Positions 1 to 64,000 of a DNA stretch of 64,000 nucleotides are shown here, in pieces. Source of the DNA: Liolophura sinensis (Eukaryota > Mollusca > Polyplacophora > Chitonida > Chitonidae); the NCBI RefSeq assembly GCF_032854445.1, contig NC_088297.1, positions 25,971,915 through 26,035,914 on the forward strand, read 5' to 3'. The notes under the pieces are model-generated. The model worked only from the letters and a program-made list of their open reading frames with translations. It was not told the origin of the DNA and made no database searches. Position 1 is the stretch's first letter. Every line of letters begins with the position of its first letter. Made by a program: the position numbers and the translations under genes.

Positions 1-298
1 GCTTTTCACGTAACTGTGAACACAATTTTGGCCTTATCATTACCGTTTCTTCAGCAAGCCCGCCTGAATACCCTCCACATTCTCATAATATGTTGCATCT
101 CAGTGGAACATTTGGTCAAAGATGTCAAATTTAACAACGTTCACCCACGACGCCTTCGGCAATCTCAGTGAACTAAAAGTGTGGCAATAAATCAAGTGAC
201 TCTGTATGTGCCAGAAGCCTTATCATGCATCAACTTTCAACCTTAAATCTAACTTACTGACAACAGTTTGCACTGAAGCCGATTTGACAAAAGCAGCA

Positions 299-415
299 AC
301 TTGTGGATGGTCATGAGTTTACCTCTGTCGGGTTTTCTCCTACCATACTGCTGGCTGCCGTCGTATAAGTTAAATATTCGTTAATACGGCGTAAAACACC
401 AGTCAAATAAATAAA
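299..415 (+). mobile_element. SINE 3' fragment
   Basis: This stretch matches the second half of the tRNA-derived SINE seen complete at 12225-12480: a 'gtggatggtca' block, 'ctgctggctgccgtcgtata', then 'tacggcgtaaaacaccagtc' and an AAATAAATAA tail. The tRNA-like head is missing or too decayed to see. The rest of 1-740 shows no gene or other element I recognise. Confidence 0.75.
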
Positions 416-740
416 TGAAATTTGAATAATAGGTCTAACATATAACGACACCAACACATCAGCGTCCGATATAAGGTCGCGTGTGAACAAAATCCATGGT
501 CTTTATACCTATACCCGCTATTTAAGTGCCTTCGATTCGATGAAATTCAAGTTTACACACATGAAAACATGTATATGACTTGCGTGGTAAAATAAACAAA
601 TATCTATCACACCTTATTCAAGCATGTCTTTCATTTATACGACAGCGGTCATTTTTTTCAGCGGAGGAAATTCGGAGTGGCTGGGACAAACCACTTATAC
701 TTTTGCAATTTTCTGACGAAATTTACGTCATATTGGTGGA

Positions 741-2590
741 AGACATGCCAAACTGCATAAATGGTCTTCATCGACATGCCAGACTGCACAAATGGTCTTC
801 ATCGACATGCCAGACTGCACAAATGGTCTTCATAGACATGCCAGATTGCACAAATGGTCTTCATAAACATGCCAGATTGCACAAATGGTCTTCATCAATA
901 TGCCAGATTGCACAAATGGTCTTCATCAACATGCCAGATTGCACAAATGGTCTTCATCAACATGCCAGTCTGGCCAAATGGTCTTCATCTTCATGCCAGA
1001 CTGCACAAATGGTCTTCATCGACATGCCAGATTGCACAAATGGTCTTCATCAACATGTCAGATTGCACAAATGGTCTTCATCAACATGCCAGTCTGCACA
1101 AATGATCTTCATCAACATGCCAGTCTGCACAAATGGTCTTCATCGACATGCCAGATTGCACAAATGGTTTTCATAGACATGCCAGATTGCACAAATGGTT
1201 TTCATAGACATGCCAGATTGCACAAATGGTCTTCATCAACATGCCAGATTGCACAAATGGTCTTCATCAACATGCCAGTCTGGCCAAATGGTCTTCATCT
1301 TCATGCCAGACTGCACAAATGGTCTTCATCGACATGCCAGATTGCACAAATGGTCTTCATCAACATGTCAGATTGCACAAATGGTCTTCATCAACATGCC
1401 AGTCTGCACAAATGATCTTCATCAACATGCCAGTCTGCACAAATGGTCTTCATCGACATGCCAGATTGCACAAATGGTTTTCATAGACATGCCAGATTGC
1501 ACAAATGGTCTTCATAGACATGGGAGATTGCACAAATGGTCTTCATAAACATGCCAGTCTGCACAAATGGTCTTCATCGACATGCCAGATTGCACAAATG
1601 GTTTTCATAGACATGCCAGATTGCACAAATGGTCTTCATAGACATGGGAGATTGCATGAATGGTTTTCATCGACATGCCAGTCTGCACAAATGGTCTTCA
1701 TAAACATGCCAGTCTGCACAAATGGTCTTCAGAGACATGCCAGTCTGCACAAATGGTCTTCAGAGACATGCCAGTCTGCACAAATGGTCTTCATAAACAT
1801 GCCAGTCTGCACAAATGGTCTTCATCGACATGCCAGTCTGCACAAATGGTCTTCAGAGACATGCCAGACTGCACAAATGGTCTTCATAAACATGCCAGTC
1901 TGCACAAATGGTCTTTATAAACATGCCAGTCTGCACAAATGGTCTTCATAAACATGCCAGACTGCACAAATGGTCTTCATAGACATGCCAGATTGCACAA
2001 ATGGTCTTCATCGACATACCAGTCTGCACAAATGGTCTTTACAGACATGCCAGTCTGCACAAATGGTCTTCATAAACATGCCAGTCTGCACAAATGGTTT
2101 TCATCGACATGCCAGTCTGCACAAATGGTCTTCATCGACATGCCAGTCTGCACAAATGGTCTTCATCGACATACCAGTCTGCACAAATGGTCTTCATAAA
2201 CATGCCAGTCTGCACAAATGGTCTTCATCGACATGCCAGTCTGCACAAATGGCCTTCATCGACATGCCAGTCTGCACAAATGATCTTGATAAACATGCCA
2301 GACTGCACAAATGGTCTTCATCGACATGCCAGTCTGCACAAATGGTCTTCATAAACATGCCAGATTGCATGAATGGTCTTCATCGACATGCCAGACTGCA
2401 CAAATGGCTTTCATCGACATGCCAGATTGCACAAATGGTCTCCATCGTCATGCCAGACTGCACAAATGGTCTTCATCGACATGCCAGACTGCAGAAATGG
2501 CCTTCATAGACATGCCAGATTGCACAAATGGTCTTCATCGACATGCCAGATTGCATGAATGGTTTTCATAGACATGCCAGACTGCACGAA
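741..2590. repeat. 31-bp minisatellite, about 60 copies
   Basis: Each unit begins near 'catgccagtctgcacaaatg' and continues with a 'gtcttcat' stretch; the period is 31 bp. Variants alternate (cagtctg, cagattg, cagactg). A 10-unit block is itself duplicated: the rare 'tctggccaaatg' variant occurs at 970 and again 310 bp later. Because 31 leaves remainder 1 on division by 3, open frames appear in all three forward frames. These are by-products of the repeat, not genes. Confidence 0.95.
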
Positions 2591-4220
2591 GAACCCCACA
2601 AGTGTGTTGGGCCGCGTTATTTATTTCTTTCTTTATTTATTTATTTCTTTATCTGTTTGAGGTTTAGCGTGGCTGTAATAAATATTACCACATCTATCAA
2701 TCAATGAATGTGGAGAACACCATCTTTTGCCATGTAGTTATCTGACAAAGTTTAGCTGCAGTAGAACCAGCTGGAGGTAGATTCGAACTGGCGACTGGTA
2801 GTTAGGGACCTACAAGGCCTGGATTCACTAAGTGATCTTAATTAGGCTTAAGCCAAAAGTTCAATCATTAGACTTGGTAGGTATGTTCTGTTATTTGAGA
2901 TGAAAGTTGTTTTACAATAACCGACAAGGAATTTACCTTGTAAAACAATATTTTAACCTGGTACATATAAAATAAGAATTTTAAAGTGATTTAAAATTTT
3001 GACTTACATCTAAATCGCTTCGTGGTTCCGGGGTCATTCGTCTGTGTGATGGAGCCGGACAGAGCGAGGTGAAAGCGCATCTTTTGTCAAGCTATACCTG
3101 ACAAACCTAATAATAATTCAACAGTTCTACCAGCCAGAGGCCGGATTCGAACCCACGTATTGGGTTACAGTGATGATATGTGACGCTTACAGGTTCAATG
3201 CTATATTTTACACATGACATATTACACATGATTTTTTTTGTATTCAAGCTTACATAATAGGCCAACAGGAAAACCTTGACAAAACACGTTTGATATTTCT
3301 TTTTCTTACACCTTTTATTGTGAGGGCAGTTTGTTATTATGTCTCAAACCTCCGGTCAGTCCGTCATAGTTTGGCAGATGTAGGCCTAGCTAGTGACCTA
3401 CATGTGAAAATCTATTCGATTTAGTGAAAAATAATGAAGGACGATGAACAAATATCGTAATAAATTTGACCAATATCAGTATCCCTTAAAGTTGAAACAA
3501 GAGGATGAGCGCAACATACAAAATACGCACTGGCTGTGTTGAATCTTGCACCACAAAAATAATGACCCCTTGCCAAAGCCGTACCCGCCTCAGACAGCCC
3601 GTGACATGGACGGTCAGTGGGTAAACAGTCAGTGTACAAACAGCTTGACGTAACTTGATACTGCGTACGACTGCGAATGAGAGAGAAATGAAATATTTAC
3701 AAGCCCCAGATAGACAGTTGCATAAATTAGACATGACTCCATGTGAGGAAAGCAAAACGACAATCTGAGGTTGCACTTTGATCTTTCCATGGGTGGAGAA
3801 ATAGAAATTTGGCACACCCCCTGAACTCCTGCAACAACAACAACGCTGTGTTAAGTAATGCCACATCATAGTAGACCTGTTGATACCAAGGTAAAGTCAG
3901 TGTGTGGGTCAAAACGGGATGATTAAGGCTATTTCAGTGGTGTATGTGTCTTATTTAAACAGACATTATTATGTAAAAATCGTTAAAATTGTCATTTGAT
4001 TTCTTTCTTCAGAGTTTAGTGATATTAGTTTAAAGACAAAAAGACATTGTAAGAGGCAATTTTAGAGGTATACAGGAATAAATTCTAATGACGCACCATT
4101 ATTGAGGAGACAACAATGGCTTCAGTTTCCTAGCCCTTGGACAAATGATATCATAGGTTCAAATCCAGCTCATACTGTCCAGTTCAGCTTCAGCTATTGG
4201 TCCAGAGAATTGTCATGGAG
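2591..4220. other. No gene seen; possible decayed tRNA-like elements
   Basis: No exon could be supported. On the minus strand 3143-3153 reads as a perfect tRNA B-box (GGTTCGAATCC), and 2786-2797 is a weaker one. Neither has a cloverleaf that I can fold, so decayed tRNA-derived SINE heads are more likely than tRNA genes. Minus-strand open frames at 3421-3912 look random. Confidence 0.4.
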
Positions 4221-5407
4221 TTCTGTCTGCTTTTCTCTACCCAATAACCTGGCCGCTCTCGAACATAAAATGTACAGTGTATCTGCTTTTCTCTACTCAA
4301 TAACCTGGCCGCTCTCAAAGATAAAATGTACAGTGTGTCTGCTTTTCTCTACCCAATAACCTGGCCGCTCTCAAAGATAAAGTGTACAGTGTTTCTGCTT
4401 TTCTCTACTCAATAACCTGGCCGCTCTCAGATATAAAGTGTACAGTGTTTCTGCTTTTCTCTACCCAGTAACCTGGCCGCTCTCAAACATAAAGTGTACA
4501 GTGTGTCTTCTTTTCTCTACTCAATAACCCGGCAGCTCTCAGATATAAAGTGTACAGTGTGCCTGCTTTTCTCTACCCAATAACCTGGCCGCTCTCAAAC
4601 ATAAAGTGTACAGTGTGTCTGCTTTTCTTTACCCAATAACCTGGCCCCTCTGAAATATAACGTGTACAGTGTGTCTGCTTTTCTCTACCCAATAACCTGG
4701 CCGCTCTCGAACATAAAATGTACAGTGTGTCTGCTTTTCTCTACCCAATAGCCTGGCCCCTCTGAAATATAAAGTGTACAGTGTGTCTGCTTTTCTCTAC
4801 CCAATAACCTGGCCGCTCTCGAACATAAAATGTACAGTGTGTCTGCTTTTCTTTACCCAATAACCTGGCCGCTCTCAAACATAAAATGTACAGAGTGTCT
4901 GCTTTTCTTTACCCAATAACCTGGCCGCTCTCGAACATAAAGTGTACAGTGTGTCTGCTTTTCTCTACCCAATAACCTGGCCGCTCTCGAACATAAAGTG
5001 TACAGTGTGTCTGCTTTTTCTCTACCCAATAACCAGGCCGCTCTCAAAGATAAAGTGTACAGTGTTTCTGCTTTTCTCTACCCAATAACCTGGCCGCTCT
5101 GAAATATAAAGTGTACAGTGTGTCTGCTTTTCTCTACCCAATAACCTGGCTGCTCTCGAACATAAAATGTACAGTGTGTCTGCTTTTCTTTACCCAATAA
5201 CCTGGCCGCTCTGAAATATAAAGTGTACAGTGTGTCTGCTTTTCTCTACCCAATAACCTGGCCGCTCTCGAACATAAAATGTACAGTGTGTCTGCTTTTC
5301 TTTACCCAATAACCTGGCCGCTCTCAAACATAAAATGTACAGAGTGTCTGCTTTTCTTTACCCAATAACCTGGCCGCTCTCAAACATAAAATGTACCGTG
5401 TGTCTGT
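4221..5407. repeat. 56-bp minisatellite, about 21 copies
   Basis: The unit contains 'cttttctctacccaataacc' followed by 'tggccgctct' and 'ataaagtgtacagtgt'. The spacing of the 'ctgcttttct' block is 56 bp throughout. It lies upstream of the first recognised exon of the seven-helix receptor-like gene, possibly in an upstream intron or in the 5' flank. Confidence 0.95.
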
Positions 5408-6295
5408 TTAACTTAATACTAATTAGATTTTCCATCTGGTAGAGCTCTGAAATTCATGTTTACATGTAGAACTGCGTGTACCATTAGCACACATTAATAT
5501 TTTACTGGGTGTAACATCGGGAATGCGTGGGTTCAGTCCCAAGCTGGGGCATGCATGGCAATATGGGAAAGGTGGAAACTGAGTTACTTCATAGGTTGAT
5601 CATACACATGGTGAAGGAAGGTGTCCAGGTATGTGTACATGTCCAGGTAATAGCCCAGTGTCTGTGTGTGTACTGCATCTGGCCTAGTGTCTGTGTGTGT
5701 ACTGCATCTGGATGGGGTGTTTTCTACATGTACTTGGCATGGACTAATCCCGTTTTTATTTACGGTGGAACAGTACATACATGTACATTAGCTTTATGAC
5801 AGTATTTATAATAATAATAATTATGCATTTATTTGCATAAAGGCCTTAGGCCTGAATACAATACAGATTGCCAACAGCTTCGAGTCATTTGGGGATGCAG
5901 CATAATCATTTTGCTGTAAGCTCTATGCAGACTTGAAGTACTGTAGTCATTTCTTCAAAGTTTGCTGCATTTCAGAGCAACATTTATGATTAGAGACTCC
6001 ATTCATGTGTAATAAATGCATAGGTTTGTTATAATATTGAAGACAAATTATTCAATGACATTGAAGCATAAAACCTTTATACTTTTTCTCTATATTTCCC
6101 AAGTGTTTAAATTGTTGAGAGGTTATGAGAAAATGAAACTGGTGTTTGATCTGCTGTACATGTGAATCACATAAATGACACTACCAGTATCCACACTCTT
6201 TTGGGGTACTCTTTATTAAAGCAGTTGCTATGGTGATGTGACAGAAATAAAGAATGTAAACACCTAACTTACAAATAATTAATTATGTTTTGCAG
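5408..6295. other. Intron or 5' flank of receptor-like gene; no element seen
   Basis: Unique AT-rich sequence ending in a good splice acceptor (tattatgttttgcag-type tract, AG at 6294-6295). A short duplicated 'gtgtgtgtactgcatctgg' segment occurs near 5660-5712. No upstream coding exon was recognised. The next exon needs one base from an earlier exon, so at least one further exon (coding or 5' UTR) must lie upstream. Confidence 0.45.
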
Positions 6296-6746
6296 GTTTT
6301 GACACTCCTATGTCTGGGAGAGCAAAGAGTAACTCTGAGGCATACTCATTAGACAGTATCTCAGGACTGGAGTCGTTTGACAGTAGAATGGAAGCGTCTA
6401 GACAAGCCCCGCTGATACACCTCGGGGATGAGGACCCAGCGCTGTCGGTCCCAGTCCGGGATGTGTCCATGAGCAGCCATGACAGCGGGCTGGCTGACCG
6501 GGAGCTGGAGTCTGGTGATCGCTTTGAGACTTCTTCAGGACTTCCACCGTCCATACCTGAGCAGGATAGAGAACAGTCAAGGGAAGGAGTACAGCAACGA
6601 CCTTTGGCCTCCAAGCACAGGGGACCTTCCCGACAGGGTTTTCTCCCCTTGAAGTCATGCCCAGACGTTTTGCGCTCTAGAGAAGCAGAGGAATCAGCAC
6701 GAAACTTTGAGCGCATGTTTGGACTTCGGTTATCTGGACGCAGAAG
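6296..6746 (+). CDS. Receptor-like gene exon 1 (first seen)
   Basis: Acceptor AG at 6294-6295, donor GTGAGA at 6747. Two bases (GT) complete a codon from an upstream exon, then F-D-T-P precede Met 6310. The exon ends in phase 2 (AG). It encodes a Ser-, Arg- and Glu-rich cytosolic segment with an ESARNFERMFGLRL helix-like end. Opposite-strand frames over it are shadows. Confidence 0.7.
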
Positions 6747-9700
6747 GTGAGACTGAAGCTGAAGTGTAGTAAGAATTTTTGGCATATACATGTGTGTACA
6801 AACAATATGTACCTGCAGGTCAGTTTGACTATCTGATCCAGGTCAAGTGGTGAAGCAAAGGCTATTGCGATGAACATATGTGTTCTGGGTTCAACACCCG
6901 TCCCGTCACATATGCGTATATATTGTTTAGTGTTTTAGGGTCATGTAATATATTAGTGTGCGAACCCAGCCTTGGCCATTTGTGCAAACATTAAAGACCA
7001 TTTGTCTTCCATCAGTATGGTGTGTGTATTTCACATGTGGAGTAATTCATCAGTAACTTGCCACTTGACACTCCAGTTTCTCCAGCCACGAAAACAACCA
7101 TCAAAAAATTATTGTGTAAGGAGTTAAACAGCAATCAGACCTGTGAATTACACACCAAACAAACATGGTTTGGCAGTTGCGCATTTTAGAAATTTGCAGG
7201 TAACACAGATACCTACCTTTTTGGAAAATAAGATAATTAATGGACAATAATTTTGTGGGAAGTATTGATTGTATATTGTACAGAGAGAAATAGTTGTTAT
7301 TGTTGTACATGACAGGAGTAATGTTTGTTGTTTTTATTTATATATATAGTCCATTGTTGTTTTAGTAGTGTCATAATAACTTACCCATGTACAAACATGT
7401 ATTGCTTTTTTTGTGGAGGAAAAGTCTGGGGGAAACCACCAACATTTTTCCAAATTACTGATTAACTGCAAAAGCATTATTATAACATTTTTATGATGCT
7501 GTTGTTTATATAAATTCATATTGTTACATTTTATTTGTACAATGTATACATTTATGGCCTTGACCTAACAACTTTGTTGACAGCTCATGGACATGTATCA
7601 GTAGTTTATTCTCCCTAAAAAATTCACCTGAAAAGTTCATCTATATTGGCAAGTAAAGTTCATTTGTTAAAAGTATTTCTTTTGGTGCTGAAATTTTCCG
7701 CACAGGATATCATTCTACCCTCTGAGAAAACATCTGCACACCTCAAGGCTAACAGAACTGTTGATCTCAGAGTATCAGGCAAACTGAGTAACTGTCTCGG
7801 GTGAAATTTTAGGTAAAGTACATTGACAGTACAGTACATACAGGTATCTCTGAAGCAGGGTGAGAGGCCTGCAGACCATGAAGATTGTGTTATCACAGAC
7901 TCTTGTGATAGTGTCTGGGGGACAGTATGTCAGGGAACAATATAACACCACCACCCCCCACCCCCACCCCCAAACACACCACAAACACCAAGAAAGGGGA
8001 AGTACAAAGTCTAAAGTCTCCTGTCTCTCACATCCTCTTTGTGAGGCCTGACTGGAGTGCCTGTGTACATATGTGTTAAAAGCTGCCACAATGTCAGAGG
8101 GAATGTCTACCAGTGGCTGGTTTTACATGAGGGATTCGATTTCTAACCTTCTGAAGATTTTCAAAAGGTCAGCCACAGAAGTTAGGGTTTTTATGTTGAG
8201 AGTACCCTGTACTCTGTAATATTGCACTGTGTTGACCAGTGGACTTGTACAGTGTACCTGTCTGCTGGTGATCAGTCCGGGTAATAGGTCAGCTGTTCAA
8301 ATGGACTGGATACAGTTACCATGGTTACATGTTTGTACTGTAGGTGTCTGATACTGTCATTCTTCAACCTTTTGGCATGATTGCATGATTTTTTTGTCAA
8401 GCATATTCTCATGGCCGTATTCTGTGTAGACTGATGAATACTTTCTCTGCATCCGTGAAGAATAGCCAACCCACTCAATGTAGATTGGCTTCAGATCTAA
8501 TGAAAAAGGCCTTTCACATGCGAAATGGTTGAGGAATTAGTGTTACTTAATGATTTTTAAGAAATTAACAAAGAAAGAAAAATTTTAAAATGTGAAAAAA
8601 CCTAAAATTTCATTGAAAAATTCCGTTTTTGGTTGTGCCCATTGTGGTAGTGCCCTTTTTGGGAGGGACTGTACCGTAACGCTCACTGGAATTATTTTTA
8701 ATGATGTTTGCAGAATTAATTAAATATATGTTTATGATGTATCGTTGTTTTTCTACAGACCTCGGCATCCAGTGGGCCGAGTGCAGTCCGTGTCGGAGAG
8801 GTTTTACGATGAGTCCGGTGAACAGAGAAGTAACATCCGGCCAGATTTGTATGTTAGTTTTGATGAAGAGCCAAGACGGGCTCAAATAAAACAGTCCAAG
8901 AAACTACCCGGCTGGGCTTGGTACCTTCTGTCCAAGTCCCTTGGGGTGAAGTCTCACCCCAGGGAGAAGCCGATCTTTGCCACATTTCTTCACGTGTTGA
9001 CGTTAACGTTTGGGCTAACATTTCTGGTGACCTACACCTGGCATAAGGTATACGATATCGTCAGCATCATGACCAAGTCCACCGTTCTCACTGGCATGGT
9101 GGAGATTGTCATCTGTATCTGCTGGGTCTCCTTGACCATTTATGCCAATAAGTGTGCAGCCAGGTTGTTTAGCAGTAAGAACTTCATCCGCAGCGTACGC
9201 CTCCATTCCAAGACAATATTCAAAGTGAGTGCGGTGGGGCTGATGGGCATTCTGGGTGTGTCGTTTATGACTGTGAACAGCTACCACGCCGTCAGCACAT
9301 TTCAGGACGAACACTGTCTCTCTGTCAACCTCAGCTTTGTCGTGTGTAAAATCGTGTATCCAGCTCGTGTGTCCTTCAACATCTTTGGAATTATCTGGAA
9401 TATGATTGTGGCGGCCGTTCTTCTGTCTGTCTGTCGCACGCACACAGTCGGTAAGTCAGGGTGTCAGTAGGACATTTGCATTCTTAGCCTCATTTGGCTG
9501 TGTGAGTTGCCTTTTCTGAATCTTTTAAATGGAGCGTGATTGTATTAATTAAATAGGGTTTATAATTTCATACTTCATGGAAGTGAGATGTTCTTGAGTG
9601 CAATGTTGAGCATCAGGCCAGAAAATAAGTACATGATAATAATAAAATGTATTAAGCATGTAGTCGGTGAGGTCAGAGACCATCCCCTCTGCAATTCTAT

Positions 9701-12700
9701 GGTCCTCTGGGTTTCCATTTTAAATCAGTATGTGTACATTAACATATCATTACACTGTATGTAGACCAGCATTTACATTTCCTTGCCCTTTGAGAATTGG
9801 AAATTTTTACTTTGTTTCCTGTCATTGAAGCATGTAAATTACGTGTATGTACCTAGTCCCAAGTATCCAATCAATATGTAGCAGATATACCATGATCACA
9901 TGATCATTACAGATTATAGTTTTTGAGGGGCGAGGCCCTGTAATGCGTCATTTGTGACCTCATTAACATAAATGGGCTGAGCATTTCAAATCATCAGTGA
10001 CTTGTTGTGAATGTTTGCGTCTTAGAACTTCCTGAACTGTTAACTTTTCTGTGACGTCCTGGCCCCTCAAGAGTCCTGTTTGCCGACGTATTCTATGAGC
10101 CGTGAAAGTGACATCAGGCATCACAGACGCTGCCTGTATCCTGCACTATCAGCTGTCTGAATTTGTCAGACGGAGACTGACACTGCCTGTATCCTGCACT
10201 ATCAGCTGTCTGAATTTGTCAGACGGAGACTGACGCTGCCTGTATCCTGCACTATCAGCTGTCTGAATTTGTCAGACGGAGACTGAAACTGCCTGTATAA
10301 GGGCACTACACCCATTAAATGGCTGGAGAGTGAATTGGGCACAACCCTTTTTAACAATCGTCTTACACGTGTAGATTGAAACCTCCATCCATAATTGGTA
10401 GAATTCCGTGATATAGAAAATATTCACACCTTTTCTAGCCATTTCATTGGTCAGTGTGCCTCAATCATATGATGAATGTCCACTTTACTGTTTTGTGTAA
10501 TCATTTTTTCTTTCTTTTCTCTGTAACAAAGGCATCAGAAGGTTCATTAAGGAACTGGAGATGGACGGGAAGAAATATGAAGACTTCTGGAAGGAGAGGA
10601 TGTCAGGAAATCCCACACAGTCTTTGTTAGACCTAGATAATCTACACGACCTTGACGCCATGTCTGACGGGGGTAAGATAACCTTCATGACCTTGACCTT
10701 GACACCATGTCTGGTATTAAAGATAGCCTGTTTTACCTGAAAAAAATACGCTTTAACAACATCCACAATCGTCAGTAGACAAAAATGTTTGATGTTTGTC
10801 ATGTTTGCCATACGTCAGTTGTATGACCTATGTGTTTTTGTCTTTTCCAGAGTTTGGGTCGGAGTGGATAGTCTGGCAGGAGAACCATGCTTCAACACCC
10901 CCGCAGGATGACAGAGCTGAGGGCGTCCGACAGAGGTCAAGATGCAGCACTGGGGAAACACAACACACAGGGGAGATAACCCGCTCTGTGTCTCAGCTGG
11001 GGCACAGGCCCGACAATGAAGCAGGGCTCACTCCAATTGTAGAACCACTGTGGTCGACTAGCATTCCTGAGTCTCCAGGTGAGGTGGGTAGCACACAACC
11101 CTCTGTAACTGGTCCCTCTTACCCTGGACCCGTGAGACGATCCAGCGTCCCCGAATCAGAGGCACAGCCAGCTAATGGGCCATCTGGTGACCAGTATGAA
11201 CAGGTACTCTTCACACGAGATTCTCACATTCTTATAGTGCAAAGGTGTTTTCAAATGGCCTCTGATGTTCTCTGTACACATATGCAATAGTAACGTCATC
11301 TTGTGTGGGCCAACTGTCTGAAGGAAGGAAAAAGAAGATATGCTCTGTTCCCAACCTCTTCACTTGTACATATGCAGCTTGAGACTTCTAATCAATGCAG
11401 CTTGAGACTTCTAATCAATGCATTTGCAATACCCCTGACTCCAGTAGTACAGTAGGCATATTGAAACTTCAGGCATGCTACTGGCAAACTTCAATGATGC
11501 ACCAGACAAAATGGATCTCCAATAATGCAACTGACAAATTAAGTCTCCAATATCGCAACTGATAAGTTAGGGATCCAACAATGCAATTGACAAATTGAAT
11601 CTCCAACAATACAACTGACAAATTGAGTCTCCATTAAGGCACATGACAGATTGATACTCTAAGTCTATTAGCACAAGATAAGTCTTATTCTTAAATAAAG
11701 TTGTTTTAGCCCATGACTGTAACCAGTAATCTAAAATGAAATAAAAAAAAAATGAAGTCAGAAAAGTACATAAAATATTACCTAGACTTTTGTGCATTTT
11801 GCTTTGTTTGGTGTATGATGACATTGAAAGGATCTGGACTGAAGTGTAACACTGATTATTGGCACATTCTCCTAGGCATATGACAATGAGGATGGCGCCA
11901 ACGCCCCTGCTGAGGAGAATGGCTACCCCGATGATGAGGCTCCTCCCATAATGACCAACGAGGATATCCTGCTGTGTTACTGGAAGATCTCTGTAAGTAG
12001 CAATCCTCATTGAAAATCATGTGGTATAGAAATCCATACAGGGAATCAGATAATTTGTATTTATTACTGAGTTTTTCTATCTGTCTACCTGTGTGAAGGC
12101 GTTGTCTTGGGGATACACAGGTTGTGTGTTTGTAAGTTTATCAGTGTAATGAATTTATGATCCATTAGATATCCTTCCTGTCACTTTAATATTTCCTCAA
12201 GGTGCATGGTTTATCATGGGACTGGGGCCCTCAGTGGCTCAGTTGGTTAGCGCGCTAGGGCAGCGTAATGACCCAGGTGCCTCTTACCAATGCGGTTGTT
12301 GTGAGTTCAAGTCCAGCTCATGCTTGCTTCCTCTCTGGCTGTAAGGGGAAGGTCTGCCAGCAGCCTGTGGATGGTCGTGGTTTTCCCCGGTCTGTGCCCG
12401 GTTTCCTCCTATCATAATGCTGGCTGTGGTCATATAAGTGAAATATTCTTGAGTACGGCCTAAAACACCAATCAATTAAATATCTTGGGACTGAAGCAGA
12501 TGTGGCACTTTAACATTCATTCTTCACTCAGTCTACATTTGTTAAGATGTGTATATACTGTACTTAAAGTTTGTCTAATTACGTGTCCATTTGTTCATTG
12601 TAAAAGCCCTGGTACAGGCCCTGCTTTCATTCTTTGCTCAGTTTCTGTGCACCTTAAGATATTCACATAGGATGTTCCTTGGGGCTGGTCATATCCATAT

Positions 12701-15700
12701 CTACATGTAAATGTGTCTCTGAAGTGAATGAGGAATGAGTTGTGGACAAGTGGTTACGACGCTTGTCTTTCATGTTGTCGTGGACAGAGAGTTCTTGGTG
12801 AAATAACGAGTCCACGGCACTTGTGTGTGGTTTGCCCACATGTTAAAGACCCCTTGTCTTCTTCCAACAACATAGTGTGCATGACAGCGCCTGAAACATG
12901 GGAAAGTTTGTCAGTAACTTGCCAAAGGTTGCTGGTTTAATTATTGGATCTTTTTGTTTCCTCATTAGACTGACAACCATGAAAAGTGACTAATTCTTGA
13001 GTGTGGCATTCTACCACATAAATTGTACTGAATAATCCAGAGTGACCTGTGTGTTTGTCCAGTGTCGCATGCGAGTGACATCCATGTGTCTCCAGAGATG
13101 GCTGTCCTCGTGGATTGCCTTTGTGGTGCTCTGGTGTGCCAACTACATCATCTACTGGACCAGTCATGACGCAACCATCATCGCCATCGTCGAGTTTATC
13201 ATCCCACTCCTCATGATTCCTCTGCTGGCGTCGGCGTACGCCGAGGCGAACACTGAGGGGCAAAGGATGATTCGAGTGAGTATAGTCACCAGAGAGTGGG
13301 CATGTCTCAGGGGTAGTGTGCATCAGCCCCAGTGGCTGGGATTCTAAGGCTTACCCTCCCACCATAGGGACCTCGGTCACTGTGATCTGTCAAAGGCATC
13401 TGTAAGACAGCTTGTGCAGTCTAACTGTGTTCAGCGAAGATCACTTGACTCAAACCAATATGGCATGCATATCTTTTTGTCACGTGGGTATGTCGGCCAG
13501 TAATTTGCTTAAGGTCGGGGTTATATTTTACTCTGAGCACTCCGGTCTCCTCACCTATCAATCTCATGGCTGTTGCGTTTGTGAAATGTTTTTGAATGTA
13601 GCCTTTGACAACAATCAGATAAATATATATTATTGAGTAGAATCCAATGTGATGTTTTTTATGGAACAGGAATTTATCTGAAATTTATCCATAGGCACCA
13701 CACATGCACGTCCACAGGCACCACACACTGATGTCCACAGACACCACACATGCTCATCCACAGACACCACACATGCACATCCTCAGGCACCACACTCGCA
13801 TGTCCACAGGCACCACACACACATGTCCACAGACACCACACATGTATGTCCACAGACACCACACATGCACATCCACAGACACCACACACTCATGTCCACA
13901 GACACCAGACACGCCTGTACACAGACACCACACATGCACATCCTCAGGCACCACACATGCATGTCCACAGGCACCACACATGCACGTCCACAGACACCAC
14001 ACATGCACGTCCACAGACGCCACACATGCACGTCCACAGACACCACACACTCATGTCCACAGACACCACACACTCATGTCCACAGACACCACACATGCAC
14101 ATCCTCAGGCACCACACACGCATGTCCACAGGCACCACACACGCACGTCCACAGACACCACACATGCATGTCCACAGACACCACACACGCATGTCCACAG
14201 ACACCACACATGCACGTCCACAGACACCACACACGCCTGTCTACAGGCACTCCACACGCACGTCCACAGGCACCACACACGCACATGCACAGGCACCCCA
14301 CACGCATGTCCACAGGCACCACACATGCACGTGCACAGGCACCACACATGCATGTCCACAGACACCACACATGCACGTGCACAGACACCACGCACACATG
14401 TCAACAGACACCACACACGCATGTGCACAGGCACCACACACACCTGTCCACAGGCACCACACATGCACGTGCACAGACACCACACACGCACGTGCACAGA
14501 CACCACGCACGCATGTCCACAGGCACTACACACGCACATCCACAGACACCACACATGCATGTCCACAGGCAACACACATGCATGTCCACAGGCACCATAC
14601 GCGCATGTCCTCCACCATCTTTAGTCAAATCAATAAATAAATTGATACTTATGATTTCAGTCTATTTGCCCCGTCCAAGAACGCCTCGCCCTGCTGTTCT
14701 ACCTCAGTCAGCAACCTCTACAGATGACGGTAAGGGAGACTAACACATGATCTCACGAGGGAGCTCAAATCTCCAGGAGACAGAAAATCATGTCTCTCTT
14801 GTAGTACTCATACATGTCCATGTCGGTTTAATTTCCAAATACTATATCTTTGATCGAATCTCTTCATTTCCCTGATTTAATCTCTTCTTCATTTTCCTGA
14901 TTTAATCTCTGTTTTCGTTTCATCCTCTCTTTCTTTGTGTGATGAAAGATGTGACTTCGTGGTTGAGTCTTTTGTTTCACTTTGTGATTGAATGGCTGAA
15001 ATATGTCATCTAACCTTGGTTTCTACATTCATGTATCACTTACGGGCACAGTTCGGAGGGTTTGATTGCTCATATATATAGCAACAAAACCAATTTAAGA
15101 TGTGATCAGGATGGCAAAGCATGACGGTCATAGGTGTATTATGGGGTATGTTTACCTGGTGAAGGGTGACACTGTATGTGGTACATAAACCTGACTGACG
15201 TGTATGTGGTACATCAACCTGACTGACATGTATGTGGTACATAAAGCTGACTGGCATGTATGTGGTACATAAAGCTGACTGATGATGTGGTACGTCAACG
15301 TGACTGACATGTATATGGTACATATCCATGATTGACATGTATGTGGTACATAAAGCTGACTGACATGTATGGTGGTACATAAACCTGACTGACATGTATG
15401 TGGTACATAAACCTGACTGACATGTATGTGGTACATAAAGCTGACTGACATGTATTTGGTACATAAAGCTGACTGACATGTATGGTGGTACATAAAGCTG
15501 ACTGACATGTATGTGGTACATAAAGCTGACTGACGTATGTGGTACATAAACCTGACTGACATGTATGTGGTACATAAAGCTGACTGACATGTATGTGGTA
15601 CATAAACCTGGCGGAAGTGTATGTGGTACATAACCATGATTGACATTGACATAAAGTGAAACCTTCATGAGTAAGGCGTTAAATACCAGTCCAGTAAATA

Positions 15701-17111
15701 AACTAATTCCTCGGTGAGGTATGAGATGTATCATTAGGTGTTATGAGATGTCATGAGGTGTTGTGAGGTGTTGTGCGGTGTTGTGAGGTATTATGAGGTG
15801 TTGTGAGGTGTTATGAGATGTTGTGAGATGTTATGAGGTGTTATGAGATGTTATGAGATGTTGTGAGATGTTATGAGGTGTTATGAGATGTTATGAGATG
15901 TTTTGAGGTGTTATGAGATGTTATGAGATGTTATGAGGTGTTTTGAGGTGTTATGAAATGTTATGCGGTGTTGTGAGGTGTTATTAAATGTTGTGAGATG
16001 TCATTAGGTGTTGTGAGATGTTGTGAGGTGTTGTGAGGTGTTATGAAATGTCATTAGGTGTTATGAAATGTCATTAGGTGTTATGAGATGTTATGAGGTG
16101 TTATGAGGTGTTTTGAGGTGTTATGAGATGTTATGGGGTGTTTTGAGGTGTTGTGAGGTGTTATGAAATGTTATGAGGTGCTGTGAGGTGTTATTAAATG
16201 TTGTGAGATGTCATTAGGTGTTGTGAGATGTTGTGAGGTGTTATGAAATGTCATTAGGTGTTGTGAGATGTTATGAGATGTTGTGAGATGTTATGAGGTG
16301 TTATGAGATGTTGTGAGGTGTTATGAGATGTTATGAGATGTTATGAGGTTTAATGAGGTGTTTTGAGGTGTTGTGAGGTGTTATGAAATGTCATGAGGTG
16401 TTGTGAGGTGTTATTAAATGTTGTGAGATGTCATTAGGTGTTGTGAGATGTTGTGAGGTGTTATGAAATGTCATTAGGTGTTGTGAGATGTTATGAGATG
16501 TTGTGAGATGTTATGAGGTGTTATGAGATGTTGTGAGGTGTTATGAGATGTTATGAGATGTTATGAGGTTTAATGAGGTGTTTTGAGGTGTTGTGAGGTG
16601 TTGTGAGGTGTTATGAGATGTTGTGAGGTGTTATGAAATGTCATTAGGTGTTGTTAGATGTTATGAGGTGTTGTAAGGTGTTATGAAATGTTATTAGGTG
16701 TTGTGAGGTGTTATGAGATGTTATGAGGTGTTATGAAATGTCATTAGGTGTTGTGAGATGTTATGAGGTGTTGTGAGGTGTTATGAAATGTTATGAGGTG
16801 TTATGAGATGTTATGAGGTGTTATGAGATGTTGTGAGGTGTTGTGAGGTGTTATGAGATGTCATGAGGTGTTGTGAGGTGTTGTGCAGTGTTGTGAGATG
16901 TTATGAAATGTTGTGAGATGTTGTGAGGTGTTGTGAGATGTTATGAGGTGGTTTGAGGTGTTGTGAGGTGTTATGGTTTTAAGAGGTTGTATTATTTTGG
17001 CTTCAGATATTCAACTTCCCAGTGACGTACCAAGGCATTGTGGGTGTGATAGCTGCGTTCTCTGTGGCATTTGCTTCTAGGATTGTTCTGGACGAGGTCT
17101 TAGTTAAGTGA
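6310..17111 (+). CDS. Seven-helix gustatory-receptor-like membrane protein, 8 exons
   Basis: Joined exons 6296-6746, 8759-9450, 10532-10672, 10851-11203, 11876-11992, 13063-13275, 14661-14729 and 17007-17111 keep one frame and give 708 residues from Met 6310. All junctions are GT/AG with matching phases. Residues 1-215 are Ser/Glu/Arg-rich and probably cytosolic. Helices are predicted near 218-239, 255-275, 299-319, 350-370, 594-612, 618-638 and 682-700. A long acidic, Pro/Ser-rich loop (about 377-590) separates helices 4 and 5. Seven helices, a large loop 4-5, a short C-terminal tail and four successive phase-0 introns at the 3' end match what is known of the insect chemoreceptor (7tm_7), GRL and PHTF superfamily. 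The classic TYxxxxxQ motif is absent from helix 7. Membership is an inference from layout; the ligand or role is unknown. The start is uncertain because the first exon continues upstream of Met 6310. Confidence 0.6.
6830..7095 (+). mobile_element. Degenerate dispersed repeat (SINE-like)
   Basis: It has a tRNA B-box-like 'gggttcaacacccg' followed by 'ttaaagaccatttgtcttcc', 'agtaacttgcca' and a 'ctccagtttctccag' stretch. The same order of blocks appears at 12728-13030, and the later blocks recur near 13500-13560 and 52330-52400. This points to an old dispersed family, distinct from or an old relative of the main SINE. Located in intron 1 of the receptor-like gene. Confidence 0.4.
7096..8758 (+). 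other. Receptor-like gene intron 1, remainder
   Basis: AT-rich unique sequence with a C-rich run near 7950-7975 (ccacccccc-type). It ends in the acceptor tttctacag at 8750-8758. No exon or known repeat was recognised. Confidence 0.5.
8759..9450 (+). CDS. Receptor-like gene exon 2: helices 1-4
   Basis: The exon starts with A, completing AG|A (Arg), and ends in phase 1 before GTAAGT. It encodes four hydrophobic segments, including FATFLHVLTLTFGLTFLV and VSFNIFGIIWNMIVAAVLL, plus a possible N-glycosylation site (N-L-S) in the loop before helix 4. This is the most convincingly coding exon of the gene: open for 692 nt with membrane-protein composition. Confidence 0.8.
9451..10531 (+). other. Receptor-like gene intron 2
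   Basis: Mostly unique. Contains the 53-bp triplication listed separately. Ends with a pyrimidine tract and an AAAG acceptor at 10531. Confidence 0.6.
10110..10295. repeat. 53-bp tandem triplication
   Basis: The block 'ctgcactatcagctgtctga' with 'atttgtcagacggagactga' occurs at 10141, 10194 and 10247, an exact 53-bp step. The copies are almost identical, so the expansion is recent. Confidence 0.9.
10532..10672 (+). CDS. Receptor-like gene exon 3
   Basis: Phase 1 to phase 1, flanked by AG and GTAAGA. Encodes a charged segment (KELEMDGKKYEDFWKERM) after helix 4, then an acidic run (LLDLDNLHDLDAMSD). Fits the start of the cytosolic loop. Confidence 0.7.
10851..11203 (+). CDS. Receptor-like gene exon 4: low-complexity loop
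   Basis: Acceptor tcttttccag, donor GTACTC; phase 1 in, phase 0 out. Encodes 117 residues rich in Ser, Pro, Gln and Glu with no predicted helix: the disordered part of the loop between helices 4 and 5. Confidence 0.65.
11390..11640. repeat. Short intronic repeats (about 28 bp)
   Basis: A 'gcagcttgagacttctaatc' direct duplication lies near 11373-11418. It is followed by about five decayed copies of a roughly 28-bp unit of the type 'caataatgcaactgacaaat'. Within intron 4 of the receptor-like gene. Confidence 0.6.
11876..11992 (+). CDS. Receptor-like gene exon 5
   Basis: Phase 0 to phase 0; acceptor tctcctag, donor GTAAGT. Encodes 39 residues: an acidic stretch (AYDNEDGANAPAEENGYPDD), then TNEDILLCYWKIS leading towards helix 5. 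Confidence 0.7.
12212..12493 (+). mobile_element. Full-length tRNA-derived SINE with target-site duplication
   Basis: The body is 12225-12480. The head has an A-box-like 'ctcagttggttagcgcgcta' and a B-box-like 'gagttcaagtcc'. The middle has 'ggggaaggtctgccagcagc', and the 3' end 'tacggcctaaaacaccaatc'. A 13-bp duplication flanks it: tatcatgggactg at 12212-12224 and tatcttgggactg at 12481-12493 (one difference). It lies in intron 5 of the receptor-like gene in the same orientation. This is the reference copy for the other fragments in the window. Confidence 0.9.
12728..13030 (+). mobile_element. Degenerate dispersed repeat
   Basis: It shares the 'gttaaagaccccttgtcttc', 'gtcagtaacttgccaaaggt' and 'attcttgagtgtggcatt' blocks with 6830-7095 and, in part, with 13480-13630. 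Probably an old SINE-like family. The open frames here are not convincing genes. Confidence 0.4.
13063..13275 (+). CDS. Receptor-like gene exon 6: helices 5-6
   Basis: Phase 0 to phase 0; acceptor gtttgtccag, donor GTGAGT. Encodes 71 residues with two hydrophobic helices (WLSSWIAFVVLWCANYIIYW and IIAIVEFIIPLLMIPLLASA). Confidence 0.75.
13340..13640 (+). mobile_element. Decayed dispersed repeat fragment
   Basis: The blocks 'ggccagtaatttgcttaagg', 'gagcactccggtctcctcac' and a 3' 'gataaatata' tail follow the pattern of the degenerate family at 6830-7095. Low certainty. Confidence 0.3.
13684..14615. repeat. 23-bp minisatellite, about 40 copies
   Basis: The unit is 23 bp, of the type 'caccacacatgcacgtccac' plus 'aga'. 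It produces open frames of up to 306 codons in three forward frames and several on the minus strand, all with a His/Thr or Cys/Val repeat of 23 residues (69 nt). Since every frame is open, this is a repeat effect and not a protein. Intron 6 of the receptor-like gene. Confidence 0.95.
14661..14729 (+). CDS. Receptor-like gene exon 7
   Basis: Small 69-nt exon, phase 0 to phase 0; acceptor tatgatttcag, donor GTAAGG. Encodes SICPVQERLALLFYLSQQPL followed by QMT, the stretch before the last helix. A small separate exon just before helix 7 is a known trait of chemoreceptor-superfamily genes. Confidence 0.6.
15173..15650. repeat. 28-bp minisatellite, about 17 copies
   Basis: Unit of the type 'tgtatgtggtacataaagct' plus 'gactgaca', with a few deletions. 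It contains repeated GGTACATAA, a weak donor-like motif. Intron 7 of the receptor-like gene. The 232-codon minus-strand open frame over it comes from the repeat. Confidence 0.95.
15718..16975. repeat. 10-bp satellite, about 125 copies
   Basis: A decamer of the type 'ttgtgaggtg' / 'ttatgagatg', with longer repeated blocks inside it: the stretch near 16150-16360 is repeated near 16380-16590. It ends about 30 bp before the acceptor of the last exon, so it occupies the region where the branch point of intron 7 would be expected. Confidence 0.95.
17007..17111 (+). CDS. Receptor-like gene last exon: helix 7 and stop
   Basis: Acceptor ggcttcag, phase 0. Encodes 34 residues, IFNFPVTYQGIVGVIAAFSV and AFASRIVLDEVLVK, then TGA. 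In the insect chemoreceptor family helix 7 is likewise encoded by a last exon after a phase-0 intron. Confidence 0.7.
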   Translation: MFNFPVTYQGIVGVIAAFSVAFASRIVLDEVLVK

Positions 17112-18221
17112 GCTGTACCTGGAACTTCAGGAGCTTCTGTCAGAACGTGTTTAGGACCCAGGCCATCAAGCAAATGGATATAATCTGACCTCAGGACCTC
17201 ACCAGATAAACTTCAGACCCAACCGCAGCCTTGAACGGGGATTCCCCCCACTGTGTCGTTGTTGTTGAGGTCTCATAGTGATTTTAAGCCATCCATGTTG
17301 CTCTCTGAGAACATTTACACAGTCGTATGTTGGTTGAAACTCATCATGTGTAGATCAAGTTAGTCAGTAAGTTGCCAAAAGCTGGTGGTTTATTCCAGGC
17401 TTCCAGGCTTTACTCATAAGCTAGGACCATCATCGTATTAGTCAGACCAATAATAAATATCTGTTAGATAAATAAACAAATGTGGGACATTAGGAGAGAG
17501 ATCATTATTCCGTGTGAGCGTTTTCACATGAATTCTAGACCTGTACACAGAACAAACTTATATGATGGCCTACTGTGATGGATGTTTTGTTTGTTAAGAG
17601 CTACATGCATCCATTAAACTGTAGGGTATATTTTAACTTTTACACCTTCATGCTTACATGTATATAGTGTCTTTCGTAGTACACTTTTACTTATGTGCAG
17701 ATGTAGTTTAGACGTCAGTGTTTTCATTTTGTATAAGTTTGTTTTATTTACTCTACTGTTTTTCTAAATGTGTTTAGAAGTGGCATAATATTAACAGATT
17801 TTAGATTTTGCACGACTGATTTTCTGATACTAAAGCATGAGGAGATTGTTGTTGACTGTCTTGGTCATTCTTCGTGAAGGTAAATGTCTAGTTGAACTAT
17901 TGGAGAAGTGGAAATGGATAACCATTTTAGTGTGATCACTAAAAGGTAAGGCATACTGATAAATGAATGAATTGTCAGTCATCCATGGGTATTAATTACA
18001 GTAGATTGTCAGTCATTTTATCTGGATTTTCTTTGTTATTTGAAAGTTATTAACCTAACTGAATAGTAATATCGGCCAAAGCCTTGTTGTCTTGCCGAAG
18101 GCATGTATAGGAAATTGCTGCTCAGTTTGTAACTCTGACATGCAAAAAAAGTGGAAGTTGAACTGCTTTGCTTTCTTCTGTATATTAAATGAATATCGAC
18201 AAAAGGATATACATATTCACT
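17112..18221 (+). other. Probable 3' UTR and flank of receptor-like gene
   Basis: Non-coding after the TGA. Candidate AATAAA signals lie at 17453 and 17471, inside a decayed SINE-like segment (about 17330-17476, 'gtcagtaagttgccaaaagc'). Which polyadenylation site is used cannot be told from sequence. Downstream DNA is AT-rich and unique. Confidence 0.4.
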
Positions 18222-18705
18222 TCATTTGGAGTAATGAGCATTGACTTTGTTCGGCGTAATGAACATTGACTTTGTTTGGCGTAATGAACATTGACTTTGT
18301 TTGGCGTAATGAACATTGACTTTGTTTGGCGTAATGAGCATTGACTTTGTTTGGCGTAATGAGCATTGACTTTGTTTGGAGTAATGAGCATTGACTTTGT
18401 TCGGCGTAATGAACATTGACTTTGTTTGGCGTAATGAGCATTGACTTTGTTCGGCGTAATGAACATTGACTTTGTTCGGCGTAATGAGCATTGACTTTGT
18501 TCGGCGTAATGAGCATTGACTTTGTTTGGCGTAATGAGCATTGACTCTGTTTGGTGTAATGAGCATTGACTTTGTTCGGCGTAATGAGCATTGACTTTGT
18601 TTGGCGTAATGAGCATTGACTTTGTTTGGAGTAATTAGTATTGACTTTGTTTGGAGTAATGAGTATTAACATTGTTTGGAGTAATTAGTATTGACTTTGT
18701 TTTGG
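18222..18705. repeat. 25-bp minisatellite, about 19 copies
   Basis: Unit of the type 'gtaatgagcattgactttgt' plus 'tcggc' with an exact 25-bp step. The minus-strand frames over it (114-151 codons) result from the repeat. Confidence 0.95.
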
Positions 18706-19965
18706 AAAAGATATGTTTTTGAACTGACAACTTATGTTGATTTGGATGTTGTATGTGGATAGAAACATTAGTTTGTAAGATTGTGTTAGATTTTGTTTTA
18801 TAGTGTTACAGTCACATTGTTTTTTTTCAGATGAAGAAGTAAGTAGCCATGATAGAACAGATATATAAATACCATGATCTACCCTACATACTGCAGGTAT
18901 TATCTGTGCACACCATGTTTTGTCATTTTCTGTCAGCTTGCCAACTTCTAAATGTGTTTTGTTAATTTTCCTTTCCAGTGGTACTTTAACTTGTCTTGTT
19001 ATTTGTCCATAATCACATGTATGTAAAATAGTTTCTCTATGATTGTAGAGTATACGGTTTTTCAATTTTTACTGACATCTACATGGCGTATTCAATGTAA
19101 AGAACATGTCTTGAAGAAATCAGTCAAGAATTTAAGTCTTGTTTTGAGTGAATGTGTCCAAGTACATGTAATTGTACTTACATTTTTCTCATGTTCAACT
19201 TAAGGACCATTTCTGAAGAAATCAGTTTGTTATCAATGGGTATAATTTTCACAAATGTAATATGAACTGAACTTTTTTTCCAGACACATGTACAAATGTG
19301 AAAAAAACAAAAACAAAAAAACACAAAACCTGTAGTAAAACTTCTATTCTTGCTGACAGCTAGTGATAGGAAAAAATGGAAATGTTATTTTAGGTTTGAA
19401 AATTCTGAAATATATTAGGTACCTGTGTGATGTCATGATATTAGATGTGATAATGTTGACCTACAGTGTATGTACGTACACAGGTGTTATCAGGCTTCTC
19501 AGTCTCTCTATAATTATCTACATTTCATTTAATGTATTGTTTAACCTTTTTGTTTTTTTACAGAAAGTGCAATGGAAGTTTTTACAGTAAACTGTGATGT
19601 TGAATATTGTCTTCATTCATGCTGTAGGATTGGGTAGAAAACCTCTTGTTTGTATTTATGTGTAACATCAAAACGGGGATATGTTCTCCATGTAATTACA
19701 TAACCCTCTGAGTATGGAGTGCTCTCCTTTTTTATGTGCCAGTTGACTTATGATGTTTGCTGTTTTATTCTTATGTCTCACAAATACAGTAGATAAATCA
19801 CATGAAGTATTCCACTGAATGCGCTTACTCCCTCTGCATATATAAAAAGCTGTTAGGGTCTGTGTAATTAAGCCCTGCATCATCATACAGACAGTGTGAT
19901 TTGTAGTACCGCTACAGACTTGTAGGCATCGGCAAACTTGCAACGTGTGAATCCTAGTCAAATGT
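18706..19965. other. AT-rich unique DNA, no gene seen
   Basis: Long A/T runs and scattered short open frames without family resemblance. It could be distal 3' UTR of the receptor-like gene or intergenic. Confidence 0.4.
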
Positions 19966-20245
19966 TCAAAACTGGGGCTGCATTCTGTGACGTTGACGGA
20001 CTGTGAGTGCATTCTGTGACGTTTACAGGCTGTGTGCATTCTGTGACGTTTACAGGCTGTGTGTAGCCTATTCTGGGACGCTGACAGACTGTGAGTGCAT
20101 TTTGTGATGCTGACAGACTGTGAGTGCACTCTGTGACGTTGGCGGACTGCAAGGGCATTATGGGACGTTGACAGTCTGTGAGTGCATTTTATGTAAATGT
20201 AATGTAATATTGACAGTGTGTGAGTGCATGCGTTAAGTGATGTTG
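19966..20245. repeat. About 29-bp decayed minisatellite
   Basis: About eight imperfect copies of a unit built on 'tgagtgcattctgtgacgtt' plus 'gacagactg'. Units vary in length. Confidence 0.85.
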
Positions 20246-22784
20246 ACAGAGTAGATTTCTGTGATGTACTTAACCGGACCAGCTCAGAATATATCTTTGT
20301 ATAATTATATTTTTGTAAATTTCCACAAAAAGTATATTTTCTATGCTTGATTTAAGCAGGGATCATATCATACAGCTGTGATTAAATATAACAAATAAAA
20401 CTTATATTCTTGTGAAATTCTGTATTGGTAAATTTGTAAATGACAGTTTGATATAAACTTGACCAAAGTGTTTACACATTAAAAACCTTCGCTTTTCTCT
20501 CCAGTTCACTATTGGTGTTGGTGCAGTTGTGTTAAATTTGGTTCCAGCATTTTGTCTTTGCATCTATTGATGTGAGTTGTCATAGAGGTGAGATTGTCAG
20601 AACTGAAGAACTGGTGACTAGTTAACGAATCAGTTCAAGCTGACTGTGCCACAGGAAAGAGGCCCTGGACAAGACATCACGGTAATCGATCAGATATGTA
20701 GAGAATTGTGACAATCAATATGTTCTTGGTCTCTTTTTTTTTTTTCTGAGGTTTCTTTTCTGGACATCGCAGTTCAACGCAAAACAGATTTTATCGGCGC
20801 TAGTTATTCATTCTTTATCAAGCAACACAATTAGTTTTGGATTGTTTTCAGATTTAATCGTCCTCTCTAGCCAGTTAGAAACCACTAACATTAAAGAAGC
20901 TGTTAAACGGCCATTGTGTTGTACACAGTCACTATTTGTTAGAAGCTCACTCATTGATCGACAGGAGAGACACAGCCAATGGGATAGCGTGTATCAAAGC
21001 AGCATTCATTGGAACCCAGCACGTGTTGGTATCTACTTTTCTTTCTCTTCAGACTGCTGCGCTGACAGGAGTTGTGATAAGGAAGATTTCACATGAATAC
21101 TACTACGGGTACCTGTAGCATATGATACAAAATATAGTACTGGAAATTTTTTTTTTTTGCAGGAGTAATTTTTCGCGGCAAATTTTGCACAGTATAGGAT
21201 AATGGTACCGTAATAGTGACGTAAAAAATATCGTACGACAAATGTATGGTAAAAAAACCTGTCGTAGGCCACTTTGTGAGACTGGGCCCTACAGTGTTGT
21301 GTTAATGTACAGTATGTGGAGCCAGTCTGTTTCACTGGTGGTTTTAAGTTTCTCACAGGACAGGCAAACTAGGCCTAATGGTTATTCTGTTTTGCCGTGG
21401 GAACTACTGACATGTAGGTGTTGTTACCTAAATCACCTGTTTGTATGTCTGTAATAAATCAGAAACTGAACAATACAGAGAAGGGCTTTTGTTGTTTCTC
21501 AACGGAATAGAGTTTGGCCTGACAAAATTGCGACAGTCATATTATAGTCCATGGGCCAGACACGATATTGGTACGAACATGTTTATAGGGTCAATAGGAG
21601 TAAATTAAGACTTGAAAGCCTTTCTGCAATGGTAGCTTTATCACACATTCTGACAAAATGAAAAATAAAAACCATACAAAGCGTTGCACAAATTACAAAA
21701 AAAAAACAGAGAAACGTCAATATATCGTGGATATATTGGGTTGATAACAGTTTATCAAGTGCATCTGCCCAGCGGTGTACTTCTTTTATTTACACCCATT
21801 ATTACGGTTAGCTAAGATAGGTTAGCTCAGGTAAGTGATCTATAAAAATCTAAAAACTATAATATCAGAGCAAACCCTTGATCAGATTTTTGACTTTCCA
21901 TCAAAAAAACTGGTAACTGAAAGTTCTGCCAAACACTGATATTTAGGACTAGATTGTTTCGTAGTACTATATGTAAACGTCTATTTTGAAGTTAGACAAA
22001 AAAAAGAGGAAAAAAAATACATTATCGTGAAGTGTATGTGAGACCATTTTTTATTACAACGGAGTAAATTGCTTTTAAAACAATGGATACTTGAGTGGCC
22101 TTCTCTGACCATATTGTGAACAGTGACATGTGACTGTTACTCTGAAAAAATCAAAAATCTTGCAGTTTTCTTTAGTTTTTGGGGTCATTGGAAGACCCCA
22201 ACTGTGTGCCATTTGGCATTTAAAAGTTGGATATTTAGACCTTATGTCAACAGTTAACACAACCACGATAGAATGACCTAAAATGTTAGAAAAATATTAC
22301 AAAACATAAGCTTTGTTTTCTATCGCTTTTCTGGCTGCAAAGAAAACCTGCACTACAAATCCAAACCGAGAGAGAGCTAAAATGTCATTTTCCATCAATA
22401 AATCTGCCATTATGTTTGAAAACATTAGCTTGAATTAGTTATTGAATTATTAGAAGTATTCCTAAAGGTAAAGACTCTCTGTTCCTGAGTTGACTGGGGG
22501 CTCAAATAGCGGTGATATTGTATGACTGTTGGCAGTATATGAGTTAGCACACCGAACAATAAATATATTTATCAAGGGGATATAACCCATACAAAGCTAC
22601 CCATCTACAAGGGCTATCCTATCAAAACATGAACTCAACACACGCTTCAACTTAAAAATAGCAAGGGGAATTGGCCACCTTGAGTGGTACCAATATGTGA
22701 CATTTTAGGCCTTGGTCCATGGAATGAGTGAATGATTGTGGCTTAACGCCACATGAGTAGGCCTAATATTTCAGCCATATCCTG
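20246..22784. other. Unique intergenic DNA, no gene seen
   Basis: No exon series or recognised element was found. There are homopolymer A and T runs (near 20730, 21150, 21700 and 22005). 22725-22785 resembles the head of a dispersed element ('gtggcttaacgccacatgag'). Short open frames at 20842-21454 match nothing I recognise. Confidence 0.35.
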
Positions 22785-23072
22785 GCGACCTTGGCCCATG
22801 GACTATTAGAACCTGGTTACTTCCTATAGCTGTCCATGTCAGTATCACCCATATCCTGGCGACCTTGGCCCATGGACTGTTAGAACCTGGTTACTTCCTA
22901 TAGCTGTCCATGTCAGTATCACCCATATCCTGGCGACCTTGGCCCATGGACTGTTAGAACCTGGGTACTTTCTATAGCTGTCCATGTCAGTATCACCCAT
23001 ATCCTGGCGACCTTGGCCCATTGACCGTTAGAACCTGGTTACTTTCTATAGCTGTTCATGTCAGTATCACTG
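22785..23072. repeat. 74-bp tandem repeat, 4 copies
   Basis: The 'cccatatcctggcgaccttg' block recurs every 74 bp and the copies are nearly identical. The array directly follows the dispersed-element head at about 22725 and may have arisen from it. Confidence 0.9.
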
Positions 23073-23215
23073 CAGCATGGCTGAATTTTGTCCCTGACAG
23101 ACTTTGTCATAAGAAAAAGCTTAGGATTTGTAGGAATGCCCGTGCGACAAATTTGTTATTTAGTCTCTCTTGATGAACTCAGTGTGTCATTAAAAAAGAT
23201 AAAAACACACAGTAC

Positions 23216-23556
23216 TAGGGTTCTGTTGAATGTCAGAATGGTAAAATAACACACACTGAGTCCATCTAAATGGACTGATCTTGTATCATACTGTTTTATT
23301 TACCACTGATACATGGACAAGTAAGTGATGGTAAAAAAGTTCAGCGGTCCATGGGAAATTGCTCACATCAGGGATCAGCTGACAGCTACATTTAAAAGGC
23401 CCTCTACACTGTCCCACCTCCCTTTGTCCGACTATATTGGGCTTGTTGCCCAGCCCCTTTATCTTCAGCACAGCTAGTATGTCTAGAGGGATCTAGCTAG
23501 ATAGACTCAGTGTGCTAGTTTAAAATTCTGACATTCATCGTAACACTGAGTGCATC
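23216..23556. mobile_element. Inverted-repeat element (MITE-like)
   Basis: The left arm (23231-23276: 'ttgaatgtcagaatggtaaa', then 'cacactgagtccatctaaat') reappears in reverse complement at 23490-23556 ('tctagctagatagactcagt', then 'aaaattctgacattcatcgt'). This gives a roughly 340-bp element with imperfect terminal inverted repeats of about 50-60 bp. No transposase frame inside. Confidence 0.5.
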
Positions 23557-25185
23557 AACGTCCCACAAAAAACATGGCGCGGATTTTCAAACTCCCATCT
23601 CCTTCTCATTAATGGCAATGTAACTCACCTCCTATATGTAATTTTATGGTGGAATCTCTAATACTATCCTCTTAATTTACTACCCTCATCAATGAAACTA
23701 ATTAATTTGCTGCGTGGTGGTCACATTGACTGCTTGAAGTCCAGCGAAACCAAGTACCTCGCTATCGACAGCCATTTTGAAGTGCCACGTAACATACTTC
23801 TGGGTTTGAAATGCAACTGAGTATTGGTATTGAAATCCTCTGGAAAACTATTATATTTGGATTGCCGTCTGCAGGAACAACTTCAGCCTTCTTAATTCAA
23901 TCTAAAAATCCCCCAAAAGAACTTGTATTTTTAGTGCAGGTAAGTTTAGGTGCCATGAGCGCGAACCTCATTGAGATCGGCTCCATCCAGTTGGAGGGCG
24001 CAGAGTGCGACGATTTGTTTGAGAGTCCGCGATGGGCTCAGTGTTACGATGAATGTCAGAATTTTAGAATAGATTTGGTTTATTTATTTGATTGGTATTT
24101 TACGCCGTACTCAAGAATATTATTTTAGAATAGAACACTGAGTCTATCTAGATGGGTTATACCACACCCAAAGTGTGGAGAATAAGTTTTTTCCTCGAGG
24201 TTATAAGATATCTGGCACTGACCAGATGCATGAATACTAACGACGTTTGTAGTAGACTGATTAAATGATCTCAGCATGTCGACGGCCAAAGGCGGCTAAG
24301 AATAAACAGTAGCTATGTGACTGTTCTAGGCAGTGACATTCGTCCTACCATTGACGGGTGCTGTTAAACATGGCCTGGTTGATAATCAGACTTCATGCGG
24401 AGTCTAGTTAACTTCTTGCGAAGTTAGATAAAAGGGTTTTATGTGAAATGTCATTGGCGGTCAGACGTCGTTTTATGGGCCTGGTGTCAACGGCGACACA
24501 AAAATGGTAACGAGTACTAAGAGCAGTCGTTTGCATGCATCCACATAGCATTCCATGCAGGTGAAAGACACCCACGATCACCTGATGAACAAAAACTCGC
24601 ATCGCACAGTCGCACGAGCTACACATCGCAACATGCACATGGTGTGTAGCAGGTAACAAGGAAACAGGAAGGAAATTATTTATACAGTGTTGTACAAAGT
24701 GTTAAACTGTACATAATGTGATAAAACACGCAACTTGGCTGTCTTGATACGGAACATCAACGGCAGGATCGAGCGCATGAAATAGTACAGATCTCCTACT
24801 CAAGACGTAATGAAGATCTCGGGAGCACGAGATAGCTAATTGACCAATAGAAAGTGTGCAGGAGATCTTTATTAAGACTTGCGCACGAGGGAAAAAAAAA
24901 CATAACAGACACTTTGAAAGTTGTGTGTCTGTGTGTGTGTTTTTTTTTCTATTGAAAATTTTTTCTAACCACTTCACTTTTATGGCTCCGTAGAGAGCAC
25001 ATGCATGAGTAACGTAGAATTTTGATGCTACCAGTATATACTTGTTTAAACAGCACTCTTATGTATAACAGTTGTGTATGTGATAAATGATTAATCAGGT
25101 CATGTAAAACTATGCAAGCTGAAACAGATTTCAGCTTGAAACATACTCTTAAGTGAATGAAAAGAAAACTTGAAAACAACCTGAC
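23557..25185. other. Intergenic region, no gene supported
   Basis: Apart from the split element at 24035-24165, the sequence is unique. The open frame at 23811-24128 runs through the SINE insertion, so it is not an intact old gene. A promoter for the HOT gene could lie in 23557-33764 but nothing specific is visible. Confidence 0.35.
24035..24165. mobile_element. Third copy of inverted-repeat arm, split by a short SINE insertion
   Basis: The arm 'cagtgttacgatgaatgtca' plus 'cactgagtctatctagatgg' is interrupted at 24074-24121 by a minus-strand SINE 3' end (reverse of the 'tacggcgtaaaa...aaataaa' tail). The 13-bp sequence attttagaataga flanks the insertion at 24061-24073 and 24122-24134. It is a strongly 5'-truncated SINE insertion with its target-site duplication. 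Confidence 0.7.
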
Positions 25186-28100
25186 ACTCCTGGGCTAATA
25201 TATGTACTTACACACAGACAGAGCCCAAAGTCAGGTCTAAGTATAGCTGATCTATGCACTTTCACACACACATACTCACACACATAGCCCAAAGTCAGGT
25301 CTACGTATAGGAAATATATGTACTTACACACATACATACTCACAGACAGAGCCCAAAGTGAGGTCTAAGTATAGCTGATATATGTACTTACACACATACA
25401 TACTCACAGACATAGCCCAAAGTCAGGTCTAAGTATAGCTGATATATGTACTTACACACATACATACACACACACACATAGCCCAAAGTCAGGTCTATGT
25501 ATAGCTAATATATGTACTTACACACACACATACTCACACACATAACCCAAAGTCAGGTCTAAGTGTAGCTGATATATGTACTTACACACACACATACTCA
25601 CACACATAGCCCAAAATCAGGCCTAAGTATAGCTGATATTTGTACTTACACACATACATACTCACACACATAGCCCAAAGTCAGGTCTAAGTATAATTTA
25701 TTTTTATTTATTTATTTATTTATTTGATTGGTGTTTTACGCCGTACTCAAGAGGGTGGAATCCGGGCACAGCCCGGGGGAAACCCATGGCCATCCGCAGG
25801 CTGCTGGCAGACCTTCCCACGTGCGGCCGGAGAGGAAGCCAGCATTAGCTAAACTTGAACCCACAGCGACAGCATTGGTGAGAGACTCCTGGGTCATTAC
25901 GCTGCGCTAGCGCGCTAACCAACTGAGCCACGGAGGCCCCAGGTCTAAGTATAGTTGATATATGTACTTACACACACACATACTCACACATATAACCCAA
26001 AGCCAGGTCCAAGTATAGTTGATATATGTACTTACACACATACATACACACACACATAGCCCAAAGTCAGATCTAAGTATAGTTGATATATGTACTTACA
26101 CACATACATACACACACACATAGCCCAAAGTCAGATCTAAGTATAGTTGATATATGTACTTACACACATACATACTCACACACATAGCCCAAAGTCAGGT
26201 CTAAGTATAGCTGATGTATGTACTTACACACACATACTCACACACATAGCCCAAAGTCAGGTCTAAGTATAGCTAATATATGTACTTACACACATACATA
26301 CTCACACACATAGCCCAAAGTCAGGTCTAAGTATAGCTAATATATGTACTTACACACATACATACTCACACACATAGCCCAAAGTCAGGTCTAAGTATAG
26401 CTGATGTATGTACTTACACACACATACTCACACACATAGCCCAAAGTCAGGTCTAAGTATAGCTAATATATGTACTTACACACATACATACTCACACACA
26501 TAGCCCAAAGTCAGGTCTAAGTATAGCTGATGTATGTACTTACACACACATACCCACACACATAGCCCAAAGTCAGGTCTAAGTATAGCTAATATATGTA
26601 CTTACACACATACATACTCACACACATAGCCCAAAGTCAGGTCTAAGTATAGCTGATTGTATGTACTTACACACACATACTCACACACATAGCCCAAAGT
26701 CAGGTCTAAGTATAGCTAATATATGTACTTACACACATACATACTCACACACATAGCCCCAAAGTCAGTTCTAAGTATAGCTGATGTATGTACTTACACA
26801 CACATACTCACACACATAGCCCAAAGTCAGGTCTAAGTATAGCTGATATATGTACTTACACACACATACTCACACACATAGCCCAAAGTCAGGTCTAAGT
26901 ATAGCTGATATATGTACTTACACACATACATACTCACACACATAGCCCAAAGTCAGGTCTAAGTATAGCTGATGTATGTACTTACACACACATACTCACA
27001 CACATAGCCCAAAGTCAGGTCTAAGTATAGCTGATATATGTACTTACACACATACATACTCACACACATAGCCCAAAGTCAGGTCTAAGTATAGCTGATA
27101 TATGTACTTACACACACATACTCACACACATAGCCCAAAGTCAGGTCTAAGTATAGCTGATATATGTACTTACACACATACATACTCACACACATAGCCC
27201 AAAGTCAGGTCTAAGTATAGCTGATGTATGTACTTACACACACATACTCACACACATAGCCCAAAGTCAGGTCTAAGTATAGCTAATATATGTACTTACA
27301 CACATACATACTCACACACATAGCCCAAAGTCAGGTCTAAGTATAGCTGATATATGTACTTACACACACATACTCACACACATAGCCCAAAGTCAGGTCT
27401 AAGTATAGCTAATATATGTACTTACACACATACGTACTCACACACATAACCCAAAGTCAGTTCTAAGTATAGCTGATGTATGTACTTACACACACATACT
27501 CACACACATAGCCCAAAGTCAGGTCTAAGTATAGCTAATATATGTACTTACACACATACATACTCACACACATAGCCCAAAGTCAGGTCTAAGTATGGCT
27601 AATATATGTACTTGCACACACACATACTCACACACATAGCCCAAAGTCAGGTCTAAGTATAGCTAATATATGTACTTACACACACATACTCACACACATA
27701 GCCCAAAGTCAGGTCTAAGTATAGCTAATATATGTACTTACACACATACATACTCACACACATAGCCCAAAGTCAGGTCTAAGTATGGCTAATATATGTA
27801 CTTGCACACACACATACTCACACACATAGCCCAAAGTGAGGTCTAAGTATAGCTAATATATGTACTTACACACATACATACTCACACACATAGCCCAAAG
27901 TCAGGTCTAAGTGTAGCTAATATTTGTACTTACACACATACATACTCACACATAGCCCAAAGTCAGGTCCAAGTATAGCGAATATTTGTACTTACACACA
28001 CATACTCACACACATAGCCCAAAGTCAGGTCTAAGTATAGCTGATATATGTACTTACACACACACATACCGGTACTCACAGACATAGCCCAAAGTCAGGT

Positions 28101-28222
28101 CTAAGTATAGCTGATATATGTACTTACACACACACATACTCACACACATAGCCCAAAGTCAGGTCTAAGTATTGCGAATGTATGTACTTACACACACACA
28201 CATACTCACACACATAGCCCAC
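25186..28222. repeat. 60/64-bp minisatellite, about 45 copies
   Basis: The unit carries 'catagcccaaagtcaggtct' and 'aagtatagctgatatatgta' followed by an 'acttacacaca...ctcacacac' stretch. Units of about 64 and 60 bp differ by one CATA/ACAC step and alternate in blocks. The array is interrupted by a SINE at 25696-25939. All units carry a CA-rich microsatellite-like core. Confidence 0.95.
25683..25952 (-). mobile_element. SINE inserted in a minisatellite unit
   Basis: Minus-strand near-full-length copy: the TTTATT tail, 'gattggtgttttacgccgta', the middle 'ggctgctggcagaccttccc' and the head 'agcgcgctaaccaactgagc'. The array sequence aggtctaagtata is duplicated at 25683-25695 and 25940-25952. 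Insertion therefore came after the array unit existed, and neighbouring units have not copied it. Confidence 0.92.
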
Positions 28223-29018
28223 TAGTAAACTTCACTGCTATTTTCTAGTTGAGCATACTGTTAAACAATTTCTTCAGCAGATTGACATATACATGCATTA
28301 CAGATACTGTATTTTTCTCACAGTTTTTGATTCTGATGTTTTTATTGTTATTTGCAGGCCGTGTTATCCCCATGTGACTTGTTTAAGTAGGCTACTTGTA
28401 TCTAACCAACAAGGTGGGTAATAACTCTTGTGTGTTGTCACATTGTGCGTAATATGACTGGTTCGTAGCTATAAGTCACATTCATGGCGCCAGAAGTCCA
28501 TTACCTACAAGAATGCACCTTCCCTATAGCTGGTCACCACGGCACAGTACACATGTTACGTCATCTGTAGAAGCTCGCTCCACCTGGCGGAGAAATATGC
28601 TAACCTCTTGGGTGGAAATTGTGAACTGAATCATGGGAAATCTAATTGTTGATGTCTGCTACAAGAACTGGCTACACCTTGAAACTGAAACTCTGTGTTT
28701 AAAAACCACGATTTCGCTGATCATTGTTGTTATACTGTTAAGAACCTATTGACTATTTTTATATTTCCAAGCAACTATAAAACAATTACTATTAAAGACG
28801 ACATTTGATCCAAAGTCTCGATCCGTTGTCTATTTCTACACAGCCGCGTTTGGAACCCATCATGCATCAGCCATTTCTCAAACGTTTGCTGTGCAATATA
28901 AAAAAAGAAAATACATGGCTGAGGAGATACGTCGCATAATGTGTTAGAGATGGAAGAAAAGTGTAAAGTGGTGTGGAGACTAGCTAATAGGCTAGGTGCA
29001 TACTTGTAGGAGATACCG
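28223..29018. other. Unique DNA, no exon supported
   Basis: The missing first exon of HOT (transit peptide) could lie here or further upstream, but no start with a credible mitochondrial leader and phase-1 donor could be identified. Confidence 0.3.
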
Positions 29019-29364
29019 GCCCGGATAGCACAGTTGGTAGAGCGTCCCCTTCGGGACCGGTAGATCCAGGATCAATCCTTGATCGAGTCACACCTAAGAC
29101 TTTAAAAGAGGAAGTTGTAACTTCCTCGCTTGGCGTTCAGCATGAAGGGGAAGGTTGACCCGTATCAGTATAATGGCTCGGGCGGCTTAATTGCCTTCGG
29201 TAAGTCGTCTCAGTGAAGCAGCACTAAATCAAAGAGCGGTGGAAATCGGTCCTGCAACAAGGAGGCACATTACACGTACATGCACCCTAATGATTCCTTC
29301 GTCGTCATATGACTGAAAAATTGTTGAGTACGACGTTAAACCCCAAGCACTCACTCACTTACTT
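29019..29364 (+). mobile_element. tRNA-derived SINE, second family, ACTC tail
   Basis: The head is tRNA-like with A-box 'tagcacagttggtagagcgt' and a B-box-like 'ggatcaatccttgatcg'. The middle has 'taatggctcgggcggcttaa', and the 3' end 'gttgagtacgacgttaaacc' followed by 'ccaagcactcactcactt'. About 345 bp. Elements with this tail are, from memory, common in mollusc genomes. Confidence 0.85.
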
Positions 29365-29570
29365 GTAGGAGATGGACTTGTGATGGCACAAACTAGCACC
29401 TTCAACAGTGATGACAGTGGGGTTACCAGCCCTGTACAAAGAGAAGCAAACCTTGCAATCCAGGATCCATAGAATCCTCTGTACTTACTGGAATAACAAC
29501 ACTGTGGTTAAGTGATTTCAAGAATAGTACATGTGATCATGATTAATGGCAGCGAGTGTAGTTATTCCAG
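29365..29570. other. Short unique spacer
   Basis: No feature seen between the SINE and the next array. Confidence 0.4.
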
Positions 29571-30345
29571 TAGTCAGAGGGCAGTGATGTTCCATGAGTT
29601 ACAAGTCAGAGGGCAATGATGTTCCATGAGTTATAAGTCAGGGGGTACTGATGTTCCCTGAGTTACAAGTCAGAGGGCACTGATGTTCCATGAGTTACAA
29701 GTCAGGGGGTACTGATGTTCCCTGAGTTACAAGTCAGGGGGCACTGATGTTCCCTGAGTTACAAGTCAGAGAACACTGAAATTACAAGTCAGAGGGCACT
29801 GATGTTCCCTGAGTTACAAGTCAGAGGGCACTGATGTTCCATGAATTACAAGTCAGGGGGTACTGATGTTCCCTGAGTTACAAGTCAGAGGGCACTGATG
29901 TTCCCTGAGTTACAAGTCAGGGGGCACTGATGTTCCCTGAGTTACAAGTCAGAGGGCACTGATGTTCCATGAGTTACAAGTCAGGGGGCACTGATGTTCC
30001 CTGAGTTACAAGTCAGAGAACACTGAAATTACAAGTCAGAGGGCACTGATGTTCCCTGAGTTACAAGTCAGAGGGCACTGATATTCCATGAATTACAAGT
30101 CAGAGGGTACTGATGTTCCCTGAGTTACAAGTCAGAGAACACTGAAATTACAAGTCAGAGGGCACTGATGTTCCATGAGTTACAAGTCAGAGGGCACTGA
30201 TGTTCCCTGAGTTACAAGTCAGAGGGCACTGATGTTCCATGAGTTATAAGTCAGGGGGTACTGATGTTTCCTGAGTTACAAGTCAGAGGGCACTGATGTT
30301 CCATGAGTTACAAATCAGAGGGCACTGATGTCCCATGAGTTACTG
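29571..30345. repeat. 32-bp minisatellite, about 24 copies
   Basis: Unit of the type 'gagttacaagtcagagggca' plus 'ctgatgttccct'. A shortened variant (gagaacactgaaattacaag) recurs three times, marking a larger duplicated block. It abuts the next, unrelated array without a gap. Confidence 0.93.
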
Positions 30346-33300
30346 AGTGACTGACCACACTTGTGGATAACTGATTGGCTAAGCTGTTTGCACTGTGAGT
30401 AATGACTGACCGCACATGTGGATAACCGAGTGGCTCAGCTGTTTCCACTGTGAGTAATGACTGACCACACATGTGGATAACCGAGTGGCTAAGCTGTTTA
30501 CACCATGAGTAATGACTGACCACACATGTGGATAACCGAGTGGCTCAGCTGTTTCCACTGTGAGTAATGACTGACCACACATGTGGATAACCGAGCGGCT
30601 CAGCTGTTTCCACTGTGAGTAATGACTGACCACACATGTGGATGACCGAGTGGCTCAGCTGTTTCCACTGTGAGTAATGACTGACCACACATGTGGATGA
30701 CTAAGCTGTTTCCACTGTGAGTAATGACTGACCACACATGTGGATAACCGAGTGGCTCAGCTGTTTACACCATGAGTAATGACTGACCACACATGTGGAT
30801 AACCGGGTGGCTCAGCTGTTTCCACTGTGAGTAATGACTGACCACACATGTGGATAACCGGGTGGCTCAGCTGTTTCCACTGTGAGTAATGACTGACCAC
30901 ACATGTGGATAACCGGGTAGCCAAGCTGTTTACACCATGAGTAATGACTGACCACACATGTGGATGACTAAGCTGTTTCCACTGTGAGTAATGACTGACC
31001 ACACATGTGGATGACTAAGCTGTTTCCACTGTGAGTAATGACTGACCACACATGTGGATGACTAAGCTGTTTCCACCATGAGTAATGACTGACCACACAT
31101 GTGGATGACTAAGCTGTTTCCACTGTGAGTAATGACTGACCACACATGTGGATGACTAAGCTGTTTCCACTGTGAGTAATGACTGACCACACATGTGGAT
31201 GACTAAGCTGTTTCCACTGTGAGTAATGACTGACCACACATGTGGATAACCGAGTGGCTCAGCTGTTTCCACTGTGAGTAATGACTGACCACACATGTGG
31301 ATGACCGAGTGGCTAAGCTGTTTACACCATGAGTATTGACTGACCGCACATGTGGATAACCGGGTGGCTCAGCTGTTTACACCATGAGTAATGACTGACC
31401 ACACATGTGGATAACCGAGTGGCTCAGCTGTTTCCACTGTGAGTAATGACTGACCACACATGTGGATAACCGAGTGGCTAAGCTGTTTACACCATGAGTA
31501 ATGACTGACCACACATGTGGATAACCGAGTGGCTCAGCTGTTTCCACTGTGAGTAATGACTGACCACACATGTGGATGACTAAGCTGTTTCCACTGTGAG
31601 TAATGACTGACCACACATGTGGATAACCGGGTGGCTCAGCTGTTTACACCATGAGTAATGACTGACCACACATGTGGATAACCGAGTGGCTCAGCTGTTT
31701 CCACTGTGAGTAATGACTGACCACACATGTGGATAACCGGGTGGCTCAGCTGTTTCCACCATGAGTAATGACTGACCACACATGTGGATGACTAAGCTGT
31801 TTCCACTGTGAGTAATGACTGACCACACATGTGGATGACTAAGCTGTTTCCACTGTGAGTAATGACTGACCGCACATGTGGATAACCGAGCGGCTCAGCT
31901 GTTTCCACTGTGAGTAATGACTGACCACACATGTGGATAACCGAGTGGCTCAGCTGTTTCCACTGTGAGTAATGACTGACCACACATGTGGATAACCGAG
32001 TGGCTAAGCTGTTTACACCATGAGTAATGACTGACCACACATGTGGATAACCGAGTGGCTCAGCTGTTTCCACTGTGAGTAATGACTGACCGCACATGTG
32101 GATAACCGAGCGGCTCAGCTGTTTCCACTGTGAGTAATGACTGACCACACATGTGGATAACCGAGTGGCTCAGCTGTTTCCACTGTGAGTAATGACTGAC
32201 CACACATGTGGATGACTAAGCTGTTTCCACTGTGAGTAATGACTGACCACACATGTGGATGACTAAGCTGTTTCCACTGTGAGTAATGACTGACCACACA
32301 TGTGGATGACTAAGCTGTTTACACCATGAGTAATGACTGACCACACATGTGGATAACCGAGCGGCTCAGCTGTTTCCACTGTGAGTAATGACTGACCACA
32401 CATGTGGATAACCGAGTGGCTCAGCTGTTTCCACTGTGAGTAATGACTGACCACACATGTGGATAACCGAGTGGCTAAGCTGTTTACACCATGAGTAATG
32501 ACTGACCACACATGTGGATAACCGAGTGGCTCAGCTGTTTCCACTGTGAGTAATGACTGACCGCACATGTGGATAACCGAGCGGCTCAGCTGTTTCCACT
32601 GTGAGTAATGACTGACCACACATGTGGATAACCGAGTGGCTCAGCTGTTTCCACTGTGAGTAATGACTGACCACACATGTGGATGACTAAGCTGTTTCCA
32701 CTGTGAGTAATGACTGACCACACATGTGGATGACTAAGCTGTTTCCACTGTGAGTAATGACTGACCACACATGTGGATGACTAAGCTGTTTCCACTGTGA
32801 GTAATGACTGACCACACATGTGGATAACCGAGTGGCTAAGCTGTTTACACCATGAGTAATGACTGACCACACATGTGGATAACCGAGTGGCTCAGCTGTT
32901 TCCACTGTGAGTAATGACTGACCACACATGTGGATAACCGAGTGGCTCAGCTGTTTCCACTGTGAGTAATGACTGACCACACATGTGGATAACCGAGTGG
33001 CTCAGCTGTTTCCACTGTGAGTAATGACTGACCACACATGTGGATAACCGAGTGGCTAAGCTGTTTACACCATGAGTAATGACTGACCACACATGTGGAT
33101 AACCGAGTGGCTCAGCTGTTTCCACTGTGAGTAATGACTGACCACACATGTGGATAACCGAGTGGCTCAGCTGTTTCCACTGTGAGTAATGACTGACCAC
33201 ACATGTGGATGACTAAGCTGTTTCCACTGTGAGTAATGACTGACCGCACATGTGGATAACCGAGCGGCTCAGCTGTTTCCACTGTGAGTAATGACTGACC

Positions 33301-33570
33301 ACACATGTGGATAACTGAGTGGCTCAGCTGTTTGCACTGTGAGTAATGACTGACCACACATGTGGATGACTAAGCTGTTTCCACTGTGAGTAATGACTGA
33401 CCACACATGTGGATGACCGGGTGGCTCAGCTGTTTACACTGTGAGTAATGACTGACCACACATGTGGATAACCGAGCGGCTCAGCTGTTTCCACTGTGAG
33501 TAATGACTGACCACACATGTGGATAACTGAGTGGCTCAGCTGTTTGCACCATGAGTAATGACTGACCACA
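30346..33570. repeat. 55/47-bp minisatellite with 471-bp higher-order repeat
   Basis: The long unit (55 bp) has 'ctgaccacacatgtggataa', 'ccgagtggctcagctg' and 'tttccactgtgagtaatga'. A short unit (47 bp) has 'ggatgactaagctg' in place of the middle. About 60 units. The order of long and short units around 31792-32297 is repeated almost exactly 471 bp later; 471 equals six long plus three short units. Minus-strand frames over it are repeat effects. Confidence 0.95.
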
Positions 33571-33710
33571 CGGGTGGTTGTTTACAACCTGCAGACAGTC
33601 ATGGGTGTTCCACTGAGCTCTGTATTTTTTCCATCCATCATAATACTGGCCACCATTGTATTAAATATTCTTGAGTACATTGTAAAACGCCAATCAAATA
33701 GATAAATGAA
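33571..33710 (+). mobile_element. Decayed SINE 3' part
   Basis: Contains 'acctgcagacagtcatggg', 'ccatcataatactggccacc' and 'gtaaaacgccaatcaaatag', the order of the main SINE's second half with several deletions. Lies just upstream of the first recognised HOT exon. Confidence 0.65.
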
Positions 33711-33764
33711 GGAAAGGTATTACCATTTTTGTGTCATACATATTGAGACGTAATTATTTTACAG

Positions 33765-33829
33765 ATGCTGGGTTTGGGACGACAAGCCAGACCAGACAGA
33801 ATGTGCAACAGACGGAGTATGCCTTTGAG
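33765..33829 (+). CDS. ADHFE1: HOT exon (first in window)
   Basis: Acceptor attattttacag, donor GTGAGT. The first two bases finish a codon from a missing upstream exon; then [21 protein letters not shown]. The ending YAFE matches the family's start of the mature enzyme (DYAFEMA). Confidence 0.85.
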
Positions 33830-36800
33830 GTGAGTGACAGTTGGGTTGTATTTGGAACATTTTGTCTGAGGTATAAATGAACTGTCTAAACTGTGACGAC
33901 TGAGTCGAAAAGATGTATACCTATGTAGAAAGAATGAATGAGTGGATCAGAGAAAAAAAATTTAACAAATGGGTCATTTTTTTATAAAAGCAAATAAACT
34001 AGTGTAGGTGTGTGGTGTCCCTTATGAATTCAACTGTGTTTTGTTTCAGATGGCATGTTCTAACATCAGGTATGGTGAGGGAGTCACACAGGAGGTTGGC
34101 ATGGTGAGTGGCAGAAGTGCGTCTTGGTTTTTAGCTTTTTAACAGTATAATTCCATCCCAGCCATATGATACTCAGTCAGATAGTGCATTTAAGTGTTCT
34201 CCTCCACAGTGCCGTTAGGAGTAAATCATGTGAGGCACTCAGTGAGACAGTGCATTAAGTTTTCCCCTCCACAATGCTGTTAGGAGTAAATTGTGTGAGG
34301 TACTCAGTCAGACAGTGCATTAAGTTTTCCCCTCCACAATGCTGTTAGGAGTAAATTGTGTGAGGGACTCAGTCAGACAGTGCATTAAGTTTTGCCCTCT
34401 ACAATGCTGTTAGGAGAAAATTGTGTGAGGGACTTAGTCAGACAGTGCGTTAAGTTTTCCCCTCCACAATGCTGCTAGGAGTAAATGGTGTGAGGGACTC
34501 AGTGAGACAGTGTGTTAAGTTTTGCCCTCTACATTGCTGTTAGGAGTAAATTATGTGGGGGACTCAGTCAGACAGTGCATTAAGTTTTGCCCTCTACAAT
34601 GCTGCTAGAAGTAAATTGTGTGAGGGACTCAGTCAGACAGTGCGCTAAGTGTTCCCCTCCACAGTGCTGTTAGGAGTAAATGGTGTGAGGAACTCGGTCA
34701 GACAGTGCGTTAAGTGTTCCCCTCCACAGTGCTGTTAGGAGTAAATGGTGTGAGGGACTCAGTCAGACAATGTGTTAAGTTTTCCCCTCCACAATGCTGT
34801 TAGGAGTAAATTGTGTGAGGGACTTAGTCAGACAGTGCGTTAAGTTTTCCCCTCCACAATGCTGCTAGGAGTAAATTGTGTGAGGGACTCAGTCAGACGG
34901 TGTGTTAAGTTTCCCCTCCACAATGCTGTTAGGAGTAAATGGTGTGAGGGACTCAGACAGTGCGTTAAGTTTTCCCCTCCACAATGCTCTAAGGAGTAAA
35001 TTGTGTGAGGGACTCAGTCAGACAGTGTGTTAAGTGTTCCCCTCCACAGTGCTGTTAGGAGTAAATGGTGTGAGGGACTCGATCAGACAGTGTGTTAAGT
35101 GTTCCCCTCCACAGTGCTTTTAGGAGTAAATGGTGTGAGGGACTCAGTCAGATAGTGCGTTAAGTTTTCCCCTCCACAATGCTGTAAGGAGTAAATTGTT
35201 TGAGGGACTCAGTCAGACAGTGTGTTAAGTGTTCCCCTCCACAGTGCTGTTTGGAGTAAATGGTGTGAGGGACTCGATCAGACAGTGTGTTTAGTTTTGC
35301 CCTCCACAATGCTGTTAGGAGTAAATTATGTGAGGGACTCAGTCAGACAGTGTGTTAAGTTTTCCCCTCCACAATGCTGTTAGGAGTAAATGGTGTGAGG
35401 GACTCAGTCAGACAGTGTGTTAAGTTTTCCCCTCCACAATGCTGTTAGGAGTAAATGGTGTGAGGGACTCAGTCAGACAGTGTGTTAAGTTTTCCCCTCC
35501 ACAATGCTGTTAGGAGTAAATGGTGTGAGGGACTCAGTGAGACAGTGTGTTAAGTTTTGCCCTCTACAATGCTGCTAGAAGTAAATTGTGTGAGGGACTC
35601 AGTCAGACAGTGCGTTAAGTGTTCCCCTCCACAGTGCTGTTAAGAGTAAGTGGTGTGAGGGACTTAGTCAGACAGTGCGTTAAGTGTTCCCCTCCACAGT
35701 GCTGTTAGGAGTAAATTATGTGGGGGACTCAGTCAGACAATGTGTTAAGTTTTCCCCTCCACAATGCTGTTACGAGTAAATTGTGTGAGGGACTTAGTCA
35801 GACAGTGCGTTAAGTTTTCCCTTCCACAATGCTACTAGGAGTAAATTGTGTGAGGGACTTAGTCAGACAGTGCGTTAAGTTTTCCCCTCCACAATGCTAC
35901 TAGGAGTAAATTGTGTGAGGGACTCAGACAGAGCATTAAATGTTCCCCTCCACAGTACAGTTAGGAGTAAATCATGTGAGGAACTCGGTCAGACAGTGCA
36001 TTTAAGTGTTCCCCTCCACAATGCTGTTAGGAGTAAATGGTGTGAGGGACTCAGTCAGATAGTGCATTAAGTGTTCCCCTCCACAATGCTGTTAGGAGTA
36101 AATGGTGTGAGGGACTCAGTCAGATAGTGCGTTAAGTTTTCCCCTGCGCAATGCTGTTAGGAGTAAATTATGTGAGGGACTCAGTCAGACAGTGTGTTAA
36201 GTTTTCCCCTCCACTATGCTGTTAGGAGTAAATGGTGTGAGGGACTCAGTCAGACAGTGTGTTAAGTTTTCCCCTCCACAATGCTGTTAGGAGTAAATTG
36301 TGTGAGGGACTCAGTCAGACAGTGTGTTAAGTTTTCCTCTCCACAATGCTGTTAGGAGTAAATGGTGTGAGGGACTCAGTGAGACAGTGTGTTAAGTTTT
36401 GCCCTCTACATTGCTGTTAGGAGTAAATTATGTGGGGGACTCAGTCAGACAGTGCATTAAGTTTTCCCCTCTACAATGCTGTTAGGAGAAAATTGTGAGG
36501 GACTTAGTCAGACAGTGCGTTAAGTTTTGCCCTCTACAATGCTGTTAGGAGAAAATTGTGTGAGGGACTTAGTCAGACAGTGCGTTAAGTGTTCCCCTCC
36601 ACAGTGCTGTTAGGAGTAAATGGTGTGAGGGACTCAGTCAGATAGTGCATTAAGTTTTCCCCTCCACAATCTGTTAGGAGTAAATTATGTGAGGGACTCA
36701 GTGAGACAGTGTGTTAAGTGTTCCCCTCCACAATGCTGTTCGGAGTAAATTATGTGGGGGACTCAGTCAGACAGTGCATTAAGTTTTCCCCTCCACAATG

Positions 36801-39800
36801 CTGTTAGGAGTAAATTGTGTGAGGGACTTAGTCAGACAGTGCGTTAAGTTTTCCCCTCCACAATGCTGCTAGGAGTAAATGGTGTGAGGGACTCAGTGAG
36901 ACAGTGTGTCAAGTTTTGCCCTCTACATTGCTGTTAGGAGTAAATTATGTGGAGAACTCAGTCAGACAGTGCATTAAGTTTTGCCCTCTACAATGCTGTT
37001 AGGAGAAAATTGTGTGAGGGACTTAGTCAGACAGTGCGTTAAGTGTTCCCCTCCACAGTGCTGTTAGGAGTAAATGGTGTGAGGGACTCAGTCAGATAGT
37101 GCATTAAGTGTTCCCCTCCACAGTGCTGTTAGGAGTAAATGGTGTGAGGGACTCAGTCAGATAGTGCGTTAAGTTTTCCCCTCCACAATGCTGTAAGGAG
37201 TAAATTTTGTGAGGGACTCAGTCAGACAGTGTGTTAAGTGTTCCCCTCCACAGTGCTGTTAGGAGTAAATGGTGTGAGGGACTCGATCAGACAGTGTGTT
37301 AAGTGTTCCCCTCCACAGTGCTGTTAGGAGTAAATGGTGTGAGGGACTTAGTCAGATAGTGCGTTAAGTGTTCCCCTCCACAATGCTGTTAGGAGTAAAT
37401 TATGTGAGGGACTCAGTCAGACAGTGTGTTAAGTTTTCCCCTCCACAATGCTGTTAGGAGTAAATTTTGTGAGGGACTTAGTCAGACAGTGTGTTAAGTT
37501 TTGCCCTCTACATTGCTGTTAGGAGTAAATTATGTGGGGGACTCAGTCAGACAGTGCATTAAGTTTTGCCCTCTACAATGCTGTTAGGAGAAAATTGTGT
37601 GAGGGACTCAGTCAGACAGTGCGTTAAGTGTTCCCCTCCACAGTGCTGTTAGGAGTAAATTATGTGGAGGACTCAGTCAGACAGTGCATTAAGTTTTGCC
37701 CTCTACAATGCTGTTAGGAGAAAATTGTGTGAGGGACTTAGTCAGACAGTGCGTTAAGTGTTCCCCTCCACAATGCTGTTAGGAGTAAATGGTGTGAGGG
37801 ACTCAGTCAGATAGTGCATTAAGTTTTCCCCTCCACAATCTGTTAGGAGTAAATTATGTGAGGGACTCAGTCAGACAGTGTGTTAAGTGTTCCCCTCCAC
37901 AATGCTGTTAGGAGTAAATTATGTGGGGGACTCAGTCAGACAGTGCATTAAGTTTTCCCCTCCACAATGCTGTTAGGAGTAAATTGTGTGAGGGACTTAG
38001 TCAGACAGTGCGTTAAGTTTTCCCCTCCACAATGCTGCTAGGAGTAAATGGTGTGAGGGACTCAGTGAGACAGTGTGTCAAGTTTTGCCCTCTACATTGC
38101 TGTTAGGAGTAAATTATGTGGAGGACTCAGTCAGACAGTGCATTAAGTTTTGCCCTCTACAATGCTGTTAGGAGAAAATTGTGTGAGGGACTTAGTCAGA
38201 CAGTGTGTTAAGTTTTCCCCTCCACAATGCTGTTAGGAGTAAATGGTGTGAGGGACTCAGTGAGACAGTGTGTTAAGTTTTGCCCTCTACATTGCTGTTA
38301 AGAGTAAGTGGTGTGAGGGACTCGGTCAGACAGTGCGTTAAGTGTTCCCCTCCACAGTGCTGTTAGGAGTAAATTGTGTGAGGACTCAGTCAGACAGTGT
38401 GTTAAGTTTCCCCTCCACAATGCTGTTAGGAGTAAATTGTGTGAGGGACTCAGACAGTGCGTTAAGTTTTCCCCTCCACATTGCTGTTTGGAGTAAATTA
38501 TGTGGGGGACTCAGTCAGACAGAGCATTAAATGTTCCCCTCCACAGTACAGTTAGGAGTAAAACATGTGAGGAACTCGGTCAGACAGTGCATTTAAGTGT
38601 TCCCCTCCACAATGCTGTTCGGAGTAAATTGTTTGAGGGACTCAGTCAGACAGTGCGTTAAGTTTCCCCTCCACAGTGCTGTTAGGAGTAAATTTTGTGA
38701 AGGACTCAGTCAGACAGTGTGTTAAGTTTTCCCCTCCACAATGCTGTTATGAGTAAATGGTGTGAGGGACTCGGTCAGACAGTGTGTTAAGTTTTGCCCT
38801 CCACAATGCTGTTAGGAGTAAATTGTGTGAGGGACTCAGTCAGACAGTGTGTTAAGTTTTGCCCTCCACAATGCTGTAAGGAGTAAATTTTGTGAGGGAC
38901 TCAGTCAGACAGTGTGTTAAGTGTTCCCCTCCACAGTGCTGTTAGGAGTAAATGGTGTGAGGGACTCGATCAGACAGTGTGTTAAGTGTTCCCCTCCACA
39001 ATGCTGTTAGGAGTAAATGGTGTGAGGGACTTAGTCAGACAGTGTGTTAAGTTTTCCCCTCCACAATGCTGTTAGGAGTAAATTGTGTGAGGGACTCAGT
39101 CAGACAGTGCGTTAAGTTTTCCCCTCCACAATGCTGTAAGGAGTAAATTGTTTGAGGGACTCAGTCAGACAGTGTGTTAAGTGTTCCCCTCCACAGTGCT
39201 GTTAGGAGTAAATGGTGTGAGGGACTCGATCAGACAGTGTGTTTAGTTTTGCTCTCCACAATGCTGTTAGGAGTAAATTATGTGAGGGACTCAGTCAGAC
39301 AGTGTGTTAAGTTTTACCCTCCACAATGCTGTTAGGAGTAAATGGTGTGAGGGACTCAGTCAGACAGTGTGTTAAGTGTTCCCCTCCACAATGCTGTTAG
39401 GAGTAAATGGTGTGAGGGACTCAGTCAGACAGTGTGTTAAGTTTTCCCCTCCACAATGCTGTTAGGAGTAAATGGTGTGAGGGACTCAGTGAGACAGTGT
39501 GTCAAGTTTTGCCCTCTACATTGCTGTTAGGAGTAAATTATGTGGGGGACTCAGTCAGACAGTGCGTTAAGTTTTGCCCTCTACAATGCTGCTAGAAGTA
39601 AATTGTGTGAGGGACTTAGTCAGACAGTGCGTTAAGTGTTCCCCTCCACAGTGCTGTTAAGAGTAAGTGGTGTGAGGGACTCGATCAGACAGTGCGCTAA
39701 GTGTTCCCCTCCACAGTGCTGTTAGGAGTAAATTATGTGGGGGATTCAGTCAGAGAATGTGTTAAGTTTTCCCCTCCACAATGCTGTTACGAGTAAATTT

Positions 39801-42800
39801 TGTGAGGGACTTAGTCAGACAGTGCGTTAAGTTTTCCCCTCCACAATGCTACTAGGAGTAAATTGTGTGAGGGACTCAGTCAGACAGTGTTTTAAGTTTC
39901 CCCTCCACAATGCTGTTAGGAGTAAATTGTGTGAGGGACTCAGTCAGACAGTGTGTTAAGTATTCCCCTCCACGGTGCTGTTAGGAGTAAATTGTGTGAG
40001 GGACTCAGTCAGACAGTGCGTTAAGTTTCCCCTCCACAGTGCTGTTAGGAGTAAATTTTGTGAGGGACTCAGTCAGACAGTGTGTTAAGTTTTCCCCTCC
40101 ACAATGCTGTTATGAGTAAATGGTGTGAGGGACTCGGTCAGACAGTGTGTTAAGTTTTCCCCTCCACAATGCTGTTAGGAGTAAATTGTGTGAGTGACTC
40201 AGTCAGACAGTGTGTTAAGTTTTGCCCTCCACAATGCTGTAAGGAGTAAATTGTGTGAGGGACTCAGTCAGACAGTGTGTTAAGTGTTCCCCTCCACAGT
40301 GCTGTTAGGAGTAAATTGTGTGAGGGACTCGATCAGAGAGTGTGTTAAGTGTTCCCCTCCACAATGCTGTTTGGAGTAAATTATGTGGGGGACTCAGTCA
40401 GACAGAGCATTTAAGTGTTCCCCTCCACAATGCTGTTAGGAGTAAATTGTGTGAGGGACTCGATCAGAGAGTGTGTTAAGTGTTCCCCTCCACAATGCTG
40501 TTAGGAGTAAATTGTTTGAGGGACTCAGTCAGACAGTGCATTTAAGTGTTCCCCTCCACAATGCTGTTAGGAGTAAATTGTGTGAGGGACTCAGTCAGAC
40601 AGTGTGTTAAGTTTTCCCCTCCACAATGCTGTTAGGAGTAAATGGTGTGAGGGACTCAGTCAGACAGTGTGTTAAGTTTTCCCCTCCACAGTGCTGTTAG
40701 GAGTAAATGGTGTGAGGGACTCGGTCAGACAGTGTGTTAAGTTTTCCCCTCCACAATGCTGTTAGGAGTAAATTGTGTGAGGGACTCAGTCAGACAGTGT
40801 GTTAAGTTTTCCCCTCCACAATGCTGTTAGGATTAAATGGTGTGAGGGACTCAGTCAGACAGTGTGTTAAGTTTTGCCCTCCACAATGCTGTTAGGAGTA
40901 AATGGTGTGAGGGACTCAGTCAGACAGTGCGTTTAGTTTTCCCCACAATGCTGGTAGTTAGCGAAGCTATGCTGATCTACATGTGGTTTATCACATTTGT
41001 TTTTGGTGCCTATTCTAGGTCCATTTATGAAAAGTCCACAAAATTGACAACTTCTGTTACAGTGTATGTTACATGACATGTTAATGACTACAAATTTATA
41101 CTGGTCTGGTTTCAGGACTTCAAGAACCTTGGTCTGAAGAATGTGTGTGTAATTACAGACAAGAACCTGAGGAGCCATACATCAGTTCAGGTGTCACTAC
41201 AGTCCCTGGATCAAAGTGGTGTCAAATTCCAGGTGTTTGACAATGTACGCGTGGAACCTACCGATACGAGGTACATGATACTTGCTGGGCAAGCCATTGC
41301 TCCTAGCGGGCCAAATAGACATTGTAATGGATGACATTCCGTGTGTCAGACGATGTAGATGTTGAACCTACAGATATGAGGTACCTGATACTTGCTGGAC
41401 AAGCCAGTGCTCCTAGTGGGCCAAATAGACATTGTAATGGATGACATTCCGTGTGTCAGACGATGTAGATGTTGAACCTACACATATGAGGTACCTGATA
41501 CTTGCTGGACAAGCCAGTGCTCCTAGTGGGCCAAATAGACATTGTAATGGATGACATTCCGTGTGTCAGACGATGTAGATGTTGAACCTACAGGTATGAG
41601 GTACATGATACTTGCTGGACAAGCCAGTGCTCCTAGTGGGCCAAATAGACATTGTAATGGATGACATTTCGTGTGTCAGACGATGTAGATGTTGAACCTA
41701 CAGATATGAGCTACCTGATACTTGCTGGGCAAGCCAGTGCTCCTAGTGGGCCAAATAGACATTGTAATGGATGACATTCCATGTGTCAGACGATGTAGAT
41801 GTTGAACCTACAGATATGAGGTACATGATACTTGCTGGACAAGCCAGTGCTCCTAGTGGGCCAAATAGACATTGTAATGGATGACATTTCGTGTGTCAGA
41901 TGATGTAGATGTTGAACCTACAGATATGAGGTACATGATACTTGCTGGACAAGCCAGTGCTCCTAGTGGGCCAAATAGACATTGTAATGGATGACATTCC
42001 GTGTGTCAGACGATGTAGATGTTGAACCTACAGATATGAGGTACATGATACTTGCTGGACAAGCCAGTGCTCCTAGTGGGTCAAATAGACATTGTAATGG
42101 ATGACATTCCGTGTGTCAGACGATGTAGATGTTGAACCTACAGATATGAGGTACATGATACTTGGTGGGCAAGCCAGTGCTCCTAGTGGGCCAAATAGAC
42201 ATTGTAATGGATGACATTCCGTGTGTCAGACGATGTAGATGTTGAACCTACAGATATGAGGTACATGATACTTGGTGGGCAAGCCAGTGCTCCTAGTGGG
42301 CCAAATAGACATTGTAATGGATGACATTTCGTGTGTCAGATGATGTAGATGTTGAACCTACAGATATGAGGTACATGATACTTGCTGGACAAGCCAGTGC
42401 TCCTAGTGGGCCAAATAGACATTGTAATGGATGACATTCCGTGTGTCAGACGATGTAGATGTTGAACCTACAGGTATGAGGTACATGATACTTGCTGGAC
42501 AAGCCAGTGCTCCTAGTGGGCCAAATAGACATTGTAATGGATGACATTCCATGTGTCAGACGATGTAGATGTTGAACCTACAGGTATGAGGTACATGATA
42601 CTTGCTGGACAAGCCAGTGCTCCTAGTGGGCCAAATAGACATTGTAATGGATGACATTCCGTGTGTCAGACGATGTAGATGTTGAACCTACAGATATGAG
42701 GTACATGATACTTGCTGGACAAGCCAGTGCTCCTAGTGGGCCAAATAGACATTGTAATGGATGACATTCCGTGTGTCAGACGATGTAGATGTTGAACCTA

Positions 42801-45800
42801 CAGATATGAGCTACCTGATACTTGCTGGGCAAGCCAGTGCTCCTAGTGGGCCAAATAGACATTGTAATGGATGACATTCCGTGTGTCAGACGATGTAGAT
42901 GTTGAACCTACAGATATGAGGTACATGATACTTGGTGGGCAAGCCAGTGCTCCTAGTGGGCCAAATAGACATTGTAATGGATGACATTTCGTGTGTCAGA
43001 CGATGTAGATGTTGAACCTACAGATATGAGGTACATGATACTTGCTGGACAAGCCAGTGCTCCTAGTGGGCCAAATAGACATTGTAATGGATGACATTCC
43101 GTGTGTCAGACGATGTAGATGTTGAACCTACAGATATGAGGTACATGATACTTGCTGGACAAGCCAGTGCTCCTAGTGGGTCAAATAGACATTGTAATGG
43201 ATGACATTCCATGTGTCAGACGATGTAGATGTTGAACCTACAGGTATGAGGTACATGATACTTGCTGGACAAGCCAGTGCTCCTAGTGGGCCAAATAGAC
43301 ATTGTAATGGATGACATTCCATGTGTCAGACGATGTAGATGTTGAACCTACAGATATGAGGTACCTGATACTTGCTGGACAAGCCAGTGCTCCTAGTGGG
43401 CCAAATAGACATTGTAATGGATGACATTCCATGTGTCAGACGATGTAGATGTTGAACCTACAGATATGAGGTACCTGATACTTGCTGGACAAGCCAGTGC
43501 TCCTAGTGGGCCAAATAGACATTGTAATGGATGACATTCCGTGTGTCAGACGATGTAGATGTTGAACCTACAGATATGATGTACCTGATACTTGCTGGGC
43601 AAGCCAGTGCTCCTAGTGGGCCAAATAGACATTGTAATGGATGACATTCCGTGTGTCAGACGATGTAGATGTTGAACCTACAGATATGAGGTACATGATA
43701 CTTGCTGGGCAAGCCAGTGCTCCTAGTGGGTCAAATAGACATTGTAATGGATGACATTCCATGTGTCAGACGATGTAGATGTTGAACCTACAGGTATGAG
43801 GTACATGATACTTGCTGGGCAAGCCAGTGCTCCTAGTGGGTCAAATAGACATTGTAATGGATGACATTCCGTGTGTCAGACGATGTAGATGTTGAACCTA
43901 CAGGTATGAGGTACCTGATACTTGCTGGACAAGCCAGTGCTCCTAGTGGGCCAAATAGACATTGTAATGGATGACATTCCGTGTGTCAGACGATGTAGAT
44001 GTTGAACCTACAGATATGAGGTACCTGATACTTGCTGGACAAGCCAGTGCTCCTAGTGGGCCAAATAGACATTGTAATGGATGACATTCCGTGTGTCAGA
44101 CGATGTAGATGTTGAACCTACAGATATGAGGTACATGATACTTGCTGGACAAGCCAGTGCTCCTAGTGGGTCAAATAGACATTGTAATGGATGACATTCC
44201 ATGTGTCAGACGATGTAGATGTTGAACCTACAGATATGAGGGACATGATACTTGCTGGGCAAGCCAGTGCTCCTAGTGGGCCAAATAGACATTGTAATGG
44301 ATGACATTCCGTGTGTCAGACGATGTAGATGTTGAACCTACAGATATGAGGTACCTGATACTTGCTGGACAAGCCAGTGCTCCTAGTGGGCCAAATAGAC
44401 ATTGTAATGGATGACATTCCGTGTGTCAGACGATGTAGATGTTGAACCTACAGATATGAGGTACATGATACTTGCTGGACAAGCCAGTGCTCCTAGTGGG
44501 TCAAATAGACATTGTAATGGATGACATTCCATGTGTCAGACGATGTAGATGTTGAACCTACAGGTATGAGGTACCTGATACTTGCTGGGCAAGCCAGTGC
44601 TCCTAGTGGGCCAAATAGACATTGTAATGGATGACATTCTGTGTGTCAGACGATGTAGATGTTGAACCTACAGATATGAGGTACATGATACTTGCTGGGC
44701 AAGCCAGTGCTCCTAGTGGGCCAAATAGACATTGTAATGGATGACATTCCATGTGTCAGACGATGTAGATGTTGAACCTACAGATATGAGGTACATGATA
44801 CTTGCTGGGCAAGCCAGTGCTCCTAGTGGGCCAAATAGACATTGTAATGGATGACATTCCGTGTGTCAGACGATGTAGATGTTGAACCTACAGATATGAG
44901 GTACATGATACTTGCTGGACAAGCCAGTGCTCCTAGTGGGCCAAATAGACATTGTAATGGATGACATTCCGTGTGTCAGACGATGTAGATGTTGAACCTA
45001 CAGATATGAGGTACATGATACTTGCTGGACAAGCCAGTGCTCCTAGTGGGTCAAATAGACATTGTAATGGATGACATTCCATGTGTCAGACGATGTAGAT
45101 GTTGAACCTACAGGTATGAGGTACCTGATACTTGCTGGGCAAGCCAGTGCTCCTAGTGGGCCAAATAGACATTGTAATGGATGACATTCTGTGTGTCAGA
45201 CGATGTAGATGTTGAACCTACAGATATGAGGTACCTGATACTTGCTGGGCAAGCCAGTGCTCCTAGTGGGCCAAATAGACATTGTAATGGATGACATTTC
45301 GTGTGTCAGACGATGTAGATGTTGAACCTACAGATATGAGGTACCTGATACTTGCTGGACAAGCCAGTGCTCCTAGTGGGCCAAATAGACATTGTAATGG
45401 ATGACATTCCGTGTGTCAGATGTAGATGTTGAACCTACAGATATGAGGTACATGATACTTGCTGGACAAGCCAGTGCTCCTAGTGGGCCAAATAGACATT
45501 GTAATGGATGACATTCTGTGTGTCAGACGATGTAGATGTTGAACCTACAGATATGAGGTACATGATACTTGCTGGACAAGCCAGTGCTCCTAGTGGGCCA
45601 AATAGACATTGTAATGGATGACATTCAGTGTGTCAGACGATGTAGATGTTGAACCTACAGGTATGAGGTACATGATACTTGCTGGACAAGCCAGTGCTCC
45701 TAGTGGGCCAAATAGACATTGTAATGGATGACATTCCGTGTGTCAGACGATGTAGATGTTGAACCTACAGATATGAGGTACATGGACTATTCATTTTGGA

Positions 45801-48800
45801 CAAAATAGTGCTCTTAGCAGGGCAGATACATTGCTTTTGTTTGTTCAGAAGAAAGATGAGAAAAATGGTCAGAGAAATTTTTTCCTCGGGACAAAATTTA
45901 GGGAAATTAAAAGGAAACAAAAACAAAATGTAGAGTTGATAATGAGATTATGTCCTGCATTGGCCATTTGAGCTAAGATTACTTACTGCAGTTGCAGTTT
46001 GAGCTGAGATTACATACTGCAGTGGCAGTTTGAGCTGAGATTACATACTGCAGTGGCAGTTTGAGCTGAGATCACATACTGCAGTTGCAGTTTGAGCTGA
46101 GATTACATACTGCAGTTGCAGTTTGAGCTGAGATTACATACTGCAGTTGCAGTTTGAGCTGAGATTACTTACTGCAGTTGCAGTTTGAGCTGAGATTACA
46201 TACTGCAGTTGCAGTTTGAGCTGAGATTACATACTGCAGTTGCAGTTTGAGCTGAAATTACATACTGCAGTGGCAGTTTGAGCTGAGATTACATACTGCA
46301 TAATGGCAGTTTGAGCAAAGATTACATATTGCAGTGGCAGTTTGAGCTGAAATTACATACTGCAGTGGCAGTTTGAGCTGAGATTACATACTCCATAATG
46401 GCAGTTTGAGCAAAGATTACATATTGCATTGGCCATTTGAGCTGAGATTACATACTGCAGTGGCAGTTTGAGCTGAGATTTCACCCTGCATTGGCCATTT
46501 GAGCAGAGATTACATACTGCATTGGCCATTTGAGCTGAGATTACATACTGCAGTGGCAGTTTGAGCTGAGAATACATACTGCAGTGGCCATTTGAGCTGA
46601 GATTACATACTGCAGTGTCAGTTTGAGCTGAGAATACATACTGCAGTGGCAATTTGAGCTGAGATTACATACTGCAGTGGCAGTTTAAGCTGAGAATACA
46701 TACTGCAGTGGCAGTTTGAGCTGAGAATACATACTGCAGTGGCCGTTTGAGCTGAGATTACATACTGCAGTGGCCGTTTCAGCCGAGATTACAACTGCAT
46801 AATGTCAGTTTGAGCTAAGATTACATACTGCATTGGCCATTTGAGCTGAGATTACATAATGCAGTGTCAGTTTGAGCTGGGATTACATGCTGCAGTGGCA
46901 ATTTGAGCTGAGATTACATACTGCAGTGGCAGTTTGAGTGACCACCACATGAGCATTCATTCGCTAGGTGACACTTTTGCGATTGACCAACATAATGCTG
47001 AGGATGTGAGAGATAACAGATTTGATGTTCAATCCAGCCAGGCGGCATTCGTGTCGTAGTTGTTACTGTGCTGGTTCAGCGTAATGACCCATGAGCCTCT
47101 CACCAATACGGTCACTGTGAGTTTGTCCAGCTTGTGCTCACTTCCTCTCCGCTTATAAGTGGGAAGGTCTGTCAGCAGCCTGCAGATGGTCAGGGTTTTC
47201 CCTGGGATGTGCCTGGTTTTCTCTAACTAAAATCATGGCTCCCGTCATATAAGTGAAATATTCTTGAATACAGCATAAAACGCCAATCAAGTAAATAAAT
47301 CAACCTCCTCTTTTACCATTTTGACCCCTTCTTTTTGCCATTTTGACCCCTTCTTTTTGCCATTTTTTGATCCCTTCTTTTTGCAATTTTCATCTCTTCT
47401 TTTTATGACCTTTACTTCTCACCACTTTAATCAGTTTCAAGGAAGCCATATCATTTGCGATGTCCTCTGACTTTGATGGCTTTCTGGCAGTGGGTGGGGG
47501 CTCTGTGATTGACACCTGTAAGGCAGCCAATCTGTATGCTTCAAACCCTTCAGCTGACTTCCTGGATTATGTCAATGCTCCTGTGGGGAAAGGAAAACCT
47601 GTCACTCATCAAGTCAAACCTCTAATTGCAGGTAACTTTAAACATTGACCTTATGTGTCGTTTGAGTTCACTTTATATTTATTAACTTATGAAATGTAAG
47701 ACTCAGAGTACAAATTGCGACTGCTAATAGTCATTTTTTTGCCTGCGGTTTAACTTCTCCTTGAACAAAAATGTACTCACGCATATGTTATGGGTTCTGC
47801 CTATTACCACAACGCCATGCAGACACTACACATCTCATCCTGTTTGTATGAAGATGCAACAATTTTAACTCCACTTTAAAACAAAGAAGGACATTTTATG
47901 AACGTGCTCTTTTTCAAAATTTCTGTGAACAGCAGCAGATTTAAGCTTACTCTATTGCCTTATTTAGTCATGCTTTCGTCTAGAATTTACTTTATTATTT
48001 TGTTTGTCTTTCAGTGGCAACCACAGCAGGGACTGGCAGTGAAAACCACAGGGGTAGCCATCTTTGATCATGAACCACTTAAAGCTAAAACAGGTACATG
48101 TAGAAGTTGTTGCCAGAGCTACATGGCCAGAGCTACACGGTTAGAGCTACATGGCCAGTGCTAGACGGCTAGAGCTACACGTCCAGATCTACACATCCAG
48201 AGCTACACAACTAAAGCTACACGTTTAGAGCTACATGTTTAGAACTAAATGGCCAGTGCTACACAGCTAGAGCAACACGGCCAGAGCTACACGGCCAGAG
48301 CTACACGGCCAGAGCTACACGGCCAGATTTACATGGCCAGTGCTACACGGCTAGAGCTACATGGCTAATGCTACACGACCAGAGCTACACGACCAGAGCT
48401 ATACGGCCAGTGCTACACGGCCAGAGCTACATGGCCAGTGCTACACAGCCAGAGCTACACAGCCAGAGCTACATGGCCAGTGCTACACGGCCAGTGCTAC
48501 ATGGCCAGTGCTTCATGGCCAGAGCTACACGGCCATTGCTACCCGGCCAGAGTTACACAGCCAGAGCTACACGGGTTAGTGCTACACGGCCAGAGCTACA
48601 CGACCAGAGCTACACAGCCAGAACTACACGGCCAGTGTTACAGGGCTAGAGCTACACGGCTAGAGCCACACGGCCAGAGCTACATGGCCAGAGCTATACG
48701 GCCAGAGCTAAATGGTCATATTTACATGTCCAGTGCTACACGGCTAGAGCTACATGGCCAGAGCTATACGGCCAGAGCTAAACGGTCATATTTACATGTC

Positions 48801-51800
48801 CAGTGCTACACGGCTAGAGCTACATGGCCAGAGCTATACGGCCAGAGCTAAACGGTCATATTTACATGTCCAGTGCTACACGGCTAGAGCTACATGGCCA
48901 GAGCTATACGGCCAGAGCTAAACGGTCATATTTACATGTCCAGTGCTACACGGCTAGAGCTACATGGCCAGAGCTATACGGCCAGAGCTAAACGGTCATA
49001 TTTACATGTCCAGTGCTACACGGCTAGAGCCACACGGCCAGAGCTACATGGCCAGAGCTATACGGCCAGAGCTAAACGGTCATATTTACATGTCCAGTGC
49101 TACACGGCTAGAGCTACATGGCTAATGCTACACGACCAGAGGTATACAGCCAGTGCTACACGGCCAGAGCTACACGGCTACTGGGACACATATATAGATA
49201 GTACACCTCGTTTCTCACACATAAATGCCCCCAAGGCCATGGGTTTCCCCTGGACTTTATCCAGTTTCTTCCCACCATAATGCTGGGCATCGTCATACAA
49301 GTGAAATATTCTGAGTATGGCATGAAAGTCCAATTAAATAAATAAATAAGTGAATAAAAAGCATAACTTTTTATTTTTGTTATGCTGCACTACTAAGGTA
49401 TAGTAAGCAAAATCATGCACATTTAAATAAATATATAAATAAATATAGGAATAAATCAATGTCCCATATCTATTAATTGTATTTTATTTAGGTTATTACT
49501 GTGTTATGCCACACCAACGAATGTTCCACACCAAAGAATTTCCTACACCAAAGAATGCTCCACATCAAAGAATATCCCACACCAAAGAACATTCCACATC
49601 AAAGAATATTCCACACCAATGAATGTTCCACACCAAAGAATTTCCTACACCAACGAATGTTCCACACCAAAGAATTTCCTACACCAAAGAATGTTCCACA
49701 CCAAAGAATTCCCCACACCAAAGAATATTCCACAAATCTCCTGACTTGCACCTGAACCAATGGGAGTTGGATTCTAACATGCAAGCTCAGTAATCAGAGG
49801 TTCATTTTATTCTCTTTTGAGATAATCCAGTCAACAGCTTGATGAGAGCTTGACTTCAAGACACAGACAGATATTGTTAGAAGAAATTTAAAAGGCATAT
49901 TGTTAGAAGAACTTAAAGGCAATGAACGGTGGACAGTGCTTTCTCATGTAGTCTTACACGACGTTCATTTGAGACTTCTTCCCAAAATGTTGTCACACTT
50001 CCATTGTGTACCAGTACGTGAAAAACTATGATGTTAGCCAAAAACTGATCAATGTATCTATTACAGGTATAGCCAGTCGTGCTCTGAAACCCGTCCTAGG
50101 GATAGTGGATCCACTACACACCCTGACTGTCCCGGAGAGAGTCACCTGCTATACTGGATTTGACAGTCTCTGGTTTGTATGCTCCCTCTTCACACCCTGG
50201 GCTTAAAGATAGTGTGATGTGTTTGTACTGAATGATGATGTGTTTATACTGGAGATGATGATGTGTTTATACTGGATTATGATGTGTTTATACTGAATGA
50301 TGATGTGTTTATACTGGAGATGATGATGTGTTTATACTGGATTATGATGTGTTTATACTGAATGATGATGTGTTTATACTGGAGATGATGATGTGTTTAT
50401 ACTGGATTATGATGTGTTTATACTGGATGAGGATGAGGATGTGTTTATACTGAATGATGATGTGTTTATACTGGAGATGATGATGTGTTTATACTGGATT
50501 ATGATGTGTTTATACTGAATGATGATGTGTTTATACTGGAGATGATGATGTGTTTATACTGGATTATGATGTGTTTATACTGGATGAGGATGAGGATGTG
50601 TTTATACTGGATGATGATGTGTTTATACTGGATGGTGATGTGTTTATACTGGATGATGATGTGTTTATACTGAATGGTGATGTGTTTATACTGTGTTTAT
50701 ACTGGGTGGTGATGTGTTTATACTGGATGATGATGTGTTTATACTGGATGATGATGTCATGGAATATGATTTGTGTACATTTACATATAGATGCTGTTCC
50801 ATACTTGTATTCTAATACATGCTTTTTAGGTGAGTAAGCTGATGACTTATGGCCATTTTAGGTAAATAAGCTGATGACTTATTGGCAATTTTAGGTGAAT
50901 AAACTGATGACTTATGGCCATTTTAGGTGAATAAGCTGATGACTTATGGCCATTTTAGGTGAATAAGCTGATGACTTATGGCCATTTTAGGTGAATAAGC
51001 TGATGACTTATGGCCATTTTAGGTGAATAAGCTGATGACTTATTGGCATTTTAGGTGATGAGCTGATGACTTATGGCCATTTTAGGTGAATAAGATGATG
51101 ACTTGTCAAGAAATAACATGTTGTTAAGGTTGCAGGTTGTTAAGGTTAAATGTGGTGATAACTTGGCAGAAGTTTTCTTCTGAAGATGTATAAACCTTGT
51201 ATAAATGTATATAAAGGACATTTTGTCTGAACTAAGGCTGTCTGCATTTCACCCCCAGCTAGAGGGCCTGGGTTACTTAGATTTTATTTACCAGTATCAA
51301 GGATGTCTTGTCTGGAATAAGGCAGCCTGCATTTCACCGCCCAGCTGGAGTGCCGGGGTTACATAGATTTTATTTACCGGTATCAGGGACGTCTTGTCTG
51401 GACTAAGGCTGTCTGCATTTCACCCCCAGGTGGAGGGCTGGGGTTACTTAGACTTTATTTACCGATATAAAGGAGGTCTTGATTGGACTAAGGCTGCCTG
51501 CATTTCACCCCCAGGTGGAGGGCCAGGGTTACTTAGACTGTATTTACCGGTATCAGGGACGTCTTGTCTGGACTAAGGCTGTCTGCATTTCACCCCCAGC
51601 TAGAGGGCCGGGGTTACTTAGACTGTATTTACTGGTATTAGGGACGTCTTGTCTGGACTAAGGCTGCCTGCCTTTCACCCCCAGCTGGAGGGTTGGGGTT
51701 ACTTAGACTGTATTTACCAGTGTCAAGGACGTCTTGTTTGGACTAAGGCTGTCTGCATTTCACCCCCAGCTGGAGGGTTGGGTTTACTTAGACTGTATTT

Positions 51801-54800
51801 ACCAGTGTCAAGGACGTCTTGTCTGGACTAAGGCTGTCTGCCTTTCACCCCCAGCTAGAGGGCTGGGGTTACTTAGACTGTATTTACTGGTATTAGGGAC
51901 GTCTTGTCTGGACTAAGGCTGTCTGCCTTTCACCCCCAGCTAGAGGGCCGGGGTTACTTAGACTGTATTTACTGATATCAGGGACATCTTGTCTGGACTA
52001 AGGCTGTCTGCATTTCACCCCCAGCTAGAGGGCCGGGGTTACTTAGACTGTATTTACTGGTATTAGGGACGTCTTGTCTGGACTAAGGCTGTCTGCCTTT
52101 CACCCCCAGCTGGAGGGTTGGGGCTACTTAGACTGTATTTACCGGTGTCAAGGACGTCTTGTCTGGACTAAGGCTGTCTGCATTTCACCCCCAGGTGGAG
52201 GGCCTGGGTTACTTAGACTTAATTTACCAGTGTCCATACACAATGCTATCCACTTATCTGTATATCCCAGGTTAAGTGTACATGTGATGTAACATTGGAT
52301 GTGTTAGGGTTAATTTGCCTGCTTTAAGTATGAAAATACTTTATCAGTTTATTGCCAAAGGTTACTGGTTTTGGCCCCAGGCACTCTGGCTTCGTCCTTC
52401 CAGGAAACCATTGTACAAGTGAAACATTCTTGAACACATTGTTAAGCTGCAGTCAAATAAATGAACAAATAAAGACACCCTATTTTTTTCTGTTTTAGCC
52501 ATGCCTTAGAAGCCTTTACAGCTGTGCCGTATTACCAGCGAGAGCCTCGTCCAGAAAACCCCATATTACGGCCAGCGTATCAAGGTTCAAATCCCATCAG
52601 CGACATCTGGACACGGCACACAATGAAACTCTGCAAAGACTATCTGAAAAGGTGGGTCATATTATGTGCACTGTTTTATGTACTTTACGTTAAAGGGGTA
52701 AGTCTGTCAAGTTTCCCCAACCCATTAGACTGGCAGACATCATACACTCAGGTGTAATTGTGATGTTTGATATCAGTCTGTTAAATAAATAAAGTCATTT
52801 TAAATCAATTTTTTAAAGATCTTGGCTGATGTGATGTCTTATCTGAAGCAGAGTATACAAAGTAAAGGGAAGCATATCTTAGAGCTCATAAAGCACCAAT
52901 GCTGTCTACTTACTCGTGATTTCAGTACCAGTACAAGTGATAACACATGATCATAGCTGGCATTGTTGTTCAAGCTCCTGTTGGAAGATGGCACTGCGGT
53001 TTTAGGAGTTATCATTTGTTTCCCGTTTAAGAGGGCTGGATAAAGTACTCGTGAGTGCTTAGTTATCATACTCTGACACTGTGTCTTCAGCATGGCATTC
53101 CAGTGAGACAGCATGTGAACAATATACGCTGTCTCAGTGTAAAATAACAAGCGGACCATGGAAGAACATACATAAAATGGCGTATTAAAAATATGATGGA
53201 GAAGAGTTATAAAACTAGACTTAGTTTAGGATAGAATTCAGCTGATATGTGTATGTATGATGTCTGAATTCTCTGTTCCAGGGCTGTTTATGGAGCAGAT
53301 GACTTAGAGGCAAAAGCTGCCATGCACCAGGCAAGCTGCTTTGCTGGCATTGGCTTTGGGAATGCCGGGGTGCACTTGTGGTATGTTCATGATATATTCA
53401 TCCCATATGTGATATGTTCATGATGCATTCATCCCATTTGTGGTATGTTCATGGTACATTCATCCCATTTGTGGTATGTTCATGGTACATTCATCCCTTT
53501 TGTGGTATGTTCATGGTACATTCATCCCATTTGTGGTGTGTTCATGGTACATTCATCCCATTTGTGGTATGTTCATGGTACATTCATCCCATTTGTGGTA
53601 TGTTCATGATACATTCATCCCATTTGTGGTAAATTCACAGTAAATTCATCCCATTTGTGGTAAATTCACAGTAAATTCATCCCATTTGTGGTAAGTTCAT
53701 GATACATTTATCCCATTTGTGGTATGTTCATGGTACATTCATCCCATTTGTGGTATGCTCATGGTACATTCATCCCATTTGTGGTATGTTCATGATACAT
53801 TCATCCCATTTGTGGTATGTTCATGATACATTCATCCCATTTATGGTATGTTCATGATACATTCATCCCATTTATGGTATGTTCATGATACATTCATCCC
53901 ATTTGTGGTAAATTCACAGTAAATTCATCCCATTTGTGGTAAGTTCATGATACATTTATCCCATTTGTGGTAAGTTCACAAAGTTCAAATTCATTGCATT
54001 TGTGATGCATTCATGGTACCTACAACATACTGTTGTGGTAGTTTAGGGCAGTTTAAATCCACCTATCATGGTCTGATGGTTTGTGCGTGCGAACAATGGG
54101 CTGACGGTGAGCAAATCCGCCGTCATCATCGGCGTATCATCTGGGTATCATGTGTCGATGATGGTGGGACCATGGTGTGACAATTAGCGTAAGATTTTAT
54201 GATATTACCCGGTCATGTTGCTGTCATGGAATGAGTTATCTTGTATGGTGTGATTCTGTTGAAGTCATGGAATGAGTTACCCTGTCTGGTGTGATTCTGT
54301 TGTAGTTATGGAATGAGTTATCTTGTATGGTGTGATTCTGTTGAAGTCATGGAATGAGTTATCTTGTATGGTGTGATTCTGTTGAAGTCATGGAATGAGT
54401 TATCCTGTCTGGTGAGATTCTGTTGAAGTCCTGGAATGAGTTATCTTGTTTGGTATGATTCTGTTGAAGTCATGGAATGAATTACCCTGTCTGGTGTGAT
54501 TCTGTTGAAGTCATGGAATGAGCTATCCTGTATGGTTTGATTCTGTTGAAGTCATGGAATGAGTTATCTTGGATGGTGTGATTCTGTTGAAGTCATGGAA
54601 TGAGTTACCCTGTCTGGTGTGATTCTGTTGAAGTCCTGGAATGAGTTACCCTGTCTGGTGTGATTCTGTTGAAGTCATGGAATGAGTTATCTTGTTTGGT
54701 ATGATTCTGTTGAAGTCTTGGAATAAGTTACCCTGTATGGTGTGATTCTGTTGAAGTCATGGAATGAGTTATCCTGTATGGTGTGATTCTGTTGAAGTAA

Positions 54801-56579
54801 TGGAATGAGTTATCCTGTCTGGTGAGATTCTGTTGAAGTCCTGGAATGAGTTATCCTGTATGGTTTGATTCTGTTTTAGTCATGGAATGAGTTATCCTGT
54901 CTGGTGAGATTCTGTTGAAGTCCTGGAATGAGTTATCTTGTTTGGTATGATTCTGTTGAAGTCATGGAATGAGCTATCCTGTATGGTTTGATTCTGTTGA
55001 AGTCATGGAATGAGTTATCTTGGATGGTGTGATTCTGTTGAAGTCATGGAATGAGTTACCCTGTCTGGTGTGATTCTGTTGAAGTCATGGAATGATTATC
55101 TTATATGGTTTGATTCTGTTGAAGACATGGAATGAGTTACCCTGTCTGGTGTGATTCTGTTGCAGTCATGGAATGAGTTACCCAATCTCGGGCCTGTTGA
55201 AGTGGCTTGGGAAGACCTACACATCTGAGGGTTACCCCAACGATCACCCTATAGTGGTGGGTTTTTGGTCTAATGCTCCAAAGCGAAAAAAGTAAATTGT
55301 TAAATTTTTATTGAAACCTATTTCTGAGTTCTTAATAACTTAAATTATGTTCTTATTATAATGCGCTCTCTGATGGGGCAGTAATCAATATGTTAGTGCA
55401 CATATATGTGTGTTTCCATCATCCCACTTCTGACACCATAATTACTTATGTGTATGGATATACATATATAGTGATCAATGTTACAGTGTCCCTGTCCCAC
55501 TTCTGACACCATATTTTGCGTTTGTACTTGGATGTGATCAGTGTTCTAGTGTTCCTATCACACCTATGTTCACAGCCCCATGGTCTGTCTGTGGTGATTT
55601 CTGCCCCTGCTGTGTTTGAGTATACTGCCCCTGCTTGCCCAGCTCGCCACTTGGAAGCTGCAGAATTACTAGGTATTGGCACTCAAATACAAGTACTTGA
55701 AACTTTTATGAAAACTAGCTTATTAAGTGATAAACTAGTTTTCATAAAAGTTTCAAGGAAAAGGAACGCTAAAAATAAAGGAAGCATTGGTAGAAAAGAC
55801 GGTTAAAAATTGAAAATGCTTTGACTAGATGCAGTCAAGGGTTTGAATTCTGATATGGGTTTTACACGCCATGTTGATAATGCATGTTGTCAATGATGTA
55901 AAATTCATTTTGGTTTATACCTAAAGTAGTAAAGTTAATGTCAGATTCATATTATAGGCACACATTACATGATTTTAGTTCACAAGATGGTTTAATGCAT
56001 GTAAGAAACCTTCCATTTTGATTGTAGGTGCAGACATCAGCAATGTAAAAGAAGCTGATGCAGGGAAGTTGTTGGCAGATACGCTCAGATGGTACATGTG
56101 TGATTTGGGCATCCCAGATGGTATTTCCGTGTTTGGTTACACAAAGGATGACATCCCAGCTCTGGTCAAGGGCACATTGCCCCAGGTACCGTAACATTAA
56201 ATTGTTCAACTATTTATTGTTGAACAGGAATTGTTTACAGGTAGATTATAAACTTGACATTCAGCGTTATTTCCCTGATTTCTCAAGTGTGTTACCTGGT
56301 AGCAGATAGGTGTCTGATAAGTTACATATATTGTCTAAAGCTTCCTCACTGCAACACCAAGCAGGACCCCTGTTAACACCGGACCCCATTCTAAAAACAT
56401 TAATGTACAAATTTGTACGTGTACATGTGTAGCATATTAAATATTTGTTTGAAGTACGTAGTAGTTCCATGCATTTGTTTTTTCTTTTTCTCCAGCATCG
56501 TGTGATAAAGCTTTCACCGCGGCCAGTAGATGAGGAATCTTTGACACAGATGTTTGAGAACACACTGAATGTATATTGA
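33765..56579 (+). CDS. ADHFE1: Hydroxyacid-oxoacid transhydrogenase, mitochondrial (5' end missing, one frameshift)
   Basis: Twelve exons (33765-33829, 34050-34103, 41116-41270, 47435-47631, 48015-48093, 50067-50172, 52499-52651, 53282-53380, 55166-55256, 55576-55672, 56028-56185, 56496-56579) give 444 residues if one extra A in exon 48015-48093 is discounted. The family transfers hydride between 4-hydroxybutyrate and 2-oxoglutarate in mitochondria, giving succinate semialdehyde and 2-hydroxyglutarate; it is a group III (iron-type) alcohol dehydrogenase. Visible marks, numbered from the first full codon: nucleotide-binding [13 protein letters not shown] (109-121), [18 protein letters not shown] with metal ligands Asp215 and His219, HGMSYPISG with His303, and PHGLSVV with His334. 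The human protein is 467 aa, so only the transit-peptide exon is missing. Introns carry many tandem arrays, several copying splice junctions. A PRPP-synthetase-like gene lies tail-to-tail downstream. Confidence 0.93.
34050..34103 (+). CDS. ADHFE1: HOT exon [18 protein letters not shown]
   Basis: 54 nt, phase 0 to 0; acceptor ttttgtttcag, donor GTGAGT. The encoded peptide is nearly identical to the family's conserved AxSNIRYG..VT.EVGM. Confidence 0.92.
34165..40952. repeat. 65-bp minisatellite, 6.8 kb, about 104 copies
   Basis: The unit has 'gttttcccctccacaatgct', 'gttaggagtaaatggtgtga' and 'gggactcagtcagacagt', stepping 65 bp. It fills nearly the whole intron between the exons ending 34103 and starting 41116. 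Many units read 'cccctccacagtg' (pyrimidine tract plus AG, acceptor-like), others 'cccctccacaatg' without AG. Larger blocks recur: the stretch near 36700-37060 resembles that near 37840-38180. Confidence 0.97.
41116..41270 (+). CDS. ADHFE1: HOT exon with array-seeding 3' end
   Basis: Acceptor ctggtttcag, donor GTACAT (weak). Encodes [20 protein letters not shown] through [11 protein letters not shown], ending in phase 2 (AG). The last ~35 nt and the following intron are the source-like first unit of the 110-bp array that begins here. Confidence 0.92.
41236..45784 (+). repeat. 110-bp satellite carrying an exon end and splice donor, 41 copies
   Basis: The first unit overlaps the HOT exon: the exon's 'caatgtacgcgtggaaccta' and 'ccgatacgag' are followed by donor gtacatgata. 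Array units read 'cgatgtagatgttgaaccta', 'cagatatgag', gtacatgata (or gtacctgata). Donor-like GTAC sites fall at 41271, 41381, 41491 and so on every 110 bp to 45341, then at 45448 (one unit is 3 bp short), 45558, 45668 and 45778. That makes 42 in all, of which only the first is the real junction. Copies are highly alike. Confidence 0.96.
45950..46937. repeat. 31-bp minisatellite, about 32 copies
   Basis: Unit of the type 'gagattacatactgcagtgg' plus 'cagtttgagct'. Subtypes (gttgcag, cataatggcag, attggccat) occur in runs. Same HOT intron as the 110-bp array. Confidence 0.95.
47030..47301 (+). mobile_element. SINE, nearly full length, diverged
   Basis: Head 'cagcgtaatgacccatgagc' with 'tctcaccaatacggtcactg', middle 'gggaaggtctgtcagcagcc', 3' end 'aacgccaatcaagtaaataa'. 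More diverged than the 12225 copy; the A-box part is disturbed. Confidence 0.8.
47309..47410. repeat. About 22-bp pyrimidine-rich repeat, 4-5 copies
   Basis: Unit of the type 'ccattttgaccccttctttt' plus 'tg'. It lies 25-125 bp before the acceptor at 47434 and is pyrimidine-rich, so it extends the polypyrimidine region of this intron. Confidence 0.85.
47435..47631 (+). CDS. ADHFE1: HOT exon: nucleotide-binding GGGS
   Basis: Acceptor ctttaatcag; T completes AG|T (Ser). Encodes [36 protein letters not shown] and the conserved [17 protein letters not shown] stretch, then phase-1 donor GTAACT. GGGS binds the dinucleotide phosphates in this family. Confidence 0.95.
48015..48093 (+). CDS. ADHFE1: HOT exon with +1 frameshift
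   Basis: Acceptor tgtctttcag, donor GTACAT. The first part reads [10 protein letters not shown], the second [16 protein letters not shown] in a frame shifted by one base. Four A's at 48042-48045 stand where the family needs three (Glu-Thr as GAA ACC). As written, translation would stop soon after, at a TGA within the exon. All other exons are intact and in phase once one base is dropped, so an assembly error or a null allele is more likely than an old pseudogene. Confidence 0.88.
48110..49180. repeat. 14-bp satellite with 70-bp higher-order block
   Basis: The basic unit is 'agctacacggccag' with variants. From about 48660 to 49110 a 70-bp block ending in 'ggtcatatttacatgtccag' recurs six times nearly unchanged. 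The forward open frames over it (up to 137 codons) are repeat effects. Confidence 0.95.
49195..49352 (+). mobile_element. SINE 3' fragment
   Basis: Blocks 'ccatgggtttcccctggact', 'ttcccaccataatgctgggc', 'aagtgaaatattctgagtat' and an AAATAAATAA tail match the second half of the main SINE. Confidence 0.8.
49508..49740. repeat. 15-bp repeat, about 15 copies
   Basis: Alternating 'ccacaccaaagaatg' and 'ttcctacaccaaaga' type units, in steps of about 15 bp. Confidence 0.9.
50067..50172 (+). CDS. ADHFE1: HOT exon [20 protein letters not shown]
   Basis: Acceptor tctattacag, donor GTTTGT (weak). Encodes the conserved IASR.LKP..G..DPLHTL and ends with GFDSL plus TG of the Cys codon. It carries the metal ligand Asp of GFDSLCH. 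The 11-mer 'tatactggatt' in this exon also occurs in the array that starts 35 bp downstream. Confidence 0.95.
50205..50757. repeat. About 20-bp minisatellite in HOT intron
   Basis: Unit of the type 'gatgatgtgtttatactgga' with variable GAT steps; longer blocks of about three units are themselves repeated. It starts 33 bp after the donor at 50172. Confidence 0.93.
50826..51105. repeat. 32-bp repeat, about 8 copies
   Basis: Unit of the type 'aggtgaataagctgatgact' plus 'tatggccatttt', exact 32-bp step. Each unit has TTTTAGGTGA, which carries both an acceptor-like AG and a donor-like GT back to back. Confidence 0.93.
51228..52237. repeat. 85-bp satellite, about 12 copies
   Basis: The unit has 'ggctgtctgcatttcacccc', 'cagctggagggccggggtta', 'cttagactgtatttaccggt' and 'ggacgtcttgtctggacta', with an 85-bp step. 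Every unit carries 'tttcacccccag', a pyrimidine tract plus AG resembling an acceptor. Sixty-codon open frames recur every 85 bp as a repeat effect. Confidence 0.95.
52330..52475 (+). mobile_element. Decayed SINE-like fragment
   Basis: Blocks 'gtttattgccaaaggttact', 'ccaggcactctggcttcgtc', 'acaagtgaaacattcttgaa' and an AAATAAATGA tail. Sits 25-170 bp before the HOT acceptor at 52498. Confidence 0.5.
52499..52651 (+). CDS. ADHFE1: HOT exon [20 protein letters not shown]
   Basis: Acceptor tctgttttag, donor GTGGGT. C completes TG|C (Cys), then His219, a metal ligand. Encodes the conserved [17 protein letters not shown] and ends KRW-type LKR in phase 2. Confidence 0.95.
52652..53281 (+). other. 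HOT intron, unique sequence
   Basis: One of the few HOT introns without a tandem array. Ends with acceptor tctctgttccag. The minus-strand frame at 52839-53159 matches nothing I recognise. Confidence 0.55.
53282..53380 (+). CDS. ADHFE1: HOT exon [20 protein letters not shown]
   Basis: Encodes [20 protein letters not shown] and [12 protein letters not shown] plus TG of the next Cys. Donor GTATGT. The conserved [22 protein letters not shown] continues across the intron to the exon at 55166. Confidence 0.95.
53376..53990 (+). repeat. 31-bp minisatellite seeded at a splice donor, about 19 copies
   Basis: The exon end and donor read TTGTG|GTATGTTCATGATA. Array units repeat ttgtggtatgttcatggtac followed by attcatcccat, so each carries the last five exon bases plus the consensus donor GTATGT. 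Some units have changed to ggtaaattcac or ggtaagttcat. The first unit is continuous with the exon. Confidence 0.92.
53991..54215 (+). other. HOT intron, unique spacer between arrays
   Basis: About 200 bp of unique sequence between the donor-seeded and the acceptor-seeded array of the same intron. Confidence 0.5.
54216..55184 (+). repeat. 41-bp minisatellite seeded at a splice acceptor, about 23 copies
   Basis: Units read gtgtgattctgttgaag followed by tcatggaatgagttaccc or ...ttatcc, step 41 bp. The real junction at the array's end reads gtgtgattctgttgcag|tcatggaatgagttaccc, so a unit contains the pyrimidine-rich intron end, the AG and the first 18 exon bases. Array copies mostly have AAG where the real acceptor has CAG; one copy (near 54304) has TAG. 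Confidence 0.94.
55166..55256 (+). CDS. ADHFE1: HOT exon [20 protein letters not shown]
   Basis: Acceptor ttctgttgcag; T completes TG|T (Cys302). It starts with His303, a metal ligand, and ends DHPIV before donor GTGGGT. Its first 18 bases are those repeated in the preceding array. Confidence 0.95.
55257..55575 (+). other. HOT intron, unique
   Basis: AT-rich with a short duplicated 'cccacttctgacaccat' pair (55426 and 55498). Ends in acceptor ctatgttcacag. Confidence 0.6.
55576..55672 (+). CDS. ADHFE1: HOT exon [20 protein letters not shown]
   Basis: Acceptor tatgttcacag, donor GTATTG, phase 0 to 1. Begins PHG with metal ligand His334 and ends [13 protein letters not shown], matching the family. 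Confidence 0.95.
55696..55757 (+). other. 62-nt perfect hairpin in HOT intron
   Basis: 55696-55718 and 55735-55757 are exact reverse complements over 23 bp (arm begins cttgaaacttttatgaaaac), with a 16-nt spacer that itself can add four pairs (ttat/ataa). The hairpin lies 23 bp after a donor. Could be a fold-back element or a small-RNA precursor; nothing decides. Confidence 0.85.
56028..56185 (+). CDS. ADHFE1: HOT exon [20 protein letters not shown]
   Basis: Acceptor ttgattgtag, donor GTACCG. Encodes [40 protein letters not shown] and [12 protein letters not shown]; the last stretch is identical to the family's [12 protein letters not shown]. Confidence 0.95.
56496..56579 (+). CDS. ADHFE1: HOT last exon
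   Basis: Acceptor tttttctccag. Encodes [20 protein letters not shown] and ENTLNVY, then TGA. The human enzyme ends in a similar way (…LFE.SM.LY). Confidence 0.94.
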   Translation, partial: HRVIKLSPRPVDEESLTQMFENTLNVY

Positions 56580-56699
56580 GACCTTTTACTGACGGCCTGT
56601 GTTATTCATAGATAGAAACACAGGGTTGAAGACACACTGAGAACTTTGACTAACTGACAGTGTTATTCATAAATAAAAACACAGAAATAATGCTACGGT
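56580..56699 (+). other. HOT 3' UTR with AATAAA
   Basis: AATAAA at 56672-56677, about 95 bp after the stop, is the nearest candidate polyadenylation signal. A second lies at 58416. A roughly 60-bp segment is imperfectly duplicated here ('gtgttattcata'). Confidence 0.5.
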
Positions 56700-56734
56700 C
56701 ATTTTAATACAAAGATGTCAGAGAACAAAGCTCA

Positions 56735-57648
56735 TTCTCATTCACACAAAACTCAACTGATCTATGTTCTCACAAATCTGGGATACATGTAAGATCTAGG
56801 TACTGAGAACAAAGCTCAATCCCATTCACACAAAAGTCTACTGATCTATGTTCTCACAAATCTGGGATACATGTAAGATCTAGGTACTGAGAACAAAGCT
56901 CAATCCCATTCACACAAAACTTTACTGATCTATGTTCTCACAACTCTGGGATACATCTAAGATCTAGGTACTGAGAACAAAGCTCAATCCCATTCAACAA
57001 AACTCTACTGATCTATGTTCTCACAAATCTGGGATACATGTAAGATCTAGGAACTGACAACAAAGCTCAGTCCCATTCACACAAAAGTCTACTGATCTAT
57101 GTTCTCACAAATCTGGGATACATGTAAGATCTAGGTACTGAGAACAAAGCTCAGTCCAGTTCACACAAAAGTCTACTGATCTATGCTCTCACAACTTTGG
57201 GATACATGTAAGATCTAGGTACTGAGAACAAAGCTCAGTCCCATTCACACAAAACTTTACTGATCTATGTTCTCACAACTTTGGGATACATGTAAGATCT
57301 AGGTACTGAGAACAAAGCTCAATCCCATTCAACAAAACTTTACTGATCTATGTTCTCACAACTTTGGGATACATGTAAGATCTAGGTACTGAGAACAAAG
57401 CTCAATCCCATTCAACAAAACTTTACTGATCTATGTTCTCACAACTTTGGGATACATGTAAGATCTAGGTACTGAGAACAAAGCTCAATCCCATTCAACA
57501 AAACTTTACTGATCTATGTTCTCACAACTCTGGGATACATGTAAGATCTAGGTACTGAGAACAAAGCTCAATCCCATTCAACAAAACTTTACTGATCTAT
57601 GTTCTCACAACTCTGGGATACATGATGTAAGATCTAGGTACTGAGAAA
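56735..57648. repeat. About 82-84-bp satellite, 11 copies
   Basis: The unit has 'gagaacaaagctcaatccca', 'actgatctatgttctcacaa' and 'tgggatacatgtaagatcta'. Lengths differ by small deletions in the 'acacaaaa' stretch. Begins about 155 bp after the HOT stop codon. Confidence 0.95.
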
Positions 57649-59609
57649 TTGACATTAGAGAGAGAAAAAAAGGCTGGTTTGTCATGTTCAGCTTAAGTTG
57701 GAAGTTATTGTACAGGTATCAGACAAGACAATCATCTGCAGTCATTTTCATTTGCTCCAAGGGGAAAACACTTTATAACCTACTGGGCAGAACAGTCAGA
57801 GTAAAATTGGTGTTCACAGAACAAGCCAGTTGGTCCAAACAGCGGGCCAGTCAAATTAACACCACAGTTTTATTCCATGTGAAAGTATAGAGTGTTGTAT
57901 TTTTACAGTAGCAGAGTCAAATTCAGCTATTTTAATGTTAAAACTTGTCTAAGATTCCTACATGCAGTAGTTATATGGTGCTAATATTAATGCTAATCAA
58001 CTGTTTACATTACGTGTCGTATTATATGATGGGTTATATTTTATTTTCTCCAGAGATGTGTGGGCACTTATCCATGGATTGTATTATCAAGACAGAACTT
58101 AATATTTATATACATTAATACTTGTCTTATCATTCACGTGATTCTTAATGCATGGTAAATTATCAAATTTGCGTCCTTGTTTTTTTTTTTTGTATGTCAC
58201 GTAATTTCTCTTTAATAACATTAATTAATCATGTTATATTTTTAAAAGCGAAAGTAAATCATTGCTTAACATTTTACTCCAGTATACACATACTTGTAAC
58301 GTATTGATATTCACATGTGATTGGTTGTGCATTGATCTGTATTTGATTCTTTAGTTGATGACAAATTCAGTTTAAATTCACTCATTTACCTCATGTACAT
58401 CCAAGGTTTTAATTTAATAAAATTCTGCACTTCATTAAACAGATGTACTGAGTATTGAATCTTATGCATATCTATGCTTAAACATTTGCTCTGACGTCAC
58501 ACTATTGTCTGCAAAGTATTTTTTTTCAAAGAATCCACTTGCGAGTGAGAGGCTTGAACTGTGAAGGGTGATGACGTTTACCACCTGAGTGTGGCTTTGA
58601 TTGATGTACAGTAGAGCGTGACTAAAAAACCCACAAACACACACAAAGCTTTAAAACATTCCAATATCCCACTGAGTTATCCGGGAAGACCGTGCTGTAC
58701 AGTCTTCTTCTTTTAGACGATTTTAAACGTTTGTTGTGACGTCAATCCTTGGTCTAATCAATCATAAGAATGTTATACATCCATTCCTTTCTGATCAATG
58801 TGACATTTTTGTTCTTCAACTTCATTTCAAATACACCAAATGTTGCCAGAGTGAGACAAGGCAGCTTGGAGTCATCAGTTCTCTTAGGCACAAATATGAA
58901 CAGGAAAACAGAGTTTGTACTAAGGTGGACAGGTAGGTCTAATTTGTCGCATTCCGATTATGAACATTTTGGATATTTTGAAGCCTGGTTATGTCAATGC
59001 AACAGAAATTGTTTAATCTACTATCAGACTTCCCCAGATTATGCGTAAACTTCAATCAATTCAGATTTACTTTCCCGCATAATTAATTCCCACAATCTTA
59101 CACACCCAGTGTATGCTCATGTAGTAACCTATAACGAGTACAACAGACTGGACTCCCATTGGCTAAAAGCTCTAATGCTTTTGCACTAAAACTTCATGTA
59201 ACACCATCACGAAAGATCAACAATGCTATGTATTATTTTCAACTATGCAAATAAAGCGGCTGAGCTGCCTTGAAAGTGCATTCGCTGACGCTAATTTTGA
59301 TGTAACATTATTTTCTCATTTGTTTGAAATGATACTGCACGATTCTTGAAAAAGAATACCACAAACACTTTTTAAGTAGGAGAAACAACTCAGAACAGTT
59401 CTGTGCAACGCTCTGCATCTTATGGATTCTCTTTCAAGAATCAACTGATGCTCGTTGTTTCTTCACTACTTAACATGCAGTTTATATTTCTATTTACAAC
59501 AATCCACAATAAGGCTGTTTCCATGGACATGCAATTACATTTGAGTTACTTCATATGATTACTTGACACATTGTTACAGTGTTTCCACAGCTGATGCTTT
59601 GACAACTGC
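57649..59609. other. Intergenic, no gene supported
   Basis: AT-rich and unique. A 17-bp near-perfect inverted pair (59341-59357 and 59426-59442, 'gattcttgaaaaagaat') is present. Candidate AATAAA at 58416 for a longer HOT transcript. Short open frames match nothing I recognise. Confidence 0.4.
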
Positions 59610-60556
59610 GATTCTACCCCATCATTCTACCCCACCAATGAACCCTTTGTCCTGTATGTTAACACTGGGACGTGTTCTCCACCAATGAACCTTTGTCCTG
59701 TATGTTAACACTGGGACGTGTTCTCCACCAATGAACCCTTTATCCTGTGTGTTAACACTGGGACGTGTTCTCCACCAGTGAACCTTTGTCCTGTGTGTTA
59801 ACACTGGGACGTGTTCCCCACCAGTGAACCTTTGCCCTGTGTGTTAACACTGGGACGTGTTCTCCACCAAGGAACCTTTGCCCTGTGTGTTAACACTGGG
59901 ACGTGTTCTCCACCAAGGAACCTTTGTCCTGTGTGTTAACACTGGGACGTGTTCTCCACCAAGGAACCTTTGTCCTGTCTATTAACACTGGGACGTGTTC
60001 TCCACCAAGGAACCTTTGTCCTGTGTGTTAACACTGGGACGTGTTCTCCACCAAGGAACCTTTGTCCTGTGTGTTAACACTGGGACGTGTTCTCCACCAA
60101 GGAACCTTTGTCCTGTGTGTTAACACTGGGACGTGTTCTCCACCAAGGAACCTTTGTCCTGTGTGTTAACACTGGGACGTGTTCTCCACCAATGAACCTT
60201 TGTCCTGTGTGTTAACACTGGGACGTGTTCTCCACCAATGAACCTTTGTCCTGTGTGTTAACACTGGGACGTGTTCTCCACCAATGAACCTTTGTCCTGT
60301 ATGTTAACACTGGGACGTGTTCTCCACCAATGAACCTTTGTCCTGTCTGTTAACACTGGGACGTGTTCTCCACCAAGGAACCTTTGTCCTGTATGTTAAC
60401 ACTGAGACGTGTTCTCCACCAAGGAACCTTTGTCCTGTCTGTTAACACTGGGACGTGTTCTCCACCAAGGAACCTTTGTCCTGTGTGTTAACACTGGGAC
60501 GTGTTCCCCACCAATGAACCTTTGTCCTGTGTGTTGACACTGGGATGTGTTCCACT
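59610..60556. repeat. 46-bp minisatellite, about 20 copies
   Basis: Unit of the type 'caccaatgaacctttgtcct', 'gtgtgttaacactgggacgt', 'gttctc'. Two subtypes (ccaatgaacc and ccaaggaacc) occur in runs. Confidence 0.95.
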
Positions 60557-60817
60557 GGCTCTGTGTTGATGCGTGTGTTAAAGAACCACTTGATTGAGTG
60601 AACAGAAACCATCTTGTCAGTTCAAGGAATCATATTTCCATGCTTACAATATTTTAATAACGCAGTAAATGATGTGGTATCTTAATACTTGCAAACAATC
60701 TCTAAGATGAAATAGAATTTCTAAGGAAGTTTTGGCAAAGCAAGTATGAATATAGCAGATACTGCTTAGTGAACTCATGGAGAAATACAAGCATTTGGTA
60801 TCAAAATTGAACAATAC

Positions 60818-61058
60818 ACACTCAAAAAATAATCTGTTAATTTGAAGAGACCATCTGTTGTCTGAGTGATGGTAGAATGTATTCTGTTATTACAACCTAA
60901 CGATCTGTCGTATTCAACAGAATATCCTGATCGGCTAATACAATCTTTCTGTTGATTTAACATAAAATTTGTGCTGTATTGAACAGAATAATGTGCTGCA
61001 ATGACATCAATCGGACAACAGACTTTCTGTTAAATTTAACAGATTATTTTTTGAGAGT
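60818..61058. mobile_element. MITE-like element, 241 bp
   Basis: The first 23 bases (acactcaaaaaataatctgt...) match the reverse complement of the last 23 (actctcaaaaaataatctgt...) with one mismatch. The interior is AT-rich with several 'tgttaa'/'ttaaca' and 'caacagaata' motifs and no coding capacity. A target-site duplication is not clear. Confidence 0.6.
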
Positions 61059-62411
61059 AACCATAAACAACAAGCTGTTTAACGTGAGTATACAGTGTTT
61101 GGATAACTCAACTTTGCTAAACATTGCCAAGCAGGAGAATCTGACTGAAGCTTGCTAAAACATTTATCCCAGAACCATACGATTTTCACAGGGTCAACAG
61201 GTTATAATCTTATATAATTGCAGAACCTGTAAAAACACAACACTGTAAGGTTCCAGTTAAAATGAGTGGAAGTTGATCAGCAGCATTAAATGTATTATCT
61301 ACAGACATAAATAACGGTATAAATATGTCAATATATAATAAAGGTAAAATTGGTAAAACAGTAGTTGCACTGAAAGTTTTAAAAAATGCATAATCTGAAT
61401 TAATAATGTAAATATTTACAAATGAGATTTCTTCCTTTTTTTTGACAATGCAATGCAGAAAGAAAATATTCATCGTAATTTCACAAATAAATATTTACTG
61501 CAACAGTATAAGCAAACAAAACACAATATAGTAAGAATTTATTGCATCAGGACTACCTACTTTTCTGACTAATGCTCGGGCAGAACGTGAAGTATGTTTA
61601 AAAGCAAACCTGTGAATTATCTTCAAATCACTATTTTTCTTCCCTAAAACTGTACAAGTGCTTATTAAAATCTCTATCAGACTAAATGTGATATGTGAGG
61701 AGCAATATTCGCTGACCATGCAGCAAACATGTTTCTGGCACATTGGTTTAGCCTTTAGCTCCTTAAATTAACAGAAAACTCACAGATTTTCTTGTAAATT
61801 TTCTCACAAATATTTCAATAGTCAGGACTAAGTAGAAATGGTAGAAAACCTTTATATGATCAATAACCGATCGACAATCAATATATTATTCAGTAACCTT
61901 TTAGCAACATATGTTTATAGCAATCTTTCCCCGAACCATTTACCATTTCACAGTTTCCTATCTTTTTGGAGAATTTTCATTTTTGCATTTGATATGCAGA
62001 AGGATCTTGCAAGACTCACAGACAGTATAGGCAAAAGGGCCCTATATTCATGATATTGCTACAAATAACTACCAATAAAACTCCTGTAATTCCTCAACCT
62101 GTTTGCACATTTGCAAGGACTTTATTTAAGCACACATGTATTCTGAAGGGATTCGGTACTGACTGATAAAATCATACTTTTTGTGAAGCAAATTCCACCT
62201 ATGCAGTATACCCACTATTTTTGGATCACATCCCAGAGCTTGACCAGCCAAACGGGGAAGGTCTGCCAGCAACCTGCGGATGGTCCTCCCACCATAATGC
62301 CGGCTGCCGTCGGATAAGTGAAATATGTTGTAAAACAACAATGCAAAAAATAAATAAATAAACCAAACATGACCTATCAAGGGAGACAACTTAAGTTGGT
62401 AACCTGTCTAT
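61059..62411 (-). other. 3' flank / 3' UTR of PRPP-synthetase-like gene
   Basis: AT-rich. On the minus strand an AATAAA (plus-strand TTTATT at 62121-62126) lies about 290 bp after the stop and is the best polyadenylation candidate. A SINE fragment occurs at 62250-62362. No gene seen. Confidence 0.45.
62250..62362 (+). mobile_element. SINE 3' fragment with internal deletion
   Basis: 'ggggaaggtctgccagcaac', 'cctcccaccataatgccggc' and 'gataagtgaaata', then an AAATAAATAA tail. The 'tacggcgtaaaacacc' block is shortened. It lies in the likely 3' UTR of the minus-strand gene. Confidence 0.8.
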
Positions 62412-62639
62412 TCACCTCAGTAGATCATAGCCTATGAGCTCATCTGCAATGGCATCACACAGTGAAATGAGCTGAAATGGCGGATGTTGACTGATCTCCA
62501 GAGCGTGCGGCAGAGAGTCTGTGATCCAGAACGATTTTATGGGCAGCCCCGAATCGATGAACCGCTGCCAGGAGTTGTTAGGGAAGACTCCATGAGTGAC
62601 ATAGCAACTCACGCATGCAGCTCCCTTCTCCATCAAAGC
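62412..62639 (-). CDS. PRPP-synthetase-like last exon
   Basis: Acceptor tctgttctcag (minus), phase 0. 75 residues from [19 protein letters not shown] to [10 protein letters not shown], then TGA. The frame is open upstream of the acceptor, but that part ([11 protein letters not shown]) is intron. Confidence 0.88.
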   Translation of the reverse strand, partial: ALMEKGAACVSCYVTHGVFPNNSWQRFIDSGLPIKSFWITDSLPHALEISQHPPFQLISLCDAIADELIGYDLLR

Positions 62640-63912
62640 CTGAGAACAGAAAATAAACACTATAGGGAACATTTTGTCACTGAAACCAGGTACTTAATTA
62701 AAGAATTTTCAACTAATGGCAGAATATTAAACCCATTTTTGCCATTTTTCCATGGTACCCACACAGAAATTTCAACTTAGCAAATACCCTGCCCATTTAA
62801 ATTATAACACAGGGTAACAAGTCTGATCCACTTTTATATACACACACACTTTACAGAGCCATCTACTTTTCATCCTGCAGCATGACCTACTCTGACATTC
62901 TGTGGCATGATGTACTTTTTCATCCTGTAGCATGACCTACTCTGACATTCTGTGGCATGATGACCTTTTTCAGCCTGTAGCATGACTTACTCTGACATTC
63001 TGTGGCATGATGTACTTTTTCATCCTGCAGCATGCCCTACTCTGACATTCTGTGGTATGATGTACTTTTTGTCTTGTAGCATGACCTACTCTGACATTCT
63101 GTGGCATGATGTACTTTTTCATCCTGCAGCATGGCCTACTCTGACATTCTGTGGCAGGATGTACTTTTCGTCTTGCAGCATGACCTACTCTGACATTCTG
63201 TGGCATGATCTACTTTTTCATCCTGCAGCATGGCCTACTCTGACATTCTGTGGCATGATGTACTTTTCGTCTTGCAGCATGACCTACTCTGACATTCTGT
63301 GGCATGATGTACTTTTTCATCCTGTAGCATGACCTACTCTGACATTCTGTGGCATGATCTACTTTTTCATCCTGCAGCATGACCTACTCTGACATTCTGT
63401 GGCATGATGTACTTTTTCCGTCCTGCAGCATGACCTACTCTGACATTCTGTGGCATGATCTACTTTTTCCGCCATGTAGCATAACCTACTCAAGACATTC
63501 AGCACCATGATCTACTTCATAACTTCTGCAACATGACACATTTTGGATAATACAACCTAAAATATGACACCGTTAAACAATGACCTATTTTTACACTTTG
63601 CAACATAAACTCCTCTTAAGTAATGCTGCATCACCTACTTTTACAAACTGCAACATGACCTCCTTACACATAATGCAGCCTGACCTACTTTTACACACTA
63701 CAACATGACCTCATTTCACATAATGCAGCATGACCTACTTTTACACACTACATGACCTCATTTCACATAATGCAGCAAGACCTACTTTTACACACCACAA
63801 CATGGCCTTATTTCACATAATACAGCATGACCTACTTTTACACATTCAATGAGTGTCCCTCCTGTCATGACCAGATCATCAACAACAACAACATGTTTCC
63901 CTGTTGGATCAC
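62412..63912 (-). CDS. Ribose-phosphate pyrophosphokinase-like protein, C-terminal two exons
   Basis: Minus-strand exons 63912-63836 and 62639-62412 encode the C-terminal 100 residues. The first carries [26 protein letters not shown], with the PRPP-binding loop DDLVMTGGT of type I phosphoribosyltransferases. The second has [28 protein letters not shown] and [16 protein letters not shown]. This is closer to plant-type (class II, PRS3/PRS4-like) enzymes, which have [22 protein letters not shown] and FWITDSCP, than to animal PRPS1/2, which have VDDMVDTCGT and LTHGIF. The family transfers pyrophosphate from ATP to ribose 5-phosphate; activity here cannot be judged because the N-terminal ATP-binding half lies outside the window. 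It is tail-to-tail with HOT. Sure of the fold, moderately sure of the subclass. Confidence 0.85.
62870..63850 (-). repeat. 50-bp satellite seeded at a splice donor, about 19 copies
   Basis: Two subtypes share the 50-bp step and the 'gcatgacctact' start: 62870-63480 with 'ctgacattctgtggcatgat', and 63480-63850 with 'tttacacactacaacatgac'. On the minus strand the exon end reads tgtgtaaaa|gtaggtcatgctg, and the second subtype repeats tgtgtaaaagtaggtcatgc, i.e. the last exon bases plus the donor GTAGGT. The array fills the intron between the two PRPP-synthetase-like exons. Confidence 0.9.
63836..63912 (-). CDS. PRPP-synthetase-like exon with PRPP loop
   Basis: Acceptor ttcttctctacag (minus), donor GTAGGT after AAA, chosen because it joins IECVK to ALMEKG in phase 0. 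Another GT nine bases earlier would leave the phases mismatched. The first two bases complete a Gly codon from an exon beyond the window. Confidence 0.88.
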
Positions 63913-64000
63913 CTGTAGAGAAGAAAATAATACACATAATTGTTCTGACCTATTGAATGTCACCACAGAACTGTTCTGACGGTTGTCCTGCTGAACGTCA
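63913..64000 (-). other. Intron of the PRPP-synthetase-like gene, cut by window end
   Basis: Contains the pyrimidine tract of the acceptor (minus strand). No more of the gene is visible. Confidence 0.6.

Follow-up and report, generated by a model that had tools for sequence, protein, structure and literature searches.

Minisatellites across exon-intron boundaries in chiton genes and their uneven occurrence at donors and acceptors

Why should tandem arrays copy sequence from both sides of a splice junction, and do they arise there by a process that favours such sites or are they chance duplications that selection tolerates? The question is raised by two neighbouring genes in the window, the whole 64-kb stretch of chiton DNA analysed here, in which the first-pass annotation had placed four junction-spanning arrays and had judged that number to be more than expected by chance. 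We have analysed these arrays, and the junctions of a wider set of genes from the same genome.

Four arrays in a repeat-rich stretch

The window lies on contig C3 (27.5 Mb), at a distance of 1.45 Mb from its end, in a genome of 609 Mb and 632 contigs. Tandem arrays (35 after merging, TRF) make up 53.4% of the window. Arrays with units of at least 10 cover 37% of the 264 kb around the window, as compared to 2.5-26% of six other 10-kb stretches. In 358 kb there are ten copies of a motif that we take to be of a molluscan SINE type. Eight matches to the molluscan haemocyanin family PF14830 lie within a single 11-kb run, one of which has haemocyanins as its best PDB match. These matches speak for a mollusc and against a lancelet, which the occurrence of similar arrays in lancelets had suggested; the GFP family gave no match, in itself weak evidence. 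The haemocyanin loci (L030-L033) are array-free and were excluded from the junction counts.

The first of the two genes encodes an Fe-alcohol dehydrogenase similar to HOT/ADHFE1. We read 11 exons between 34050 and 56579, with ten intervening introns that are all of the GT-AG type. The model begins at 34050, and the exons for the start of the protein, before this position, are absent from it. The protein matches Pfam PF00465 and PF25137 and also human ADHFE1. Five of its introns are longer than 1.5 kb and mostly array, and the other five are shorter than 700 bases and array-free. The second gene, located on the minus strand, is PRPP-synthetase-like (PRPS-like), with matches to Pfam Pribosyltran and Pribosyl_synth. 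TRF recovered all four arrays where they had been reported, each crossing a junction (exon ends 41270, 53380 and, in the PRPS-like gene on the minus strand, 63836, and exon start 55166; Table 1).

Table 1. Exons and arrays of the two starting genes (window coordinates) and further donor cases (coordinates of the 264-kb stretch, window offset 100000). A slash marks the junction.
Feature	Position	Strand	Remarks
HOT-like exon	41116..41270	+	donor GAG/GTACAT; homology to ADHFE1, Pfam
HOT-like exon, end GVHL-TG	53282..53380	+	donor GTG/GTATGT
HOT-like exon, start (C)HGMSYP	55166..55256	+	
PRPS-like exon	63836..63912	-	donor AAA/GTAGGT; upstream end less certain
Following PRPS-like exon	62416..62639	-	
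110-bp array, 41.2 copies	41254-45784	+	over HOT-like donor 41270
31-bp array, 19.5 copies	53376-53978	+	over HOT-like donor 53380
41-bp array, 23.6 copies	54216-55180	+	over HOT-like acceptor 55165/55166
50-bp array, 5.4 copies (TRF)	63580-63844	-	over PRPS-like donor 63836; 9 exon bases
Comparison array, 65 bp, 104 copies	34171..40944	.	HOT-like intron preceding exon 41116..41270; 67 bases inside donor; spans no junction
Further donor cases, ABCC-like	exon ends 48994, 39610, 28594, 22991, 15359		264-kb stretch; base-by-base reading
Further donor cases, SLCO-like	exon ends 199075, 192468		264-kb stretch; base-by-base reading
Further donor case, sushi gene	exon end 95183		264-kb stretch; base-by-base reading

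The 110-bp unit at 41270 is composed of 45 exon bases, 34 of which are identical to the exon, and 65 intron bases. In the first copy, the intron part is nearly the same as the array (62 of 65 bases) while the exon part has diverged from it (only 34 of 45), which places the exon outside the homogenisation. Moreover, the exon retains residues in common with human ADHFE1 that the array version has lost, so that for this array the exon is the likely source of the copied part, as had been proposed. The exon share is only 4-5 bases in the array at 53380, and 15 bases by TRF or 18 by eye in the array at 55166. Conserved residues, said earlier to be encoded by the copied exon parts, are thus recognisable in VEPTD and HGMSYP, but hardly in the arrays at 53380 and 63836, with 5 and 9 exon bases. 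In the PRPS-like gene, the two TRF calls at 62864-63517 and 63580-63844 appear to form a single degenerate array with a basic period of about 25 bp, in which loose copies of TGTGTAAAA/GTAGGT extend across about 970 bp and make up the bulk of the intron at 62640-63835.

The copies at donors and at the acceptor differ in their splice signals, as measured by a simple score with approximate splice weights. GT is kept in 38 of 41 copies of the 41270 array and in 18 of 19 copies of the 53380 array, and the true donor is equalled or surpassed in strength by 37 and 14 copies, respectively. The 23 decoy copies of the acceptor array at 55166 read AAG (20), TAG (2) or CTG (1) where the true site is CAG, and the true site outscores all 22 AG decoys.

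By count alone, the four cases are unsurprising because the region is so repeat-rich. When arrays are seeded evenly in their own introns after collapsing the arrays, about 2.6 junction-spanning arrays are expected for both genes (Poisson P 0.27), and the HOT-like gene taken alone has 3 of 12 arrays over a junction as compared to 1.7 expected (P(>=3) = 0.23). The claim of an excess over chance was therefore not borne out for the starting genes.

Donors and acceptors in a wider sample

For the local sample we used 76 exons from eight genes: HOT, PRPS-like, ABCC/MRP1-like, SLCO-like, sushi-domain, tetraspanin-like, receptor-like and SPT6-like, the last four named from a reading of their translations. 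The exons were found with a home-made finder trained on the 264-kb stretch and a chaining version of it, using approximate splice weights and score thresholds that were identical for both exon ends. Predicted exons with scores below 14 were omitted from the first table and the chaining finder made several false chains; only the 76 exons were used, at least one of which (15758-15835 in the 264-kb stretch) looks false, and where a gene model is incomplete its first or last end may not be a real junction. The PRPS-like exon end was set one or two bases off in these counts. Junction-spanning arrays were seen at 11 of 75 donors and at 1 of 76 acceptors in this sample (Fisher 0.0023). The boundary ends are backed by homology in HOT, at two ABCC ends and in SLCO: when the ABCC-like protein was aligned with MRP1 (PDB), two of its five array-bearing exon ends fell within the alignment portion listed, and the SLCO-like protein matches Pfam OATP through its final residue.

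A second sample consisted of exons of two Pfam families that were chosen before their arrays were known. Among the aldehyde dehydrogenases we took every one of the 14 matches listed, which came from 13 candidates scored out of 97 at a first look, and among the myosins 8 of 81 listed, picked before reading. In these exons, arrays lie over two of the 21 donors and none of the 22 acceptors, a difference that is not significant alone (P 0.23). At the aldehyde-dehydrogenase donor (L043) there is a single 37-bp duplication with a second copy that lacks GT, and at the myosin donor (L051) there are about three 66-bp copies, with two of the three decoys matching or exceeding the true donor in strength; these two- and three-copy cases look like early stages of arrays. 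Another array covers the end of a terminal aldehyde-dehydrogenase exon (L039), which we take to be the C-terminus of the family and hence did not count as a donor.

With the two samples pooled, arrays span 13 of 96 donors but only 1 of 98 acceptors (Fisher P 0.0006). When the two starting genes are left out, the counts are 10 of 79 donors and 0 of 80 acceptors (P 0.0007; binomial P 0.002 for 10 to 0). Donors are in the lead in all seven genes with any case, on the two contigs C3 and C12; five of the 13 donor cases belong to one gene, the ABCC-like. The suggestion in the first-pass annotation that selection tolerates arrays at splice sites thus finds support, though at donors alone.

The asymmetry was also seen in a TRF-free test, in which a junction passed if a copy of its 20 junction-spanning bases was found within 320 bases. 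With myosins excluded, 12 of 88 donors and 1 of 90 acceptors passed; relative to the array-based list, the 12 donors lack ABCC 15359 and include SLCO 200082, and the PRPS-like exon end was again set one or two bases off. Among the myosins, 1 of 8 donors and 0 of 8 acceptors passed. Mid-intron control points passed at 75% identity in 61 of 264 cases near donors and 29 of 270 near acceptors, but such points more often lie inside long arrays and are therefore not a fair seeding null.

The copied donors are mostly intact. Across 12 donor arrays, the PRPS-like array being left out, GT is present in 165 of 196 copies, and 139 equal or exceed the score of the true donor. The earlier description of introns packed with decoy splice sites is accordingly apt for donors; in the acceptor array the AG copies are all weaker than the true site.

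Placement of arrays and the fate of duplications

We compared the number of spanned junctions with that expected if 60 arrays were seeded evenly in 68 introns. For all junctions taken together, 11 were seen and 7.5 expected (P 0.11). Acceptors numbered 1 as compared to 3.7 expected, a shortfall that is not significant alone (P 0.098). The 44 arrays that do not span a junction are spread evenly along the collapsed introns (mean 0.497, KS P 0.70), a test from which introns >4 kb of four genes were dropped on account of possible missed exons. Likewise, the exon share of the unit is evenly distributed between 0 and 1 (KS P 0.95 for 12 cases and 0.77 for 13 cases), indicating that the breakpoints are not tied to the donor.

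Motif counts were made for the whole genome. The triple tandem donor motif CAGGTAAGT with units of 17-46 gave 236 matches, and its reversed form 88. The single motif is, however, already found at a ratio of 2.02 to 1 (9807 and 4849 reversed), and in contigs C1 and C2, which were listed in full for both motifs, merging by eye yielded 12 and 6 arrays. For TTTTGCAGG there were 20 matches and 1 reversed, amounting to 4 merged arrays against 1 match, with single motifs again at about 2:1 (7679 and 3882). These genome-wide counts, in which the motif is blind to whether it lies at a real junction or another place, gave neither a clear donor enrichment nor an acceptor depletion. Considering the total of spanned junctions, the even placement, the even exon share and the little or no excess per motif, the proposed process favouring duplication at splice sites finds no general support, and we see no general targeting of splice sites.

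We think it probable instead that chance short tandem duplications across boundaries have given rise to minisatellites, which have been tolerated at donors and mostly purged at acceptors. The seed would be a duplication of about 20-110 bp that happens to lie across an exon-intron boundary. In the case of a donor, the duplication would leave the exon and its original first donor intact and place all added copies inside the intron, and since the extra donors are all intronic, splicing can continue at the first one while the array grows and is homogenised. If it spans an acceptor, the added copies would be placed upstream and a decoy acceptor would be reached before the true one, so that selection should eliminate most of these duplications, apart from those in which the decoys no longer carry an acceptor signal. 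With this unequal tolerance, arrays would survive at donors and almost never at acceptors. We infer from the DNA that splicing uses the first donor and that selection removes acceptor duplications, as well as how the arrays grow. Against use of the first donor alone speaks human ABCA7, where the decoy donor next to the true one is used to some extent. Older experiments with duplicated donors also reportedly often favoured the downstream site. Random duplication in combination with unequal tolerance would explain why placement and exon share are even, and why the decoys are intact at donors and weak at the acceptor.

Unequal tolerance does not by itself explain the number of donor cases, which was 10 in the even-seeding analysis as compared to 3.7 expected (3.73; a 2.7-fold excess, P 0.0035), the eleventh case being left out since it sits at the end of a gene model. 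Outside the starting genes, there were 7 donors as compared to 2.43 expected (P 0.008). Overestimated ancestral intron lengths, the clustering of cases in the ABCC gene or a real growth advantage could all contribute to the excess. It also speaks, together with the 236 triple motifs, for a process that seeds or grows arrays preferentially at donors, such as transcription-linked breaks or slippage; yet such a process is unlikely in view of the breakpoints that are not tied to the donor, the even spread of non-spanning arrays along introns, and the twofold surplus already present in single motifs and in the merged arrays of C1 and C2.

Less likely still is that the decoys are often used and that the products are destroyed by nonsense-mediated decay, in which case the cost would be low and the asymmetry would be set by the positions of stop codons. 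When the frame is read on from the exon, a stop codon closes it before the end of the second unit in 10 of 12 cases (L051 is not among these and the PRPS-like exon end was set one or two bases off), which fits this explanation, but in SLCO 199075, with a unit of 39 that is a multiple of 3, the frame runs on through 11 units, and in ABCC 28594 through three. Early-stop products of human ABCA7 rose when decay was blocked, according to the available text of that study (PMC5954066). Also in its favour, the donor columns of eight phased arrays are on average slightly more variable than other columns (0.055 and 0.044), with higher values in 5 of the 8 and the variation being high in HOT 41270, ABCC 39610 and SLCO 192468; the difference is nevertheless not significant (Wilcoxon P 0.46) and 139 of the 152 phased copies keep GT. 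Excluded from this test were ABCC 28594, where the donor is lost from the consensus, ABCC 22991 and 15359, which have too few units, and L043 and L051. Decoy donors may thus have a mild cost.

It is unlikely that a strict first-donor rule makes dozens of identical downstream donors invisible to the spliceosome and that donor arrays are favoured in their growth, for example by U1 being drawn to the pre-mRNA. If true, this would account for the 2.7-fold donor excess. Finally, it is highly improbable that chance and ascertainment mimic the asymmetry through the density of arrays in this stretch, bias in the exon finder and the grouping of cases in a single gene, for although array cover around the window is high and the second sample is not significant alone, the ratio without the starting genes is 10 to 0, the cases as a whole come from seven genes on two contigs, and the thresholds were equal for donor and acceptor ends.

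Relation to known systems

Three known systems resemble the boundary-spanning arrays. When an intron is gained from a duplicated AGGT segment, both ends of the new intron derive from copies. Such gains by tandem genomic duplication of an exon segment have been described (PMC4974935; the AGGT model also in PMC3087553, available text of both), and resemble the chiton arrays in that tandem duplication makes splice sites from exon sequence. Yet no single array spans both ends of an intron among the 38 array-bearing introns, and the HOT-like intron at 53381-55165 has two unrelated arrays, one at each end.

The minisatellite in intron 18 of human ABCA7 has a 25-bp unit, the first two bases of which are the GT of the exon 18 donor, and is present in about 12 to 427 units; the donor of the next unit is sometimes used, longer arrays lead to more skipping of exon 19, and in one brain region altered splice forms outnumber the normal one (PMC5954066, available text). 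Here too the array starts at a real donor and puts decoy donors in the intron, but it is a single human locus, and the unit is described as starting at GT, without exon bases.

The closest counterparts are the so-called mirages of lancelets, of which Canestro 2002 is said to be the founding paper. These are tandem copies across an exon-intron boundary with units of 10-160 bp, many of which retain splice signals, and the copies are homogenised with the boundary copy left out (PMC3087553, PMC3902484, available text). The available text of the lancelet globin paper reports duplications of 5' as well as 3' boundaries, without counting any bias, and in the literature that our search brought up, as far as its accessible text goes, there was no molluscan case and no donor bias for boundary-spanning minisatellites. 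In the chiton, copies include both sides of the boundary at 13 donors and 1 acceptor, each with exon parts, carry splice signals and are homogenised without the boundary copy, just as in the mirages. The differences are that the chiton is a mollusc, that the arrays reach about 41-47 copies, and that donors outnumber acceptors by 13 to 1.

It has long been asked how the spliceosome selects one of several identical donors, and this genome offers natural arrays of 2 to about 47 donors in several genes. Most of the array donors match the true one in strength under a simple score and stand beside a recognisable exon end, with the acceptor array as a contrast. We judge the chiton arrays, known here from the DNA of one assembly, to be of the mirage kind in a new phylum, which extends boundary-spanning minisatellites from lancelets to molluscs.

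Reading frame and intron array of the HOT-like gene

Reading was open in ten of the 11 exons of the HOT/ADHFE1-like Fe-alcohol dehydrogenase gene, the remaining one being exon 4, where an A run holds one extra base relative to the frame of relatives, so either the assembly has slipped there or the allele is broken. A 7-kb intron of the gene consists almost wholly of an array of 65-bp units (104 copies) that touches neither junction. A single run of N (200 in length) is present across the 264-kb stretch around the window, on whose coordinates the window is offset by 100000.

Coordinates of the features
Feature	Reference	Position
HOT-like intron array	window	34171-40944
HOT-like exon 4	window	48015-48093
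N run	264-kb stretch	57648-57847
Similar translated strings	264-kb stretch	25308-27203; 15758-15835
SLCO-like donor array	264-kb stretch	198613-199105
Donor-motif array	G000, C1	1413360-1415608

Donor arrays and a probable dispersed repeat

Translations of two segments of the 264-kb stretch contained the similar strings YGRRGSQHELDLNSQRP and YGRRGSHHELELNSKRP, a similarity that is probably due to a dispersed repeat misleading exon finding.

The C1 array is a further donor-motif array, in which CAGGTAAGT recurs over 2.2 kb at a spacing of mostly 82 bases, a unit exceeding the range (17-46) of the whole-genome search for three tandem donor motifs.

The donor array of the SLCO-like gene is built of 39-bp units, a multiple of three, and 11 units lack a stop when read in frame, so that, judging from the sequence, 13-residue repeats could enter the protein if decoy donors were used.
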